DNA of 64,000 nucleotides from Pelagomonas calceolata (taxonomy: Eukaryota > Sar > Pelagophyceae > Pelagomonadales > Pelagomonadaceae). The stretch spans positions 310,001 through 374,000 of the forward strand of contig CAKKNE010000006.1 in the NCBI GenBank assembly GCA_918797485.1, read 5' to 3'. The translations under genes were made by a program, and so were the position numbers. The stretch's first letter is position 1. Each line of letters begins with the position of its first letter. A model generated the notes under the pieces. It did not search any database. It was not told the DNA's origin and saw only the letters and a list, made by a program, of their open reading frames with translations. Shown piece after piece: positions 1-64,000 of this stretch.

Positions 1-3000
1 CTCGCCCTCGGCTACCGGGCCTGGGCGGCGCACGTCACACGCCTCACGAAGAAGGAGGCCGCCGTCGTGCGTTTGACGCGGCTGGCCACCGGAACTCTCC
101 GGAAGTGGCGCCGCCGGGGCCTCGCGAAGGGTCTGCGGGCCTGGCGCGGCTTTGTGGCGGAGTGCACAGCACTCGAACGTAAATTCGCGACGGTCGTGCG
201 CGCGCTCCGGGCGGGGTTGCAGTGGTGGGCGACGGGTCGCTTGAAGGTAGCGTTGAGGCGGTGGCACGCCACTATCGCCTTCTTCGACGATCTCGAAAGG
301 TGCGTCCTGCGCATGTTGCGAAGGCGCCTCGCGGTCGGCTTCCAGACTTTGGTGTCCGTAGTGGGCCTCGCCACAAAGCGCCAACGGGCCATCCACCGGG
401 TCCTGCGATCAAAGAAGCGTAGTATTAGGCACATGCAGCATAGGAGACTAGGCCGGGCCCTGCGCGTTTTATGTCTCAACGGCTCGTCAACAAGTCAGAG
501 CTCCAAGGACAAGGGCACGGCCGTGGCTTTGCTCAAAAGGTACGCGCGGCGCTGGGAGGGCGGCCAGAAGCATTTGGCGGTGCGGATTTGGTGTAGAAAT
601 GCGGCCGCGCGAACGTCCAAGGGCGCGGCGGCGCTGCGGGCTCTTAACATAGGCCAACGGGCTCTGAGGAGGCTTCTTCGACTCCGTCTTTCAATGTCAA
701 TGAACGCGTGGCGTAGTAGAACGGTCAACGATCATCGGGCGATGGCCATCCTGGCCAAGGTCGCGCTGCGCTGGAGGGCCGGCGCCGTCAGCAGATCATA
801 TAGGAGGTGGGCGTTGACGGCGCGCCGGTTCACGGCGCGCAAGGTCGCCATGGTTCAGTTGGGGAGGGCCCTGCTGCGGTGCGGCGCCAGGCACCGGCGC
901 AATGGGCTCGGTGCTGTTCTGGTCGCGTGGCGCGCACTATGTGTGATGGAGTCCGACTCGGACAAGGACAAGCGCCACGCCATTTCTGTCTTAGCGCGGG
1001 GCGCTTTCAAGTCAAAACGCCTCGCGCTCATCCATGGCGTGCGGACGTGGCGCGCCCACGCTCTTATTATGAAAGACGACGCGGCGCGGGCGCGCATCCT
1101 GCACCTTTTATCAAATCGCTGCGGCCGCCGCGTTCTTCGTAGAGCCATCAACCAGTTGCGCCCTGTGTGGAAATCAACCAGTGTGTCAGGTGCTCATTTC
1201 TCGGCGATGACGCGGCCGTCCTGGCTCGGCCGATCGGTGAGCAACCGGCATCGCCACGCCATCGAGCAGGCGTCGCGTCGATGGCGTGGAAGACGACGCG
1301 ATGATTCAGCACGAACGCGCCGTAAATTTTGATTTCCCCACAGGTGGCGCCTGAAGCGCACCGCGCCCGCGAAGCGCGCGCTCAAGAGGCACGTCGTCGC
1401 CCGCGTCTCGGCCGTGTCCCGGCGCCAGCTCTTCAAGGCCTTCGTCTTCTGGCGGTCGAGCGCGCCGCGGGCCGCCGAGGACTTCTGGCACGCGAACGAG
1501 TACTTGAGAAGAGCCGTGCGCTCGCGGCGTCCCGCGAGGTGCCTTCTTTTGGCCGTTGCCGTGCGTACGGATGCTCTGCTTTCGCCGCGTGCGCATGACA
1601 TCCACCGCCCCGCGTCGAGGGCCGCGCCAGCAGTCCGAGACGACCCACGCGCGCCGCCACTGCGACGCACGCCCTCGACGCGACCCACACGCGCCGTCGC
1701 CGCCGCCGCGAGCCACGCACACGGTCGCCGCCGCCGCGAGACCCGCCAATAACCCCACAAAAACGCGCAGGTCACCTGCGTCGAGGTCCGCAACGACCCT
1801 TCATTAAAAGCTGCGCTGCGATCCTGCGTGCTGCGTTCGGCGAAGACCGAGCGAGGGTGGTTGCAATTGCAGGCGTGCTGCTTCGATGGGGATGGCGTCT
1901 ACCTCGGCCCGTCGCTCGCAATATACAGAGACGGTTTGACAGATGAAGTGCTGTTAGATGGCGGCGCGGCACAAGTGACCGGAGAGGGCTTTTGTGTGGA
2001 CCGCGTCGGGCGGTCGTCGCTACCGTATGTGATTTCGGAGGGCGACGCCTGGGTGGCTGCTGTGGATGCAAGTCTAGCGCACCACGCCCTCATATTGAGA
2101 AGACTCCACGGCGACCCGCGCTGCCGGCGGCCCTCGCAACGGCGCGCGGCGATCAAAAACTTCCGCGAATCGAAACCCGCGTTCCCCCCGCCCCAATTTG
2201 AAGAAAGAGCGTTAATACCCTCCAACCCTCAAGTCGCGTCGCCTCGGGAAGTCGCGGCGGGCGTCTTGGAAGTGGCCCAGACTGGATCTGAAACGAGACG
2301 CACGGGCCTCCACTCGTTAATTGTGAAGTCGGGCTATTTACTGTATGAGCGGCTGCCGGGCGTCTGGCGGCGGCGGTTCCTCAAGCTACGGGCGGTGAGT
2401 TTCGACGTAGCTTCAAGATACGCGGGGCCTTGCGTCGAGTCTTCGTTAGATGAAGACTCCGAGCCTCTGGCGACGTTTCCGCTGGATAGCACGAGGGTGA
2501 GATCCGGGGCGTCGGAGGCGGGCCTGCACCCCATGCTCTTCGTGGATAGTGCGTCGGGCGCGTCGGAGCGCTTCGCCGCGGCGACGCGGAGAGATAGAGA
2601 CGCGTGGCTGGCCGCCGTCGAGGCCGCGCGCGAGCAGCATTCTACCGTGATCGATTCGTTACGAGGTGAGGTGAGGAGGCCGCCGCCGCCGCCTGAAATA
2701 CCAGAAGAGCCGGAGCGGACGCACCTCTTCCGCTTTGGGGTCAACGCCTCCAAAAAGTTCCAGTGCGTCCACTGCTCGTTTCGCGGGACTTATGAGGAAG
2801 TGGCAGCACATGAAAGGAGCTGCCCCGACGGTGGGATAAAGGGCATCCTGAGCTGCTCTTCTCGAAACTGGAATCAAGCAAGGTACGAGCTGAAAGGTGG
2901 CGCTTTGGTGGGCGACGGCCAGCGTTTTGAGTTAAGGGGGGCTTCTGTGCGCTCTGCCGAGCCGTGCGGCTTCGACGTCGAGGCGCCGGGGCGGGGACCG

Positions 3001-3087
3001 GTGTCGTTCGTCTGCGCTACTGCCGTGGAGCGGGACGGGTGGGTGCGGGCGCTTGGGAGGGTGTGTCGCGTGGCTACGCCCTCGTAA
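1..3087 (+). CDS. Sfi1-like Trp-repeat protein with C-terminal PH domains, 5' partial
   Basis: Open from base 1. Proposed exons 1-1154, 1344-1560 and 1771-3087 (about 895 residues here). The first two exons encode basic Trp-containing repeats of about 30 residues (RALRAW, ALRRWHATIAF, AVRIWCRN, VLVAWRALC), as in Sfi1-type centrin-binding proteins of centrosomes and basal bodies. The third exon encodes three PH-like units, the second starting KSGYLLYERLPGVWRRRFLKL-like and ending RDAWLAAVEAA, with a C2HC finger (QCVHC...HERSC) before the third. Intron 1 is an introner. Intron 2 (1561-1770, donor GTGCGT, acceptor CGCAG) keeps the frame. The PH part has no in-frame ATG before its second PH domain, which is the main reason for joining it to the upstream exons. 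If that join is wrong, the first gene would stop at 1752. Confidence 0.6.
1155..1351 (+). mobile_element. Introner 1 (element 1163-1343 with flanking duplications)
   Basis: Ends CTGTGTGGAAATCAA and TTGATTTCCCCACAG (one mismatch between ends). Target duplications GTTGCGCC (1155-1162) and GTGGCGCC (1344-1351), 7 of 8 identical. It holds an inner perfect 12-bp hairpin stem, CCACGCCATCGA with TCGATGGCGTGG. Splicing 1155-1343 keeps the Trp-repeat frame. Confidence 0.9.
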
Positions 3088-3163
3088 TTTATTGTGTTTT
3101 GAATTATCTCCAGCACGCGTTCCCTGGGCTTCGTGCGCCGCGCTTGCGTTTTTGAGGCTGCTT

Positions 3164-3187
3164 GCTAGTGTCTTACAGGCCGCTAGC
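3164..3187 (+). promoter_or_regulatory. Recurrent GCTAG palindrome, copy 1
   Basis: GCTAG arm, TGTCTTACAGG core, CTAGC arm. This is the one copy not near a recognised start codon; it lies 77 bp after the stop at 3087. Confidence 0.6.
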
Positions 3188-3330
3188 CTATCGATCCGGT
3201 TTTTTCACAAGCGCGCGGCGCTGATCGCGAGCGTCGGCGGCGTCGACAAGCTCGACTCCTTCTGGGGTCAGCGGGACAAGACGCGGCAGCAACGCGACCG
3301 CGAGAGCCGCGCGGCGAACTTCGACCGCCG

Positions 3331-3415
3331 GCCGCGGCCTGATGGGTTTGCCGGGCTGTTCTTCTTCTGAGTCCCGCGGCCGCATGGGTTTCCCGGCCTG
3401 ATCTTCTTCTGAGTC
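3331..3415. repeat. Imperfect tandem duplication of about 42 bp
   Basis: Copies 3331-3373 and 3374-3415 share GCGGCC, ATGGGTTT and TTCTTCTTCTGAGTC-like blocks. Both lie in the 3' region between convergent genes. Confidence 0.7.
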
Positions 3416-3494
3416 GGGCTACGCTATCGGGGAGTAAGACGTCTGGGTAGAGATTTAAGAAACAGACCTTAAACGCGACGGCGGGGCAAAAGAT

Positions 3495-4208
3495 CTACTT
3501 CGCGCGCGCGCGCATCTTTCTGCGCTTGCGCTGGAGGCGGCGCGTGCGCTTCTTCTTCCACTTCCAGCGCATCTTCGACGTCGACTTCTTGTAGCGCGAC
3601 GCCTCGCCGCCGCCGGCGACGTTCAGCAGGAGCTCGATCGACGAGCCGTCGGCGAGCTCGTTGTCCTCGAGCGTGCCCGTCGTGAGGTCGCGGCCGCCGG
3701 CCGACAGGCGCTGGAGGTCCGCGGGGATGAAGGACTCGTCTTCGATGACGTCCTTGAGTTGGCCTACCGTTAAAGCGCCGTCCACATCCAATGTGGAGGT
3801 CCGCCCCTCGGCGGAGACGAAGAGCTGCACCTGCGGGGGAGGGGCGGGTGAGCGGTGGCGCGCGGCGGCGGCGTGGGCGGGAGCTCTGGTAGGGGGGGTG
3901 TGGGAGCAGTCGGGCAGGCGGCGTCTCGGGCGGTCCCGGTGAGCCTCGGTGGCGCTAGCAAGCCCTCGGGCCGTCGCGGGCCCCCGCGGTGGCCCTAGCA
4001 AGCGCTCCGGGCCGCTGCGAGCCCGGCAGCGCGTACGGGCGTGTGCTGGGCCGCGCCGCGCCGCCAGGGGGCCAAATTTAGCTGCAAGCAGCAGAGGGCT
4101 GCTTTTGGCCGCCACGCGTCGTGTGAGGGCCCCGTCTTCGGAGGAGGTCTTTTTCGTGGCTAAGGCTAGCCGCGGGAGGTGTTGGCTGGGCGCTGGAGTC
4201 GTTACCAT
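3495..4208 (-). CDS. RPL41: Ubiquitin-like domain fused to ribosomal protein eL41
   Basis: Exon 1 is the ATG alone (4208-4206), followed by donor GTAACG. The intron is 4205-3831 with a C-rich ...CCCCGCAG acceptor. Exon 2 is 3830-3495. The product has 112 residues. Residues 1-76 form a ubiquitin-like fold starting MVQLFV and ending in three glycines, closer to FUBI (MQLFV...) than to ubiquitin. A basic linker of about 10 residues follows, then the last 25 residues match eL41 (MRWKWKKKR...RRKMRARAK; human MRAKWRKKR...). eL41 is normally a free 25-residue protein of the large ribosomal subunit. Known fusions are ubiquitin-eL40, ubiquitin-eS31 and FUBI-eS30. Cleavage after Gly76 would free an eL41 with an 11-residue extension. 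The GCTAG palindrome lies 46 bp upstream of the ATG. Confidence 0.85.
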   Translation of the reverse strand: MVTTPAPSQHLPRLALATKKTSSEDGALTRRVAAKSSPLLLAAKFGPLAARRGPAHARTRCRARSGPERLLGPPRGPATARGLASATEAHRDRPRRRLPDCSHTPPTRAPAHAAAARHRSPAPPPQVQLFVSAEGRTSTLDVDGALTVGQLKDVIEDESFIPADLQRLSAGGRDLTTGTLEDNELADGSSIELLLNVAGGGEASRYKKSTSKMRWKWKKKRTRRLQRKRRKMRARAK

Positions 4209-4638
4209 GGGTGCAGAGCGCCCTTGCTCGAGCGATGCCGTCGCAAAAGAAGAGCTAGTGTCTTTACAATCGCTAGCGAAATGATTCAATTCAAGAGCCA
4301 TCTGTCCAAGTGCGACGCCTGGGGCACCCCTGGGACAGGCTAGCGAGCCACGGCGTGAGCGGCGACTGCAGCCCATAAAAGAGCCAAAGCTGTGCCAATA
4401 TACAGCAGCTGCAGCGTAAGATCAGCTGCATTTGTCACGGCTGACCCAAAAAAAACACGTGCGCTGCAAAAAATCGCTTCCAGACGCCGCAGACACAGCC
4501 GACACTGAGGCTGCAAAAAGCAACACACCACAAGACGCCGCCGCAGCGATCATAACTTGAAACAGCGCCGCCGCAGCGACGCGATCACAGCGTGCAAAAA
4601 GCGCCACCTCCGCCGCGACAACAGCACTACTCACAAAC
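4209..4638. other. Divergent promoter region of the Ubl-eL41 and TTC4 genes
   Basis: It contains the GCTAG palindrome at 4254-4277 and A-rich runs (4441-4460) before the TTC4 start. Several long readings on both strands are treated as chance. Confidence 0.6.
4254..4277 (+). promoter_or_regulatory. Recurrent GCTAG palindrome, copy 2
   Basis: GCTAG, TGTCTTTACAATCG, CTAGC. It is 46 bp upstream of the Ubl-eL41 ATG and 362 bp upstream of the TTC4 ATG. Confidence 0.7.
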
Positions 4639-5868
4639 ATGGCCGAGTTCGACGCCGACGCCTTCGCGGACAGCCTCCCCGGCTGGGACCCTGAAGCGCG
4701 CGCCGCCTTCCTCGCGTCGCTCGACGACGACGAGGCGCCCGAGCTCCCATTGTTAGCGGAGTCCGTCGACGAGATGGACCCGGCCATGGTCGAGGCGTTG
4801 ATGCAGCTGAGGGACGGCGGCGAGCCTCCCTCGGAGCTCGCCGTCGACGCCAAAAATAGAGGCAATGCCCATTTCAAACGGGCGGCGTCGACCAAGAATA
4901 AACTCTTCTACCGCGAGGCCGCCAAGGAGTACTCCGACGGCCTCGCGCTCTGCGTCGCCGCGCGGAGCGAAGAAAACGATGAAGAGGACCCGCAGACGCG
5001 GCTCACGTTGCACGCGAACCGCGCGGCGTGCTCGCTCGCCTTGAAGAACTACGGCGAGTGCGTCAAGGACTGCAAGGCCGCGTTAGCCATCGACGAAACC
5101 AACGCGAAGGCCGCCTACCGCCTCGCGCGGGCGTTGATAGGACTGAAGAAGCACAAGCAAGCGCGGGACGCGGCGCAGTGGGGCCTCGCGAGCGCGCCCG
5201 ACGACAAGGCTTTGACAAAGACCTTGGCGGAGGCGCAGCGCGGCCTCGCCCAGGCCGACGCCTACGCGGCCAAGGTCGCCGCAAAGAACGCGTCAGAAGC
5301 CGCGACGCACCGCGCCGTCTTCGACGCCTGCGACGCGCTGAGCGTGCGCCTCGGGCCCGCGCCGCCGGCGACGGGCCGCGCCTACGACGCCTGGCCCTTT
5401 CTGGAGGGAGGGGAGCTGCGCGTGCCCGTCGTCTTCGCCTACCCCGAGGTCGACGACGCGCCCCCCGATTTGCTTGAGGCCTGCGCGCCCTCGGACTTGA
5501 TCGCCGACTGGCTCTTGACGTTATTTCCGGACGACAACGGCCCGGCCTGGGATACTGCCGGCGCGTACCGCGCGCCCGTAGTTACATGCTACGCGCGGCT
5601 GCGCCAGGTCACGGGCTTTTACCGGGGCGACGCGTACGCCGAGTACCGCGCGCGGCGCGAGAAGGATGGGGGCAGGTTCGACGGGGAAGACGCGCGCGAC
5701 GACGCGTACCTCGAGGTGCCCGCGGCGGCGGCGTTTCTGGACGTGCTCTCGCACCCGCACTTTGTCCTGGGCGGGCCGTTAGTCGTGGAAGTGCGAGCGC
5801 CGTCGGCGGACCACGACGGCTGGCGCGCGCGGACCAAGGTGCGGGAGATGTCGCTCGTCGCGGCGTGA
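4639..5868 (+). CDS. TTC4: TTC4/Cns1-like TPR co-chaperone
   Basis: 409 residues, single exon. The acidic N-terminus (residues 1-70) includes a LPGWDPEARAAFLASL segment. TPR units follow at about 80-210 (KNRGNAHFKRA, HANRAACSLALKNYGECVKDC, AYRLARALIGLKKHKQA). The C-terminal half carries VPVVFAYPEVDDAPPD and a compact alpha/beta region ending VVEVRAP, matching the wheel domain of TTC4/Cns1. Such proteins bind Hsp90 and Hsp70 tails and act in the cytosol, with Cns1 tied to translation elongation. The start ATG follows an A-rich leader. Length matches the family. Confidence 0.85.
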   Translation: MAEFDADAFADSLPGWDPEARAAFLASLDDDEAPELPLLAESVDEMDPAMVEALMQLRDGGEPPSELAVDAKNRGNAHFKRAASTKNKLFYREAAKEYSDGLALCVAARSEENDEEDPQTRLTLHANRAACSLALKNYGECVKDCKAALAIDETNAKAAYRLARALIGLKKHKQARDAAQWGLASAPDDKALTKTLAEAQRGLAQADAYAAKVAAKNASEAATHRAVFDACDALSVRLGPAPPATGRAYDAWPFLEGGELRVPVVFAYPEVDDAPPDLLEACAPSDLIADWLLTLFPDDNGPAWDTAGAYRAPVVTCYARLRQVTGFYRGDAYAEYRARREKDGGRFDGEDARDDAYLEVPAAAAFLDVLSHPHFVLGGPLVVEVRAPSADHDGWRARTKVREMSLVAA

Positions 5869-6332
5869 GGCGTGTAATGTCTGTGTTGTTCTTCGGCGGG
5901 TGTATCTGTTACGGTGCTGGGACTAGTGGGCGGCGCCCCTGGGCCTGTGGGAGACACCGTTTCATCGGCGGCGGGCGTGCCGCGTTTTTTATAACAGCGT
6001 ACCTCTTTCTATGCCCCAACATATTGTTACGGTGCTAGCTCTGTCTAGGACGTAGCGGCTAGTACGTGACACGCTAGATCAAGCAGCCAAGCGCGAGGGA
6101 GCTCGCTTGGCAAGCTAAAAGCATTGCATCATTCAACGGCACTCACGAGAGCTGTACGTGCACCGTGCCGCGTGCATGCAAGCACGCCTCAGCATCTCTC
6201 AGCTAGCCAGCATACCTCGCACAGCGGCGTGAAGCGCTGTAGCGCGGCGCGGCCGTACCAGTGGTCAGTGCGGGCGCAGCAGCCGCAGACGACACGCCGC
6301 AGTGAAAGGGCGAAACGCCGCGTCGCAGCAAA
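5869..6332. other. Intergenic region with short repeated motifs
   Basis: It holds TTACGGTGCTGGGACTAGTG (about 5909-5928), which recurs after the gene ending at 10063, and a weak GCTAG palindrome at 6058-6077. No gene was recognised. Confidence 0.5.
6058..6077 (-). promoter_or_regulatory. Recurrent GCTAG palindrome, weak copy
   Basis: GCTAG, TACGTGACAC, GCTAG, 256 bp upstream of the WBP11 ATG. The core matches poorly. Confidence 0.35.
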
Positions 6333-7345
6333 ATGGGCAAGAAGGATCGGCTATGTCCGAACCCCGTGATGGCCCACAAAAAAAAGATGAAGCAGAAGGA
6401 GATCAAGCGCAACAAGCGTCACAAGGTCGAGCGCCAGGAGGCGCAGGAGCTCCTCCGCGACCCCGACGCGCTCGCCGCCGAGATCGCGCGCGTCGCCGAG
6501 GACGCGACGCATAGCTCCGAGGCTCGTGCGAAACTGAAGGCGCTCCAGGCGCACCAGAAGGTGCTGGCGAAGAGCATCGCGGCGGACGCTAAGCGGCGTC
6601 CCGAAGAGCTTGGCTTCAAGGGAGCGGGCTCTCCTCGCGGCCCGCCGCCGCGAGGCGCTGCAGGCCCTCGCGGCTCCCAGGCTCGGCCTCCTCCGCCACC
6701 ACCCCGGGGCGCACCGCCCGCGCACGCGTTCGTGGGCCGAGGTCCGCCGTCGGCGCCTGTGTGGAAATCAAGCACTGCGGGAGACCTTCGTCTGAAGTTT
6801 GAACTCCGCACAGGCCGCCGCCGCCGCGAGGGGCGCCGCCGCCGCCCCGAGGCGCGCCGCCCGCTCACGCGTTCGTGAGCCGCGGGCCGCCCCCTCCGCC
6901 TCCTCGCGCACCGTTCCCGCGAGGCGCGGCGCCGAGCGCTGGCTTCTGCCCGCCGCTGCCACCGGGCCCGCCGCCGCGCGTGCGCCGCCGCCCGCCGCCG
7001 CCGCCCGGGAAGCCTCCTCCCCACGCTTTCCCACGACTGCCGGAGAAGCGCGCCGCCGCCGACGCGGGCCCAGTGGGGCCGGCGCGGCCGAAGGGACCCA
7101 AGGTGCTGGGCCGCGCGGACGGTGTTGAGGACCTCGTGCGCGACCAAACCTTTGTGCCGGCGAACATCCGCGGTGTCCGGCGCCGGCCAGCGGCGCCCAA
7201 GCGGAAGCGACCCGTGAGCGCGACGACGACGTCGGCGCCGGCGCAGATCCACGCGGCGCCCACGCCCGCGCCCGCGCCCGCGGACGCCGCCTTCTCCGCG
7301 TTCATGGACGAGATGCGGGAGCTGCCGGAGCCGGGTAAGTCTTGA
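6333..7345 (+). CDS. WBP11: WBP11-like splicing factor
   Basis: Exons 6333-6748 and 6814-7345, 315 residues. The N-terminus (MGKKDRLCPNPVMAHKKKMKQ) and its basic RNKRHKVERQEAQELLRDP helix resemble the Wbp11/NpwBP N-terminal domain. A long Pro-rich stretch follows. The C-terminus carries VRDQTFVPANIRGVRRR, the family's FVP-x-x-RxRR motif. In other eukaryotes it binds WW proteins (PQBP1) and acts in spliceosome activation in the nucleus. It is shorter than animal WBP11 (about 640). A 57-bp introner splits the Pro-rich region; removing 6749-6813 joins CC to G and keeps the frame. Confidence 0.75.
6749..6821 (+). mobile_element. Introner 2, very short (element 6757-6813)
   Basis: Only 57 bp: CTGTGTGGAAATCAA, a short unique middle, then TTTGAACTCCGCACAG. 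Duplications GTCGGCGC and GCCGCCGC (6 of 8). The inner hairpin has been lost. Confidence 0.75.
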
Positions 7346-7496
7346 TCGTACGTAGTACTAGAGTTTATGCGGGTTCTAGTTTTGGGGGAGGTACATCTGA
7401 CTGTACGGTGCTTCGGTCAAGGGGGTCCGCGGAGGGGGTAGTAGAGGTTCGCGGCGGAATGAGGGGACGGGGACCGAGCGTTGAGTGGATGTATGT

Positions 7497-7859
7497 TCAT
7501 TGCGCCGTCGGCGCGCCAGTGGCCGTGGGCGTCGAGGTCGGGGCGTACGTTTCCGTGGTCGGTGCGTAGCTCGGTGCTTCGGTCGTGCGCGTGGGGGCGT
7601 AGGTCTCGGTGCGGGTCGGGGAAAGCGTCGCCGTGGGCTCTGGCGTCGTCGGCTCGGCCGTCGGCGCCTCCGTAGCCGTGGGACTCATCACGTCCGTGGT
7701 CGGCGCCATCGTGGGTGCCTCTGTAGTGTAGCTGTAGGAGTACGTCGGCGGAGCCGCCTGTGTGGAAATCGCCCGGTGATCCTCGTCGATCTCGTGCCGG
7801 TGGGGTAGAAGTTCAAACGGACACGGGTCGCGGACAGTGCTTGTCGTCGACGATGGCAT
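7497..7859 (-). CDS. Thr/Pro/Ser-rich mucin-like fragment
   Basis: Proposed exons 7859-7836 and 7757-7497, 94 residues, mostly TEAPT, YAPT and TPT repeats typical of heavily O-glycosylated secreted or wall proteins. The intron 7835-7758 ends GATTTCCACACAG like an introner; its 5' end (GTGTCCGTTTGAAC) is a decayed mate. Upstream of the ATG the same frame stays open into a basic hydrophobic stretch (RLSAALLRLLRVIKILGTL), so the gene may begin further right. No signal peptide is visible on the short form. It could be a gene remnant. Confidence 0.35.
   Translation of the reverse strand: MPSSTTSTVRDPCPFELLPHRHEIDEDHRAISTQAAPPTYSYSYTTEAPTMAPTTDVMSPTATEAPTAEPTTPEPTATLSPTRTETYAPTRTTEAPSYAPTTETYAPTSTPTATGAPTAQ
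7758..7835 (-). mobile_element. Decayed introner in the mucin-like fragment
   Basis: The plus-strand left end CTGTGTGGAAATC is intact. The right end, near 7815-7828, is degenerate. No convincing target duplication remains. Confidence 0.5.
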
Positions 7860-9619
7860 CAGCGTGCCGAGAATCTTGATAACGCGCAGTAGCCGCAGGA
7901 GGGCAGCACTAAGTCTTGCGGAGCACCTAGCGTAACGACATACTAGCAAATTCAAAAATACGCCTCGATGGCGTCAAAAGAATAACCCAAATTCAGAATA
8001 CATCCTAGTTGTTCGCCGAGACCAAATATTTCATACTAGCGGCCCGGGAACATACCCTCGCGCTTCCCGGAAGGCACCGCCCGCGACATTCACGGATGAG
8101 TCTTACGGCTCGCCAAAATACACCAGCGATTGACGCCGCCATCTACCGTCCAAATGGGACATTATATCAACTCCAGCCCAGTTTTCATACAAGTTCGACG
8201 GAACCGGAGCCGACGGCCCGCGCTCGGAGGGCGGGGGAAGAATTCTACTAGACAACTCTCGCGTTTATGTTCGTTTCCTTCCGTTTGTTAGTGGTAGATT
8301 CCATTTAGGCCGGATGAACACGTACTCATCTACATTAGGGGCTCCGTTAGAGCCTCGCGAAACGACGAATCCGCGCCCCACGTTTTTACACAGACAGCCG
8401 CAAATCCTGGACCTGCTGGTATCAGCGATGCCACTATCCAGATGGACCATAACGCCGTTGTTCTATTCACAATCGACCGACTTGCCCGTTCTCCGCGGAC
8501 GACGGTGCGTAGACGGAGGGCGGGAAAGGGCCCAGACCGGTGAATTATAAAATAAATTTGCGTTTCAGGCGCTTCAGTTCTAGTACGGGCCAGATAACTG
8601 GCCTGAGCGCGTCCTACATTGCTCCGAGACCCCAAGATGCTCGGCGCGGGTCGTCGGACTCGCGAGCCCACAATCTGGCTATATTTGGCTCCAGACCCGA
8701 ACCTGCGACCATCAGCCCGCGTACCTTCACCATGGACCATAACGCGATCATTTGTTTCATTATCGACGGACTTACGCGAGGTCCAGATCAAGATGTTCAC
8801 GTCCCGAGCGTGGGCAGCCAAAAGTACCCTTCTTATGATGTAGATGTCATATACTTGTAATTGACTATCGGTGGGGTAGTATATGATCCAACGAGACCGT
8901 TATTACGATTCCTGGGGGCCCTCGGGTAATTGACGTTTTTGACGGGAACGGGGCGCCATCGGGTCCAAATTGCACACTTTTTTCGGGGGCTGATCGGCTC
9001 CCGGACTCCCTCCGGGATAGGTCTGGGGTCGGGTAGTCGCCTACGCCGCATGCGCCCGTACTTGGAGCTCCCCAGAGAGCTCTGGATCGAAATCTTTGGC
9101 AAATCATGGCCAATAAAAGGTTATCGCAAAGCACCTTGGGAGATGCATCTTACGTTGGAAGCGGCCGCGTAGGCGGCGTAGGCGATTGCCCACGTCTTTT
9201 ACCGACCCTAGGCGGCCCCGGGGAGACTTCAGGACCACGGATTGACAGGATTCCACCGACGCGCCCGCCATGGTGGCGTCGTCAATTTCGCAAATTAAAA
9301 AAATTAATTTTTCGGCCCCCCAGTAAGTGTCCCATTGATCTCTTTGGACCGTTAGCGAACGGAACGATACTCAAACGGCTGCATGGCGCGTTCGAGTTTG
9401 CTTGCTAGTGTCTTTACATGCCGCTAGCTGTCGATTTGCCGAACCTCCCCGCGGCGCAGGGCTTGCCAACGCTTCAGCAGCGCAGGAGTTACGCAAATAT
9501 ACTGCGTAGTCTGGTCGCGCTGGCGCATTTCATCGCTAAGGCCGCGCGAACCCTCTCACAAGCCACGCAGCACACAGCCTCACGCAAGGCAGCCATCACA
9601 GTGAGCTAAAAAAAAAAAC
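7860..9619. other. AT-richer stretch with no recognised gene
   Basis: Base composition and dinucleotides differ from the flanks. A segment starting ATGGACCATAACGC recurs at 8442 and 8732, each followed by a related ATCGAC-GACTT block about 25 bp on. Short readings do not resemble known proteins; LPRELWIEIFG near 9075 is faintly F-box-like. The GCTAG palindrome at 9404 and an A-run at 9608 belong to the next gene. Confidence 0.5.
9404..9428 (+). promoter_or_regulatory. Recurrent GCTAG palindrome, copy 3
   Basis: GCTAG, TGTCTTTACATGCCG, CTAGC, about 215 bp upstream of the ATG at 9620. Confidence 0.7.
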
Positions 9620-10063
9620 ATGCTCAGCGTCTCCCCCCACTTCCGAGCCAACCACCCGGCCTTCGCCGCGCACCGCGCGCCACCACCTGCAGCGGCCGCG
9701 GCCGCCGACGACGCCGACTACGTCCTCGCGCTGTCGCCCGAGTGGGCGGCGAAACTCAAGCCGACGATCGAGCGGCTCCGCGCGCGCGACGGCGGCGGCG
9801 GGCGGAAGAAGCAGCCCCGGCGGAGGAAGGCCAAAAACAAGCGCCCGGCGCCGGCGCCGGCGCCGGCCGCGGACCTCGCGGCCCTCGCCGCCGCCGCGCA
9901 GGAGTACGCCGCCGCGCGCAGCAATGACGACGACGACGCGGCGGAGCCGACGACGGCGCGGACCATCAGCGCCCCCCCGGACGAGAGCGCCGCCGAGCCC
10001 ACGCTCCAGGAGTCGCTCGAGACGCGGCGGGACCAGCTTCTGGCGTGGCTCAGTCTAAGTTGA
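9620..10063 (+). CDS. Small Ala/Pro-rich basic protein, unknown
   Basis: 147 residues. An Ala/Pro-rich N-terminus is followed by YVLALSPEWAAKLKPTIERL (a likely helix), a basic GRKKQPRRRKAKNKR stretch that could be a nuclear signal, a PAPAPA run, and a final helix LQESLETRRDQLLAWL. It is not a known family. The ATG follows a 10-A run, and the GCTAG palindrome lies upstream, both as at other genes here. Codon use matches neighbours. Confidence 0.6.
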   Translation: MLSVSPHFRANHPAFAAHRAPPPAAAAAADDADYVLALSPEWAAKLKPTIERLRARDGGGGRKKQPRRRKAKNKRPAPAPAPAADLAALAAAAQEYAAARSNDDDDAAEPTTARTISAPPDESAAEPTLQESLETRRDQLLAWLSLS

Positions 10064-10254
10064 CACGTTTACTACCCTTTCGCGTCGATGGCGTCTGGAA
10101 TTGGGGGGGCCAGACAGCGCGTCGATTCGCGATATTCGTCGCCGCCGAAACCCGACCACACGGCTTTACTACCGCTCCGGGGCGCGGCTTCCAGGGCCCC
10201 CGCGCTTAGGAAATGTTCTTTTACGGTGCTAGGAGTAGTGGGCCGCGCTGAGGG

Positions 10255-10277
10255 GCTAGCGCCTGTTAGGCACTAGC
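10255..10277 (-). promoter_or_regulatory. Recurrent GCTAG palindrome, copy 4
   Basis: GCTAG, CGCCTGTTAGGCA, CTAGC (reverse orientation), 113 bp upstream of the ATG at 10390. Confidence 0.7.
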
Positions 10278-10389
10278 AAGCCAGTTTGATGCGCATGCTG
10301 GTTTCGGGCATTTCGCACAGCAGCAGCCCGTGCCGTTGCGCGTTGCGAGCCCGCATTCGTTAAAAGGGCAGCCCCTTACACACAGAGAG

Positions 10390-11589
10390 ATGGCGTCGGG
10401 CCTGCGCCGGAGCTCGGGCGGCACTTGGCTGGAGGAGGACGAGGCCGACGACGCCGAGCCCACCTCGCCGCTCTCGGCCGCGACACCGGAGACGCCGGGC
10501 ACGGAGGCGAGCCCGCAGACGCTGGACGACCGCCGCTACCGCGCGTCGATCCATGCGCTGGAGGCGGAGGTTGATACTCTTCTGTCGCGCGCCGCGGGCC
10601 GGGGTGGCGCGAAAGCTAGACGGGACCGGGACCGCGAATTAGTGAGGCGGTCCGACGCCATGGAAGCGTTGCAACTCGAGAACGCGGAGCTGCGGAACGA
10701 CCTGGAGGCCGCGGGGCGCGAGGTCGACCGGCTGCGGGCGGCGTGCGCATCGGCCCAGTCCGACGCGGAGCGCTGCGCGCGCGCGGCAGCTAGAGCTGCG
10801 GAGCGCGCCGAGGCGAATGAGCTAGATGCGGCCGTCGCCGCGGCGCGGCGCGACGAGGCCGTGGGCGCGGTGAAGACACGGCACTGGGAGGAGTCGCAGC
10901 GGTTGGCTGAACAGCACGCCCAGGCCGTTTCAATGTTAGAGGGGCGCCTCGAGGAAGAAAGGGAGAGACGCATGGCCGCGGATTTGAGGAACGAGTCCCT
11001 CAAGGCGGACCTGGATCTGATTAAAAAAGAGGCGTCGCAGTTGACTGAAAAGTGCGGCGCCCTATCAAACCAACTCAAGGACGCCGAGTCCGAACGAGAC
11101 GCGTGCAAGGACGAGGCCTCGCGGTCATCAAAACACGCGGAGCGCATGACCGCCGCCTTGGACGAGGCCGAGCGGCGCGCCACTCATGCAGAAGCGGGCA
11201 ACCAGCAATCGAGAAGTGACGCCTTGAAAGCTGCGGCGGCCTCCGCGCAAGCGAGCGACGCAAAAACGACCGCCGAGGCCGCCGCGAAGCGCGCCGAGAC
11301 CCAGCGCCGGTCCTTCGAGAAGCAACTAGCCTACGCCCGGAAGGAGGTCGAGAACGCGCGGCTGCGCGAGGAGGAGCAGCGCGAGCGCGTCGCCGAATTA
11401 TCCCGGACGAACCGCGAGCTCATTGCTGAGAGGAGAAAACTCGAAGCGCGCGAGGTCGACCTCGAGGCCCGCGAGAAGACTGTTGTTAAAAGAGATGCAG
11501 CACGTCGGTTCCGAGGCTTGACCGATCTAAAACCGATGGAGGTCGCGGAGCTGCCGGAGGCCGCGCTCGGCGCGTGGCGGCGTAAGTAA
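10390..11589 (+). CDS. Coiled-coil protein, unknown
   Basis: 399 residues. The acidic Ser/Pro N-terminus covers residues 1-45. An almost unbroken heptad-rich, Ala/Glu/Arg-rich coiled coil follows to about 370. The non-coiled tail is RRFRGLTDLKPMEVAELPEAALGAWRRK-like. Nothing identifies its family; structural or cytoskeletal roles are possible. Its stop (TAA, 11587-11589) is 1 bp from the stop of the convergent TMEM65-like gene. The ATG at 10390 is the first in frame. Confidence 0.75.
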   Translation: MASGLRRSSGGTWLEEDEADDAEPTSPLSAATPETPGTEASPQTLDDRRYRASIHALEAEVDTLLSRAAGRGGAKARRDRDRELVRRSDAMEALQLENAELRNDLEAAGREVDRLRAACASAQSDAERCARAAARAAERAEANELDAAVAAARRDEAVGAVKTRHWEESQRLAEQHAQAVSMLEGRLEEERERRMAADLRNESLKADLDLIKKEASQLTEKCGALSNQLKDAESERDACKDEASRSSKHAERMTAALDEAERRATHAEAGNQQSRSDALKAAAASAQASDAKTTAEAAAKRAETQRRSFEKQLAYARKEVENARLREEEQRERVAELSRTNRELIAERRKLEAREVDLEAREKTVVKRDAARRFRGLTDLKPMEVAELPEAALGAWRRK

Positions 11590-11590
11590 T

Positions 11591-13083
11591 TCATTTCTTA
11601 TCCTTACCCCTATCAGTAGTCAGGCGCGACTTGATTCCCGCCTGCGTCAGCAGGTCGGGGATGGCGGACTTGATCGCCGCCGTGCCGCCCTCGAGCTGTC
11701 CCTCCTGGACGCCCGCGTCCCACTGCGCGGCCGTCCAGCCGTTCGCCGCGAGCGAGGCAATATGCTCCTCGTCGGTGATGGCGTTCTCCATCTGGTACTT
11801 GGCCAGGAACTCGCGTTCCGCGGAGTGGACGACGCCGTCGGCCAGAGCCACGCGCATAATTAATTCATACATCGTGACCCGCACGTCCTCCTGCATGATC
11901 GTAGGTAACTTGCGGGGCGCCACGGGACCGCCGGTCGCCTTCCGCGCGGCCTCCTTCGCCGCGTAGTCGTACTGGCCTCGTCGTCGCAGGCCCTCGACGA
12001 GGTCGAAGTACAACACGTTCAGTATGGCCGCCTCGATCGCGGGATTCTCGTCCATCGCACTGCGTAAAGCACCGTACGAGAACTCGACGACGCGCGCCGG
12101 CTCGGCAGCTAGGGCGGTGGAGGGGTAGGGCTGGGCCCGAACCGATGGGTCGAGCAGTGCCGTCCCACCAATCACGCACCCTCGTATCGGCACCTGGAAG
12201 CTATTGACCGTGCTGTCCTGGGGCCGCGCGATGTCCCGCTTCGCTCGGTATCTGTATAGTCTTTTGAGGGAGCCGTCGGGCGCGGTCTCGTAGGAGTCCA
12301 CAGATCCCGTCGCAACTAAGACAATCCGGTCCATGGACTCGCCGGCCCGCACCAGCGCCTCGCCCGGCTGGAGCGTGCGCCAATTCGACTTGCGCATCAT
12401 CGCCTGTGTGGAAATCAACCAGTGAGTCAGGTTAACTCGACCGAGTGGAGCGAGCAGCGCCTCACGCCGACCGCGACACACCAAAAATTGAAGGGCGCTT
12501 GAACTTTGCTTGCCACACAGATCATCGCGAAGAAGTTGTCCGGACTGACTCCATAGGGCCTCAGAGCCGACTCGTACAAGGCCATCTCCTCCTTCGTGAA
12601 GTAGAGCTCCTTCTTCTCCCCTAAGAACAGTAGGGGCGCCATGCCGAGCAAGCAGCCCACCGTAATTCCAATAATCGTCGCCCAGGTCTTCACGATTCGG
12701 CAGGATCGTAAGGCGAGCTGTTCGAGGGACAAAGCCTTGGTTTTCGGTTTTCCGATGATTTTTTCCGAATACCTATCGATGACGTCGCCGGCGCCGATGC
12801 CCACGACGTCTGACAGTAGATTGCCGAAGCCGGCTGCTGCCAAGGTAGAGATACCTAATGTAACACCTATGGACTTGTCGATGGCGTCGCCCGCCAGGAT
12901 CATGATGACATTATCGGCAAACCCGAACCCCACGAAGGGCACGCCGTTCGCCAGCGCGAGGCGCCAGAGCTGCGCTCGGCTCGGCGGCTCGACCTTCGCG
13001 CTCGCCTTTTGCTGTCTTGCTGCTACGGCGGGCGGCGCCGTAGATAAAGAACGGCGCGCGGTGAGGGCGGCGCGGCGCCACAT
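11591..13083 (-). CDS. TMEM65: TMEM65-like membrane protein fused to a cyclic-nucleotide-binding-like domain
   Basis: Exons 13083-12529 and 12403-11591, 455 residues. Residues 1-30 (MWRRAALTARRSLSTAP...) look like a mitochondrial presequence. Residues 45-150 match TMEM65: GFGFADNVIMILAGDAIDKS, GISTLAAAGFGNLLSDVVG, and a third membrane span ATIIGITVGCLLGMAPLLFL. TMEM65 is an inner-mitochondrial-membrane protein linked to ion handling. Exon 2 encodes a cNMP-binding-like beta roll (LQPGEALVRAGESMDRIVLVATGSVDSYE) and a helical C-terminus. The introner sits exactly between the two modules. The GCTAG palindrome (13276) lies 193 bp upstream. Confidence 0.8.
12396..12528 (-). mobile_element. Introner 3 (element 12404-12520)
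   Basis: Ends CTGTGTGGAAATCAACCAGTG and GCCACACAG. Perfect 8-bp duplication ATCATCGC; in the gene's sense this is GCGATGAT, beginning GC. Predicted intron 12528-12404 (GC-AG), restoring ...FF|AMMRKSNW. Confidence 0.95.
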
Positions 13084-13515
13084 CTCGCGTCGGCAGCGCA
13101 GCGACAGCGCGCAGCCAGTGCTCTGAAACTGTAGCGCTGCTACACCGTTTCGTTGTGGCCAAGAATTTCTACGACTCTTCTACGACTCAGTGTATGGTAG
13201 TGTAGCAGCGATTTCGAGCCAGATCTCGTGCAGGTGGCTTTGCAGGCTGCGAGAGACTTGCAGATATCGAGTTATCTAGCGCACCAACACACTAGTCCCG
13301 GTCGATTTAGACCAAAAGACGCGGCGCGGCAGCGGCGCAGCGTCTTAAAGCAGTCTCAAAGCAGTCTCACAGCGAGTAGGCTAAGTTGCACCAAAACCCG
13401 CCACTCAGCTAGACAGCAAAGGACCTCCGGCCCCCGGCAGCGCGTGAGCCAGCGCGACGCGCGCGATTCGACTCATCTGAGGCGGGAATATTGTCAGACA
13501 AGCTTAGGCCATGGA
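13084..13515. other. Intergenic region between two minus-strand genes
   Basis: It contains a GCTAG-type palindrome (13276-13295) upstream of the TMEM65-like gene. The right part is the 3' flank of NDC80. Nothing else was recognised. Confidence 0.5.
13276..13295 (-). promoter_or_regulatory. Recurrent GCTAG palindrome, divergent copy
   Basis: CTAGC, GCACCAACACA, CTAG. It lacks one outer base on each arm. It is 193 bp upstream of the ATG at 13083. Confidence 0.5.
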
Positions 13516-15393
13516 TCAGAGCGCCTCCACGACCTCCCCGCGGAACGGCGGCGGCGGCGGATGGATGGACGCCCGCAGCTCCGCGTTCATGGCCAACCGC
13601 CGCCGCGCGATGGCCTCGGCGCCGTCCAATGCTCGTTCAAGCTCCGCCCGCCGCGCGCGCCTCCTCTCAAACCGCGCCGCCGCCTCCGCTTTACTTTGCT
13701 CCTCGGAGCCGTCGAGGCGCCGCGCGAGCGCGTCGAGGTCGTCCGCGTCCCGCGCCGCCCTCGAGCGCGCCGCGTCGGCCTCCGCACTCAATGCGTCCTC
13801 GTCGCGGCCCGCTTGTAGACGCGCCGCGTCGGCCCGATCCCTATCCCTCGCTAACCGCTCCTCGAGGCGTTTTATGTCGTCGACGACGCCTCGCAACCTC
13901 GATTTCCGGGCCTCGGCGTCGGCTTGTAGGGATGAGGACTGGAGCCTAGCGCTCGCGAGAGCTAGCTTGACGTCCTCGCCTCTCTTTGCTACTGCTTCCT
14001 TCAACTCGTCGAGCTTCGGCGCGATTATCGACGAAGCGACCTCGGACGCCTGTTCGAGGGCGTCGGCGTCCGCGACACCCAGGTCCAGCCTGTAGTTCGT
14101 CCCTTCGGCGTTTTTTGCCGAAGAAGGTACGAGTTGCAGGCGCCGCGCCGCCCGCTCATACGTTTCCGCGGCGGCCCGACACTGGGAGGCGTGATTTCGC
14201 CCGTCCGCCTCGGCCTTACTAAGCTCCTTGAACTCCGCCGAGGCCCGTCGCTGCCGCCTTCTTCTCGCCAGGTCGTCCTCAAGGCGCGCTGCCTCCCGCA
14301 ACAAACGCTCTACCATAGGAGCGTCGCGGCGCGCCTTCGACGCGGCCTCGCGCGTCGCCGCGACGTTCGCCTGGGCTCTCCTAGCGTCCTCCCGGGCAGC
14401 CGCGGCGGCCGCCGACCGCTCGGCCAGCGTCGAGTCGGCATGTGCTAAACTACGCTCGGCCTCGTCGGCGTCGCGCGCCGCCTTATCACATAAAGCTTCG
14501 GCCTTTGATCGACCATCAATAGCTTTAGAAAGAGACGCCGCCGCGTCCTTCAACGAGGCGATTTTTGCGAGTGCCGCGTCCCTTCTGGAGAGCGACGTCT
14601 CCCTTTCACTAGCCGCGTCGGCGCAGCGCTGGCGGAAGGCCTCCTCCAATCTAGCGTTCAAGGCTTCGCCGGCGGCGTCGTCGCCGGCGAGGAACAAGGC
14701 ATACGCGTCCGAAGCGTACTCGTAAAAAACGCGGTCCGCGCCCTGGTGTTCGAGCTGCACGGCGACGTTGCCCTCCTCCCTTTTCGAAACGTGGCGGCGG
14801 TCGTGCTCGATGAGGTCCACGAGCCACAACAACGCTGCGAGCAACGGCGGCCAGGTGTGCGCAGTTCCCACTGCAGCAAGAGCCGTCCGCGAGATGGGAA
14901 AGGGATACCTTAATTTCTTGAAGACGTCGACGAACTCGTCGTCGAACTTCTTCTGCGAGTCGCGGCGCCAGCTGTCGTCCAAGAGGCGTAGTAAGAACGT
15001 CGCGGCGTCTTCGAAGTCGCGGCCCGTGGGTCTCGCCAGCGCTTGCGTCGTGCAGGCCCCGGCGAAGCCTTCTTCTCTCAGGAATTCCGCTAGTCTTTCT
15101 ACAGATTGTTTCACGTAGAGCTTGTCCCCGACCGGTCGCGGTTCCCGGGCTTTCCTCGGTCTCGTGGAGGAAGGAGTGAGTCCACGATTGTGGCGATTCG
15201 ACGCGCGGGCGGACCACTTGTGCTTCGAGGCGCTGAAAGTTGTACTTCGTTCTTTCAAAGGAGTGAAGGTGGATGAAGAGAGGGGCGTGGTGGTCGCGCG
15301 GCGCGGCGTGACGGACGGCGCCATCGTGACCCTTGGTCGCGTGGAACTGCGTCTTGTGGATGCGTGGGACTGGGCCCTCGCGTTGAGCGGCAT
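13516..15393 (-). CDS. NDC80: NDC80/HEC1 kinetochore protein
   Basis: 625 residues, single exon. A basic, Ser/Thr-rich tail (1-85) is followed by a calponin-homology domain at about 90-220: LYVKQSVERLAEFLREEGF, DFEDAATFLLRLLDDSW, FVDVFKKLRYPFPISRTAL and TWPPLLAALLWLVDLIEHD, all Ndc80 hallmarks. A long coiled coil with a short break follows to the C-terminus. Ndc80 with Nuf2, Spc24 and Spc25 links kinetochores to microtubules. The length fits the family (about 640). The ATG at 15393 is the first in frame; a second at 15324 would shorten the tail. The palindrome at 15584 is shared with the divergent 2OG oxygenase gene. Confidence 0.9.
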   Translation of the reverse strand: MPLNARAQSHASTRRSSTRPRVTMAPSVTPRRATTTPLSSSTFTPLKERSTTFSASKHKWSARASNRHNRGLTPSSTRPRKAREPRPVGDKLYVKQSVERLAEFLREEGFAGACTTQALARPTGRDFEDAATFLLRLLDDSWRRDSQKKFDDEFVDVFKKLRYPFPISRTALAAVGTAHTWPPLLAALLWLVDLIEHDRRHVSKREEGNVAVQLEHQGADRVFYEYASDAYALFLAGDDAAGEALNARLEEAFRQRCADAASERETSLSRRDAALAKIASLKDAAASLSKAIDGRSKAEALCDKAARDADEAERSLAHADSTLAERSAAAAAAREDARRAQANVAATREAASKARRDAPMVERLLREAARLEDDLARRRRQRRASAEFKELSKAEADGRNHASQCRAAAETYERAARRLQLVPSSAKNAEGTNYRLDLGVADADALEQASEVASSIIAPKLDELKEAVAKRGEDVKLALASARLQSSSLQADAEARKSRLRGVVDDIKRLEERLARDRDRADAARLQAGRDEDALSAEADAARSRAARDADDLDALARRLDGSEEQSKAEAAARFERRRARRAELERALDGAEAIARRRLAMNAELRASIHPPPPPFRGEVVEAL

Positions 15394-15732
15394 TTTTGTA
15401 CTCGTAACGCGGTGCGCGGTCCTCGGTGTTCAAAGGGCTTTTGAAACAGGAGGGTGCGTTACGCCCTGCTGCGTTCAGCGGCAGCGGCAATTGGGCTGCG
15501 GGAAGGTCAGAGGCAAGCACTGGCCTTACAAATTGTAGTTTTAAGGCCTGAACGCCGCAGCAGCGCGCACTTTTGCTTGGATTGCTAGTGTGTTACAGGC
15601 CGCTAGCTAGCTCCGTTTTGCTGGCTTTTGGCTCCTCCAGGCTTTGGCTCTTCCTCCGAAGACCGCAAGAGTTAGATATTGGCTCTTCTCCCGCGGCCGT
15701 CGGCTGTGCGTGCAAGATATCGCTAACCGAGG
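15394..15732. other. Divergent promoter region
   Basis: It lies between NDC80 (minus) and the 2OG oxygenase (plus) and holds the GCTAG palindrome at 15584-15607. No other feature is visible. Confidence 0.6.
15584..15607 (+). promoter_or_regulatory. Recurrent GCTAG palindrome, copy 5
   Basis: GCTAG, TGTGTTACAGGCCG, CTAGC. It is 191 bp upstream of NDC80 and 126 bp upstream of the ATG at 15733. Confidence 0.75.
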
Positions 15733-16638
15733 ATGGCAAGGCAGGAGGCCGCAGCCAGTTTGTGCGCCGCCGCCGCGACCGCAGCGCTCACCGTCTCCCT
15801 GCTACGACGCGTCCGGCAGCGCCAAAAAGCTGCACGAGACGCCACGGCGTTGATCGCGCAGCTCAAAGCCCTGAACTCGACGGCGGCCTTGGTAGTGACC
15901 AATGCAAAGGGCGACGCCTTCGCGGCCAAAGCCCTGGCGAAGTACGTCCGCAAGGTCTGCGGTGTATCATCAGGAGACGCATTAGAGGACGCGACGCGCC
16001 TCATCCAACACTGCAAGAACGCGACGCCACCGTCCGCAACCGCCTTCGGGCCTCGCAAAACGCTGAGGCACGTTCTAGTAAGAGGCTGCGTCAGCCCGCA
16101 ACTCCTCCATGAAAGGTTCCCCCAAATCAAGGGCGCCTACACGCAGCAGGCGCTGGATTACGGCAAAAATAGTAGGTATGGCGACCGCTGGAAAATATCG
16201 TGCTATATTGTGGTCCTGGAAAAGTGGAAGCCGAAGATCATGCCCCACGAGCCCATGGTCTCTGCTCTGAGCGATGTCGTCGACATGTGCTGTCGGCGGT
16301 TCGAGGAGTGGTATCTCGAACGGTTTGAAAGAAAACGTCGCGCGTCGGTGATGAACGCGTTTGTTACGAGGTACCGCCCCAAGCCCGACGAGGCGGAGCT
16401 CAAGAAGCACATCGACGGGGCGAACGTCGACGGGAGCGTGATCCTGGCCCTCCCGACGGACGAGCCCTTCGAGGGTGGTCATCTCAAAGTCTGGGACGGC
16501 CGGCCGACCGTCCTCCACGAGTACGCGATGGCGCCGGGCGACTGCATCTTTTTGGACGCGCGGGTCTGGCACCAGGGCTGCGCGATCACGAGCGGCGCGC
16601 GGTACGCGCTCGTGCTGTTCCTGCGGCTGCGTAAGTAG
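15733..16638 (+). CDS. 2-oxoglutarate/Fe(II) dioxygenase
   Basis: 301 residues. Near the N-terminus is a hydrophobic segment (ASLCAAAATAALTVSLL) that may be a signal anchor. The catalytic double-stranded beta helix is at about 205-300 with the metal triad H226-x-D228 (KKHIDGA), H280 (VWHQG) and the 2OG-binding R290 (SGARYALVLFLR). The GGHLKVWDG and PGDCIFLDAR segments fit the prolyl-4-hydroxylase-like branch. Substrate is unknown; membrane anchoring would suggest the secretory pathway. It is convergent with the GTPase gene, with 22 bp between stops. Confidence 0.8.
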   Translation: MARQEAAASLCAAAATAALTVSLLRRVRQRQKAARDATALIAQLKALNSTAALVVTNAKGDAFAAKALAKYVRKVCGVSSGDALEDATRLIQHCKNATPPSATAFGPRKTLRHVLVRGCVSPQLLHERFPQIKGAYTQQALDYGKNSRYGDRWKISCYIVVLEKWKPKIMPHEPMVSALSDVVDMCCRRFEEWYLERFERKRRASVMNAFVTRYRPKPDEAELKKHIDGANVDGSVILALPTDEPFEGGHLKVWDGRPTVLHEYAMAPGDCIFLDARVWHQGCAITSGARYALVLFLRLRK

Positions 16639-16660
16639 GAGTTTTGTTAGTCGCCCCCTA

Positions 16661-17509
16661 CTACATGTAGTCGACCTTGTCCGTGAGCCACTGGAAGCCC
16701 GCGTCGATGCCCTTGCCCGTCGTCACCGTCGTCTCGATGACGCGGACGTCGAGTCGGTTTTGCGCTTGCAACGCGTCGAGTTGTAAAGCGGCCTTGACCT
16801 GGTCCGCAGTCAGGATCTGGGACGACCGCGGCGTGGCGGGAGGCTCCTCGACGGGCGGTTCTTTGGTCTCGTCCTTCTTGCCCTCGTCGTCGGACTCCGA
16901 CGACGAATCATGAGGCGCGGGCGCGGGCGCCGGCGCGTCGGCCTCCGCGTGCACGGGGTTCTCGGTAGGCTGCGTCTGGCCGTCGGACTTGTTGCATAGT
17001 ACGAGCAGAGGCATCTTTTTTAACGCAGGGTGTCGAAATAGCTGGTGGAGCTCCTTCCGCGCGAGACCTAGCCTATCAACATCCGTCGCATCCACCACGA
17101 ACACCACCGCATGACTATGCGCGCAGAACATCAACCACGCCCCGCGCCAGTTTTCTTTGCCAGAAACGTCCCACACCCTCCAGTTCACGCGTGCCCGTCG
17201 CTCGCACCGCGCCGTCGCTGACCGCGTCATGGCAAACTCAACTAACTGATGCCCACATGTGGGAGCTGTATGCAGCTCGTCGACGCCATGCTTGCGCGCC
17301 CATTTTTCCAAATTGCGCCGCACGGCGGGCACGCAACACAAAACTGTCGTCTTGCCCGCTCCATCCAACCCACAAATCAACGCGGCCCGCGTCTTCTTCC
17401 GCGCGATGAGCGCCCCGCAGCAGGTCCGCTCAAACGCATCGCAGCAACTCCTCAAGCTCTCGCCCCAGGCCGCGAGGCGGTCTTCGCACCTCAGATAGAG
17501 CTGGTCCAT
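16661..17509 (-). CDS. Arf-like small GTPase with an acidic insert
   Basis: 282 residues. G1 is GLDGAGKT (47-54) as in Arf/Arl/Sar; a PTxG-like switch I is TAPTCGHQ (81-88). WDVSG (113-117) replaces the usual WDxGG, and NKSD (173-176) is intact. Between NKSD and the last helix is an insert of about 60 residues rich in Pro, Ala, Ser, Asp and Glu. The C-terminal segment VIETTVTTGKGIDAGFQWL corresponds to the family's SA(K)TG region. There is a long N-terminal extension with Cys pairs and no evident myristoylation Gly. Likely a membrane-traffic or ciliary Arl; no closer assignment can be made. Confidence 0.75.
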   Translation of the reverse strand: MDQLYLRCEDRLAAWGESLRSCCDAFERTCCGALIARKKTRAALICGLDGAGKTTVLCCVPAVRRNLEKWARKHGVDELHTAPTCGHQLVEFAMTRSATARCERRARVNWRVWDVSGKENWRGAWLMFCAHSHAVVFVVDATDVDRLGLARKELHQLFRHPALKKMPLLVLCNKSDGQTQPTENPVHAEADAPAPAPAPHDSSSESDDEGKKDETKEPPVEEPPATPRSSQILTADQVKAALQLDALQAQNRLDVRVIETTVTTGKGIDAGFQWLTDKVDYM

Positions 17510-18057
17510 TGGGCCTCTGTGTTGTGCGGCGCGGGATCAACGTCGTTTGCTGGATGGGGCCGTGCTTGTCAAGCGTGCGCGTGCTGCTTGCCGGTGGCGT
17601 GCCGATTTGGGCTCGGCGGGCAGCCGCAAAACCAAAATGGACACCCCGCACGCAGCCGTGAAATTCGAGCGGTTCGAGGGTTTCCGCGACCGGTCCGTTG
17701 CGAGGGCAACGTGTACCGACGCATAAAACCTGGCTAGTGTGTTACAAGGAGCTAGGCCGCAAAAACGCGAGATTCTCGGGGGCGCGGGCGAGGCGCAAGC
17801 TGGGCGTTGGCAGTGGCTGTCCGAGCATCCGTTTGGTGCGTGTTGCAGTTATAGTGCCGAGTGAGCGAGTGCTGGCGGAGTTGCAGCCAAGAGCCGATCT
17901 GCCTCCTCAGCTCAGCCCAGCGGAATCTGGGCGGCGCTATAGGGAGGGGCACGCGAAAGTAACAGCGCGCTCTAAGACACACAGCACTCCGCTGCGACGG
18001 AGTCGCTGCGTGGTTGGCAGTCCGTATCGCGAGAGCGCGAAGTCCGAGTCGTGAGCG
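17510..18057. other. Divergent promoter region
   Basis: It lies between the Arf-like GTPase (minus) and TLC (plus) genes. The GCTAG palindrome is at 17733-17756. No gene was recognised. Confidence 0.6.
17733..17756 (+). promoter_or_regulatory. Recurrent GCTAG palindrome, copy 6
   Basis: GCTAG, TGTGTTACAAGGA, GCTAGG. It is 224 bp upstream of the GTPase start and 302 bp upstream of the TLC start. Confidence 0.65.
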
Positions 18058-18879
18058 ATGGTGCTCTTCTACGCGAATAGACCGGGCGAGCCGGGCATTA
18101 TACTGTGGGAGGTCGCGGCCGCCGCGCTCTGCTTCGAGGCCCTCTACCGGAGTTTTGGAGTGGCGTTCCGCACGCTATCCACGAGAAAGGGCGTCGCGCT
18201 GGATCCGAAGCGTCGGCCGACCTTCGCGCGCGACGGCAACTCGTACGCCGTCAGCTTCGTCCACGCTCTTATCGTAGTGTTGAGAGGGTGCCAGCACCTC
18301 GTCGACCAGTACCAAGCGCCTGTAGAGGCCAAATTCGTGCAGCGGCCCTACGGCTCCACGAGCGAGTGGGCCGCCGGCGCCGCGGCCATCGAGCCGACGA
18401 ATACGATCTTCCTGGCGTTTCTTGCGTATGACGTAAGCCACGTCCTGCTGGAGTACCCTAGGCTGGGCGGTATGGACGTAATCGCGCACCACGTCTTGTT
18501 CGCGGCGGCGTCCTACGTCTGCGGCTCCAATAGAGTTTTTCCTTGGCCCTTCGCGTGGCTGATTATTGGGGAGCTGTCGACGCTGCCGCTGAATCTGCGC
18601 TGGGTGCTCATCCAGTCCGGAAGGGGAGACACGACGATCATGACGTGGACGAACCGTTGTTTCGCGTTCACGTTCTTCGTCGGGCGCGTCGTCGTCTACG
18701 GCCTCGGGCTCCTGCACCTCGGTGCGAGCTGGCATCCTTATGTTGAAGATGCTTGTCAACGGGTTTCTGGGCTGCGCGTCGTCTGCGCGCTCTTCGTCGC
18801 GGGCTACGGCCTGAACCTGGTCTGGTTCCGGCGCATCGTGCGCGTGGCGACGCGCCCCGCGCGCGCCGCGGACGACTGA
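18058..18879 (+). CDS. TLC-domain membrane protein (TMEM56/TLCD-like)
   Basis: 273 residues with about six membrane spans. The conserved His pair DVIAHHVLFAAASYVCG lies in the middle, preceded by FLAFLAYDVSHVLLEYPRLGG and followed by IIGELSTLPLNLRWVL, as in TLCD/TMEM56-type TRAM-LAG-CLN8 proteins. These act in membrane lipid metabolism or sensing; ceramide synthase motifs such as the Lag1p block are not complete here. Single exon, short 5' leader. Confidence 0.75.
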   Translation: MVLFYANRPGEPGIILWEVAAAALCFEALYRSFGVAFRTLSTRKGVALDPKRRPTFARDGNSYAVSFVHALIVVLRGCQHLVDQYQAPVEAKFVQRPYGSTSEWAAGAAAIEPTNTIFLAFLAYDVSHVLLEYPRLGGMDVIAHHVLFAAASYVCGSNRVFPWPFAWLIIGELSTLPLNLRWVLIQSGRGDTTIMTWTNRCFAFTFFVGRVVVYGLGLLHLGASWHPYVEDACQRVSGLRVVCALFVAGYGLNLVWFRRIVRVATRPARAADD

Positions 18880-18933
18880 ATTCCCGCGGCGGCTATGATA
18901 ATCAAACTATACTGTGCCGACGGCATCGATTTG

Positions 18934-18956
18934 GCTAGCGCCGGTAAAACACTAGC
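18934..18956 (-). promoter_or_regulatory. Recurrent GCTAG palindrome, copy 7
   Basis: GCTAG, CGCCGGTAAAACA, CTAGC. It is 177 bp upstream of the ATG at 19133 and 55 bp after the TLC stop. Confidence 0.7.
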
Positions 18957-19132
18957 AAGCAAGCAAGCTGGGATGCAGACCGGCGAGTGCCTATAGATCT
19001 AAGTCACGGCCTCTAGGCCCACCGGCAGTTCGCACAGATCGCTGGCGTAACCGTGCCAGCTCGAATTCAGACAGCTCGTTGCTCTGCACACCGCACACCG
19101 AGCCTGCAGGCTGTGGGCAGCAGCAATAGGAC

Positions 19133-20239
19133 ATGGGCAGATACGGCGGCGCCTTCGCCGGCCGCGTCGACGACGCCGCGGACACGTCGGCCGAGGCAAA
19201 AGAGCAACGCGTCCGCGCCCTGTTCCCGGCAAACGCCCTGCCCGCGACGACGCTCATCGTGCCGGAGACGCAAACACGGGACCGCTGCCGCTTCAGCTTC
19301 TCGCGGACCACCGGTGACCTGGAGTTTGCCGAGGACGGCATTGTAGGACCGGTCTCCGAGAACGGCCACCGCCTCGCCTCGGAACGCGTCTCAAGTGTAC
19401 TGAACGCCGTCGTCAGGGAACTGACGCCGACCCTCTCGACAAATCTGCGGGCGGCCCACGTCCACGCGCCGCGCTGCGGCTCGGAGCCCGTCGTCGCGCT
19501 CGTGTACGAAGGCGCCTCAAATGACGAGGCAGCCTGGCGCGTTGATGCGGAGGAGCTGCGTTCCACGGTCCAATGCAGCCTCGTCGGCCGCTTCAAGGGC
19601 CAAGCATTAATCTGTGGGAACGACTTCGCGCGCGAATTATTAACTCTGGACGACGGCCGGGCGCTCGAGTACGAGTTCCCCGAGGGCTCGTTCTGCCATC
19701 CCAACGGCTCGGCGAACGAGCGGAGCGAGAGCTGGCTCTGTGGTAGAGCATTATCAATTGGAGGGAACCTGCTCGAGCTCTACTGCGGGGCCGGCACGCA
19801 CACGTGCGCCCTATCCAAGTACTTTGAGAGGGTCGTTGCGGTGGAAGTGGACGCGAAGCTCGTGGAGGCAGCTCAACGCAACCTGGCGGCGAATCAGTGT
19901 GCGAACGCGACGGTCGTCGTGGACAGCGTCGGCAAGCGGCGCGGGCGCCTGCATTCGGTGCTGAGGAAGCGTGCATGGGACGACGTGCGGTTTGACTGCA
20001 TTTTGGTCGACCCGCCGCGGCGCGGGTTAGATGATGCGACGCTCGGGGCGCTCGCCGGCTTTGCGCACGTGCTCGTCGTGGCGTGCAACCCCGAGAAACT
20101 AGCAAGGGACTGCGACGTGTTGCTGCGGACGCACGCCGTCGCGGCGTTCGCCGTCGTCGACGGCTTCCCGGGAACGCCGCACGTCGAGTGCCTGGCGCAC
20201 TTCGTCCGGCGCGACGACGGCGACGCCTCGGCGGCCTAG
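19133..20239 (+). CDS. trmA: TrmA/Trm2-type tRNA (uracil-5-)-methyltransferase
   Basis: 368 residues. The C-terminal SAM domain has LLELYCGAGTHTCALSKYF (motif I), ILVDPPRRGLDD (motif IV), VACNPEKLARD with catalytic Cys318, and FPGTPHVEC with the general base Glu352. The N-terminal part (EGSFCHPN and RCRFSF) matches TrmA more closely than RumA, and there is no iron-sulfur CxxxxxCxxC. It makes m5U54 in the T loop of tRNA, with SAM as donor. In this size class the RNA-binding N-terminal domain of animal TRMT2A is lacking, so it resembles bacterial TrmA; an organellar target is possible but not shown. The ATG is the first in frame. Confidence 0.9.
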   Translation: MGRYGGAFAGRVDDAADTSAEAKEQRVRALFPANALPATTLIVPETQTRDRCRFSFSRTTGDLEFAEDGIVGPVSENGHRLASERVSSVLNAVVRELTPTLSTNLRAAHVHAPRCGSEPVVALVYEGASNDEAAWRVDAEELRSTVQCSLVGRFKGQALICGNDFARELLTLDDGRALEYEFPEGSFCHPNGSANERSESWLCGRALSIGGNLLELYCGAGTHTCALSKYFERVVAVEVDAKLVEAAQRNLAANQCANATVVVDSVGKRRGRLHSVLRKRAWDDVRFDCILVDPPRRGLDDATLGALAGFAHVLVVACNPEKLARDCDVLLRTHAVAAFAVVDGFPGTPHVECLAHFVRRDDGDASAA

Positions 20240-20285
20240 AGCCAGCTTTTGTGTGTGTAGTCTGTAAGAACATGATACTAAACAA

Positions 20286-21131
20286 CTACCCCAACCAAGA
20301 CCGCGTGCGAAACTGGGCCGCCCCGAGGCTCGTGGCGAGCGCCTCGACGGCCGCGACATCTACATCTGGCCGGTCGACGGCCGTGACCTCGACGTTTGAT
20401 ACCGCCGACGCCCGCCGCACGAATGCGCAGGCGTCCTCAAAAGCCCCGGGCTCGCGCGGCTGGAGCAGCTCGTCGTATTTTGATGCCTCTGCGGCCGGCA
20501 GGAAGACGGAGACCGTCTCGACGAGTCCCAACGCGTCGAAGATCGCGTCGGTCGCCCCCACGCCGAGCGTATTCAGGCGAAACTGTGCCCCCGACCCCTG
20601 GGCCAGCCGCAGCGTCTCGCAGACGACGTCCTGCGCCGCGAGCGGGTCGCCCTCGCCCTGAATCACGACGGATTGCGCACCGGTCTTGTCGACCCAGTCG
20701 CGGACGAGGTCGTTGAGCTCGGCGCCGGACGGCTCCTTTGCGCCCGCCGGCAGCGGCTCGAAGCCCGAGTCCCGAGCCGTGCGAGTTATCCGAGTACCGC
20801 TCGGCGTGGTCGTCGCGGCGCGCGACGCCGGCAGCGGCGCGAGGCCTGCGTCTTTCGTCGCGAAGGCGGCGCCGCGGCACGACCGCATCGTGCGTTGCGC
20901 CGGCGACCGCGCCGTCGGCGCGAGGTAGAGAGCGTCCAAAACATATGCGATGCCGGGGCGGAAGCTGTAGAGCGACTGCAGCGTCGCGAGGCTCACCATT
21001 TGCGTCGACGACGCGTTGCGCTTGGCCGCGAGAGCCTGGTCCTGCCAGGCTTGCGTGCCCCAGTAGGCGCGGCGCGCGGCAGCACGCAGCATGCTGACGG
21101 CACTCGTTTGTGTCTTGACCGCGCGAAGCAT
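20286..21131 (-). CDS. Radical-SAM-like protein (TatD-linked type) lacking the iron-sulfur cysteines
   Basis: 281 residues from ATG 21131, or 268 from the next ATG. The C-terminal 140 residues follow the TatD-linked radical SAM pattern: VVIQGEGDPLAAQDVV, FRLNTLGVGATDAIF, ETVSVFLPAAEASKYDELLQP, VEVTAVDRPDVDVAAVEAL and LGAAQFRTRSW. At the place of the CxxxCxxC cluster (after LYLAPTARSPAQRTMRSCRG) only one Cys is present, so the usual 4Fe-4S site is absent. The basic Arg/Ala-rich N-terminus could be an organelle presequence. A short local repeat (GACGGCA...CACTCGTTTGTG) spans the start region. Convergent with trmA, 46 bp between stops. Confidence 0.6.
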   Translation of the reverse strand: MLRAVKTQTSAVSMLRAAARRAYWGTQAWQDQALAAKRNASSTQMVSLATLQSLYSFRPGIAYVLDALYLAPTARSPAQRTMRSCRGAAFATKDAGLAPLPASRAATTTPSGTRITRTARDSGFEPLPAGAKEPSGAELNDLVRDWVDKTGAQSVVIQGEGDPLAAQDVVCETLRLAQGSGAQFRLNTLGVGATDAIFDALGLVETVSVFLPAAEASKYDELLQPREPGAFEDACAFVRRASAVSNVEVTAVDRPDVDVAAVEALATSLGAAQFRTRSWLG

Positions 21132-21456
21132 GCTACGGCAGCACTCCGCTGACGGCAGCACTCGTTTGTGGGCGTGTCTCGGCCGCTCGGAGAGCAGTTT
21201 ACTGCTCGCACGCGATCGATTATAGATATAGATGATCACTCGCACGCTGTTGCGACGGCTGATGCAGAGATTTGGCACCTGCGCTGGACGGTGGACCGGA
21301 GAGCAGCCTCTGTCAAATCGGGTTTCCGCGCACGCGTGCACGACGCCGCCGTGCGTGCGTACTACGCAGTGCCGCTGCCAAGGGAAATACAAGATTGGTA
21401 GCAACCGCTACTTATCACAAACTAGCTCGCCGCGCGACTGTGCTTTGCACGCGGCT
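21132..21456. other. Intergenic region
   Basis: It lies upstream of the radical-SAM-like gene and downstream of polyubiquitin. No palindrome or gene was recognised. Confidence 0.4.
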
Positions 21457-22648
<1,192 letters not shown>

Positions 22649-22905
22649 GGTTGTTGAGTAGCTATGAGGCTGTAAGAGCTCGGTGCCAAAGGACCTCCTT
22701 TTTTTTGCGCGCTGCGCCCTAAAAATGAAAAATTCCATATCACTAATAGAACGCGCCGTACGAAGGCAGGGATAGCATCGAGAGAGATACCGGAGCCCCT
22801 TTTGAATTTCGGCAGCCTCCAGACACAGAGGCTGCTTTGGGTGGCAATGCGCACCGGCGCTGGCGTAAAGGGCAGCCCTTGCTGCCCTGGCATAGCTCGT
22901 CCCAG

Positions 22906-24631
22906 ATGGTAGCGGTCCTACGCCGGCCGACGCGCGAGCGCGACGCCGTCACGGATGCCGCAGTGGAAGAGCCTCCCAAGCCAGAGGCAGCAGCCGAGGA
23001 CTCCTTCGCCACGGCCAAGCACTCCATCTGCACGGCGCTCGGCGTCGTGATGGCCGTGCACTTTTACAGTGCTTACGTGCAAAATACGGCACTGATAGGT
23101 GCCGACGGATTGGTACCTTGTGCCGCGTACGTAAAAGAACGAGTAAAAACTGGAAGTTTTTGGACCTGGCCCTGCGTGTGGTGGTGGATAGAACCGACCG
23201 ACGCTAATTTAGATGCGGTGGCATTAACGGGCCTGGCGAACGCATTGCTACTAACAGTAGGAGCGCACTATTCACATCTCGTCGCGATCTGCTGGCTCTG
23301 CCACTCGTCAATCGTCAACGCCGCCGAGGCGTCGTCCTTCTATTCGTATGGATGGGAGACGCAGCTGCTCGAGACGGCTTTTCTGACTATTTTTTTATGT
23401 AGTCCGACCGACCGACGGGCGCCGCCGACGCGCATCGTGCTGTGGCTGTTTCGCTGGCTCGCGTTCCGGATATCGGTCGGCGCCGGCCTTATTAAAGTAA
23501 GGGGCGGCTCGTGCTGGGAGCGGAAGACCTGCCTCTGGTATCATTTCGAGACGCAGCCCATACCTTCTCCTCTGTCGTTCTTCTTCCACTTCCTCCCTAA
23601 AGCGATACTGTCGCGGGGCGTCGACATTGATTTAATCGTGCAGCTCTACGCGTCGTGGCTCGTCTTGGTGCCTTTACGAAACGTGCGGAGGGTAGCGGGC
23701 TACGCGCAGATCGCGTTCATGCTAAACATCGCGGCCTCGGGGAACTTCTCGGTCCTCAACCACCTCACGATCCTACCGTCCCTGGCCTGCCTCGACGATA
23801 AAGCTTGGCCGCGATGCTTGCGGCGAGCACCTACGAAGAAGCGGCGGAATTTAGGAAGACGTATGACGGACGTCGTGCTGCTGCTCGTAATAGCCTACCT
23901 GTCGCGGCCCGTCGTAGCCAACTTAGTATCAAAAAACCAGGTGATGAACACGAGCTTCGACCCCTTCAAGCTCGTCAACACCTACGGGGCCTTCGGGTCC
24001 GTCGGCGAGGGGCGCTACGAGCCCGTCGTCGCGCTGTCGGACGACGGCACGACGTGGCGCGAGGTCGACCTGCCCTGCAAGCCGACGGACGTCAGGAGAA
24101 GGCCGTGCTTCTCCGCGCCCTACCACCACCGCCTGGATTGGAATATTTGGTTCATCGGCTTCAAGCCGCATCGACCGGTGTGGAAATTAATCAGTGAGAA
24201 ACATTGCGTGGACCTTCATCGACGCCGTCACGGCGACAACGTCGCGTCGACGGCCTGGAAACTCCACGCCATGTGGGGCACCCGACATTTGATTTTCACA
24301 CAGGCATCGGCAGATGCTCGAGGGCCGCGAGCGCTGGCTCTACGCCTTCCTCGCGCAGCTGCTGCGCGACGGCGACGCGCCGGCGCGCCGGTTGGTGGAC
24401 GCGTCGTCGCGCGACGTCCGGGGTCGTATCGCGCGCGTCCATATGTACCGGTACCGCATGGCCGCGCCCCTCGCCCAAATCTTGGGAACGGCGCCCGCCG
24501 AGCGCGTCTGGTGGACGCGCGCGTTCGAGGAGGTCCTGATCCCGCCCGTCGTGCTCCGGGCCGACGGCAACCTCGCGTACTTCGAGGCGCCGCGGCCGCC
24601 GCCGGGCAATCGGTTCGTGGAGCGTATCTAG
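22906..24631 (+). CDS. LMF1: Lipase maturation factor family protein
   Basis: Exons 22906-24167 and 24304-24631, 529 residues, many membrane spans. Family signatures: YGWETQLLETAFLTIFL, FRWLAFRISVGAGLIKVRGGSCW, WYHFETQPIPSPLSFFFH, and in exon 2 YRYRMAAPLAQILG...VWWTRAFEEVLIPP. In animals LMF1 is an ER protein needed for folding of dimeric lipases; LMF-family proteins of algae are of unknown client. An introner (24176-24303) splits the last quarter. The donor predicted from the target duplication is GC (CC|GCATCGAC). ATG 22906 is the first in frame. Confidence 0.85.
24168..24311 (+). mobile_element. Introner 4 (element 24176-24303)
   Basis: Ends CGGTGTGGAAATTAATCAGTG and TTTGATTTTCACACAG. Duplications GCATCGAC and GCATCGGC (7 of 8). 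Predicted intron 24168-24303, GC-AG, phase 2. Confidence 0.9.
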
Positions 24632-24649
24632 GGTAATGTTGTCAGTAAC

Positions 24650-27447
24650 TTAGGTGAGCCCGGCAAAATCGGGGGCGGGGTGCACGGGCACGGCCGCGGC
24701 AGAGGTCTTCTCGTCCTCCTTGACGTCGACGAAAGCCACGGCCATGAGGCACAAATCGTTGACGACGGAGTCGACGATGAAGGTGACGAGGAAGACCATG
24801 CTGCGCTTGCGCCAAAAGTTCGGCCTAACATAACCGTAGATCATCGGGAAAGGTAGGGTAAAGAACGTCGACATGATGGCCACCACCGATGCCACCACGA
24901 CGCGCGCGACCGTCCGCTTCTGCTGGCGCAAGATGTCGCGCGTCTCGTCGTCGGCGTCCGCCCCCCCCTCGCCTCGCAGGCTCGCGCTCGCGCGGCGCAT
25001 CGCCGCCACGAAGACGTAGACGAGCGCGAGAGTCACGAACATGTGCCCGCCTCCGAAAAAGATCATCGTGCCGTATATGATGATACTGCCCCAGGGATGC
25101 GGCGGCGGGTCGGGGATGCGGAAATTCGGGTCGTCCACGTCGTACTCGACATAGTTCATGACCGCCAAGTCGTACATGAAATAGAATAACACGATGAGCC
25201 CGACGCACTCGAGCGCGATGAAAACGCGGATCGCCGCCATCAGCCGCGTGTCGGTCCGCCCGGCCAGACCTCGTAGCATCGCCGCCCGGAGGTAGAGGAT
25301 GGCCTGGAGTAGCACGTTCGTGAACATGCCGCCCCCGTAGAGGGCCCCCCACCGGTGCACGACGGCCCACCTGCGCGGCCAAGGCCGTTATCGCGAAGGC
25401 CGTCGTCGCGCGGCGGGCTGCTGAGATGACCGGCCTTCAATCGACGCGGCTGTTCCGCGCGATGGCGCCCTCCCGTTCGTGGCTGAAGGGAGTCCGACGG
25501 AATTTGATGTGCGACGCGGCGGCGTACCGCGCGGTCCCGTCGTCGATGAAGAGCTGCTTCCGGTCGACGCCGTTGACCACGGCGCAGGCCGCGTACGTCG
25601 CGTCCGGGTACCCCGGCGTCCACCTGTGTGGAAATCAAAATTTTACGGCGCGTTCCTGAATCGCCGCCTCGTCCTCCACGCCATCGACGCGACGCCTGCT
25701 CGACGGCGTGGCGGTGTGAATTCCTCACGTGCACCCGACGCACTGATTGATTTCCACACAGGCGTCCACCACGCGTCGCAGTTTTGCTCCTCCTCCGCGA
25801 CGTCATCATACCAGACGCAATCATCACCCGGTTTCTCCCTCATTATCGCGCTTCGTTCTTTTAAAAAGAAAACTGAAAGCCACCATGGGAAGACCTGGCG
25901 CCACCCGGAGTCGCCGAGCCAGGCCGTGGGGCCCTGAAAGGCGGCCCCCTTCCTTGCCCATCGCAGCGGGCGCAAAGACTGGGCACCCGCGTCGCACGCG
26001 GGGCTCGTCGCCGTTCCGTACCCGCAGCTCGCGTCCGCCTCCACGCCGGCGAGCGCGCAAAAATCCAGACCCGTGTAGTCGACGCGGTTGACGACCAGGA
26101 TGTTGTGGTGCTTGCAGCGGACGTCGACGAAGGTCGCGAAGACGACGAAGTTGACGGCGAGCTGGCAGTAGAAGTAGGCGCCGACGGCCGCGACGTACCA
26201 GCGGTAGGGCCCGCCGGCGAAGAACTCGGGCTGCCTGCGTTTTCGTATGCGTCGTGACTCTCGCTTCGGCGGCGTGGCGACGCGGCCGCCTCGACGCCGT
26301 CGAGGCGACGACCGGAAGGCGTCGACGCGCAGATGACACAAAGGGACGCCGCGCCTGCTTGATGGCGTCGCTGTAGAGGCGGAAGAAGAGCAGGCACCCG
26401 ATTCCGGACACAACGGCAGTCAAAAAATGCATCGCATACAGCGCCTCGAAGTTGTCGTCGTCCTCGTTGGCGCCCCACTCCGGCGCGCATGGAATGCCCA
26501 GGGCCACGAGCATGCTATCCACGGGCGCTCCGGCCACCCGCATCTTGGGGCAGCGCCCTGCTTTACATTCCTTCGCCATGTGCGCGAGCAGGTGGCGGTG
26601 ATTGCACGTGCGCCCGACGCCCGGGAAGTCAATTCCCGTGTCGTTCCTGAAAATAACGGAGAACGCCTGCTCGAAGAGCGCGCAGTCGTAGGAGTAGGCC
26701 CACGCGGCCACGCGGTCCGCGTAGGTCGTGTTGCCGAGTTTGATAGCTTCCTGCGGCGGCTGGAACGGCGCGTCGGCCCCCCGGAACGGGGCCGACGGGT
26801 TGTTGCCTGTGTGGAGATCAACCAGTGCCTCGGGTGCACCCGACCATTCTTCACTAAGTCATTTCTCGGCGATGATGCGGCCGTGCTGGCTCCGTCGAGC
26901 GGTGAGGAACCGGCATCGCCACGCCGTCGAGCAGGCGTCGCGTCGATGGCGTGGAGGTCGACGCGACGATTCATCACGAACGCTCCGTAAAATTTGATTT
27001 CCACACAGGTTGTTGCCGTCGGGCCCCTCGTAGGGCCCCCTCCACCACTTCGCCCGCAGGCCCAGCGCGTCCATGTCGAGCGACGGCGACCACGCCCCGT
27101 CTAGCCTGGGATCGCGCGTCGACCTCGAGGCCTTCTGGTAGTAGCGCTCGTAGCCGCGGACCATGCCGCAGTTGTCGCGGGACCTGTGTGGAAATCAAAA
27201 TTTCACGGCGCGTTCGTGCTGAATCGTCGCGTCGTCCTCCACGCCATCGACGCGGTGCACCCGACGCACTGGTTGATTTCCACACAGCGCGGGACGGGAC
27301 GACGCCGTACAGGAAGGGCCAGAGCAGGGCAAGCAATATGAGCGCCGTCGGGAGGCCGTAGCCCACCGTTTGTGGTATTTCGCCGCGCTCGCGGAACCTT
27401 CTCCACCTCTTGCGCAGCGCGTCGGCCGCCTGCTCGCCTCCCCCCAT
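24650..27447 (-). CDS. Polytopic membrane protein with several introner introns, unknown
   Basis: Proposed exons: 27447-27296, 27183-27017, 26806-26359, 26234-25770, 25623 to about 25450, and about 25370 to 24650. The first ATG in frame is 27447 (MGGGEQAADALRKRW). A membrane span follows at once (GLPTALILLALLWPFLYGVV), then an extracytoplasmic Cys-containing region (TCNHRHLLAHMAKECKAG), two spans (FLTAVVSGIGCLLFFRLY; WYVAAVGAYFYCQLAVNFVVF), another Cys-containing loop, and about five C-terminal spans. The junction between the fifth and sixth exons is unresolved: the fifth frame meets a stop at 25437, while the sixth lacks an early ATG. No family was recognised. It is convergent with the LMF gene (18 bp). 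Confidence 0.55.
25616..25769 (-). mobile_element. Introner 5 (element 25624-25761)
   Basis: Ends CTGTGTGGAAATCAAAATTT and TTGATTTCCACACAG. Perfect duplication GCGTCCAC (sense GTGGACGC, a GT donor). Removing 25769-25624 gives DAWWTPGYPDATY. The inner hairpin is present. Confidence 0.95.
26235..26358 (-). mobile_element. Probable old introner in the polytopic gene
   Basis: The sense intron begins GCAGGCGC and ends ACGCAG, followed by GCAGCCCG (first four bases and one other shared). Splicing AA|GCAGG...CAG|GCAG restores DAIKQPEFFAGG in frame. The terminal repeats are largely eroded. Confidence 0.55.
26799..27016 (-). mobile_element. Introner 6 (element 26807-27008), longest copy
   Basis: 202 bp. 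Ends CTGTGTGGAGATCAACCAGTG and TTTGATTTCCACACAG. Perfect duplication GTTGTTGC (sense GCAACAAC, a GC donor). Removing 27016-26807 gives PEGPDGNNPSAPF-type continuity. About 85% like introner 1 along its length by eye. Confidence 0.95.
27176..27295 (-). mobile_element. Introner 7 (element 27184-27287)
   Basis: Ends CTGTGTGGAAATCAAAATTT and TTGATTTCCACACAG. Perfect duplication CGCGGGAC (sense GTCCCGCG, a GT donor). Removing 27295-27184 gives VVPSRDNCGM. Confidence 0.95.
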
Positions 27448-27576
27448 GCTCTTTTGCTGCGCGGCGGCGGCCCCCTGTGGCACCTGCTCTTGTGCTGCCC
27501 CACCTGTTGTCGAACGAACGGTGCACGGGGGCAGTCCGCTCTTAAGTAGGTCCAAAGCGCTGCCTACCGGGCGCGA

Positions 27577-27807
27577 ATGGCTGCCCTTTGTCGAGTCGTC
27601 GAGCCGTTCGCACGCTCTTGCAAAGCAGTGCCCAGCGCTTTTGCAAAGCAGATGCTCACGATCGTACGAGCGGGTTTGCGAGGGACAGCTCTCGGAGCCG
27701 TCGCATACCCCTCCGTCGACGCGGAGACGACACCGGAGGGCTACGGCGCGCCAGAAGCGTACGGGTGCGGCGGCTGGTGGTGCGACGGCGCCCCGGGGGG
27801 TGGGTAA
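27577..27807 (+). CDS. Small hypothetical protein
   Basis: 76 residues from ATG 27577. A helical Cys-containing N-terminus (MAALCRVVEPFARSCKAVPS) is followed by a Gly/Tyr-rich tail ending CGGWWCDGAPGGG. The last codons lie inside the left inverted end of the element at 27788, so the present stop is supplied by that insertion; an older reading may have run on. No family; may not be expressed. Confidence 0.3.
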   Translation: MAALCRVVEPFARSCKAVPSAFAKQMLTIVRAGLRGTALGAVAYPSVDAETTPEGYGAPEAYGCGGWWCDGAPGGG

Positions 27808-28511
27808 ACATAGGCTATGCGGGGTTGGTTGAGCCGGTAAGAGGAGTTAGCTTTTTAGGAAACAAAGGCCCTAGCTCCGCGCCTGGGCATCACCCAGCAA
27901 CAAATCCACTGACAAAGAAAGGCCATAATAGCCGGGGAACAGGCTCGAAAAGACGCGGCAGCAATTGGGCTGCGTCTCGCTGAGAAAACGGCCAAAAACC
28001 ATGAAAAATGACACTCGATCGGCTTTTTTGGCGCCGTTTCGCGCCGATCGGGCCACCGCAGAGTCGGATATCATCGCCCACATGGCCGTCGACGATCTGA
28101 GACAATTTGCGGCGGCAGCGGCCCATCGGATGTCGGTCTATTCGGTGTCCGCGTTTCTCGCCGAGACGCTGTTTTTGGTGAAAACGCCACCAAAGGCGCC
28201 GAGATTTGGCTCGGGCCTTCCCAGCTACCACGTCGGGCATCTCCGAGATTTTGGGGCGCAACGGCCGCGCGGCTGCCGCAAAAAAGCGTTTCGGGCAGCC
28301 TATGCTCGCAAAATCGAGCTTTTTACCTGCTGCCCCTCTGGTGCCGCAAATTGGCTTGATGGAATCAGCGCCGGCATGGCTTCCATTTAAGCCCGTTTGG
28401 GACACCAGAGGTGCAGTTGCGGCTGATATTGGGGCCCTGGCGAGCGCGTTTTGGGCCGCGTTTTTGTGCGGGTTCGGGCCTTGGTTTATGTTTACCCACC
28501 CCCCGGGGCGC
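27788..28511. mobile_element. DNA-transposon-like element with perfect 25-bp inverted ends
   Basis: 27788-27812 (GCGCCCCGGGGGGTGGG then TAAACATA) is the exact reverse complement of 28487-28511. The 724-bp interior is AT-richer than the flanks, with TTTTGGCG-like runs, and encodes nothing resembling a transposase, so it would be non-autonomous. No clear target duplication could be read because the ends are G/C-rich and self-complementary. Confidence 0.75.
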
Positions 28512-28623
28512 TAGACACGCAATGTGCGGCCTCCCGGTCCACGGAGGAGCCGCCGGGCGCTTTCAGCAAAGCGCTTCCAGCACCATGCCGCTGCCCCCGG
28601 ACCCATAGTACACATAGAACAAG

Positions 28624-30968
28624 ATGGTGCGCCTCGGCGGCCAGTCCGGTGTAGGCCGGGCCTGCGACGCCATTAAACGAAGGGCGAAGAAGCTCCTGAA
28701 GAAGTTTGGCGTGGTGCAGGATGAGCACAAGACGCGGAGATACTTGGGCGGCATGCGGCCGGACAAATATTACGATTCCGTGATCTGGCGCGATTTAGGA
28801 GAAACTCTACAAATCCTAGGCTTCACCTACGATTCGGGGTTCGACGTCTTCTCGGCGTTCATCGACATTGACGACGACAACAGCGGCGAGGTTGGAGTGA
28901 GTGAGTTCCACAAGTGGCTCGGGTTCCCTGCAACTAAATTTTCAGAGCGGGTCTTCGGGATTTTAGATATGGACGGCTCGGGGCAGTTGGATTTTCGCGA
29001 GTTCATGATTGGGGTCTGGAACTGGAACACGTACGACGCGACGGGCATCACGAAGCTGGCCTTCAACACGATGGACGTCCGCGCCCGGCGTCCTGTCTGC
29101 TCGATGGCGTCACTGATTGATAACAACACAGGTCGACCAGAAGGGTGCTATCGACTTGCATGAAGCGGACGCCATGCTGCGCATGGTCTACGCTAGTCGT
29201 AAAGCGGACCCGCTACTCCTGACGCAGATTGACATCAATGGGGACGGCGAGGTCTCGATGGAGGAGCTCCAGCAAACGGTTGAAGAGGACAATTCCGTGC
29301 TCGCGCCGGCCTTTCAATTACAACGAATGCTGCGCCAGCGCATTTTGGGGGTACGGTACTGGGAGCAGGAAACTCTCAGGAGGCAGACGTACTTCGCGGG
29401 CTACGACTCGGGGACCACTACGTCCTGGGACGCCATCCGGGATATCCTGGCCATCAAGCATCGGGAGCGACTCGAGGAAGAAGAACGGCAGCGCCGCTTG
29501 AAGGAAATGGAGGAGGAGCAACGGCGCCAGGAGAAGCTCCAAAAAGAACTAAAATTCAAGGAGGAGATGGTGTGTATACGGCGTCCTGTGATTGCCACGC
29601 CATCGATTGTACCCCACGCAGGCCGCGAGGAAGGCCAAGCGAGCGGAAGAGAAGCGTCGCCGACTCGAGACGCCGGAGATCCGAGCCGCGCGCGAAGCGA
29701 GAGAGGAACTGGAAAAGTGTAGCGCCGAGCGCGACGAGGAGTGCATCTACGCGGATTTGGCGCGAAGATTAGATTTGAGGGAGCGGTACTGGACGGCCTT
29801 CGAGACCTGGATCAGGTGCCAGCGAGTTGTCGAGCAGATGAAGTGCGACAAAAAATTGAGGTTGGCGGTCGGGCCCGACGTCCAGATCAAGGTCGACGAG
29901 GACATTGTCACGGCCGAAGGGTATCAAGATCTGAAGCGGGAGGTGCTGGTGCTGTACACGATGGAGCACAGTGACTACTTGTATCAACGGGACTGGTGCG
30001 GCGACGCGTGGTTCGCCTCGCTCATGATCCGCCCGCCCGTCGACGAGTTCGATGATGCGTATGAGCCGACCTGGGTCGCGAGACAAAGCATCAAGTTCGC
30101 CAAGCCTTGGACGAAGAAACGACTCGCGAAGAAGGCGCGCGAGCTCATGGTCGACGACCTGCGCGAGCGGGAAGAGTTGCGAGTGCAAGAAGAAAATGAA
30201 GAACATATGCAGAAATTTGAAGATGATTGTAGAAAAAGACGGAACGAGGAGATTGGTGGTTATGGCAAGCCTCGCAGTAGGTGGGAGCGGCTCTGGGACG
30301 CGGACGAGGGCAAGCCCTACTGGCACCAGTGGGAGACGCGCGAGTCGGTCTGGGACAAGCCGTGCGTCTGCCACGTTTGTGATAGTAACATACCAGTAGA
30401 TGATACGATGTGCTTTAAATGTAAAAACAAACGGTCGGAGTTCAATCAGAAGATCTACGACGACAACCACAAGAAGATAGACTACGCGGCCTTCCTGGCG
30501 GCGGGCGGTGTCGATGACGAGTCCACGAAACAGGAACAACAGGAAGAAGTTGTAGATGTTCGGGAAATGGATGATGATGATGGGCCGCCGACGCTGTACC
30601 AAAGGTACCTCAAGAAACATGTCGTGTTTTTGAAGAAAAAAATGACATTAACAACCGTACAACCGGTCATCGACAAGGTCAAGGAGAAGTTCAACGACCG
30701 CGTAGATATGATTTATGATACCTATGTCCCGGCGTATTTCAAGATGGACAAACGCGATTACGAGATCAGGAGGAGGCGGTGGCGCGAGTGGCGCCAGAAG
30801 TGGATCAAGCGCATGGGGCTGGCGGCGCGTCCCAAACGAAAAGTGATGCCCTGGCACGAACAAGATGAAGAAGATGAAGACGGGCTGCGGCGGTCTAGGC
30901 CCTCTCTAGCTGCTCAACGGCGGTCGTTTGAAGAGACGGGGTTCAAGGGCGGGCGCGGCGACGACTAA
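28624..30968 (+). CDS. EF-hand and WW-domain protein
   Basis: Exons 28624-29076, 29132-29569 and 29622-30968, 745 residues. EF-hand loops: DIDDDNSGEVGVSEF, DMDGSGQLDFREF, DVDQKGAIDLHEA (split by intron 1) and DINGDGEVSMEEL. A long charged helical region follows, then a WW-like unit (RWERLWDADEGKPYWHQWETRESVWDKP) and a CxxC...CxxC zinc pair (CVCHVC, CFKC), then another charged helix. The introns are only 55 and 52 nt; both contain CGGCGTCCTGT and pieces of the introner core (CGATGGCGT; CCACGCCATCGA), so they look like shrunken introners. A calcium-regulated scaffold is a reasonable guess; no named family. Confidence 0.75.
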
Positions 30969-31080
30969 GGTGTTTTGTTTAGTAGTTCTTTTCGCGCCGG
31001 CGGGCCGCGGCGTCGTTGCATACTTCCGCAAGCAGAACGCCTCGGCAATCCCCGCCCCGGCGTATATGTTACTTTCTATC

Positions 31081-31908
31081 TTACACATGTACAGTAGTCC
31101 AATCCCACGGCTCCGAGGTGGACTTGTGATGGTCGTCGTCCGTCGTCGAGTAGAGGTGGCCCTCCGAACGCAGGTAGTGCACTGCTGTTCGGACAAGGGC
31201 TAGTTCCTCGCCGAGGCCCGCGGCGACGGCGTTCACGTGGCAGCCCACGTCGTCGCCCGTGCCGTGGTCATTGTGGTAGTCGATGACGCGCCGCTCCAAG
31301 GAAGTTAAATCCGCGACCCGGTGCCCATCGTCCATAGCCGAAACCTCCAATCTTTTCAAGGACACGAGGAACGCGGCTGCGGTCCTGACCTGCTCCACCG
31401 TCGCGCCGGGGATGGCGGCGGCGACTTCTTCGACCGGGATGTAACGGAGATCGTATCCACGGGAATCGTCGTATCGGGGCTGGTGCTCGTAATGGGCCAG
31501 AACACGCCGCTGGAACTCGGACACCCGTCTGGACTGCTGGTTGATCACGACAGCGCGAGCGGCCAATCTCCACGAAGAAGAGCGAGTGACACAGTGCCGC
31601 TCCGCGAAGACGCGAAAATACTGCTCGGAGCCACCGCACCACGAACTTGCGACGCGCAGCGCCGCGGAGGCGTCAGGGAGAGGCAGCCACTGCATCACCA
31701 GCCACGGTGGCAACGAAGCAGGGAAAGGCGCCGGCCTCGCGTCGATCTCGGCCTCGGCACTCGCCGCGAGCGCACGCGCCGTCGCCGCTAATGCGCGCAG
31801 CTCGGGCTTCGTGAGGCTGGGGAAGCCATCGGCCGTACCAGCATGCAGCACGCGTCCTGCGCGTTCCAGCCGGTAGGAGTCCGGTGCTATGGGGTGTTGT
31901 GCACTCAT
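31081..31908 (-). CDS. RPA32 C-terminal (winged-helix) domain protein
   Basis: 275 residues. The C-terminal region VRTAVHYLRSEGHLYSTTDD-DHHKST matches the RPA32 C-terminal winged helix (human ...EGHIYSTVDDDHFKST). A related upstream segment (VSEFQRRVLAHYEHQPRYDD...VRTAAAFLVSLKRLEV) suggests a second winged helix. There is no OB fold, so it is not RPA2 itself. An F-box-like segment (FPASLPPWLVMQWLPLPDAS) lies near residue 65. In RPA2 this domain docks repair proteins (UNG, XPA, SMARCAL1). The palindrome at 32047 is shared with the divergent JmjC gene. Confidence 0.65.
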   Translation of the reverse strand: MSAQHPIAPDSYRLERAGRVLHAGTADGFPSLTKPELRALAATARALAASAEAEIDARPAPFPASLPPWLVMQWLPLPDASAALRVASSWCGGSEQYFRVFAERHCVTRSSSWRLAARAVVINQQSRRVSEFQRRVLAHYEHQPRYDDSRGYDLRYIPVEEVAAAIPGATVEQVRTAAAFLVSLKRLEVSAMDDGHRVADLTSLERRVIDYHNDHGTGDDVGCHVNAVAAGLGEELALVRTAVHYLRSEGHLYSTTDDDHHKSTSEPWDWTTVHV

Positions 31909-32298
31909 CTGTACACGGCAAATCTATGGAGTTAGCCGGCGCGGTCGCCCACAGTGGTTGCCCACAGCGTCGTAGTGCTGCGCGACACGGCAGAGCCGAG
32001 CCGTATGGGTCGTGAGCCGCAAACGTGCGCCGCAAACCAAAAGCGGCCTAGCGGAGTGAGGCACTAGCTTTTCACCAGAAGTGGGGCACACGTCGAACGG
32101 CATCCAAGCCCCAACGCAGGGCCAAGAACACATTTGGACACTGCCAAAGAGCAGCTTTAAGACGTCACGAAGTTGGGGCCCCTTTGTACATTCCAGGGAG
32201 GCGTAGGAACTGCGTGCTCAAGTGAGGGCTGTTAAGGCATAAAAGGACGCGCCGACGAAGAAACGGCTGCCGCGGGGCGCCCGCAACCATAAAAAAAG
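31909..32298. other. Divergent promoter region
   Basis: It lies between the RPA32-C-like and JmjC genes. It holds a GCTAG palindrome (32047-32068) and an A-run just before the JmjC ATG. Confidence 0.6.
32047..32068 (-). promoter_or_regulatory. Recurrent GCTAG palindrome, copy 8
   Basis: CCTAG, CGGAGTGAGGCA, CTAGC. One arm has C for G. It is 139 bp upstream of the ATG at 31908 and 231 bp upstream of the ATG at 32299. Confidence 0.6.
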
Positions 32299-34380
32299 AT
32301 GCCCGCAAGGAAGCAGGGCCTCCGCGCGCGCGCCCAGCGCCACGCGGCCGTCGGCGACGACGGCAAGCTGTTGTTCGACCATCCGGCGTTCAAGGACCTG
32401 TTGGATTCCCACGCGACCTGTTCGTCTCCCCACGTCGAGAAGGAGACCGTGACGGTCGACGACGCGAGAAACGGGTTTGACGTTCCTGTGATTGTGAGGA
32501 AGCCCCACAAAGCTAACCTAGGATTGAGGATGCCGAAGCCGTCGTTATCACCGCGAGACGTGGCCAATGCGACCTGCCCGAAGTCGCTCATTCCTATCTT
32601 GGATGTGAAATTGCAGACGTCGCAGAAAAGGGCCTCTCTAGACGAATGGTGCCAGTACTGGGAACGAACGCCGCGCGCGAAAGTGCTCAATGTCATTTCG
32701 TTGGAGATTACCGGTACCGTGTTGGGTGCCCAAGTGAAAGCGCCGGACTTCGTCGATGAAGTGGACTGGAGCGCGACGGCGTGGCCTGCGGATGCGCCGC
32801 CTTCGACGTTCAAGCACGAGGGCTGCGGCTGCGACGGCGGGAAGAGGATTCCTACGCTTGTCACGGCCCGAAGGATGCTCGGTTTAGAACCCTTGACCAA
32901 GGGTGACGAGGAGGAAGGTGACAAGGTCCAGCACAAGAACAGCGCTCGACTGCTCTCGCCGCCGCGCGTGCGCAAGTACGTGCTCATGAGCGTCGCCGGG
33001 AGCTTCACGGACTTCCACGTGGACTTTGGCGGGACGAGCGTGTGGTACCACGTGCTGCGAGGGGCCAAGCGCATGTACTTGGCACCTCCAACGGAAAAAA
33101 ATTTGGACGCGTTCAAGCGGTGGACGCGCGGGTCGCAGCGCGAGAAGACGTTTGCGGAGTATCTGACGGGCAAAGTCTGCGCCGTCGACCTGCATGAAGG
33201 TGATACATTGATCATCCCGTCGGGCTGGATCCACGCGGTCTACACGCCTGTGGATTCGATGGTTTTTGGCGGAAATTTCTTAACTATGAGCCATGTGCCA
33301 TCGCAACTCCGAATATGTTCTGTTGAGGACTCACTAGATGTAGCACCAGAGGCTAGATTTCCGAACAACGGCGCGGTCATGTGGTACGCTCTACTTAGAG
33401 CTGCTGATGCTTTGAATGAAAGTCTGGCGTTCGACGCTGACGATCATTCCGAGAGAGCCTGGGCCGCGTTCCGACGGGCCCCTTCGACGATAGCGGAACG
33501 AAGCGGCCTCAAGCTGCTCGCTAGTTTCCTGCGGAAGACGCTGCAGTCGTCCAAGTTCGCGGCGGGGGTCACGGCCCCGCCCGACGAAATTGCGGACGTC
33601 TGCACGTACGCGACGCTGGATGCCGTCGACGCGATGCTGAAGGGTGAGCGTTGTGTCGACGTGGTCCAGAAGGGCGTCCTCATCAAAGGTGTGTCGACTC
33701 TGGGCTTGTCCGCGGCAACTTTACGATGCAACGTGCGCGTGCCTCAAAGATTCCACCCAGATAATCGTGCGTCTCTTATGGAGGCGGGCGGCGCGCGGCG
33801 GCGGAAGCCCGGGGAACTGAAAAGGCGCGCGGCCGCCGTCGCGGGACGGTTTGTGGCCGCCTGCGCGGCGGCGGCCCGCGCCGAGGACGCGGAGCCGTGG
33901 CAGGAGAGGGCCGAGCGGCGGCGGGTCGAACGAGAGCGCGCGGCCGCCCACGCGGTCGCGCGTGCCGCGGCGGCAGCCCTGGAGATGCCGCCGCTGCCGC
34001 CGCTGAAGAAGCCGCGCTCAGCGTACCTACGCTTGCCGCCCTTCGTCGAGGCGGGCGAAACGGTCGACGTGCCGCTGCCGCCGTCGCTCTTAACAGCGCG
34101 GCGGCGGCGGCAAGGCCCGGCGACGACGCGCGTCGTCGTCCCAGCGGACGCGTTGCCTCACCGCGTGATGAAAGTATTGGTACCGGCCGATGACATGGAC
34201 GTCGTCGTGGGCGCGCCGGCGCCGGCGCCGCCGCCGACCGTCGAGGAGATCCGGGCCGCCTACCAGCGGGAGCAGGCGGCGGCGCCGCGACCACCGCCGC
34301 GGCCGGCGCCGCCGCCGCGCGAAAAGTCCGCGCGGCAGCAGGCGCGGAAGCGGGCGCGGGCGGTGACGCAGGATTCATGA
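32299..34380 (+). CDS. JmjC-domain protein (KDM2/KDM7-like)
   Basis: 693 residues. The JmjC domain is at about 215-335: KYVLMSVAGSFTDFHVDFGGT gives metal ligands H240 and D242, GAKRMYLAPP the 2OG-binding lysine region, and GDTLIIPSGWIHAVYTP ligand H312. This arrangement matches KDM2/PHF8-type histone lysine demethylases. No PHD or CXXC reader was seen; residues 175-182 (CGCDGGKR) and a long Pro/Arg-rich C-terminus are lineage-specific. Two proline-rich GAPAPAPPP runs occur near the end. The start ATG follows CATAAAAAAAG. The stop overlaps an ATG (TCATGA) that opens a 47-codon frame, here ignored. Confidence 0.85.
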   Translation: MPARKQGLRARAQRHAAVGDDGKLLFDHPAFKDLLDSHATCSSPHVEKETVTVDDARNGFDVPVIVRKPHKANLGLRMPKPSLSPRDVANATCPKSLIPILDVKLQTSQKRASLDEWCQYWERTPRAKVLNVISLEITGTVLGAQVKAPDFVDEVDWSATAWPADAPPSTFKHEGCGCDGGKRIPTLVTARRMLGLEPLTKGDEEEGDKVQHKNSARLLSPPRVRKYVLMSVAGSFTDFHVDFGGTSVWYHVLRGAKRMYLAPPTEKNLDAFKRWTRGSQREKTFAEYLTGKVCAVDLHEGDTLIIPSGWIHAVYTPVDSMVFGGNFLTMSHVPSQLRICSVEDSLDVAPEARFPNNGAVMWYALLRAADALNESLAFDADDHSERAWAAFRRAPSTIAERSGLKLLASFLRKTLQSSKFAAGVTAPPDEIADVCTYATLDAVDAMLKGERCVDVVQKGVLIKGVSTLGLSAATLRCNVRVPQRFHPDNRASLMEAGGARRRKPGELKRRAAAVAGRFVAACAAAARAEDAEPWQERAERRRVERERAAAHAVARAAAAALEMPPLPPLKKPRSAYLRLPPFVEAGETVDVPLPPSLLTARRRRQGPATTRVVVPADALPHRVMKVLVPADDMDVVVGAPAPAPPPTVEEIRAAYQREQAAAPRPPPRPAPPPREKSARQQARKRARAVTQDS

Positions 34381-34741
34381 GGTCCGTCGTAATCCAAATT
34401 GAGTATCCACCGAGGTACTTCCGGCCGAGGAGTCGGCGCCGGAGGGAGGAGGGCTGGAGCGCTCGCGTGCTGCAACGCCTCGCGTCGTGGCGCGCGACAC
34501 CGGAGGAGGAGGTCTACTAGTAATTTACACCATTTAAAAAACCCAACCACCCGTTCCACAGTGCCTTGACCGTCGTGATCAGCAGGAAGGCCTGGGAAAT
34601 CGAGATGGACATCGCGTTCGGGAGCCGTGGACCCGCAACCTCCGGGGGGCACGCGGCGCAGCCGCCGGCATACGGGCCCACAGCGTCGGTACTATCACCA
34701 CGGACCGTGATCATGGCACCCTGCCCGAGGATCTCCAGGCT
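34381..34741. other. Region between the JmjC gene and the next plus-strand gene
   Basis: A minus-strand frame (about 34714-34517) ending in a hydrophobic helix (SISQAFLLITTVKALWNGWL) could be a tiny tail-anchored protein. Codon use is acceptable but the start is uncertain. Confidence 0.3.
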
Positions 34742-37700
34742 ATGCTTAAGGTACTCTTTTTGTCCACCGGGGCACTCGCGGGCTTTCTTGGTCCCACAAC
34801 TGCCGCTCCGTTGCGTCTCGTGTGCATCTCTCCGCACGATTCAGTGCATTTTCGCCCCGCACGCGCGCCGCGCATTTCAAACGCGTATCAGGCGTCGACC
34901 ATGGAGCGCCTCGACAGAGAGACGCAGCCAACACGGCAAGTGAGCACAGCTCTCGCACAGACCGCTAGCGGTCAGAACGACCAGAACCGAAGAAAGCGCG
35001 ACTTCTCTGCTGCAAATGACGAGCAATGCGACGCGACAGGCTCCTGCAGCGGCTGCGCGCGACGCGACGAGCCGCAGCAACAACACAAGGCCTCAACCAC
35101 TATCGGCGTCGATGCGTTCGCGCCGCCAATCGGCGAACGCGCTCCGCTTAGCAAAGGCGCCGCCGCGCCAGAAATATTTGAAGACGGCCTCGACGACGGC
35201 GTCAAGAGCGCCGCGCCGGCCGCAAAGAAGCTCAAACAGGGGCCGACGCAGTTCGGCGCGACGCCTGGGACGGCGACACCCGCCTTAGAAGTGCCGGAGT
35301 GGTGCGATCCAGGAGGATCGCTCCAAAATAGTAATGTGGGATGGCGCGTGGATCTTCCGGGCGTCGAGCGCGCGGCTCCTGCGCCAGCACCACGCCTTGA
35401 ATGGCGCCGCTTCTTCCCACTGCTCGGAGTGTCCCCGGCGAGCGACGGAAGCGGCCTATCTTTTTTACCTCAGGCAGAAGCGTCCCCGGTGGCGCAGCTC
35501 CTTCTTCAGTTAGATTTTCTGAGAAGAACTGACCGAAACTCGATAAACTTTACGTCGGGCCACGTTGTCACAGCGGTGGGCGAAGTCCAAAGTCTTATCT
35601 CAGAGTGCGGCTATGATTGGTCGCCTAAAATGCAACAGAAACTAGAGACAACTCTGAACTCATCAGCTAACGTTGAATACGCGTTACGGTATGCAACAAT
35701 GGCATTAAATTTTCTGGTACGAGAGGTCCTGCTCTATTTAGCACCGGACGCCGCACCCCTTGATCAACTCGCTACCGTTGAGAGTACTAAGAAAGGAGCT
35801 TTTTGTGATAGCTACGATCAAATAGGGCTCCTCCACGAGTTGGCCCTGATCTTTTCACGGTTTCCTACAAAAATGCAGAAGCGCGGTGGCCTAGGAGCCG
35901 TGCATCGTGCGCTACGAGGCGGTCGCGCATCTCCGCCGCCTCCCACATCTGCTGCGTCTCTTAGTTCGGTCGGGACGACGCCATCTGCCACGATTGCCGC
36001 GGCGGACTCCTCTTCTGTCACGGTCGCGACGTTGTCGTCGGCCCGGGACGCCACGATGGAGCCCGTATGCCCTCCACTACCTCCTGTGCCTCCTACATCG
36101 TCTAGTTTGGGCGGGACGCTGCCATCAACCGAGTCGGTCGCGCCGTCGTCCTCCTTGACAAATAATGTCAAACCCACGTCCGACACGGCCGCCTCGACCA
36201 AGGCCTATCCATCAGAAGGCGCCCTCGCCGACCTGAGAAGAAGACTAGCCTCCCGGGAGAACAAGGACAATAGCCTCGGCGCGACCGCCATGGTTGTTGA
36301 TGAGAAAAGCTCGGCGCCGGACCCTCAAGTTCTCGCGGAGCTGATCGAGAATTACTCGTTTGATTTGCCGGACGGCTCCGAAGCTTTAACAAAAAAAGAC
36401 ATCAAGATTGGCGACGTCTTATATACTGTTCCTATTAACAATGGCTCGATGCCCCTCTGCCGGGTTGAGAAAATCAGCGGTGGTTATGTTCATGTGAAGG
36501 ACTCCACCAACAACGGAGGGGGGAAGGCCTCCAAGCCTCGCCCGGGCATGCTGAGAAGAGCCTCTCGGGATGATGTTAATAGGTTCCCTCCGAAGGACGG
36601 GCCCTTGACGGAGGCGCCGCTCCTCGCGACGCCTCCGCCACCGATCTCGCTGCCGCCAAACGATATTATTACTAAGGTAGTTGATGGACTGCGCTGCCTT
36701 CTTTTAGAACGGGACCTCCGCTTCGGAGGATATGGCGACAAGGAGAGACGCCGGATGCAATCTCCAGTCGAGACCGTATCTGATGCTTTAGATCTGCTTC
36801 AGTTCGTAGTTTGTACCTTAGACGGCGCCCTCTCGGCCATCGACGGAGATAGGAAGCGGACGATAGGTCAAAAATCGCTCGATACATTTAATAGGGAGGT
36901 GCGGCCTCTGGTGCTGTTCGAGTCCTTGCGGAGCCTCCTCAAAGAGTGGGCCAAGGTCCCGGAACACGTAAGACCGCCGTTCCTTACTACCCCGGTCGCC
37001 CAAGCCAGCAACGACTCAATCCTCACAAAACCGCGGGACCGCAAGACGACGGAGCGATTAGCGGATGACCTGGACGCGCAGAAGTCTTCATACTGTGCGC
37101 GGTACGCGGTGCGGCCGGAGACGGAGGCGTCGTGCGCGAACTGCGGCGTGGCGTTTACTTATACTGGTCATGAGCACCGCTGGAAGTGCTCGAAGGACGA
37201 CTGCAAGAAAGTATTTTGCGGTGAGTGCGCTGGTCTGGCTTCCCAACAACCCTTGAACAGCAAGTGGGTGTGTCGCCTCTGCAAGTCCAGTGAGCCTATC
37301 GACGTAGTAAAGCCGACGCAAACAAGTGGAAGTCTGATTCACGGCAGCAAGATTAGGTTGTTAGTTACGGGCCGCATTAGATTAGCGTTGGGCGATGACT
37401 ACGAACCGTACTGCAAGTACATGGGCCCCAAGTTCGGGAGCAAAGCCTGGTATGATTTAGAGGTGTTCACTGGAGCGTACGAGGGCGAAGCGGCGTGCCG
37501 CCGCTTCACGAAAAGCACCGAGGGCACGGCGTCCATCCTCATTGACTGGAAAGGCAACGGCGTCTTCGCGGTCTTCGACGAGTTCTGGGACTACTGCCGC
37601 GAGCCGGGCGAGACGCCTCTCCAAGTAGCGGAACGCATGACGGTCGAGGTCCACCCGGGCTTTGAGGTCATCGCCGGGCTGTTCAGGTGGGGTGTTCTAG

Positions 37701-38512
37701 ATTATTTAGATGGTGCCAAGGGCGGCTTTGTTGGTGGCTGGCGCATGCAGAAGCTGCGCGACGACCATGGCGTGGGCCAGAGTTCCATGCCGACGGTGTC
37801 CGACTTCCTAGCCTTGCCGTACCAGGAGTGCCTCGAGCACCTCAACGACCCGGAGTGGCCGACGCCCGAGCTCAAGGACATGTTCTGCGAGTACGGCGCC
37901 GAGGAAGCACGGCGCCTGGCTAGTTCCGGTCCCGACGTCCCGCCGGCGCGGCAACCCGCTCAGGGCCCGGGCTCGCGGAACCACGCGTTGGAGACGCCGG
38001 CGGTCATCGTGGCGGACCGCGCGGACCGAGATGTTCGGGAGCGCGCGACCCTCGAGTTCCTTTTGGCGTTCAAGGCGGGCCGGCTCCACGATCCTGCGAT
38101 GCAGGTCATCGACGGCCTCCACCGTATCTCTGGGTGGCTCTCAATCGCCTGCGCGGACGGCAACCTCGGCGCGGACCAGCACATCAAGCAGCAGACGCCC
38201 CTTTACTTAGCAGCGGTTCGGGTCCGCGAGCTGATGGGTGAATCTGAGACGCGCGGGCCGTTCATCCGGTCCCCGCTCAACAATTTCCTTTGTACTGGAG
38301 CCGGAGACGGCAGCGACCTCGACAAATTACGCCATCACTGGAACGTCTTCATGGGCGCGTCCTGGCGCGCGCGCTACCGCGAGACGCCCACCTCCGAGTA
38401 CAAGTACGTCGAGCTCACCGCTGTGTGGGAGAAACACGATCCCGCGGCGCGCGCCGCCGGCCCGGAGGCGCTGCCGGCGCCCTCGTTCCGGGCTCCGCGC
38501 TCGCGCAACTGA
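34742..38512 (+). CDS. Large protein with a FYVE/PHD-like zinc module, unknown
   Basis: 1256 residues from ATG 34742, or 1203 from ATG 34901 (MERLDRETQPT). The later start is plausible because residues 1-53 look non-conserved. The N-terminal third has a basic KKLK patch and a helical region. The middle is a Ser/Thr/Pro-rich linker. Residues of about 795-850 carry eight Cys/His (SCANCGVAF, HRWKCSKDDCKKVFCGECAG, WVCRLCKSS) in a FYVE/RING-like spacing. The C-terminal 400 residues are compact (YDLEVFTGAYEGEAAC, ILIDWKGNGVFAVFDEFWDYC, EYKYVELTAVWEKHDP). No family was recognised. A palindrome GACCGCTAGCGGTC occurs at about 34961-34974. Confidence 0.7.
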   Translation: MLKVLFLSTGALAGFLGPTTAAPLRLVCISPHDSVHFRPARAPRISNAYQASTMERLDRETQPTRQVSTALAQTASGQNDQNRRKRDFSAANDEQCDATGSCSGCARRDEPQQQHKASTTIGVDAFAPPIGERAPLSKGAAAPEIFEDGLDDGVKSAAPAAKKLKQGPTQFGATPGTATPALEVPEWCDPGGSLQNSNVGWRVDLPGVERAAPAPAPRLEWRRFFPLLGVSPASDGSGLSFLPQAEASPVAQLLLQLDFLRRTDRNSINFTSGHVVTAVGEVQSLISECGYDWSPKMQQKLETTLNSSANVEYALRYATMALNFLVREVLLYLAPDAAPLDQLATVESTKKGAFCDSYDQIGLLHELALIFSRFPTKMQKRGGLGAVHRALRGGRASPPPPTSAASLSSVGTTPSATIAAADSSSVTVATLSSARDATMEPVCPPLPPVPPTSSSLGGTLPSTESVAPSSSLTNNVKPTSDTAASTKAYPSEGALADLRRRLASRENKDNSLGATAMVVDEKSSAPDPQVLAELIENYSFDLPDGSEALTKKDIKIGDVLYTVPINNGSMPLCRVEKISGGYVHVKDSTNNGGGKASKPRPGMLRRASRDDVNRFPPKDGPLTEAPLLATPPPPISLPPNDIITKVVDGLRCLLLERDLRFGGYGDKERRRMQSPVETVSDALDLLQFVVCTLDGALSAIDGDRKRTIGQKSLDTFNREVRPLVLFESLRSLLKEWAKVPEHVRPPFLTTPVAQASNDSILTKPRDRKTTERLADDLDAQKSSYCARYAVRPETEASCANCGVAFTYTGHEHRWKCSKDDCKKVFCGECAGLASQQPLNSKWVCRLCKSSEPIDVVKPTQTSGSLIHGSKIRLLVTGRIRLALGDDYEPYCKYMGPKFGSKAWYDLEVFTGAYEGEAACRRFTKSTEGTASILIDWKGNGVFAVFDEFWDYCREPGETPLQVAERMTVEVHPGFEVIAGLFRWGVLDYLDGAKGGFVGGWRMQKLRDDHGVGQSSMPTVSDFLALPYQECLEHLNDPEWPTPELKDMFCEYGAEEARRLASSGPDVPPARQPAQGPGSRNHALETPAVIVADRADRDVRERATLEFLLAFKAGRLHDPAMQVIDGLHRISGWLSIACADGNLGADQHIKQQTPLYLAAVRVRELMGESETRGPFIRSPLNNFLCTGAGDGSDLDKLRHHWNVFMGASWRARYRETPTSEYKYVELTAVWEKHDPAARAAGPEALPAPSFRAPRSRN

Positions 38513-38655
38513 CTTCGCGGGCATCCCCTCCCCTATCTGTCTGAAGCAAGAGTAAGACGTTTTCGCGTTGATTAAATTGGCGCACCGTGGTCGATGAATG
38601 GGATGGGTTGGGCTTGCGGTCGTCGACGAGGGGGGAGCAGTAAGTCGATAACACT

Positions 38656-38690
<35 letters not shown>
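38656..38690. repeat. (TTTA)n microsatellite at the 3' end of a minus-strand gene
   Basis: About eight TTTA units. The stop codon of the minus-strand gene (38685-38687) forms the repeat's edge, so its 3' UTR begins with AATA repeats that include AATAAA. Confidence 0.9.
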
Positions 38691-39950
38691 GAACAACCCT
38701 ACGAGCCAGTTCCACACCGCACCGATGGCCGTGAGCACGATGAAGAGCAGGACCGAGAGGTAGCCGACGCCGAGGAGACAGTCCGGGTAGCCCGAGGCGC
38801 CACACCACCCCGGGGACACCTGCGTCACGACGATGGCCAGGCCTCCCACGACCGCCACAACGCCGCCGCCGTACGCATCCCAGCAGCCGCGGCCGCACGC
38901 GACGTATGGGCCCGCCGAACGCCGCTCGCTCTCGGCCGTGTAGGCGCCGGCGGTGCTGATGACGTAGACGCCGCCGAAGATGAGCGCCAGGCCGGAGGCC
39001 AGGAACCGCCGCCGCAGCATCACGTCCGGGAAGAAGCGCTTCGGCCAGCCGAGCGCGGCGAAGACGGCGGCGGCCACGGCGAGGCAGAGCGCGGCGCCCA
39101 CGAGCGCGTCGAATTGATGCGAGCAGTCCGAGCCGTCGACGGCGTCGCGGATTGCGGTGCCGCATTCGCCCTCGGAGCAGGGCGCGCAGCCCCCGCCCTT
39201 GACCTCCTGTGACAAGGCTCGGGTTTCTCCCTCCCCCCACTCCTTCCATCCACCATTTACCGTCCAACCATGGAGATCGTAGGCCAGATCGACGTCGAAG
39301 TAGCACGAGCAGTCCCAATCCCAGCTGCCGGAGCCATACCAACACTCAGACTTGTATCTGTCAGAGTCATACTCGTACTTCGTCTCTGGCGTCTTCGAGC
39401 AAGCGTACCAGCACTCGCAGTGGTCTTTGGGGTCGAGGGTGGCCGCGGCCCAGTGCCGGTTCTCCAGCAGCGCGAAGAGCTCGAGGAGGGCCACGAGCAG
39501 CGCCGTGCCCATCAGCGGCGTGACGCGCTCCTGCTGCTTCTTTTGCTCCGCAGGGCTAGGCTCCGCGGCGGCCTCCGGTTGGCGCGCCGCCTCCGCGTCG
39601 TAGTCCTCGTTGCGGCGCGCCTCGCGTTCACGCGCGCGCTCGCGTGCCCGCCGCCGCTCCTCCGCTGCGGCGGGTCCCTCGGAGATGGAGCGCGCCCGCT
39701 CAAGCGAGCGGCCCGGGTCCTGCCGCGCCTGCTGGCCGCGGACGGCGGCCTGGACGCGCGTCGCGCACTGCACGCGCGTCGCCGGCGCGAACGGCGCCGT
39801 CGAGTGGCCCGCGACGGGCGCCGCGATCACGGGCTGCAGTGCGCGCGCCTCCGGCACTCGACGCTTCCGCGCCTCCGCCTCGGCCAGGCGCCGCCGCAGT
39901 GCGGCCAGTTCTTCGCGTAGGGCGTCGGCCTTGCTTTGCGTCGCGCTCAT
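38685..39950 (-). CDS. Four-span membrane protein with N-terminal coiled coil and IQ-like motif
   Basis: 421 residues. A short N-terminal coiled coil (ADALREELAALRRRLAEAEARK) is followed by an IQ-like calmodulin site (ATRVQAAVRGQQARQ) and a charged Arg/Glu stretch. A first span is MGTALLVALLELFALL. A large Cys/Trp-rich loop follows (CECWYACS, ECWYGSGSWDWDCSC, CAPCSEGECG). Three or four further spans come next, ending WNWLVGLFS. The loop's even number of cysteines suggests an oxidising, extracytoplasmic side. No known family. Confidence 0.7.
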
Positions 39951-40418
39951 GGCGTCGCACTGCTGTTACAGCGCTGTAGCAGCACGGGCTGGGGCTGCCC
40001 CACCCCACTTGGTCTCAGGCTGCGAGCGGTGGCGGCGTCACTGATGCCGGAGACGTTGTTGTCGGCGGCTATATTTGTGCTCGTGAACGAGAACGTGCGG
40101 TGCCGGCCTGCACTGCACGAGCTCCTGCCCCCGTTTCTCCGTTAGTGCAGCTAGCGGTGTAACACACTAGCGAACAGGCCCCGGCGCTCGCGTTTTGGCG
40201 TAGGGGTGGCTGCTGCGGCCTATCCACACGCGCCAATTGGTGAAAGTGTTCCAATTATACGTCTGAAAACGAAACGACACGCAACGGGCACGCCTGGGGC
40301 CTCTGCACTGAGCACACAGCACGCCGCCGCCGCAACCCCAATACTGTAAAGCACTCAAATATACCGCTCTCCAGCGCAGCGATACGCCGCGGGAGCACGT
40401 CGCCGCCAAAACAAAACC
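39951..40418. other. Divergent promoter region
   Basis: It holds the GCTAG palindrome at 40150-40171 between the four-span membrane protein gene and IK. Nothing else was recognised. Confidence 0.6.
40150..40171 (-). promoter_or_regulatory. Recurrent GCTAG palindrome, copy 9
   Basis: GCTAG, CGGTGTAACACA, CTAGC. It is 200 bp upstream of the ATG at 39950 and 248 bp upstream of the ATG at 40419. Confidence 0.75.
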
Positions 40419-41723
40419 ATGGACAACGACGCCTTCCGCAAGATCATGGCCACGCCGCGGCCCCACGACGGCAAACCAGCCGAGAAATTTGACAAGAAGT
40501 CGATCCGAAAACTTGTGGATGCCGATTTGCAGCGCAGCAAGGCTGGAAGCAAAAAACACAAGCGCGAGAAGCCCGCCAAGGAGAAGAAAGTTTCCCAGAA
40601 GAAGGAGAAGAAGCCGTCGAAGTATCGGGACCGGGCTGAGGAGCGTAGAACGGACACGAACAAAGACTATGAAAAAGATGACAATATTGCCGCTTTGGAG
40701 GTCGATGCGGAGGCCTCGAAGTACTTGGGTGGGGACGTCGCGCACACGCACTTGGTGCGAGGGTTGGATCGGGCTTTGTTAGAAAAGACTCGTACGGATT
40801 TGTCCAAAGCTATGCCGCCACCTGCACCTATCAGTAGACCAAAGGCTGTTGTGAAACAGGCTACGCCATTAGCGAGAGCGGCCCTGTCTTGCTTCGAACC
40901 GGCAGCAAGGTCGGCGACGGCTTCTAGACGAGTGCGCGCGGAGTCTCGGTCCTACGACTTCGCCGGTTTATCAGCACCATCAAAGTACGACGCGCCGCCA
41001 ACCACCATCGTGCGGTCGGCCGCGGATCGGTCCCAGCTCTTCGACGATGAAGCGTCGGCGCCGCGCGTTTCCGCAGAAGTTGTGGCCTGCGCCGTCGCTG
41101 CCCTTTCGAGAAAGGGCTCGCGCAAGCGGAAGAAGGCCTCCGAGAAGGCTGTGCCCGTCACTACTGCCGCGCCCGTCGTTATGGGAGACGACGAGGACAT
41201 CTTTGCCGGTGCCGGTCACTACGTGAAAACGGAAGGTTCACTGGCGGAGCGCGCGGCGGCGTCGCGGCGGGCCGCGGCTGAGGCTGATGAGGACGCGGGC
41301 GACGCGGCTCAAGCGGCGCAGTACCTGCCTCAGAAACCGTCGAAGCCGCCGCCAGCACAAAAAGCCCAGGACTCTGATGATGAATTTGAGGAAGCGGCGA
41401 GGCGTGACGAAGCGGAACCGGTCGTTGTTGTGGAGAAGCCGAAAGAGAAGGGCAATCGCAAAGAAAGGCGCAAGGCCAAGCAGGTGGTCCACCGCGATCC
41501 GATCTGGGGCGGGGCCGTGCCCGCGCCGAAGAAGCAGGCGCTCTCGCGCAATTTTGATGGGAGCGCGGACGCGTACGGGGAAGTCACGATGTACGATTCG
41601 GATGATGAGACCTACGCCATGAAAAAACAAAGGGAGGCCGCGGCCGACGCGGAGGCGGCGTACTACCGGCAGAAGGGGAAGAAGCGGCGGAAGAAGGGTG
41701 ACGACGACGACGAGGGTGAGTAA
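40419..41723 (+). CDS. IK: IK/RED spliceosomal protein
   Basis: 434 residues. The RED N-terminal block is clear: SKYRDRAEERRTDTNKDYE-like, followed by EASKYLGGDVAHTHLVRGLD and RALLEKTR, as in human IK/RED and Smu2. The C-terminal part carries the RED-C features MYDSDDETYAMKKQ and a lysine-rich tail KGKKRRKKGDDDDEGE. RED with MFAP1/Smu1 is part of the precatalytic spliceosome B complex. It is shorter than the animal form, which has RE/RD/ER repeats; these repeats are absent here. Single exon. Confidence 0.85.
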   Translation: MDNDAFRKIMATPRPHDGKPAEKFDKKSIRKLVDADLQRSKAGSKKHKREKPAKEKKVSQKKEKKPSKYRDRAEERRTDTNKDYEKDDNIAALEVDAEASKYLGGDVAHTHLVRGLDRALLEKTRTDLSKAMPPPAPISRPKAVVKQATPLARAALSCFEPAARSATASRRVRAESRSYDFAGLSAPSKYDAPPTTIVRSAADRSQLFDDEASAPRVSAEVVACAVAALSRKGSRKRKKASEKAVPVTTAAPVVMGDDEDIFAGAGHYVKTEGSLAERAAASRRAAAEADEDAGDAAQAAQYLPQKPSKPPPAQKAQDSDDEFEEAARRDEAEPVVVVEKPKEKGNRKERRKAKQVVHRDPIWGGAVPAPKKQALSRNFDGSADAYGEVTMYDSDDETYAMKKQREAAADAEAAYYRQKGKKRRKKGDDDDEGE

Positions 41724-42003
41724 TGTGTGGTGTTAGCTATATTCTATCCAGGGGGTCGCTCCGTTCTTGTAAAACCCGTTTTGATGCTTTGTGAGCGCCG
41801 CGCGACACGCGCGACGGCGTACCGGCGGCATAGAGGTGCGTGAGGAGTCGTACACGTCGCCTCCATTAAACGCACGACCGATCTGCTGTGGTTCCGTCTA
41901 TCGCGCGGTTCTTGATTGGTAATTTCAGATTTGACTCCTCAGCAGCCGTTTGTCTCGCCGCGTCTACCAAGCCGCGGGACCCCCAGGCGACATAATCTGA
42001 GAC

Positions 42004-42531
42004 ATGAAAGTGCAGCAAACACTCGCCCAGACCTGGAAGCGGCGCCGCGACTCGGACCACGCCGAGGCGAAGCGGCTGATTGCCGAGCGCGGCGTCGGTC
42101 TCCTCGCGGTGCCGGACGAGGCCGCGCTGCCCTTCCTGCCGCTGGCCTGGCTGATTCCGGCGAACGTGCTCGTGTGCTCGGGCATGAGCTGTCGGGCCGC
42201 CGCGCGCCAGAACGACCTGGGCGACGACGCGGCGGGTTATGTGTTGGCGCTGGCCCTGACCTGGGGCTACGCCATCCTCTGGTCGTGGAGCATCTATCCC
42301 TTCATCTTCAGCGTTCTCTCGAAAACGGAGAATCGCTTCCTGGGCTTCCTGGCGGTCCTGGGCGCCTACGGCGCCTGGGGCGTCGCGAACGCCATCGGCT
42401 GCGTCGTCGCGATGGAGGCCGTCCGGTCGCGCGCCTGGGCTGGGGTGTTCGTCTGGTTCGGCGCGGCGGCGGCGTGGAACGCGTGCCTGTTTTGTCGGAG
42501 GCCTCCGCTGCGCCGGGCGAAGGTCGCGTAG
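42004..42531 (+). CDS. Small multi-span membrane protein, unknown
   Basis: 175 residues. A basic N-terminus (TWKRRRDSDHAEAKRL) is followed by about four hydrophobic spans (LPFLPLAWLIPANVLVC, GYVLALALTWGYAILW, FLGFLAVLGAYGAWGVANAI, AWAGVFVWFGAAAAWNA). It ends in a basic tail. No family was recognised. Codon use fits neighbours. Confidence 0.6.
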   Translation: MKVQQTLAQTWKRRRDSDHAEAKRLIAERGVGLLAVPDEAALPFLPLAWLIPANVLVCSGMSCRAAARQNDLGDDAAGYVLALALTWGYAILWSWSIYPFIFSVLSKTENRFLGFLAVLGAYGAWGVANAIGCVVAMEAVRSRAWAGVFVWFGAAAAWNACLFCRRPPLRRAKVA

Positions 42532-42783
42532 TAATGATTTTACATATCCGCCTCCCCGAGTCCGAACGACATCGTCCAGCAGCCCCTTGCCGACGCCTGC
42601 TTGACGCTCGAGCACTATGTAGACTGGAAGTAAGGATATGTGGGCTAGCGGCGGCGGCGTAAGGGGGGGTGGGGACCAAACTATGGAACGCGTGCCTCTC
42701 CAACGCCCTGTTCTGCGCCGGGAGCTCTGCAGGCTTGCGCGCGCGCACCGTTCGCTGCGCTAGGCGCGCGCCGCGCTCGAGCC

Positions 42784-43458
42784 ATGGCGAGCGTGACGCC
42801 GGTTGCGGGCACGTTCCAGGTGCAGGCGCCGCCGGGTGCGCCGGCGGGCAGCCTCATGCAGGTGACGGCGCCGAACGGGGCATGCGTGCAAGTGACGATT
42901 CCCCCCGGCACGCCCCCCGGCGGCGTCTTCGAGGTGACGATGCCGCCCGCGCCGGTCGTCGTCGGGCAGCCGGTCGTCGTCGGGCAGCCCGGCGTCGCGG
43001 CCGCGCCGGCGCCGCCGCGGCCGAGCCCCCTCGACGCGTCGGTCGGACCCAACGCGTGGGCGCACGGCCTCTTCGACTGCGACGGCCTGGGCTGCTTCGA
43101 CTGCCTCACGCTCGGACTTTTTGGAGGGAGTTGTCGCTACTGCGACGCGGTCGCCTGGTCGGGCGTGGACCCGCTTCAGTTTAATGCCGACAGGGGCGGG
43201 CGCTGCTGCATTTTTTGTCTTGCCATATCCATCGAGGTGGTCCCGTGCCAGGCCATCGCCGCGCACACGATGGCCAGGCTGGCCGTGGCGAGAAAATACG
43301 GGATTAACCAGACGCTGCTGCACGCGTGCTGCATCTCGTGCTGGTGCCCGTGCTGCGCGTTCCGCCAGGTCGAGCGGGAGGTCCTTGCGCAGGAGAAGCT
43401 CCGCTGGGGGTGCTGCGGCTTCTCCGCCGGGGCCGCGCCCGTTGCTTCGGGCGCCTAG
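42784..43458 (+). CDS. PLAC8-family cysteine-rich protein
   Basis: 224 residues. The N-terminus has two Pro/Gly-rich repeats of the form FQVQAPPGAPAGSLMQV and VQVTIPPGTPPGGVFEV, common at the start of stramenopile PLAC8 and related proteins. The PLAC8 domain spans about 95-210, with CDGLGCFDC, ARKYGINQTLL and CCISCWCPCCAFRQVEREV. Relatives include plant FW2.2/PCR proteins (cell size, metal transport) and animal PLAC8. The Cys-rich segment is probably membrane-embedded. Confidence 0.75.
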   Translation: MASVTPVAGTFQVQAPPGAPAGSLMQVTAPNGACVQVTIPPGTPPGGVFEVTMPPAPVVVGQPVVVGQPGVAAAPAPPRPSPLDASVGPNAWAHGLFDCDGLGCFDCLTLGLFGGSCRYCDAVAWSGVDPLQFNADRGGRCCIFCLAISIEVVPCQAIAAHTMARLAVARKYGINQTLLHACCISCWCPCCAFRQVEREVLAQEKLRWGCCGFSAGAAPVASGA

Positions 43459-43632
43459 AGGGCACCGCGCCCCCGCACAGGGGTGAAGGGAGGTCGGCGC
43501 GGAAGACGTCGATCGCGGCGCCCCGGCCGGACCGCAACGCGCGGACGGCGTCGTGAACGCCATCGGCAGCCGCCGCCGGTTCGGCGCCGGGCGAAGGTTG
43601 CGTAATATCTTGATTTACTCGGGGAGACGGAC

Positions 43633-44739
43633 CTAGCACTTGCCCGCCAGCCCCTGCGCCGCGAGCTCGTCCAGGTCGTCCGTCGTCTGCACGACGATCT
43701 CGGAAGTACCGAGCTTCGTGATGTCCAGGCCCGCGGCCTTGTCCTTCTCGACCTGGGCCTTGATCCAGAAGTACGTCTTCTTGAGGCCCTCGGCGACCGG
43801 AATGCTGGGCGCCCAGCCGAGCTTCTCCTTGATCATCTGGTTGTCCGAGTTGCGCCCACGGACGCCCTCGGGGCCGGGGATGTGCTTGATGGGCAGGTTC
43901 TTGGCCTCGAACGACAAAGCTAGTTTGGCAAAATCATTCATGTCGATCATCTCGTCACTTCCTAAATTCAAAGGCTGCTCGCAGTCGCTGTCCATGATCT
44001 TCTGGATGCCCTGGACGCAGTCGTCGATGAACATGAAGGATCTAGTTTGTTTCCCGTCGCCCCACATTTCAAATTCGGTCGTCGCGCAGACGGCCTTGCG
44101 GCAGAACGCCGCCGGCGCCTTCTCGCGGCCGCCCTTCCAGGTGCCGCGCGGGCCGTAGACGTTGTGGAAGCGCGCGCACCGGAACTTGATGCCGAAGTCC
44201 CGCCCGTACACGATGCCCATCTCCTCCGCATACAACTTCTCGAGGCCGTACGTGTCCTGGGGCTTCGCCGGCCAGGCGTCGCCCTCCTTCAATCCCGGGT
44301 TCTCGGGGTCGAGCTGCAGGTCGTCGTTGTACACACACGCCGACGACGAGTAGAAGTAGCGCTTGACGCCCTTGCATCGCGCGGCCTCGAGCATGTTAAA
44401 CGAGATCATCGTGTTGTTGTACATCAATACGGACTCGTTCGACTTGATGAAGCCCATGCCGCCCATGTCCGCGGCGAGGTTGTAGACGTCCCTGCACCCG
44501 TCGCACACTCGCAGGCAATTGCTCGGGATCCGCAGGTCAGCCAGATGGAACTCGTCGCAGAACTCGGGGACCTCCATGAATTCGTTGCGCTTCCAGTCCG
44601 CGCAGATGACGTAGAATCCTTTTTTCTTCAAATCTAACGCGAGCCAGGACCCAATGAACCCGCCGCCGCCGCCGACGGCCACACAAACTTTGCCCTCCTT
44701 GCTGGCGCCGGGCGCGAGCTCGACGGGGTAGGTGGCCAT
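43633..44739 (-). CDS. GME: GDP-mannose 3',5'-epimerase
   Basis: 368 residues, single exon, full length. NAD-binding GGGGGFIGS lies at 23-31; the extended-SDR catalytic pair YGLEK is at Y164/K168; Cys135 (SSSACVYN) and the later KGGREKAP segment correspond to the acid/base pair of plant GME. It converts GDP-D-mannose to GDP-L-galactose and GDP-L-gulose, the committed step of the plant-type ascorbate pathway and a source of cell-wall galactose. Very close to the plant enzyme throughout (YNLAADMGGMGFI, ARFHNVYGPRGTWKGGREKA). Cytosolic. Confidence 0.95.
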   Translation of the reverse strand: MATYPVELAPGASKEGKVCVAVGGGGGFIGSWLALDLKKKGFYVICADWKRNEFMEVPEFCDEFHLADLRIPSNCLRVCDGCRDVYNLAADMGGMGFIKSNESVLMYNNTMISFNMLEAARCKGVKRYFYSSSACVYNDDLQLDPENPGLKEGDAWPAKPQDTYGLEKLYAEEMGIVYGRDFGIKFRCARFHNVYGPRGTWKGGREKAPAAFCRKAVCATTEFEMWGDGKQTRSFMFIDDCVQGIQKIMDSDCEQPLNLGSDEMIDMNDFAKLALSFEAKNLPIKHIPGPEGVRGRNSDNQMIKEKLGWAPSIPVAEGLKKTYFWIKAQVEKDKAAGLDITKLGTSEIVVQTTDDLDELAAQGLAGKC

Positions 44740-45247
44740 GGTCGTTTTGTCTTTGTTGGCTGCGTTTGCGGAGCTATGCGCTGCCTGTGCGGGTGGAGAT
44801 GCTGTCGGGCATTCTATTGGCTTTTTCTAGGTCGCGCGTGAGGCGCGGCGACGCAGCGTTTTTCGTGCTCGCGTTCGAAAACAGATGACCAAGGACGATT
44901 TGAGACGCCGTGCACGTTACCTACTGCAGTCTACGCTGTCAACCACGCTATAGCCAAATGCCTGAAAAAATTGCGTCGGCTAGCGTGCGGGGGTTCAGCC
45001 GGCAAATCGAGTCGTCGGCGGGTGAGGAGGCTGTACTTGCACCGATAGACAAGGCTAGCGACGCCTCAAGGGAGCTGGCCGATGACGGGAGCAGCCATAG
45101 CTTGGACTTGATGCCGCAGTCGAGGCGCCGCGTAGATAGCCGTAGCAAGCACCGCATAAGGCGCACGACGCAGGAGTGCATCTATAACAGAGAACGGCTG
45201 CACGCCAGCATCGCTGCGCAACGCAGCGCGACAGATAGACAAAAAGC
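44740..45247. other. Divergent intergenic region between GME and clpS
   Basis: It holds two isolated GCTAGC hexamers (about 44979 and 45053) but no full palindrome. The 113-codon plus-strand frame at 44910 was not accepted. Confidence 0.5.
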
Positions 45248-45733
45248 ATGATCCTCAGGCTCAGTTGCATCGCGCTGGCGGCCGCCCTCGCGCCGACGCG
45301 GTCGACGCTCCCGCGACCAGTCTCACGAGTAGCGCGACCACCCGCGACGATGAGCCAGACCCAGAAGTCCAACAAGTCGAAACTCCAGACCATCGTCAAG
45401 GATAAAATTGAAGAGGACACGAAAACAAAAGAAGATTTAAATATCGAGGAGCCCTGGCGACTTTTGTTGCATAACGACGACGTGCACACCTTCGAGTACG
45501 TGACCTACATGATCCAGAAAATAATCCCGACGGTGTCGAACGCGAAGGCTTATCAATTGACCATGACGACGCACTGCGAGGGCGTGTCGACGGTGACGCA
45601 GACGGCCAAGCCGCTCGCGCAGAAGTACTGCGTCCAGTTGCAAAAAGGCGGCCTGACGGCGTCGATCTCGCCGGACTCGAACTTCAAGAACAACCGCGAG
45701 GGCGGCGGCGACGACGGGCCGGACACGGCGTAA
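45248..45733 (+). CDS. clpS: ClpS adaptor, plastid-type
   Basis: 161 residues. The N-terminus (MILRLSCIALAAALAPTRST) is a signal peptide followed by a basic, Ser/Pro-rich segment, the bipartite leader expected for a complex plastid. The ClpS core is at about 70-150: EEPWRLLLHNDDVHTFEYVTYMIQ (the N-degron pocket ND loop) and the MTTHCEGVSTV-helix. ClpS hands N-degron substrates to the Clp protease. A Gly/Asp-rich tail ends the protein. Convergent with the ribD gene, 54 bp between stops. Confidence 0.9.
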   Translation: MILRLSCIALAAALAPTRSTLPRPVSRVARPPATMSQTQKSNKSKLQTIVKDKIEEDTKTKEDLNIEEPWRLLLHNDDVHTFEYVTYMIQKIIPTVSNAKAYQLTMTTHCEGVSTVTQTAKPLAQKYCVQLQKGGLTASISPDSNFKNNREGGGDDGPDTA

Positions 45734-45787
45734 CAAAGTACAACAATTTATAGTAGGGGGTGGGCGACGGCGTCGACGCCGTCGACC

Positions 45788-46496
45788 TCACTTCCCCCCA
45801 AGATTCAGCGACGCCACCCACCCCTCGAGCAACGCCAAGCAGGCCGCGTCTTCCAAGACCTCGACGTCCACGCCCCCGTCCCGCAACCGCTTGGCGCCGT
45901 TCCCCGCGACCCAGGGCGCCGGGTCCGACATGCCGATGACGACGCGGGCGCACCCTGCCGCGACCTGCGCGGAGCATCGTATTCACTGGAAACGGTCCGA
46001 ACGGCCTCAAATTTGGACCAGAGACCACCCACTTCATCAGAAGATGGACACGAGTCGCGTCGATGGCGTGAAAGCGCCGCAACACCTCAAAACGCGGAGA
46101 TCGCACCAGCGCGTCGCAGCACGGCGGCGTCTTCCCCACGTGCGAGCACGGCTCGAGCGTGACGTACGCCGTCGCATTCTTCAAAGAGGACGTAACGCTC
46201 CAGTGGTCCGCGTCGCCTTCCCTTTCTACGGTGGCGCCCGCGTCCCTCAGGGCAAAAATTTCCGCGTGCGGTTCTCCAGCTTTGGGATGGTAGCCGCGGC
46301 CCACTATTTTGTTGTTTTGGACGAGGACGCAGCCGACCTGGGGGTTGGGAGCCGTGGTGTCGGCGGTGACCGTCTGTGCCAAATCTAAAGCTTCGCGCAT
46401 GAAGTCGAGGTCGGCTGCAGTCGCGCGGTATTTGAGGGGCGCTTTGCGGATTGATGGGACGAGCCCGTGCGCAGCGACGAGGAGTAGGAGTCGCAT
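45788..46496 (-). CDS. ribD: Riboflavin-biosynthesis deaminase (RibD N-domain / plant PYRD type)
   Basis: Exons 46496-46107 and 45964-45788, 188 residues. The zinc site of the cytidine-deaminase fold is H77-A-E79 (GEPHAEIF) with PCSHVGKTPPCC (Cys117, Cys126). Exon 2 adds ARVVIGMSDPAPWVAGNGAKRL. It deaminates the pyrimidine intermediate of riboflavin synthesis. The reductase half of bacterial RibD is absent, so it is a single-function deaminase like plant PYRD. The hydrophobic leader (MRLLLLVAAHGLVPS) suggests plastid targeting. The 142-nt intron (46106-45965) contains CACGCCATCGACGCGAC, the introner core, so it is probably a decayed introner. Confidence 0.85.
45965..46106 (-). mobile_element. 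Decayed introner forming the ribD intron
   Basis: Sense ends GTGCGATC...CGCGCAG|GTCGCGGC. The core CACGCCATCGACGCGAC and an AAATTTGAGG block remain. Terminal repeats are no longer recognisable. Confidence 0.5.
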
Positions 46497-47045
46497 GCCT
46501 GCGCGCGGGTTCGTGTGGCGCTGCTCTCGCGTGTTGCTCTGCTCTCGCGGATGAGATGGTGCGCTCAGCGTGGTTGTCGAACGTCGTCAGACGCAGCGGC
46601 CGTTTTGGCCGCCGTCGGGTAGAAGTCACCGAGCATCTCCACTGCTGTGGGATGTCATGCATCAGTGCGCTGCTGGGTTGTGTTGCTGCGCTGGGTGCTC
46701 GCTTTGCGGAGGGCTGCACTAGGCTGCCTGGCTGCACTGGTCACAAGCTCGTCGCAGCCGTCGCAGCGATGGCGTAATGGCGCTGCGGTGTCTTTAGCAG
46801 TGCTGTCAATGCTTCTGCACGATCACTCGCGCTCACTACTTAGTGCTAAGCTCACGTACGCTGCACCCAGGCTTGCTAGTGCCTTTACACACCGCTAGCT
46901 CCGTTTAGTTTTCGCATGTTACGCAAGTTACGCAATACTTGGACGTCGCGCCCTGATTCTAGGGTGCGCGGTGGTTCCTAGGTCGACGGCTTTCGCCGTA
47001 TAAGTCACGAGCGGCGCGAAAAAAGCGGCCTAAAGTTGCTCATCC
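46497..47045. other. Divergent promoter region
   Basis: It lies between ribD (minus) and the F-box-like gene (plus). The GCTAG palindrome is at 46875-46899. No gene was recognised. Confidence 0.6.
46875..46899 (+). promoter_or_regulatory. Recurrent GCTAG palindrome, copy 10
   Basis: GCTAG, TGCCTTTACACACCG, CTAGC. It is 147 bp upstream of the ATG at 47046 and 379 bp upstream of the ribD ATG. Confidence 0.75.
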
Positions 47046-47975
47046 ATGCCTTCCCCCTTCGACAGCCTGCCGGCCGAAATCACGCAGAAATGCGTTCAAT
47101 TTCTCCCGTTTGATGTAGTGACTGGCGAGTTGAAAGCGGTATCGAAGGAGATCCGCGGGTTGGCGCGGCGCGAGTTGACGCGCGGCCGGTGGAAGCCAAT
47201 CCGATACGTGGCCGTGCAAGGACTGGCGGTCTGCGCGGCCGATGATAGCCTCCAAGAGTTTGGGCTGGGTGGATTCCCGGTGGAATTTGCGCGCGATCCT
47301 CCGCCAGCAGCGTGCGCGACCTTCCGGGAGGCGTGGGCGCTCGATCCCGCACTGGTGATCAAAGTCATTTGCGATTGGGACACCAGCGGCCTCGGAGCTC
47401 ATCTCATGGGAGTCTATCAGGGCCGTTTCCTATCGATCGTTGAGCCACCCGTTGAAGGGCTCGGAATCTATAATACTGTCTCGCGTATGGTCCCCTGTTT
47501 GGAAGCCATGTATCTCATACGCGTTTCCGATGATGCTACTCATGGAACCGTACGCGACAAGTGGAATTTCTTTCCGTTTGTGATGCTACGCGTATGGTGG
47601 ACTTTAAATCGAGGCGGGTCGCTTAACAACCCCGGAGTGTTGCGTTCGGTCCTAGGCAGCGGGCTGGAAGCTTGGTCGGACGCAGAGCTCGCGGCAAAAT
47701 TCACGGGCGAATACCTTTCATACTTAGGCTATTGGGATACCCCAGAAAATATTTATTCCTTGGCGAAAGCCTTCTCGGACGAGTGGTCGGACCGCACGAA
47801 GGCAGACGTGTACATGACGGAAATGGCGGAAGTTCGAGAGCGGATCGCGCGGCAGCCCGTCGAGGATGTCGCGCGGGAGTGGGAGGAGGAAGAAGCGCAG
47901 GAGTGGAGGGAAGCACAAGCACGGGACGACGGCGACGACGACGACGACGAGGACGACTATTACTACCCGTACTAG
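47046..47975 (+). CDS. F-box-like protein
   Basis: 309 residues. The N-terminus, FDSLPAEITQKCVQFLPFDV and LKAVSKEIRGLARREL, fits a divergent F-box helix set; SCF ubiquitin ligases recruit substrates with such proteins. A globular middle carries Trp/Leu-rich segments. The C-terminus is a charged helix ending in an Asp run and DDYYYPY. There are no LRR or kelch repeats. The family is a guess from the first 50 residues. Confidence 0.55.
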   Translation: MPSPFDSLPAEITQKCVQFLPFDVVTGELKAVSKEIRGLARRELTRGRWKPIRYVAVQGLAVCAADDSLQEFGLGGFPVEFARDPPPAACATFREAWALDPALVIKVICDWDTSGLGAHLMGVYQGRFLSIVEPPVEGLGIYNTVSRMVPCLEAMYLIRVSDDATHGTVRDKWNFFPFVMLRVWWTLNRGGSLNNPGVLRSVLGSGLEAWSDAELAAKFTGEYLSYLGYWDTPENIYSLAKAFSDEWSDRTKADVYMTEMAEVRERIARQPVEDVAREWEEEEAQEWREAQARDDGDDDDDEDDYYYPY

Positions 47976-48001
47976 AACGGGGAGCATTATAAGACACTTA
48001 C

Positions 48002-49911
48002 TCATGACATGAACTTGCGAGCTCGTTCGGCCGCCTCCATCGCCGGCGACCTCGCCTTCACTATCCTATCCCCGTCCAAATCGCGCCAGCGGAAGTAGTC
48101 AGCGCTCGCATCATCGACCCAACCGACGCGCACCGAACCCCGCACGAGCTCCACGGACGTCGGGTGCTGCAGGACCACGCACTCCACTAATTCTCTATTC
48201 ACATCAAACGACAATTTCTCCAATGCCGACCGCGGCAGGGGGCAGTCCCGCAGCAAGAGCATGCGGTGCGTGTACATGTAGGCGAAGACGAGCATCAATT
48301 CGACGTCCGCGTCCGGATCATTGAGCGGTTCATCATAATACATGTCGTGCACGGCCACGACGTATTCGTCGAAGACTGTGGCAGCATCATCAGCCGCTAT
48401 CCTAACTCTAGGCATGACGCACCCGTCGATATCATCCACACCGGTCCTGTCTAGCACAAAAGGTTCTTGACCGGGCACCGTGACCGTGGCCTTCCGCCAG
48501 AAGACGCGTTTATGACCAGGAGGTACTGGTGGTAAATTGTTTCTAGGATGGAGTTGACCGTCTTCCTGATCTGCGTCGTCGACGCTCCACAAGACATCAT
48601 TACATAACTTCTCCTCCGTTTCTTTTGTGGTACGCGTTCCTAACCCACCAATCTCGGGCTCTGCCGGCTCAGCAACGGGCGGTTCCGCGACGCGGGGCCG
48701 CTTCGGCGCCTTGGGCGCGGCCTCCACCTCTTTGTGAACGTCGAACTCCTCCTCCTTATCATCGGAAATCTTCGGCCGATCCACGACTTGCAATTCACTC
48801 CTCTTGTAGGTGCCGCACCACCGCCCGCCGTCCGTGAACTTGCGGGCGCCGGCGAACTTGACCTCGTACCTCTCATTACCTTTGGCCTTCGTCACGATGC
48901 ACTCGGAACCCTCGACCTGCGTGGACATCGACCAGTGAGCCTCCACGCCATCGAGCAAACGTCGCGTCGATGGCATGGGACGCAGGAGCGGACGACGCAC
49001 TCCGTCCCGACGAAGGGATCGAAGCCGCCGCGGTACGTTATTAACAATTCCTCGGCCTTTTTCTTTCTAGTATCACTCGACGTACTCGTGGAAAAGTGCT
49101 CGAGGCAGTCTTCTGCGGTTTTATCTTCCTCAATAGTCCCGTGCCGCAGACAGGCCTCGAGCAACTGCAACAATGAGTCGAAGAACTTCGGGCTATCCAA
49201 TCCACTCCTTTTAGTTCTCTGAGACAGCTCGAGACACGCCGCGCGCCAGCAGCCGCTCCTCACGTCGTTTGATAATGATGGGGTGTTCTTGAGCGCCTCG
49301 CTCGCGCGCACCAATGTATGTATAGGGACGCCCTTCGCAACTTTTGTAATGATGTCCAACAGAGCCTCGCGGTCGTGCTTTTGTAAAGAGGCTTCCTGCC
49401 TCGCGGGCTCGGCGGACGGCGCCTGGGCAACCTTCGAGACGCGTGTTAATCCACCTCTTAAGTGTCGCGCCGCCTTCCGCAGGATCTCGTCGTCCTCGAA
49501 GGTGACCGAGGCCTCGCGCTGCAGCGGGGGCTTCGGCACGGGGGCCGTCCGCGGCTGGGCCTGCTTCCAGCGCGGCATCGGTTTCTCCTTCTCCTTCGTG
49601 AGGTCGACGACCTCCGGGGGTTTCTGCGCTCTCGGCGAGACGGGTGGCGCCGTGCTATTGTAGTGCGCGCACCACTTGGCGATGAGCGCCGAGGCCGCGT
49701 CGGCGACGGCTCGCGTCTCGTGCTTGCGGACCCTTGCTAGCTTTTTGGCTACCAACTTGATAATGTCTTTGATGGGGACCGGCAGCGCGTCTAATCGATT
49801 GAGCACGGCGAGGCAGGCTCCGTCGGAGGCGCCGTCGAGCATATCTACGAGCTTGACGCGGTCGTCCATGTCGTCGATTTGGAGTGGTCCATCGATATAC
49901 ATCAAGGCCAT
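48002..49911 (-). CDS. Nuclear-looking protein with a chromo/Tudor-like module, unknown
   Basis: Exons 49911-48997 and 48916-48002, 609 residues. The N-terminal 300 residues resemble a small helical repeat: a TFIIS/LEDGF-like region (LNRLDALPVPIKDIIKLV, LGHL-type helices absent) followed by a basic Pro-rich linker. Exon 2 starts with SECIVTKAKGNERYEVKFAG and GRWCGTYKRSELQVVDRP, which looks like a small beta barrel (chromo, Tudor or Agenet type). An acidic linker and a compact C-terminal domain follow. Upstream of 49911 the frame stays open but without ATG. The intron (48996-48917) is an 80-nt decayed introner retaining the inner hairpin. Confidence 0.6.
48917..48996 (-). mobile_element. Shrunken introner (80 nt)
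   Basis: Plus-strand left end CTGCGTGGACATCGACCAGTG and inner hairpin CCACGCCATCGA with TCGATGGCATGG. Sense flanks GTCGTCCG and GTCGAGGG share five of eight bases. It keeps the frame (GTEC|VEGSEC). Confidence 0.75.
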
Positions 49912-50486
49912 CGCTGCGGCGGCGTCGTGGCAGCGCTTCCTGGCTGCGGCTTGCTTCCTTGCTGGTTCCACGCGTCTCGCGCGGCGGTTTTGCTTGGGAG
50001 AGCCCCTGAGAGCAGCTCCTTGTTGGAGCGGTTACGGCTCCCGAGCAGCAGCGCTGACGGTTTCAGCGGCGAGGAGAGGTCGCGTGGGCCACGCGTGGAG
50101 GTCAGTTGCGTCCCGAGGCTGGTCAGCGGGCTGTGAGCGCACGGGATGGCGCTGGCTGTGCTGCCGGCACCGCCTCTGGGCTGCCCTCCTAAACCCGCAA
50201 AAAGAGCTCCAAATGGATCCCTCCGTCGCCTGCACCTGTCCTGGGGCGAATCAGAACGGTCTACGAACCCCGAGCTAGCGGTGTAAGACACTAGCAAACC
50301 AAGCAAAAGCCGGCCGCGTCTCACGCACGCAGCGGTTGGTGCTGCAATTCTGCTCGAACTGCTGGCTCTGGACAGTCACCACTCATACCAACCAGCGCTG
50401 GTCAAGTTCCTGCAGAGAGACCGCCGCAAGGCAAACAGGCAGCAGTTTGCTAAAAAATAAATAAATAAAACCGCGGCGCGGCGGCC
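49912..50486. other. Divergent promoter region
   Basis: The GCTAG palindrome is at 50274-50295. The USO1 leader contains an (AAAT)n run at about 50452-50470 just before its ATG. Confidence 0.6.
50274..50295 (-). promoter_or_regulatory. Recurrent GCTAG palindrome, copy 11
   Basis: GCTAG, CGGTGTAAGACA, CTAGC. It is 192 bp upstream of the USO1 ATG and 363 bp upstream of the ATG at 49911. Confidence 0.75.
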
Positions 50487-53400
50487 ATGGCCGAAGCCGA
50501 GATCAGCGACTACGCCGCCGAGGCCGAAACGCTCGCGGAACGCGTCGACTGGGCCCGCGGCTCGGAACTGACCGCCGCGCTCGAGGAGCTCGAGGCCGTG
50601 AGCGCGGCCGCGCCGGCCGAGGCGGGCCCCCACGCCACCTCCGCTTTGGTGCGCTTGCTGGCGAAGAACGACTGCGGCCCCGAGGCTGCTCAAAGAGCAG
50701 TGGAGACCCTCTCCCGCCTGGCAGACAGCACAAAGCATGGCGCCGCCGCGACGAAGAACGGCGCCCTCTTCCTGAGCGACCCGAAGAACGTCGTCGTCAT
50801 CCTCGACGTGCTCGAGGAGGAGCAGCAGGAGACGTACACGATTGTGGTCGCGCTAGAATTAGTTGCGAGCTTACACAGAGACCATGCCGAAAGGTTACGA
50901 AGAGCTTTACTAGATACGCCGGCCGGAGCGGCTAGATTATTGGACAGAATAAGCGACCATAGGGACGCCGTGCGCAACGCCGCCGTCCAGCTCTGGGAGA
51001 GGCTCACGCGACCCGAAAGTGTGGAATCGAGAAGTAGTGACGACCTGCGCCTGAACTGCGCCTTCGCGGACGTCTTCGCGAAGTGCTACGCCTGTTTGGA
51101 GGATGAAGGTGATTCCGCGGCGGCTCGGGCGTGCGTCCATCTGGTCGCGAACGTTTTGAACGGGCCGCCAACGATAGTAGCGCTGTTCGACGACCACGGC
51201 TTGGCCTGGCTCGTCCCGTTGTTGGAGGTGCCGCCGTTGGATGTGGCGGCCACGGGTGACGAGGAGGTCATCGGCTCGCCGTCGACGCCTCGCAAACAGG
51301 TGGACACAGAGGCCTGTCGCGACGCGCGTCGCCTCGCGTCCGCGGCGTTGGCGGTGTTGAGAAGGTACCTAAAACGGTGCGACGATGATTCGCGACGAAG
51401 AGCCTGGGCCTTCGAGGACCTGCGGTTATCTGTGTTAACCCTTGCTCTGACGGATGACGAAGGGCGAGTGGTCGACTTGGATGCTCCCCAGCTCTACCCC
51501 GCCGGTCTCGTGAAAGATCCATCATCGGAACTATGGTGGTCCACACTCACGGATGAGTCGGCCAAGGCTCCCTCGCGAGACGACGTCCGCGCCGCGGCGT
51601 TGGAAGTCGTACAACTCAACGTAAGGGACGATCCGCAGCTATGTCTCAGTTTCTGCGACGCAAAAGCGCCCACTGATGGTCTCAGCCCACCGGCCTTTGG
51701 CGTCGCCCTGGGCATGGCTTTTAAACCAAGAACCTTCGGGCCGGCGTCCATAGCAGCCTCATCTTTGGCAGAAACGATCTGGGCCGACGAGTCCGCGGCC
51801 ATCGCCGCAGTGATGTTCGCCGTCGCGCCGCCGCCCGACGCCGAGGGCGAGAGCGCCGTGTCGTTGCTGTTAAGCGAGCTGGACAATGCCTCGGCTTTGA
51901 GCTTGTTGCGCTCATTATTGGCTCGGTCCGACGCCGTCCGCGACTTGGCCCTACGGTTGGAAGGCGGGCAGTTATTCTCAAAATTACTGGAGAAGGCCTT
52001 GACGAACGAGGACGCGTTGGCGCTGATCTGCCGCTGGCTCGACGCGTGCTCGCAGGCTTGCAGGGCTATGGTCAGAGACCCGGAGCTCCTATCAAGACTG
52101 TGTGAGGTAGAAGGGTCGAGACTGCGGGGCTTGAGCTGCCTCGCCTTGGGGTTGTGTGCGACGCACTTCGGCGACGAGGCGGGTGGCTGGTCTTCTCGTA
52201 AAGTGGCTGATTTTGTGGCCTCTACTGTTGGCTACGGTCCCTTCGCGTACCTATACCAGCGTTGTTCATTTGAGCGAGGCCGGTGACGAGACATATCCAT
52301 GAATTCCTTCGCCGAAACTATCCAACGATGTGGACACACACCTAAACAGTCGTCCGAGGCCCGTTGTCTCCACACATCCAGTAGGAATCCGTTGTTACGT
52401 CGCTGATCATCCTACACACACAGGCGCGCCTTAGATGCTCTACAAGAAGACGCCTCGACGTCCCACCGGCGACGACGGGACAAGGGTGTGGCCGAGGACG
52501 TCTTCGAGAGTGACTCCGACCTCGCGGAGTGGGTCCGACGAGCGTGCGACGCGGCGCGAGGCGTCGTCACGGCCGGCTTGGTCGGTTCAGGTGACGCTGC
52601 TAGAGACGAAGCTCTCAAACAACTCCAGGAGGAGGTCCGGCAGCTCCGTTCCCGAGAACCGGCGGTGGTTCTGGACGACGGCGCCGCGGCGAGGGAAATC
52701 GCACAGCTCAAGGCCGAGGTCGCTTCCCTAAGACAGCCTTTGGTCGAGGTCGGCGCCGAACTTTTAGGAAAGTACGCGGGCGACGGCAACTGGTACGACG
52801 TCATCGTCGAGGCTGTTTCAACAGATAGTGCGCGCGTCCGCTTCCGCGACTACGGCAACTCCGAGGACGTGGCGTTGTCGGATCTGCGAGCCAAAGGTGA
52901 TGATCGAGACGCGATTATCGCCCAACTGCGCGCGGACCTCGCGGCGCAGCCACGGAGCTCGGAAGACGCGCTCCGCGACACCGAGTTGGCTTCACTTCGG
53001 GCCGAGCTCGCTTCGTATAAAGACGCGGAGCAGCGCGCGTCGTTGCTCGAGGAGACCGTCGCGTCGCAAGCCGAGGAGATCCGTCGGTTGAGCGAGGCTT
53101 CCCAACCGGCCGACGCGTCTGCCGCGCTGCTCGAGGAGACCGTCGCCAGTCAGGCGGAGGAGATCCGCCGCCTCACTGAGGCCGCCGCGGCGCCACAGGC
53201 CGCCGCGGCGCCGCCGGCCGACGCGTCCGCGGTCTTCGGCGCGGCGCCGGCCGACGCCGCCGGTTTGTTCGGAGCGCCGCCTCCAGCCGACGACGGCGTC
53301 GTCGATGAATTAAAAAAGCGTATCGCGGAGCTCGAGGCCAGCGACGCGTCCGAGGCCCTCGCGGCGCGCGTCGCGGAAGCAGCACAATTACAGCGACGTG

Positions 53401-56400
53401 TCAAGGCCCTGGAAGAAGAGAACAGCGCCACATCTAGCGCATTGGAGGAGGCCAACGAACGCCTCCAGACGGAGCGCGCCGCGCGCAAGGCCAACGAGGC
53501 GACTCTACTGTCAGAAACGCAGCAACCAATGGTAGACAAGTCGCGAAGGGTCCGCCGGAAGCTCCGGAAGCAGACGTCGAACTTTTCGAGGACGATGAAT
53601 GAATTATTTGATATTAGTGATTCTATACTAGGTGAGCTCCAAGCTCATGAGGAGGACGACAGTGGCGACGAGGACGAGCGCGTGCTCGAGTCATTGAGGG
53701 AGAAGCTGCCGCAGGCGGTGGATGCCGTCGTCGCTCGCAAAGTACAAGAAGTGCGCGCACCGCTCGAGGCCCAGCGCGACGAAGCTAAAAAAGAATGCGA
53801 CTCGGCTGTTGATGATTTGGCGGACCTCGAGGAAAGGTTATTTGGGGCCGAGAAGCGTCTGCAGGAGGCCGAGGCTTCTGCAGCGCAGCGGCAAGCGGCT
53901 GACAACGCCGACGAGGACGTCGTGCAGGCTCTGGTGCAGGAACGCGATTTGTTGAAAGATCGAGTGAGGGAGTTAGACAGTGAACCGGCGAAGTGGGAGG
54001 AGCGCCTCGCTTCTCTAGAAGAGCGGTTGCGCGACGCTTCCGCGGAGCGCGACACGCTCCGGGAGGAGGTCGCGAACGCCTCGACGGAGCGCGACGCGCT
54101 CCGAGACGGGCTGCGCCGCGTCGCCGCGGAGGCGGACGCGGGCAAAGGCTACGAGGCCCAGCTGGAGGCCCTTCGATTGAAACATGAAGCGGATAAAGCG
54201 GAAGCGGTCAAGGAGCGGGAGGCATCCAGAGCTGCTTATTTCGTCGAGCTTGAACAGGCTTCGAAAAAAGTCGCGGCGCTGGAACAGGCTCTCGCGGACG
54301 CGAAGGAGCGGGAGGCGTCGCTGGACGAGGCCGTGGGCACTAGTGTAGACGCCGAGATCCTGAGGGCCGAGAACGCGCGGCTGACGGAGGCGCTGGCGGC
54401 GCGGGCGGGCGGCGACGCGGACGGCGACGCGCTCCGCGCTCGCTGTGCGGAGCTCGAGGCGTTGGTCCGGAGCGCGGGCGACGAGGCGCGCGCCGAGGCG
54501 GTGGCGCTGCGGCGCGAGCGCGACGACGCCTTACAACGGCTTGCGGCTGGCGACGCCGACGCGGGCCGGCAGCTCGCCGAGGCTGTGTCCGCGCGCGACG
54601 ACGCGCTCCAAAAGCTCGCGGCCAACGATGCGGACGCCGGTGCGCGGCTCGCCGAGGCGACGCAGGCGCGCGACGAGGCTGTAGCTGCCGCGGCCTTCGC
54701 GAAGACTAGTGCCGAGAGGCAGCTCCAGGAGCTCGCCGCGGCCTCCGAGCAACGCGAAGCTTTGTCACAACAATGCGAGGCGGACCGCGCGGCCCTGAAT
54801 GAAGCCATACGAGCGAGGGACCAGGCGGTGAGTGACGTCAAGTCCATCCTCGAGGAGTTCGAAGGGTTGAGACGCGAGGCGGCGGCCGTGGCGGCCGAGC
54901 GCGACGCCCTGAAGAACGACGCCGCCGAGGCGCGGACGACGTGCGCTTCACTAGCCGGCGAGCGCGATGCGCTGAAGAATGACGCCGCCGACGCCCAGAG
55001 ACTGAGAACGCAGTGCGCATCACTAGAGGAGGCCCAGCGCGCCTCGACTCAAAAACTCGAGGACGAGCGCCGTCGAGCCGCTTCGTTAGAAAGAGAACTA
55101 GACCGCACGGAGACGGAGTCGCGCACCACGTTGGACGCTCTTGAGAGAAGAGTGCAGAAAGTGGATAGGCAGGCGGTCATCGCCGAAGAAAGGTCCGCGC
55201 TTGAGGTCGAGACGCTGCGCAAGGACGTGTCGCGCCTGAAGAGGGCCAAGGCCAAGTCCGATGAAAAGTGCGCGAAGCTCGAGAACGCCTCGTCGCAGCG
55301 CGAGGGTCTGATGAAGAAGGCGACGAAGGAGGCGTCGCAGTTATCTTCAAGGTTACAGACCGTCGAGGCGCAGATCGAGGAGCGGTCTCGTGTGATCGAG
55401 CAGCTCCGGGCTGCTGCGTCCCAGTGGGAGCGACGGGCGCTGGACGCCGAGGCGTCGTCGGCGCATGAGGAAAGGGAGCTCGAGCAGGAAGCTTTGGAAG
55501 CTCTGAGGAGTACCGCGAATGAAGATGCCGCGGCTCGCCTCGAGGCGGAGAGCGAGCGCGACGCGCTGCGGGAGGAGCTCGCTTCCATACGACAAGCGCA
55601 TGAGAGCGCCTTGCAGGATTTGCGGTCCGCGTGCGAGCGAGACGTGACCGAGGCGGAAAGTGCGCGGCGGTCGCTCGCGGACGATATCCAGGCCGTCGAG
55701 GCGCGGGTCGCCGAGGCCGACCGGCGCTGCGTCGGCGCCGAGGAGGCGGCCGCGGCGCTGTCGAGGGACATCGACGAGGAGCGCGCGCGCGCGGTCGCCG
55801 CCGACGCGCTCGTGGCCGAGCGCGACGCGGCGCTTGCGGCTTTGCGCGACGAGGTCGCCGCGTTGCAAAGCAATAGCAGTGACGACATCGCCGTCGGCGC
55901 CGAGCTCTCCGGCAAGTTTTCTGGGGACGGCCAGTACTACGATGTGGTTGTCGAAGAGGTGACGGACAGCGGCTACAAGGTCTTGTTTACGGAGTATGGT
56001 AATAGTGAAGAACTACCCCGTGAAGATCTCAAGCAACGCGACACCAGCAAGGCCATGAAAGAACTAGAAATACGCTGTTCAGAGGCCGAGGCGCGAGCCG
56101 ATCGCGCGGAGGCGGCTCTGCTGGAAAATTTCGACGACAGTGAGTCGGATGCGGGCGACACGCTCCAGGAGTGGCGGGAACGGTGTCTGCGGGCGGAGGA
56201 CGCTTATGCCGCGATGCAGAAGGACGGCATGCGAGATAAGTTGGAAGCTCAAGAGCGGATCACCGCGGAACTTCACGCGAAACTCGCTGATGCGGACCAA
56301 CGATATAAAGCGGAGTTATCGATGAGAGAAGAAGCCGAAGCTGTGGTGGAGGAGCTGCAGACGCGGCCGCGGACGGGAACGGCGCTTGACGAGTTAGCTG

Positions 56401-56987
56401 CCGATCTGGACGAGGCGCAGGAGACCCTCGCTGAGGAATCTGAACGACGGCAAGCGGCGGAAGCGGCGTTGGCCGCGAAAGGGGGCTGGTCCGCGGACCT
56501 CGATCGCATTCGCGACGCCGAGGCCCGAGCAGAAGCGTTGGGGCGGGAGTTGGAAGATGCGCGATTGAAGGCCGCGGCTCTCCAAGCTGAATTAGATGCG
56601 CCGTCGGAGCTCGACGCGCTCGCGGGCGAGTTGCGGGCCGAGGCGGCCGTCGCCACTCATTTAGCTGACCTCCACCCCGAAGTACCACCACAATCGCTGG
56701 AGAAGTTCGACGAGGAGTGGCGCCAGTTGGAAGATGAACATAACGATCTCTTGGCGTTGTTGGCGCAGCAGGAACTGGAAAAAACGGCCATGGCGGAATT
56801 GCTGTCGTCGCGCATCGGTCCCGAAGCCGTGGTCGAAGTGAAGGAGAAGGCGCGCGTCGACTGCGAAGCTCGATATGGGTCGTACGTGGACTACGCGCAG
56901 GACGACGTCAACGCTTTGCAGCGGGCCGAGGAGGAGCTCGAGGGGTTCGTCGCGTCCGCCTCGGAAGAAGTGGCGCCGGTAATGTGA
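50487..56987 (+). CDS. USO1: USO1/p115-like vesicle tether with two Tudor domains in its coiled coil
   Basis: Exons 50487-52282 and 52424-56987, 2119 residues. The intron (52283-52423; donor GTGACG, acceptor CACACACAG) joins in phase 2 to give FERGR|RALDALQEDAS; exon 2 has no ATG before residue 640. Residues 1-599 form an armadillo-like head with VANVLNGPPTIVALF and the C-terminal LGLCATHFGDE...WSSRKVADF, as in Uso1/p115 heads. The rest is a very long coiled coil, as in p115 (ER-Golgi tethering with Rab1 and GM130). Two Tudor-like insertions stand out, at about 707-754 (GKYAGDGNWYDVIVEAV, FRDYGNSEDV) and 1755-1805 (GKFSGDGQYYDVVVEEV, FTEYGNSEEL). Twice the length of animal p115. Confidence 0.75.
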
Positions 56988-57792
56988 TGGAGTATCTTTC
57001 TTTTTGCTTCCCTTCCCCCGTGTTCCCGGTCGAACCGCGGGGAAGGGGTGCGGCTGCGTCGTGGCGTAGGGGTTTGATTTTTCTCTACGGTGTTCTTATG
57101 AGCTAGGCCTGGGGAGGGGTCCAGGCGCGAGCGCAGTAGGCCGAAGCTATGCCTCAGGCGGAGGCGGAGGCGGAGGGCCCGAGGCCGCGCGGGCGGCTTT
57201 CAAGACAAACGATGCCTTGCGCTCGATGCTGCTGGGTCGCAAGCGAAGCGCTCACTTTTCTTGGGAAATTGGACGTACGACACCTTCTTGCTGTAGAGCC
57301 CCTCCACTAATACTCGGACGTGGTCGGCGGCCACCTTTACTACTTGACACTTTCTTAAGTGCCCACAAGCAAGAGCGACCTTCTCGCACGCAGATTCGAA
57401 GCCCTCGTCGGGCAAGGCATCACGTCGTCGTCCGCATCGGCCGCGGTGATGTCGCCGGCGAGGAGGCGGTCGACTCCATTGTCTGATGCGGACGACATGA
57501 TAGCTCCTGATCGCCCAGTAGCCGCTCTCAGACGCTCGCAGAACAGAGGTCTCGCGACGACTGCAGCCTCTCAATGTTCAGGGCTCTCCCAGCGAGGTGC
57601 ACACCTCAGAGCGTTCGATCCGGCCGTGACGCGTATGAAACGTGCCGCTTAGTCAATGCCTACGCACAAACTGTCGCAGAGACGAGGCTGTCGGATCTCA
57701 CCGTGAAACCTTGATGGGAAACCCGTTTTTTGTTGTCCTGATATTATAACCCCATCGACGAACGCCTGACTAACAGAACTAGCCCCCCAACT
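56988..57792. other. Region between USO1 and the glycosyltransferase-like pair
   Basis: No confident gene. On the minus strand an ATG at 57498 opens MSSASDNGVDRLLAGDI..., and a different frame of the same strand (57450-57200) continues plausibly (ESACEKVALACGHLRKC, GLYSKKVSYVQFPKKSERF). The frames do not connect by any visible intron, so this may be a gene remnant. Confidence 0.4.
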
Positions 57793-59911
57793 CTAGTCAA
57801 TCGTCTCCTCAAAAGCCTCAAGCGCCCCCTTTGCACTCGTCGCCGCCGTGTCCGGAAACCGCCGCGTCGTCCCGACACGCGCGGGAAACCCCATCGCGCT
57901 CTCGTTCAAATACGCGCCCGACCCCGGCGGCAGCCCGAACCGTCCGTCGAAGCAGCCGCCCAACGGGAACCGGAGCGCCGCGTCCCAGTACGGCGCCCAC
58001 TCCGCGGCGGGCCGCTTGCCGTCCATGGACGTGAACTCGGGCCAGTGCGCGTCCATGTCCGACGCGAGCTTGTACTGGTGCAGGTACCAGCGCCTGTGCA
58101 TAAATCAAATCCTCGGCCGCGTCTCCGCAACCGCTGGATCATGGCCTCCACGCCATCGACGCGACGCCTGCTCGACGGCGTGTGGAGGTGCTGGTTCCTC
58201 ACCGCTCGACGGAGCCAGCACGGCCGCGTTCTCGTGCATCCGACTCACTGGTTGATTTATGCACGGACCAGCGCGCGAGGCACCGCTCGGCGGGCGCCGT
58301 CCGCGGCTGCGCCGCGCGCAGCGCCTCGAGCCGCGCGAAGTGCCCGCGGAGATTCTTTCGCGTGATGTTGCGGCCGAACCGGTCCGTGTAGTACAGGATC
58401 CACTCGCGCGTCTCCTCGTCGCGGCGCACGCCCTGCTTCGCGAACCCGGCCTGCGCCTCGCGCTCGTAGGTCACTTTGTAGGCGAGCGCCGACGTTTTCG
58501 CCCGGCCGGACCGGTGGTCGATGGGGTCGACGATTTGCACGTACCGCTCTAATTTCCTGCACAAATCAACCAGTGAGTCGGGCGTACCCGATAATCTTCG
58601 CAAAGTTGCGCGGTCAGAGAGGTGTCGCGTCGATGGCGTGCAGCGAAGCGCCGCGGAATTTGATTTATGCACTGCTACTTGCTCCGACTCGATCAACGTC
58701 TTCAGGTCGGGGTTCGAGGCCAGCAGCTCCGCCTCGAAGCCGCGGACGCGCTTCAGCCAGTGCACGAGCGCGGGCCAGACCATGCCGTACATCGTGTACT
58801 TCGTCGTCAGCCGCGCAAAGTCGCGGAGGTGCGGCCACTCGAAGACGACGGCGTCGGCGAGGGGCCGCGACACGAGGCTGAACGTGTCGTCGTAGTGGCA
58901 GTACCGCCGCAGGCCCAGGACGAAGGGCTTCGCTGATGCGGGCACCGCCGCGAGGGCCGTCACCAACGAGTCAAGACACAACATCGCGTCGGGCTCGACG
59001 CGCAGGACGTACTCGGCCCGCGGCGCCGACCGCAGCGCGACCCAGAACGCCGCCGTCACGAGGTCCCGCCAGTACTTGCGCGGCATCATCTGCGCGCAGC
59101 GCTGGGACCGGATGCGGATGTCGCCGCAGTCCGCAATGGATCGTAGCCGCGGCGCCTGTGCACAAATCAAATAAAATATCGCCCGCCTTCGTGCTGAATC
59201 ATGACCTCCACGCCATCGACGCGACGTCTGCGCGAGGACGGGTCTCTCACCGCTCGATTCAGTCAGCACCGCGGCATCGTCACAGAGAAACGTTTCTGGA
59301 GGCGTATATCTGCCCCCGACTTGCCGATTGATTTCCACACAGCTCGATGCCTCGGTCGCGTACTCGGACACGTCCGTGCCGGCGACGGCCGCCATGTCCG
59401 CGTTCTCGACGTAGCGCAGGCGCGTCGTGTCGAGGCGCTTCTTGTTGAGGGCGTGGTCGTGCCGGTCGGCGACGAAGATGACGGCCGCGCGGCCTGTTTT
59501 TACTGCCTCAGTCTGCTGGAGCCGGCGATCCACGACCGCCATCAGATCCGTCTCCGACACGACGAGCAGCGCCACGACGCATTTCGTGGCGCTGAGCACG
59601 GGCAACGGCGCGGCGGCGGCGCGCTTTGCTAGCACGCCGGCGCGTAACCGCACCGCTTGTCGTCGATCGGGAGTGGTAGTGACGCGCTGTGCCAGCATGC
59701 CGCCGCGCGCCCGCACCGCGCCCCGTCGATCGGGCGCCGCGGCCGGAGCTGCAGTCGTCGGCACTTGAGTAGGTCCCACGGGCGTCGGCGCGCGCGTCGG
59801 CGCCGGCATCCGTCGGCTGCGATGCTGCTGCTGCCGGCGCAGGAACTTGTCGATGCTGCTGCCCTTTTTGGCCGTGCAGAGGTGGATGCAGAGGAGCAGT
59901 CCCAGCATCAT
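57793..59911 (-). CDS. Glycosyltransferase-like protein, copy A, with three introners
   Basis: Exons 59911-59351, 59155-58683, 58556-58275 and 58093-57793, 538 residues. A signal or anchor (MMLGLLLCIHLCTA) is followed by a Thr/Pro-rich stem and a lumenal domain beginning KCVVALLVVSETDL. The segment EYVLRVEPDAMLCLDSLVTAL and later VLGLRRYCHYDD resemble GT31-type galactosyltransferases (KTDDDVFVN region), but the acidic DxD is replaced by EPDA, so activity is uncertain. It is a tandem copy of the gene at 60125-61672; the proteins are nearly identical over most of their length. The three introners are absent from the sister copy. The palindrome at 60054 is 143 bp upstream. Confidence 0.75.
58086..58274 (-). 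mobile_element. Introner 8 (element 58094-58266)
   Basis: Variant ends CTGTGCATAAATCAA and TTGATTTATGCACGG. Perfect duplication ACCAGCGC (sense GCGCTGGT, a GC donor). Intron 58274-58094 restores CLARWYLHQYK as in the sister gene. Confidence 0.95.
58549..58682 (-). mobile_element. Introner 9 (element 58557-58674)
   Basis: Ends CTGCACAAATCAACCAGTG and TTTGATTTATGCACTG. Duplications CTAATTTC and CTACTTGC (6 of 8). In the sense strand the downstream copy reads GAAATTAG, the upstream copy GCAAGTAG, that is, changed into a GC-donor consensus. Intron 58682-58557 restores SEKLERYV as in the sister gene. Confidence 0.9.
59148..59350 (-). mobile_element. Introner 10 (element 59156-59342)
   Basis: Mixed ends CTGTGCACAAATCAA and TTGATTTCCACACAG. 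Duplications CGCGGCGC and CTCGATGC (5 of 8). Sense donor GCATCG; intron 59350-59156 restores ATEAPRLR as in the sister gene. Confidence 0.9.
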
Positions 59912-60053
59912 AATTGCAGATCAATTGTTTTTATCGATTGCGGGGCATCGTGGGCTGCCCTTCTTGCATCAGTGTGGCGTGCGTGGAGCCCAAAGCAAAC
60001 GCTGCCCGAAGCTGTCGGCTTTGAAACGCCGCGGCGCCGGCTGCCTGCTGGTT

Positions 60054-60077
60054 GCTAGTATCTTACAGGCCGCTAGC
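60054..60077 (+). promoter_or_regulatory. Recurrent GCTAG palindrome, copy 12
   Basis: GCTAG, TATCTTACAGGCCG, CTAGC. It is 143 bp upstream of the copy A ATG and between the two glycosyltransferase-like genes. Confidence 0.75.
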
Positions 60078-60124
60078 CCGGGCTGCCCCGCGCAAATGTA
60101 GCTTAAAACTTTAGCCCCCCGACC

Positions 60125-61672
60125 CTAGTCAATCGTCTCCTCAAAAGCCTCAAGCGCGGCCGCCATACTCGTCGCGGCCGTGTCCGGAAACCGCCGCGTC
60201 GTCCCGACTTTCAAAGGGAACCCCATCGCGCTCGCGTTCAGGTACGCGCCGACCCCGGGCTTCCCTTGGAACCGCGCGTCGAAGCAGCCGCCGAGCGGGA
60301 GGCGGCGCGCCGCGTCCCAGTACGGCGCCCAGTCCGCGGCGGGCCGCCTGCCGTCCATGGACGTGAACTCGGGCCAGTGCGCGTCCATGCCCGCCGCGAC
60401 CTTGTACTGGTGCAGGTACCAGCGCGCGAGGCACCGTTCGGCGGGCGCCGTCCGCGGCTGCGCCGCGCGCAGCGCCTCGAGCCGCGCGAAGCGCTGGTTC
60501 GGGGGGAACTTCTTCCGCGTGACGTTGCGGCCGAACCGGTCCGTGTAGTACAGGATCCACTCGCGCGTCTCCTCGTCAAATCGCACGCCCTTCTTCGCGA
60601 ACCCGGCCTGCGCCTCGCGCTCGTAGGTCTTTTTGTACATTGCCGCCGACGTTCTGGGATTACGGCCGGTGTGGTGGTCGATGGGGTCGATGATTTGCAC
60701 GTACCGCTCCAATTTCTCCGACTGGATCAACGTCTTCAGGTCGGGGTTCGAGGCCAGCAGCTCCGCCTCGAAGCCGCGGACGCGCCTCAGCCAGTGCACG
60801 AGCGCGGGCCAGACCATGCCGTACATCGTGTACTTCGTCGTCAGCCGCGCAAAGTCGCGCAGGTGCGGCCACTCAAAGACGACGGCGTCGGCGAGGGGCC
60901 GCGACACGAGGCTGAACGTGTCGTCGTAGTGGCAGAACCGCCGCAGGCCCAGGACGAAGGGCTTCGCTGATGCGGGCACCGCCGCGAGGGCCGTCACCAA
61001 CGAGTCAAGACACAACACCGCGTCGGGCTCGACGCGCAGGACGTACTCGGCCCGCGGCGCCGACCGCAGCGCGACCCAGAACGCCGCCGTCACGAGGTCC
61101 CGCCAGTACTTCCGCGGCATCATCTGCGCGCACCGCACGGACCGGATGCGGATGTCGCCGCAGTCCGCGATCTCGCGCAGCCGCGGCGCCTCGGTCGCGT
61201 ACTCGGACACGTCCGCGCCGGCGACGGCCGCCATGTCCGCGTTCTCGACGTAGCGCAGGCGCGTCGTGTCGAGGCGCTTCTTGTTGAGGGCGTGGTCGTG
61301 CCGGTCGGCGACGAAGATGACGGCCGCGCGGCCGTCGCGCACCGCGGCGGTCTGCTGGAGCCGCCGGTCGACGACCGCCATCAGATCCGTCTCCGACACG
61401 ACGAGCAGCGCCACGACGCATTTCGTGGCACTGAGCACGGGCAACGGCGCGGCGGCGGCGCGCCGTGCGAGCACGCGCGCGCGGGCCCGCACGACGCCCC
61501 GCCGATCGGGCGCAGCGACGGGCGCCGCCGTCGTCGTCGGCGCGCGCGTCGGTGCCGGCGTCCGTCGGCCGCGATGCTGCTGCTGCCGGCGCCAGAACTT
61601 GTCGCGGCTGCTGCCCTTTTCGGCTCCTGTGGTGCTGCAGAGGTGGATGCATAGGAGTGCTGTCAATTTCAT
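60125..61672 (-). CDS. Glycosyltransferase-like protein, copy B, intronless
   Basis: 515 residues, one exon. Leader MKLTALLCIHLCSTTGA, stem rich in TRAPT, then the same lumenal domain as copy A: KCVVALLVVSETDLMAVV, MMPRKYWRDLVTAAFWVAL, EYVLRVEPDAVLCLDSL, FCHYDDTFSLVSRPLADAV, WILYYTDRFGRNVTRK, and an identical end ALEAFEETID. GT31-like fold is inferred from the YVLRVEPDA and following segments; the usual DDD is missing. Compared with copy A it has a shorter stem and lacks all three introners, so it records the pre-insertion sequence. Confidence 0.75.
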   Translation of the reverse strand: MKLTALLCIHLCSTTGAEKGSSRDKFWRRQQQHRGRRTPAPTRAPTTTAAPVAAPDRRGVVRARARVLARRAAAAPLPVLSATKCVVALLVVSETDLMAVVDRRLQQTAAVRDGRAAVIFVADRHDHALNKKRLDTTRLRYVENADMAAVAGADVSEYATEAPRLREIADCGDIRIRSVRCAQMMPRKYWRDLVTAAFWVALRSAPRAEYVLRVEPDAVLCLDSLVTALAAVPASAKPFVLGLRRFCHYDDTFSLVSRPLADAVVFEWPHLRDFARLTTKYTMYGMVWPALVHWLRRVRGFEAELLASNPDLKTLIQSEKLERYVQIIDPIDHHTGRNPRTSAAMYKKTYEREAQAGFAKKGVRFDEETREWILYYTDRFGRNVTRKKFPPNQRFARLEALRAAQPRTAPAERCLARWYLHQYKVAAGMDAHWPEFTSMDGRRPAADWAPYWDAARRLPLGGCFDARFQGKPGVGAYLNASAMGFPLKVGTTRRFPDTAATSMAAALEAFEETID

Positions 61673-61919
61673 TAGTGGTGTCGAGCAGTTGTTTTTATCG
61701 ATTGCTGGGCATCGTGGGGCTGCCTCTTTTGCATCTGTATGGCCCGCAAAGGCTGCGGTTTCTTACGCGCGGGTTTTGTCCTACGCTATCCCTGGAGTTT
61801 TTGGATTGTTAGACCACTTCCGGGCAGGCCGGTACGCGATACTTCGCGAGGGTCGACGCCCCACTTCGTGGCGGGGGACCGGAGGAGACCTGGACGCCTC
61901 CGGTATTCGTGACGCGCGC

Positions 61920-63831
61920 CTAATACGCGGCGTCGGCCTTGGCCGATTCGGCCTCCTTGGCGAGGAAGTCGGTGTGTTCTTGGAAGGGCGCCTTGCTGAA
62001 GACCTAAGTAGAGAACGACGAGTGAGTGAAATTTTCGACTCTCGACGGCCCTCGGCGTCCATAAAATGAAATGCTGACTCTGGCACTCGCCGTAGGCTTC
62101 CATAACTCGGGCGACAAGTAGCCGTACGAGGCCGACACCGCGTTGAAAACAGCGGTAATAAAGTTGCCCGTCGTGCGCGAGTGGCCGCGCGTCGTGGAGT
62201 AGCAGTCCTGCGTGCAAAGGAGTGAGTTGGCGTTTCGCGTCATGGATGCGGCGGCCGCTAAATAGCTGGCCCGCCCCCGCCGCGACTCGAAGGCCTCATT
62301 AGTTGTTGGACGCAGCTGCTGACCTCGAGGCCAGCCATGGCGAGGATCTTCTTAGAGGCCGGGGCGGCGACGAGGCCCGTGCCGCGCGGCGCCGGGATAA
62401 GACGCACGCTAACGCTACCACAGGTACCGGAGAGCTTCATGGGGATCGTGTGAGGAAGCCCGGAATTTTTACTGTGTAGATCAACCAGTGAGCGATGCAA
62501 CGTTTACAGCCCCGCGGAGACTCTCTCGAAGTGGCAGACGCGTCGATTCTCGTTTTCTGACGCTGTCGCGGACCCCCAGTAGCCGCGGCGGATCGGCACG
62601 AGGTGCATCTTGGCCATGATAAGAGCGCCTCTAATGGCCGTAGCGACCTGTGCGCAAATCAATCAGTGAGTCGGGTGCGCGTCGATGGCGTGGAGGTCAT
62701 AATTCAGCAGTGGACGTGCCGCGACAATTTGATTTAAGCGCAGGTAGCGACCTCCGAGGAGCACTTCTTGCCGAGGCCGATGTGGCCGTCGAAGTCGCCG
62801 ACGGCGACGTAGGCCTCTGCGTGGAGTAAAAACGGTGAGTTTCGGCGAAGGCTGACGTTTACGTCAACATCGACGTTGAAGGCGAGGACGCTGGCAAATA
62901 CTGAATCTAGTTCTCTGGCCAGCCGACGACTGCTTCTGAACGGGCTTGATGGTCATCACCTCGTCTTTGAGCTTTCCAGCGGTCGGCGGGAAGAAGTGGT
63001 CCACCTGCGAGAGGAATACGAGCGGTGACCGCGCGCTTAGCTGGGGCTGGGGGGCGGTTAAACCGTCTACGCAAAGGTGCGTCGACGTTGCGTAGATCGA
63101 AGGCGCCTATCTCGGCGCCGAGACGGCACAATCTGGTGCTCCTTGATCGGCATCGAGTGAAGGAAGATTTCCTGTGCGAAAAAACGGGTCGCGAAAACGC
63201 TCCGCGACGCCTAGACTCTCTCATGATCACGAAGACGGCGTCGAGGCGACGTGGTCTCGTGAAGACGCCATCGCCGCGCCGCCCCGGCGAGTTAAAAATT
63301 CATTTTCTGCTCCGGTGCTGACCTCGAGCGAGCGGATTCTGCCCTCCTTCACGAGGCGGCCGAGCTTGGTGACGGGGATCTGTGTGGAAATCAACCGGTT
63401 AGCGTCACGTCATTTTGGCGTGGCGGTCTACGCGTCTATTCAGAAGGCGCGATGAAAAGATTATCCGCACTGCGTTTTGCCCATTCGTCCTTATCGTCGC
63501 CCCCGCGCCTGAGTATATCGACCAGTGAGTTCGCTGCGCCATTGTGTCGATGTCGGCGAAAAAACGCAACCGTATCTGGAAAAACGCGGCCGTTTCTGGG
63601 AAAACGCAGCCACTTGGATACTTTTCGACGCAGCGGTGGTATAGCTTGCTCGATAAGGCGCTCTGCGCCCACTGGAAGCATTGTAGTGAAGGCACCTTCG
63701 ATTTAAGCACTGCGGATTTACCCTCTGCCACGTCCGCGGCCGCGGCCGCGGCCCCGGCCGTCGCGGCCGCGGCCGAAGCCGCCGCGCCCGCCGCGCCCTT
63801 CGCCTCTACCTTCTCCAGGAGGTCCGCCCAT
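61920..63831 (-). CDS. RPS2: Ribosomal protein uS5 (RPS2), ten exons
   Basis: Exons 63831-63722, 63508-63481, 63379-63323, 63171-63130, 63004-62902, 62816-62752, 62647-62574, 62471-62324, 62207-62091 and 62003-61920; 275 residues. RG-rich N-terminus ([15 protein letters not shown]), then [121 protein letters not shown] and [17 protein letters not shown]. All junctions were set by matching the conserved family sequence. Introns are 85-213 nt. Introns 2 (GCAAAA) and 9 (GCGAGT) have GC donors; intron 6 is a fresh introner, and introns 1, 2 and 7 carry introner ends without a readable duplication. Confidence 0.9.
62472..62573 (-). mobile_element. Probable old introner forming uS5 intron 7
   Basis: Plus-strand left end CTGTGTAGATCAACCAGTGAG is clear. 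The other end is eroded and there is no matching duplication. Donor GTCCGC, acceptor ACACAG. Confidence 0.6.
62640..62751 (-). mobile_element. Introner 11 (element 62648-62743)
   Basis: 96 bp. Ends CTGTGCGCAAATCAATCAGTG and TTTGATTTAAGCGCAG. Perfect duplication GTAGCGAC (sense GTCGCTAC, a GT donor). Removing 62751-62648 restores the conserved SSEVATAIRG of uS5 exactly. Confidence 0.95.
63380..63480 (-). mobile_element. Probable old introner forming uS5 intron 2 (GC-AG)
   Basis: Plus-strand left end CTGTGTGGAAATCAACCGGTT is intact; the far end reads CCGCACTG. The flanking 8-mers do not match. Donor GCAAAA after TGG; splicing gives KDEW|IPVTKLG. Confidence 0.65.
63509..63721 (-). mobile_element. 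Probable old introner forming uS5 intron 1
   Basis: Plus-strand left end CTGAGTATATCGACCAGTGAG is an altered introner end; the other end reads TTTAAGCACTG. Donor GTAAAT, acceptor ACTCAG. Confidence 0.5.
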
Positions 63832-64000
63832 GCTGCTGTATGATATCTGGCCTGCGGGGACGATCGGTTAGCGCCGCGTCATCTCGTATTGCTCTCTTTG
63901 CGGCGACGGCGCTCTCTCGCGTGCAGACTGTGCTGCAGCAGTCACGGGTGACGTCTCGTAAGCTCTGCCGAGCCGGCGCAGCGTCGACGGCGTCAACGAG
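63832..64000. other. uS5 upstream region, window edge
   Basis: No GCTAG palindrome within the 169 bp available. No other feature was seen. Confidence 0.4.

What the first reader, a model, noticed from the sequence alone, without database searches (positions are those of the whole stretch)
1155..62751. A dense, recently active introner family interrupts at least nine genes
At least eleven elements (57-202 bp) share 15-bp ends (CTGTGTGGAAATCAA or variants) and 8-bp flanking duplications, six of them perfect: 12404-12520, 25624-25761, 26807-27008, 27184-27287, 58094-58266, 62648-62743. One end continues CCAGTGAGTCGGGTG, the other AATTTTACGGCGCG, so orientation can be read; six clear copies have the first type at the 5' splice side and four the other, so they work as introns either way round. 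Introners are known from Micromonas and Aureococcus; the density and perfect duplications here imply recent activity.
Basis: partly seen in the sequence, partly recalled or inferred. Interest (0 to 1): 0.85.

Follow-up and report, generated by a model that had tools for sequence, protein, structure and literature searches.

The report
Jumping DNA that becomes new introns
A family of very short jumping DNA pieces has inserted itself into several genes of an unidentified nuclear genome, and its sequence design should let the cell cut each piece out of the messenger RNA as a brand-new intron; this is a known kind of event, seen unusually clearly here because a duplicated neighbouring gene still has the empty sites.

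Summary
Eleven well-formed elements (57-202 bp) share 15-bp inverted ends and 8-bp target duplications, six of them perfect. Four decayed copies could also be placed in genes. Nine genes are interrupted, and both element orientations occur. A tandem gene duplicate at 57.8-61.8 kb gives direct evidence of insertion: copy 1 carries three elements, and copy 2 has three clean empty sites with one 8-bp target each.

Best mechanism: non-autonomous DNA transposons that act as introns. The acceptor CAG is carried at the element ends, so orientation need not matter. The donor (GT or GC) is the first two bases of the upstream duplicate in 11 of 11, so removal of the element plus one duplicate leaves the mRNA unchanged. 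Doing this restores the paralogue's protein and a gapless uS5 ribosomal protein. Splicing is inferred; no RNA was available.

This is the introner mechanism I recall from Huff et al. 2016, so a new family of a known kind. It argues against the published 12-bp-adding mode as the main one here, although a second in-frame donor lies 12 nt downstream in every well-formed copy. 'Recently active' holds for part of the family. The host was not identified.

The parts
1155..1343 (+). Introner with donor-side duplicate (element 1163-1343; duplicates GTTGCGCC / GTGGCGCC) in an unnamed gene on +
6749..6813 (+). Short introner (element 6757-6813; duplicates GTCGGCGC / GCCGCCGC) in a WBP11-like gene
   Evidence: (the Pfam match lies in the upstream exon)
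12404..12528 (-). Introner (element 12404-12520; perfect duplicate GCGATGAT) in a TMEM65 + cyclic-nucleotide-binding gene, between the two domains
24168..24303 (+). Introner (element 24176-24303; duplicates GCATCGAC / GCATCGGC) in a lipase maturation factor (LMF1) gene
25624..25769 (-). Introner (element 25624-25761; perfect duplicate GTGGACGC) in an unnamed gene, apparently the same multi-membrane-span gene as the next two
26807..27016 (-). Longest introner (element 26807-27008; perfect duplicate GCAACAAC), same gene as the next
27184..27295 (-). Introner (element 27184-27287; perfect duplicate GTCCCGCG)
   Evidence: codon scores of the flanks are weak
58094..58274 (-). Introner (element 58094-58266; perfect duplicate GCGCTGGT) in tandem gene copy 1; empty site in copy 2 at about 60418-60425
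58557..58682 (-). Introner (element 58557-58674; duplicates GCAAGTAG / GAAATTAG) in tandem gene copy 1; empty site in copy 2
59156..59350 (-). Introner (element 59156-59342; duplicates GCATCGAG / GCGCCGCG) in tandem gene copy 1; empty site in copy 2
62648..62751 (-). Introner (element 62648-62743; perfect duplicate GTCGCTAC) in a uS5 (RPS2) ribosomal protein gene
29077..29131 (+). Decayed introner in an EF-hand-like gene; acceptor end recognisable, donor chosen among six open ones
48917..48996 (-). Decayed introner in an unnamed gene (50031 to 48005); donor chosen by eye
62472..62573 (-). Decayed introner in the uS5 gene; no recognisable duplicate; one of two open donors, chosen by uS5 alignment
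63380..63402 (-). Acceptor end of a further decayed copy just before the uS5 exon [15 protein letters not shown]
57796..59920 (-). Tandem gene copy 1, holding three introners; 541-residue ORF once they are removed
60125..61762 (-). Tandem gene copy 2, uninterrupted 545-residue ORF with the three empty sites

Best explanation
These are introners: miniature non-autonomous DNA transposons with about 15-bp inverted ends and 8-bp target duplications that become spliceosomal introns when they land in a gene. Each end, read outward, is close to TTGATTTCCACACAG, so either orientation can supply an acceptor. On insertion the 8-bp target is duplicated. Where the target begins with GT or GC on the coding strand, the upstream duplicate supplies the donor, and removal of exactly one duplicate plus the element leaves the mRNA unchanged. 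Shown by sequence: the ends, the duplications, the empty paralogous sites, frame restoration, the GY rule, both orientations. Inferred: that splicing occurs at these sites, that TTGAT is a branch site, and that a transposase encoded elsewhere moves the elements.
For: Ends and duplications far above chance. Three filled/empty pairs in tandem paralogues with a single 8-bp target at each empty site; exact removal of all three gives 541 residues against 545 in copy 2, with 450 identical of 507 aligned codons and the same C-terminus. Upstream duplicate begins GY in 11 of 11 (background 0.17 per site; 4e-9 if sites were independent and unselected) and the acceptor-side end is CAG in 11 of 11. The far end of the duplicate reads RC in only 5 of 11, so the donor end is in excess (Fisher p 0.006). 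Polarised by the empty sites, the donor-side duplicate changed while the exonic one did not: 59156 has 3 changes against 0, GC kept; 58557 has 2 changes private to the donor side, GAAATT to GCAAGT. Donor-side ends lost CAG in 3 of 11, acceptor-side ends in 0 of 11. Retention would shift the frame in 7 of 11 and meet a stop inside the intron in 2 more. uS5 aligns without gaps over 98 residues across two such introns.
Against: No RNA. Two copies (58557, 59156) are frame-preserving and stop-free if retained. The duplicate's far end also reads RC more often than background (5 of 11, p 0.028), so part of the GY rule is target preference. TTGAT is present at 10 of 11 acceptor-side and 9 of 11 donor-side ends, so the branch-site idea has no support from asymmetric conservation. 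Codon scores around 27184 are weak. Decayed copies lack recognisable duplicates, and their donors were chosen among alternatives. Beyond GY, most donors look unlike the usual consensus.
Confidence: 0.87

Rival explanations
1. The elements carry both splice sites (donor CTGT|GTGG inside the element end), so splicing leaves 4 + 8 = 12 extra bases and four extra residues, as reported for introners of an Aureococcus sp. MAG.
For: The geometry is the same as in PMC9860276 Fig. 2F legend. The inner donor is GY and leaves an open frame in 11 of 11 copies.
Against: It would put CVAT into the conserved EVATAIRG stretch of uS5 (142.9 against 150.9 bits) and lowers the LMF1_C score (42.8 against 47.2 bits). 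It does not explain GY at the duplicate start, nor the protection of GY there while other donor-side bases change.
Confidence: 0.08
2. Ordinary miniature transposons (MITEs) that are not spliced and simply disrupt genes or add peptide.
For: Ends and duplications are those of a MITE; two copies are open in frame.
Against: Nine of 11 would break the reading frame or hit a stop if kept, in genes such as uS5, LMF1 and WBP11-like that otherwise read well; several copies are old, and their genes are still open on both sides.
Confidence: 0.04
3. The empty sites of copy 2 reflect loss (gene conversion from an empty allele, or a spliced retrocopy) rather than gain in copy 1 after the duplication.
For: Identity between the copies is patchy, 0.86-0.97 by exon, as gene conversion can leave; exact splicing would also leave one duplicate, so a retrocopy cannot be excluded from the junctions.
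Against: Needs loss of three elements from one copy; the duplications show that copy 1's sites were insertion targets in any case.
Confidence: 0.15

Closest known systems
Introner elements of Micromonas pusilla and Aureococcus anophagefferens (Huff, Zilberman and Roy 2016; paper not held; recalled, plus second-hand passages in PMC10228655 and PMC7789003)
   Same: Short non-autonomous DNA transposons; A. anophagefferens introners with direct repeats and terminal inverted repeats; splice-site co-option and both orientations reported; one site carried and one co-opted (recalled).
   Different: Element sequence could not be compared. Six of 11 donors here are GC, whereas canonical splice motifs are stated for A. 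anophagefferens (PMC7789003 passage).
Aureococcus sp. introner family 4 (TARA_AOS_82_MAG_00129; Gozashti et al. 2022, PMC9860276, section 7 read and passages)
   Same: 8-bp duplication and a possible donor 4 bp inside the element.
   Different: There both splice sites are said to be carried and 12 bp added; here exact excision fits better. Sequence identity of the two families is untested.
Introner-sized introns of Pelagomonas calceolata (PMC9481584, passages seen)
   Same: Genome GC 63.6% against 63.2% in this window; intron-length peak near 210 bp ascribed to introner elements; the longest intron here is 210 bp.
   Different: No element sequence is given in the passages seen, so identity of host or family is untested.

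Membership tests
Introner (intron-generating transposon) | Similar sequences filling intron positions in unrelated genes | tested here: met
   11 related elements plus 4 decayed ones in nine genes; window only, no genome held
Introner (intron-generating transposon) | Transposon hallmarks: inverted ends and target duplication (in many families, not all) | tested here: met
Introner (intron-generating transposon) | Presence/absence at otherwise matching sites | tested here: met
   three filled/empty pairs between tandem paralogues; no other strain available
Introner (intron-generating transposon) | Removed from mRNA by splicing | not testable with these tools
   inferred from frame, paralogue and uS5 alignment; no RNA
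Co-opting introner (Huff type) | One splice site carried, the other taken from the duplicated target, exact excision | tested here: met
   GY at duplicate start 11 of 11, CAG at acceptor side 11 of 11, gapless uS5; sequence evidence only
12-bp-adding introner (Aureococcus sp., PMC9860276 Fig. 2F) | Four extra residues relative to an uninterrupted homologue | tested here: not met
   uS5 and LMF1_C score lower with the four residues; testable for these two genes only, and rests on homology, not RNA
hAT, P or another 8-bp-duplication transposon superfamily | Superfamily end motif and matching transposase | tested here: inconclusive
   8-bp duplication met; no transposase family among the ORFs scanned with Pfam; end motifs compared only by recall

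The most novel reading that the evidence does not exclude
Every well-formed copy offers two frame-compatible donors 12 nt apart: GY at the start of the duplicate and GY at position 5 of the element end. Because 8 + 4 = 12, either choice keeps the reading frame. The inner donor could be a built-in fallback that lets the element land where the target does not begin with GY (as at 58557, exonic duplicate GAAATTAG), adding four residues at first; selection then improves the outer donor (GAAATT to GCAAGT) and the protein returns to its original length. This would unite the two published splicing modes as two stages of one process.
Probability: 0.2. Interest if true: 0.7.

Novelty: new member of a known kind. 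Interest (0 to 1): 0.52.

Why it matters
How new introns arise is a long-standing question, and introners are a leading answer. This window gathers natural controls in one place: three filled and empty site pairs in tandem paralogues, insertions in a conserved ribosomal protein that tell exact excision from the 12-bp mode, and one duplicate that appears to have moved from a poor donor (GAAATT) towards consensus (GCAAGT) after insertion. It makes the two published splicing modes directly comparable by RNA sequencing.

Tried and rejected
Genome-wide copy number: no genome is held for the window, so density is known for 64 kb only. Relatives elsewhere: the element end plus CAGTG and the internal 19-mer gave 0 hits in viral contigs. 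TTGATTTCCACACAGGY gave 6 viral contigs and the internal 19-mer gave 42 prokaryotic contigs; none of these 48 loci has two ends of up to 3 mismatches within 600 bp, so I take them as chance. A distant BLAST of 26700-27300 against phages found nothing. The two 15-base end sequences appear in none of the papers searched.

Donor at the internal GTGAGT (after CTGTGTGGAAATCAACCA): rejected by arithmetic, not by script. It would leave 18 + 8 = 26 bases, which breaks the frame, and of the six copies with that end at the donor only 58094 has GTGAGT (alignment).

A scan for any exact GY-8-mer repeated after AG recovered the six perfect copies on -, three of which also show on + where their genes are not; the rest were repeats such as polyubiquitin and a few unexplained pairs. 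AG was not enriched over other preceding dinucleotides, so this scan is no general test, and it did not reveal a second family.

Single-end matches at 7758 and 46049 could not be placed in a gene model. The four placed decayed copies all keep the acceptor-side end, but I placed them through their acceptors, so that is not an independent test. tRNA and Rfam scans were empty. A first attempt at the acceptor of the second uS5 intron failed through a mistyped motif and was mended. The first 44 residues of the uS5 query are read-through of an upstream intron (seen later); they lie outside the aligned part.
Full report
What was checked. Flank mismatches sum to 9 of 88; the lowest of 20,000 re-pairings was 22. 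Six duplications are perfect, as claimed.

Direct evidence of insertion. Repeats pointed to a tandem gene duplication. Aligning 57600-60110 with 60060-62100 shows that copy 1 carries three elements, at 58094, 58557 and 59156, while copy 2 runs straight through with one copy of each 8-bp target. Removing the three elements and one duplicate each from copy 1 gives a 541-residue ORF; against the 545-residue ORF of copy 2 it has 450 identical residues in 507 aligned codons and the same C-terminus. Fourfold sites differ at 28 of 276, which bounds the age of the insertions if they followed the duplication. Identity by exon is patchy (0.86-0.97), so gene conversion may have acted.

Gene context. Joined ORFs and Pfam name the hit genes as WBP11-like (6757; the match lies in the upstream exon), TMEM65 plus cyclic-nucleotide-binding (12404, between the two domains), LMF1 (24176) and uS5 (62648), and EF-hand-like (29131; best EF-hand score 25.8 against a cut-off of 25.9). 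Unnamed are the gene at 1163, a multi-membrane-span gene (26807, 27184 and apparently 25624), the tandem gene (three elements) and the gene at 48917. That is nine genes. The uS5 gene holds 62648, the decayed 62472 and an acceptor end at 63380. Retention of the element would shift the frame in 7 of 11 and reach a stop inside the intron in 2 more (1163, 26807); for 58557 and 59156 retention would leave an open frame.

Where splicing most likely happens. In coding orientation the upstream duplicate begins GY in all eleven (GT 5, GC 6; background 0.17), and the element end facing the downstream exon reads CAG in all eleven. Removal from that GY to that CAG leaves the mRNA unchanged. The GY rule is partly target preference: the far end of the duplicate reads RC in 5 of 11, also above background (p 0.028). 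The excess at the donor end over the far end (11 against 5, Fisher p 0.006) is what splicing adds. The empty sites polarise later changes. In 59156 the donor-side duplicate changed at three of eight bases but kept GC, while the exonic duplicate did not change. In 58557 both duplicates share one difference from copy 2, and the donor-side duplicate alone changed at two further bases, GAAATT to GCAAGT, towards the usual donor consensus (consensus recalled). The donor-side element end lost CAG in 3 of 11, the acceptor-side end in none. TTGAT, my candidate branch site, does not show such a contrast (10 of 11 acceptor-side, 9 of 11 donor-side). These are small numbers.

Exact excision or 12 extra bases. 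Gozashti et al. 2022 (PMC9860276; section 7 read; passages) report introners of an Aureococcus sp. MAG that carry both splice sites and add 12 bp, 4 from the element and 8 from the duplicate. The elements here have that geometry. Both models keep frame, so frame cannot decide. Conserved proteins can: exact excision at 62648 and 62472 gives a gapless 98-residue alignment to solved uS5 (150.9 bits), whereas the 12-base version at 62648 must open a four-residue gap inside EVATAIRG (142.9 bits). LMF1_C drops from 47.2 to 42.8 bits. In the EF-hand-like gene, exact excision of the decayed copy at 29077-29131 gives a canonical-looking loop (DVDQKGAIDLHE; loop pattern recalled), though I chose among six open donors by that criterion. 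I conclude that exact excision is the main mode, while noting that the inner donor is GY and in frame in 11 of 11, so some use is possible.

Orientation. The four decayed copies have it at the acceptor side. Since both ends can carry CAG, orientation is not expected to matter. A review credits insertion in both orientations to Huff et al. 2016 (PMC10228655, passage), so this is not new. Huff et al. itself was not held; its one-site-carried, one-site-co-opted mechanism is recalled.

Activity. Six perfect duplications, paralogue-specific insertions and 91% identity over 152 bp between two copies (1194-1345 and 26859-27010) indicate fairly recent movement. Other copies are decayed. 'Recently active' is fair for part of the family; 'currently active' is not shown.

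Host. The window has 63.2% GC, no Rfam or tRNA hits and typical nuclear genes: NDC80, polyubiquitin, uS5, LMF1, an Arf-like GTPase. Pelagomonas calceolata has 63.6% GC and introner-length introns (PMC9481584, passages), so a pelagophyte is plausible but untested.

Verdict. A real introner family of the known co-opting kind, new as a family as far as could be checked (neither end sequence is in the papers searched), with unusually good internal controls. The most novel open point is the pair of frame-compatible donors.

Noticed in passing
58094-62743: A variant end type (CTGTGC.., giving GC at position 5) occurs in four of the eleven elements, all within 4.7 kb (58094, 58557, 62648 and one end of 59156), while copies at 1-27 kb mostly have CTGTGTGG; this suggests local hopping or a local subfamily.
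   Followed up: no
3157-3188, 15577-15608, 17726-17757, 60047-60078: A dispersed repeat of about 25-32 bp (GCTAGTGT.TTACAGGCCGCTAGC-like, with inverted ends), unrelated to the introner ends.
   Followed up: no
21464-22372: Polyubiquitin gene of four 228-bp units on the minus strand.
   Followed up: partly
61950-63880 (- strand): By eye, the uS5 gene has several further introns, one apparently GC-AG (ACG|GCGAGT...TTAG) and two that begin GTCAGCA; they could be older introners of other families.
   Followed up: partly
42487-42695 (- strand) and 3528-3718 (+ strand): Direct repeats of about 11-12 bases or more that begin GC, the second copy preceded by ACAG, about 180-210 nt apart; introner-like spacing without the family's ends.
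   Followed up: no
internal, e.g. 26919-26954: Several copies hold an inverted repeat (CCACGCCRTCGA...TCGATGGCGTGG); its 3' arm is the most conserved internal sequence.
   Followed up: no
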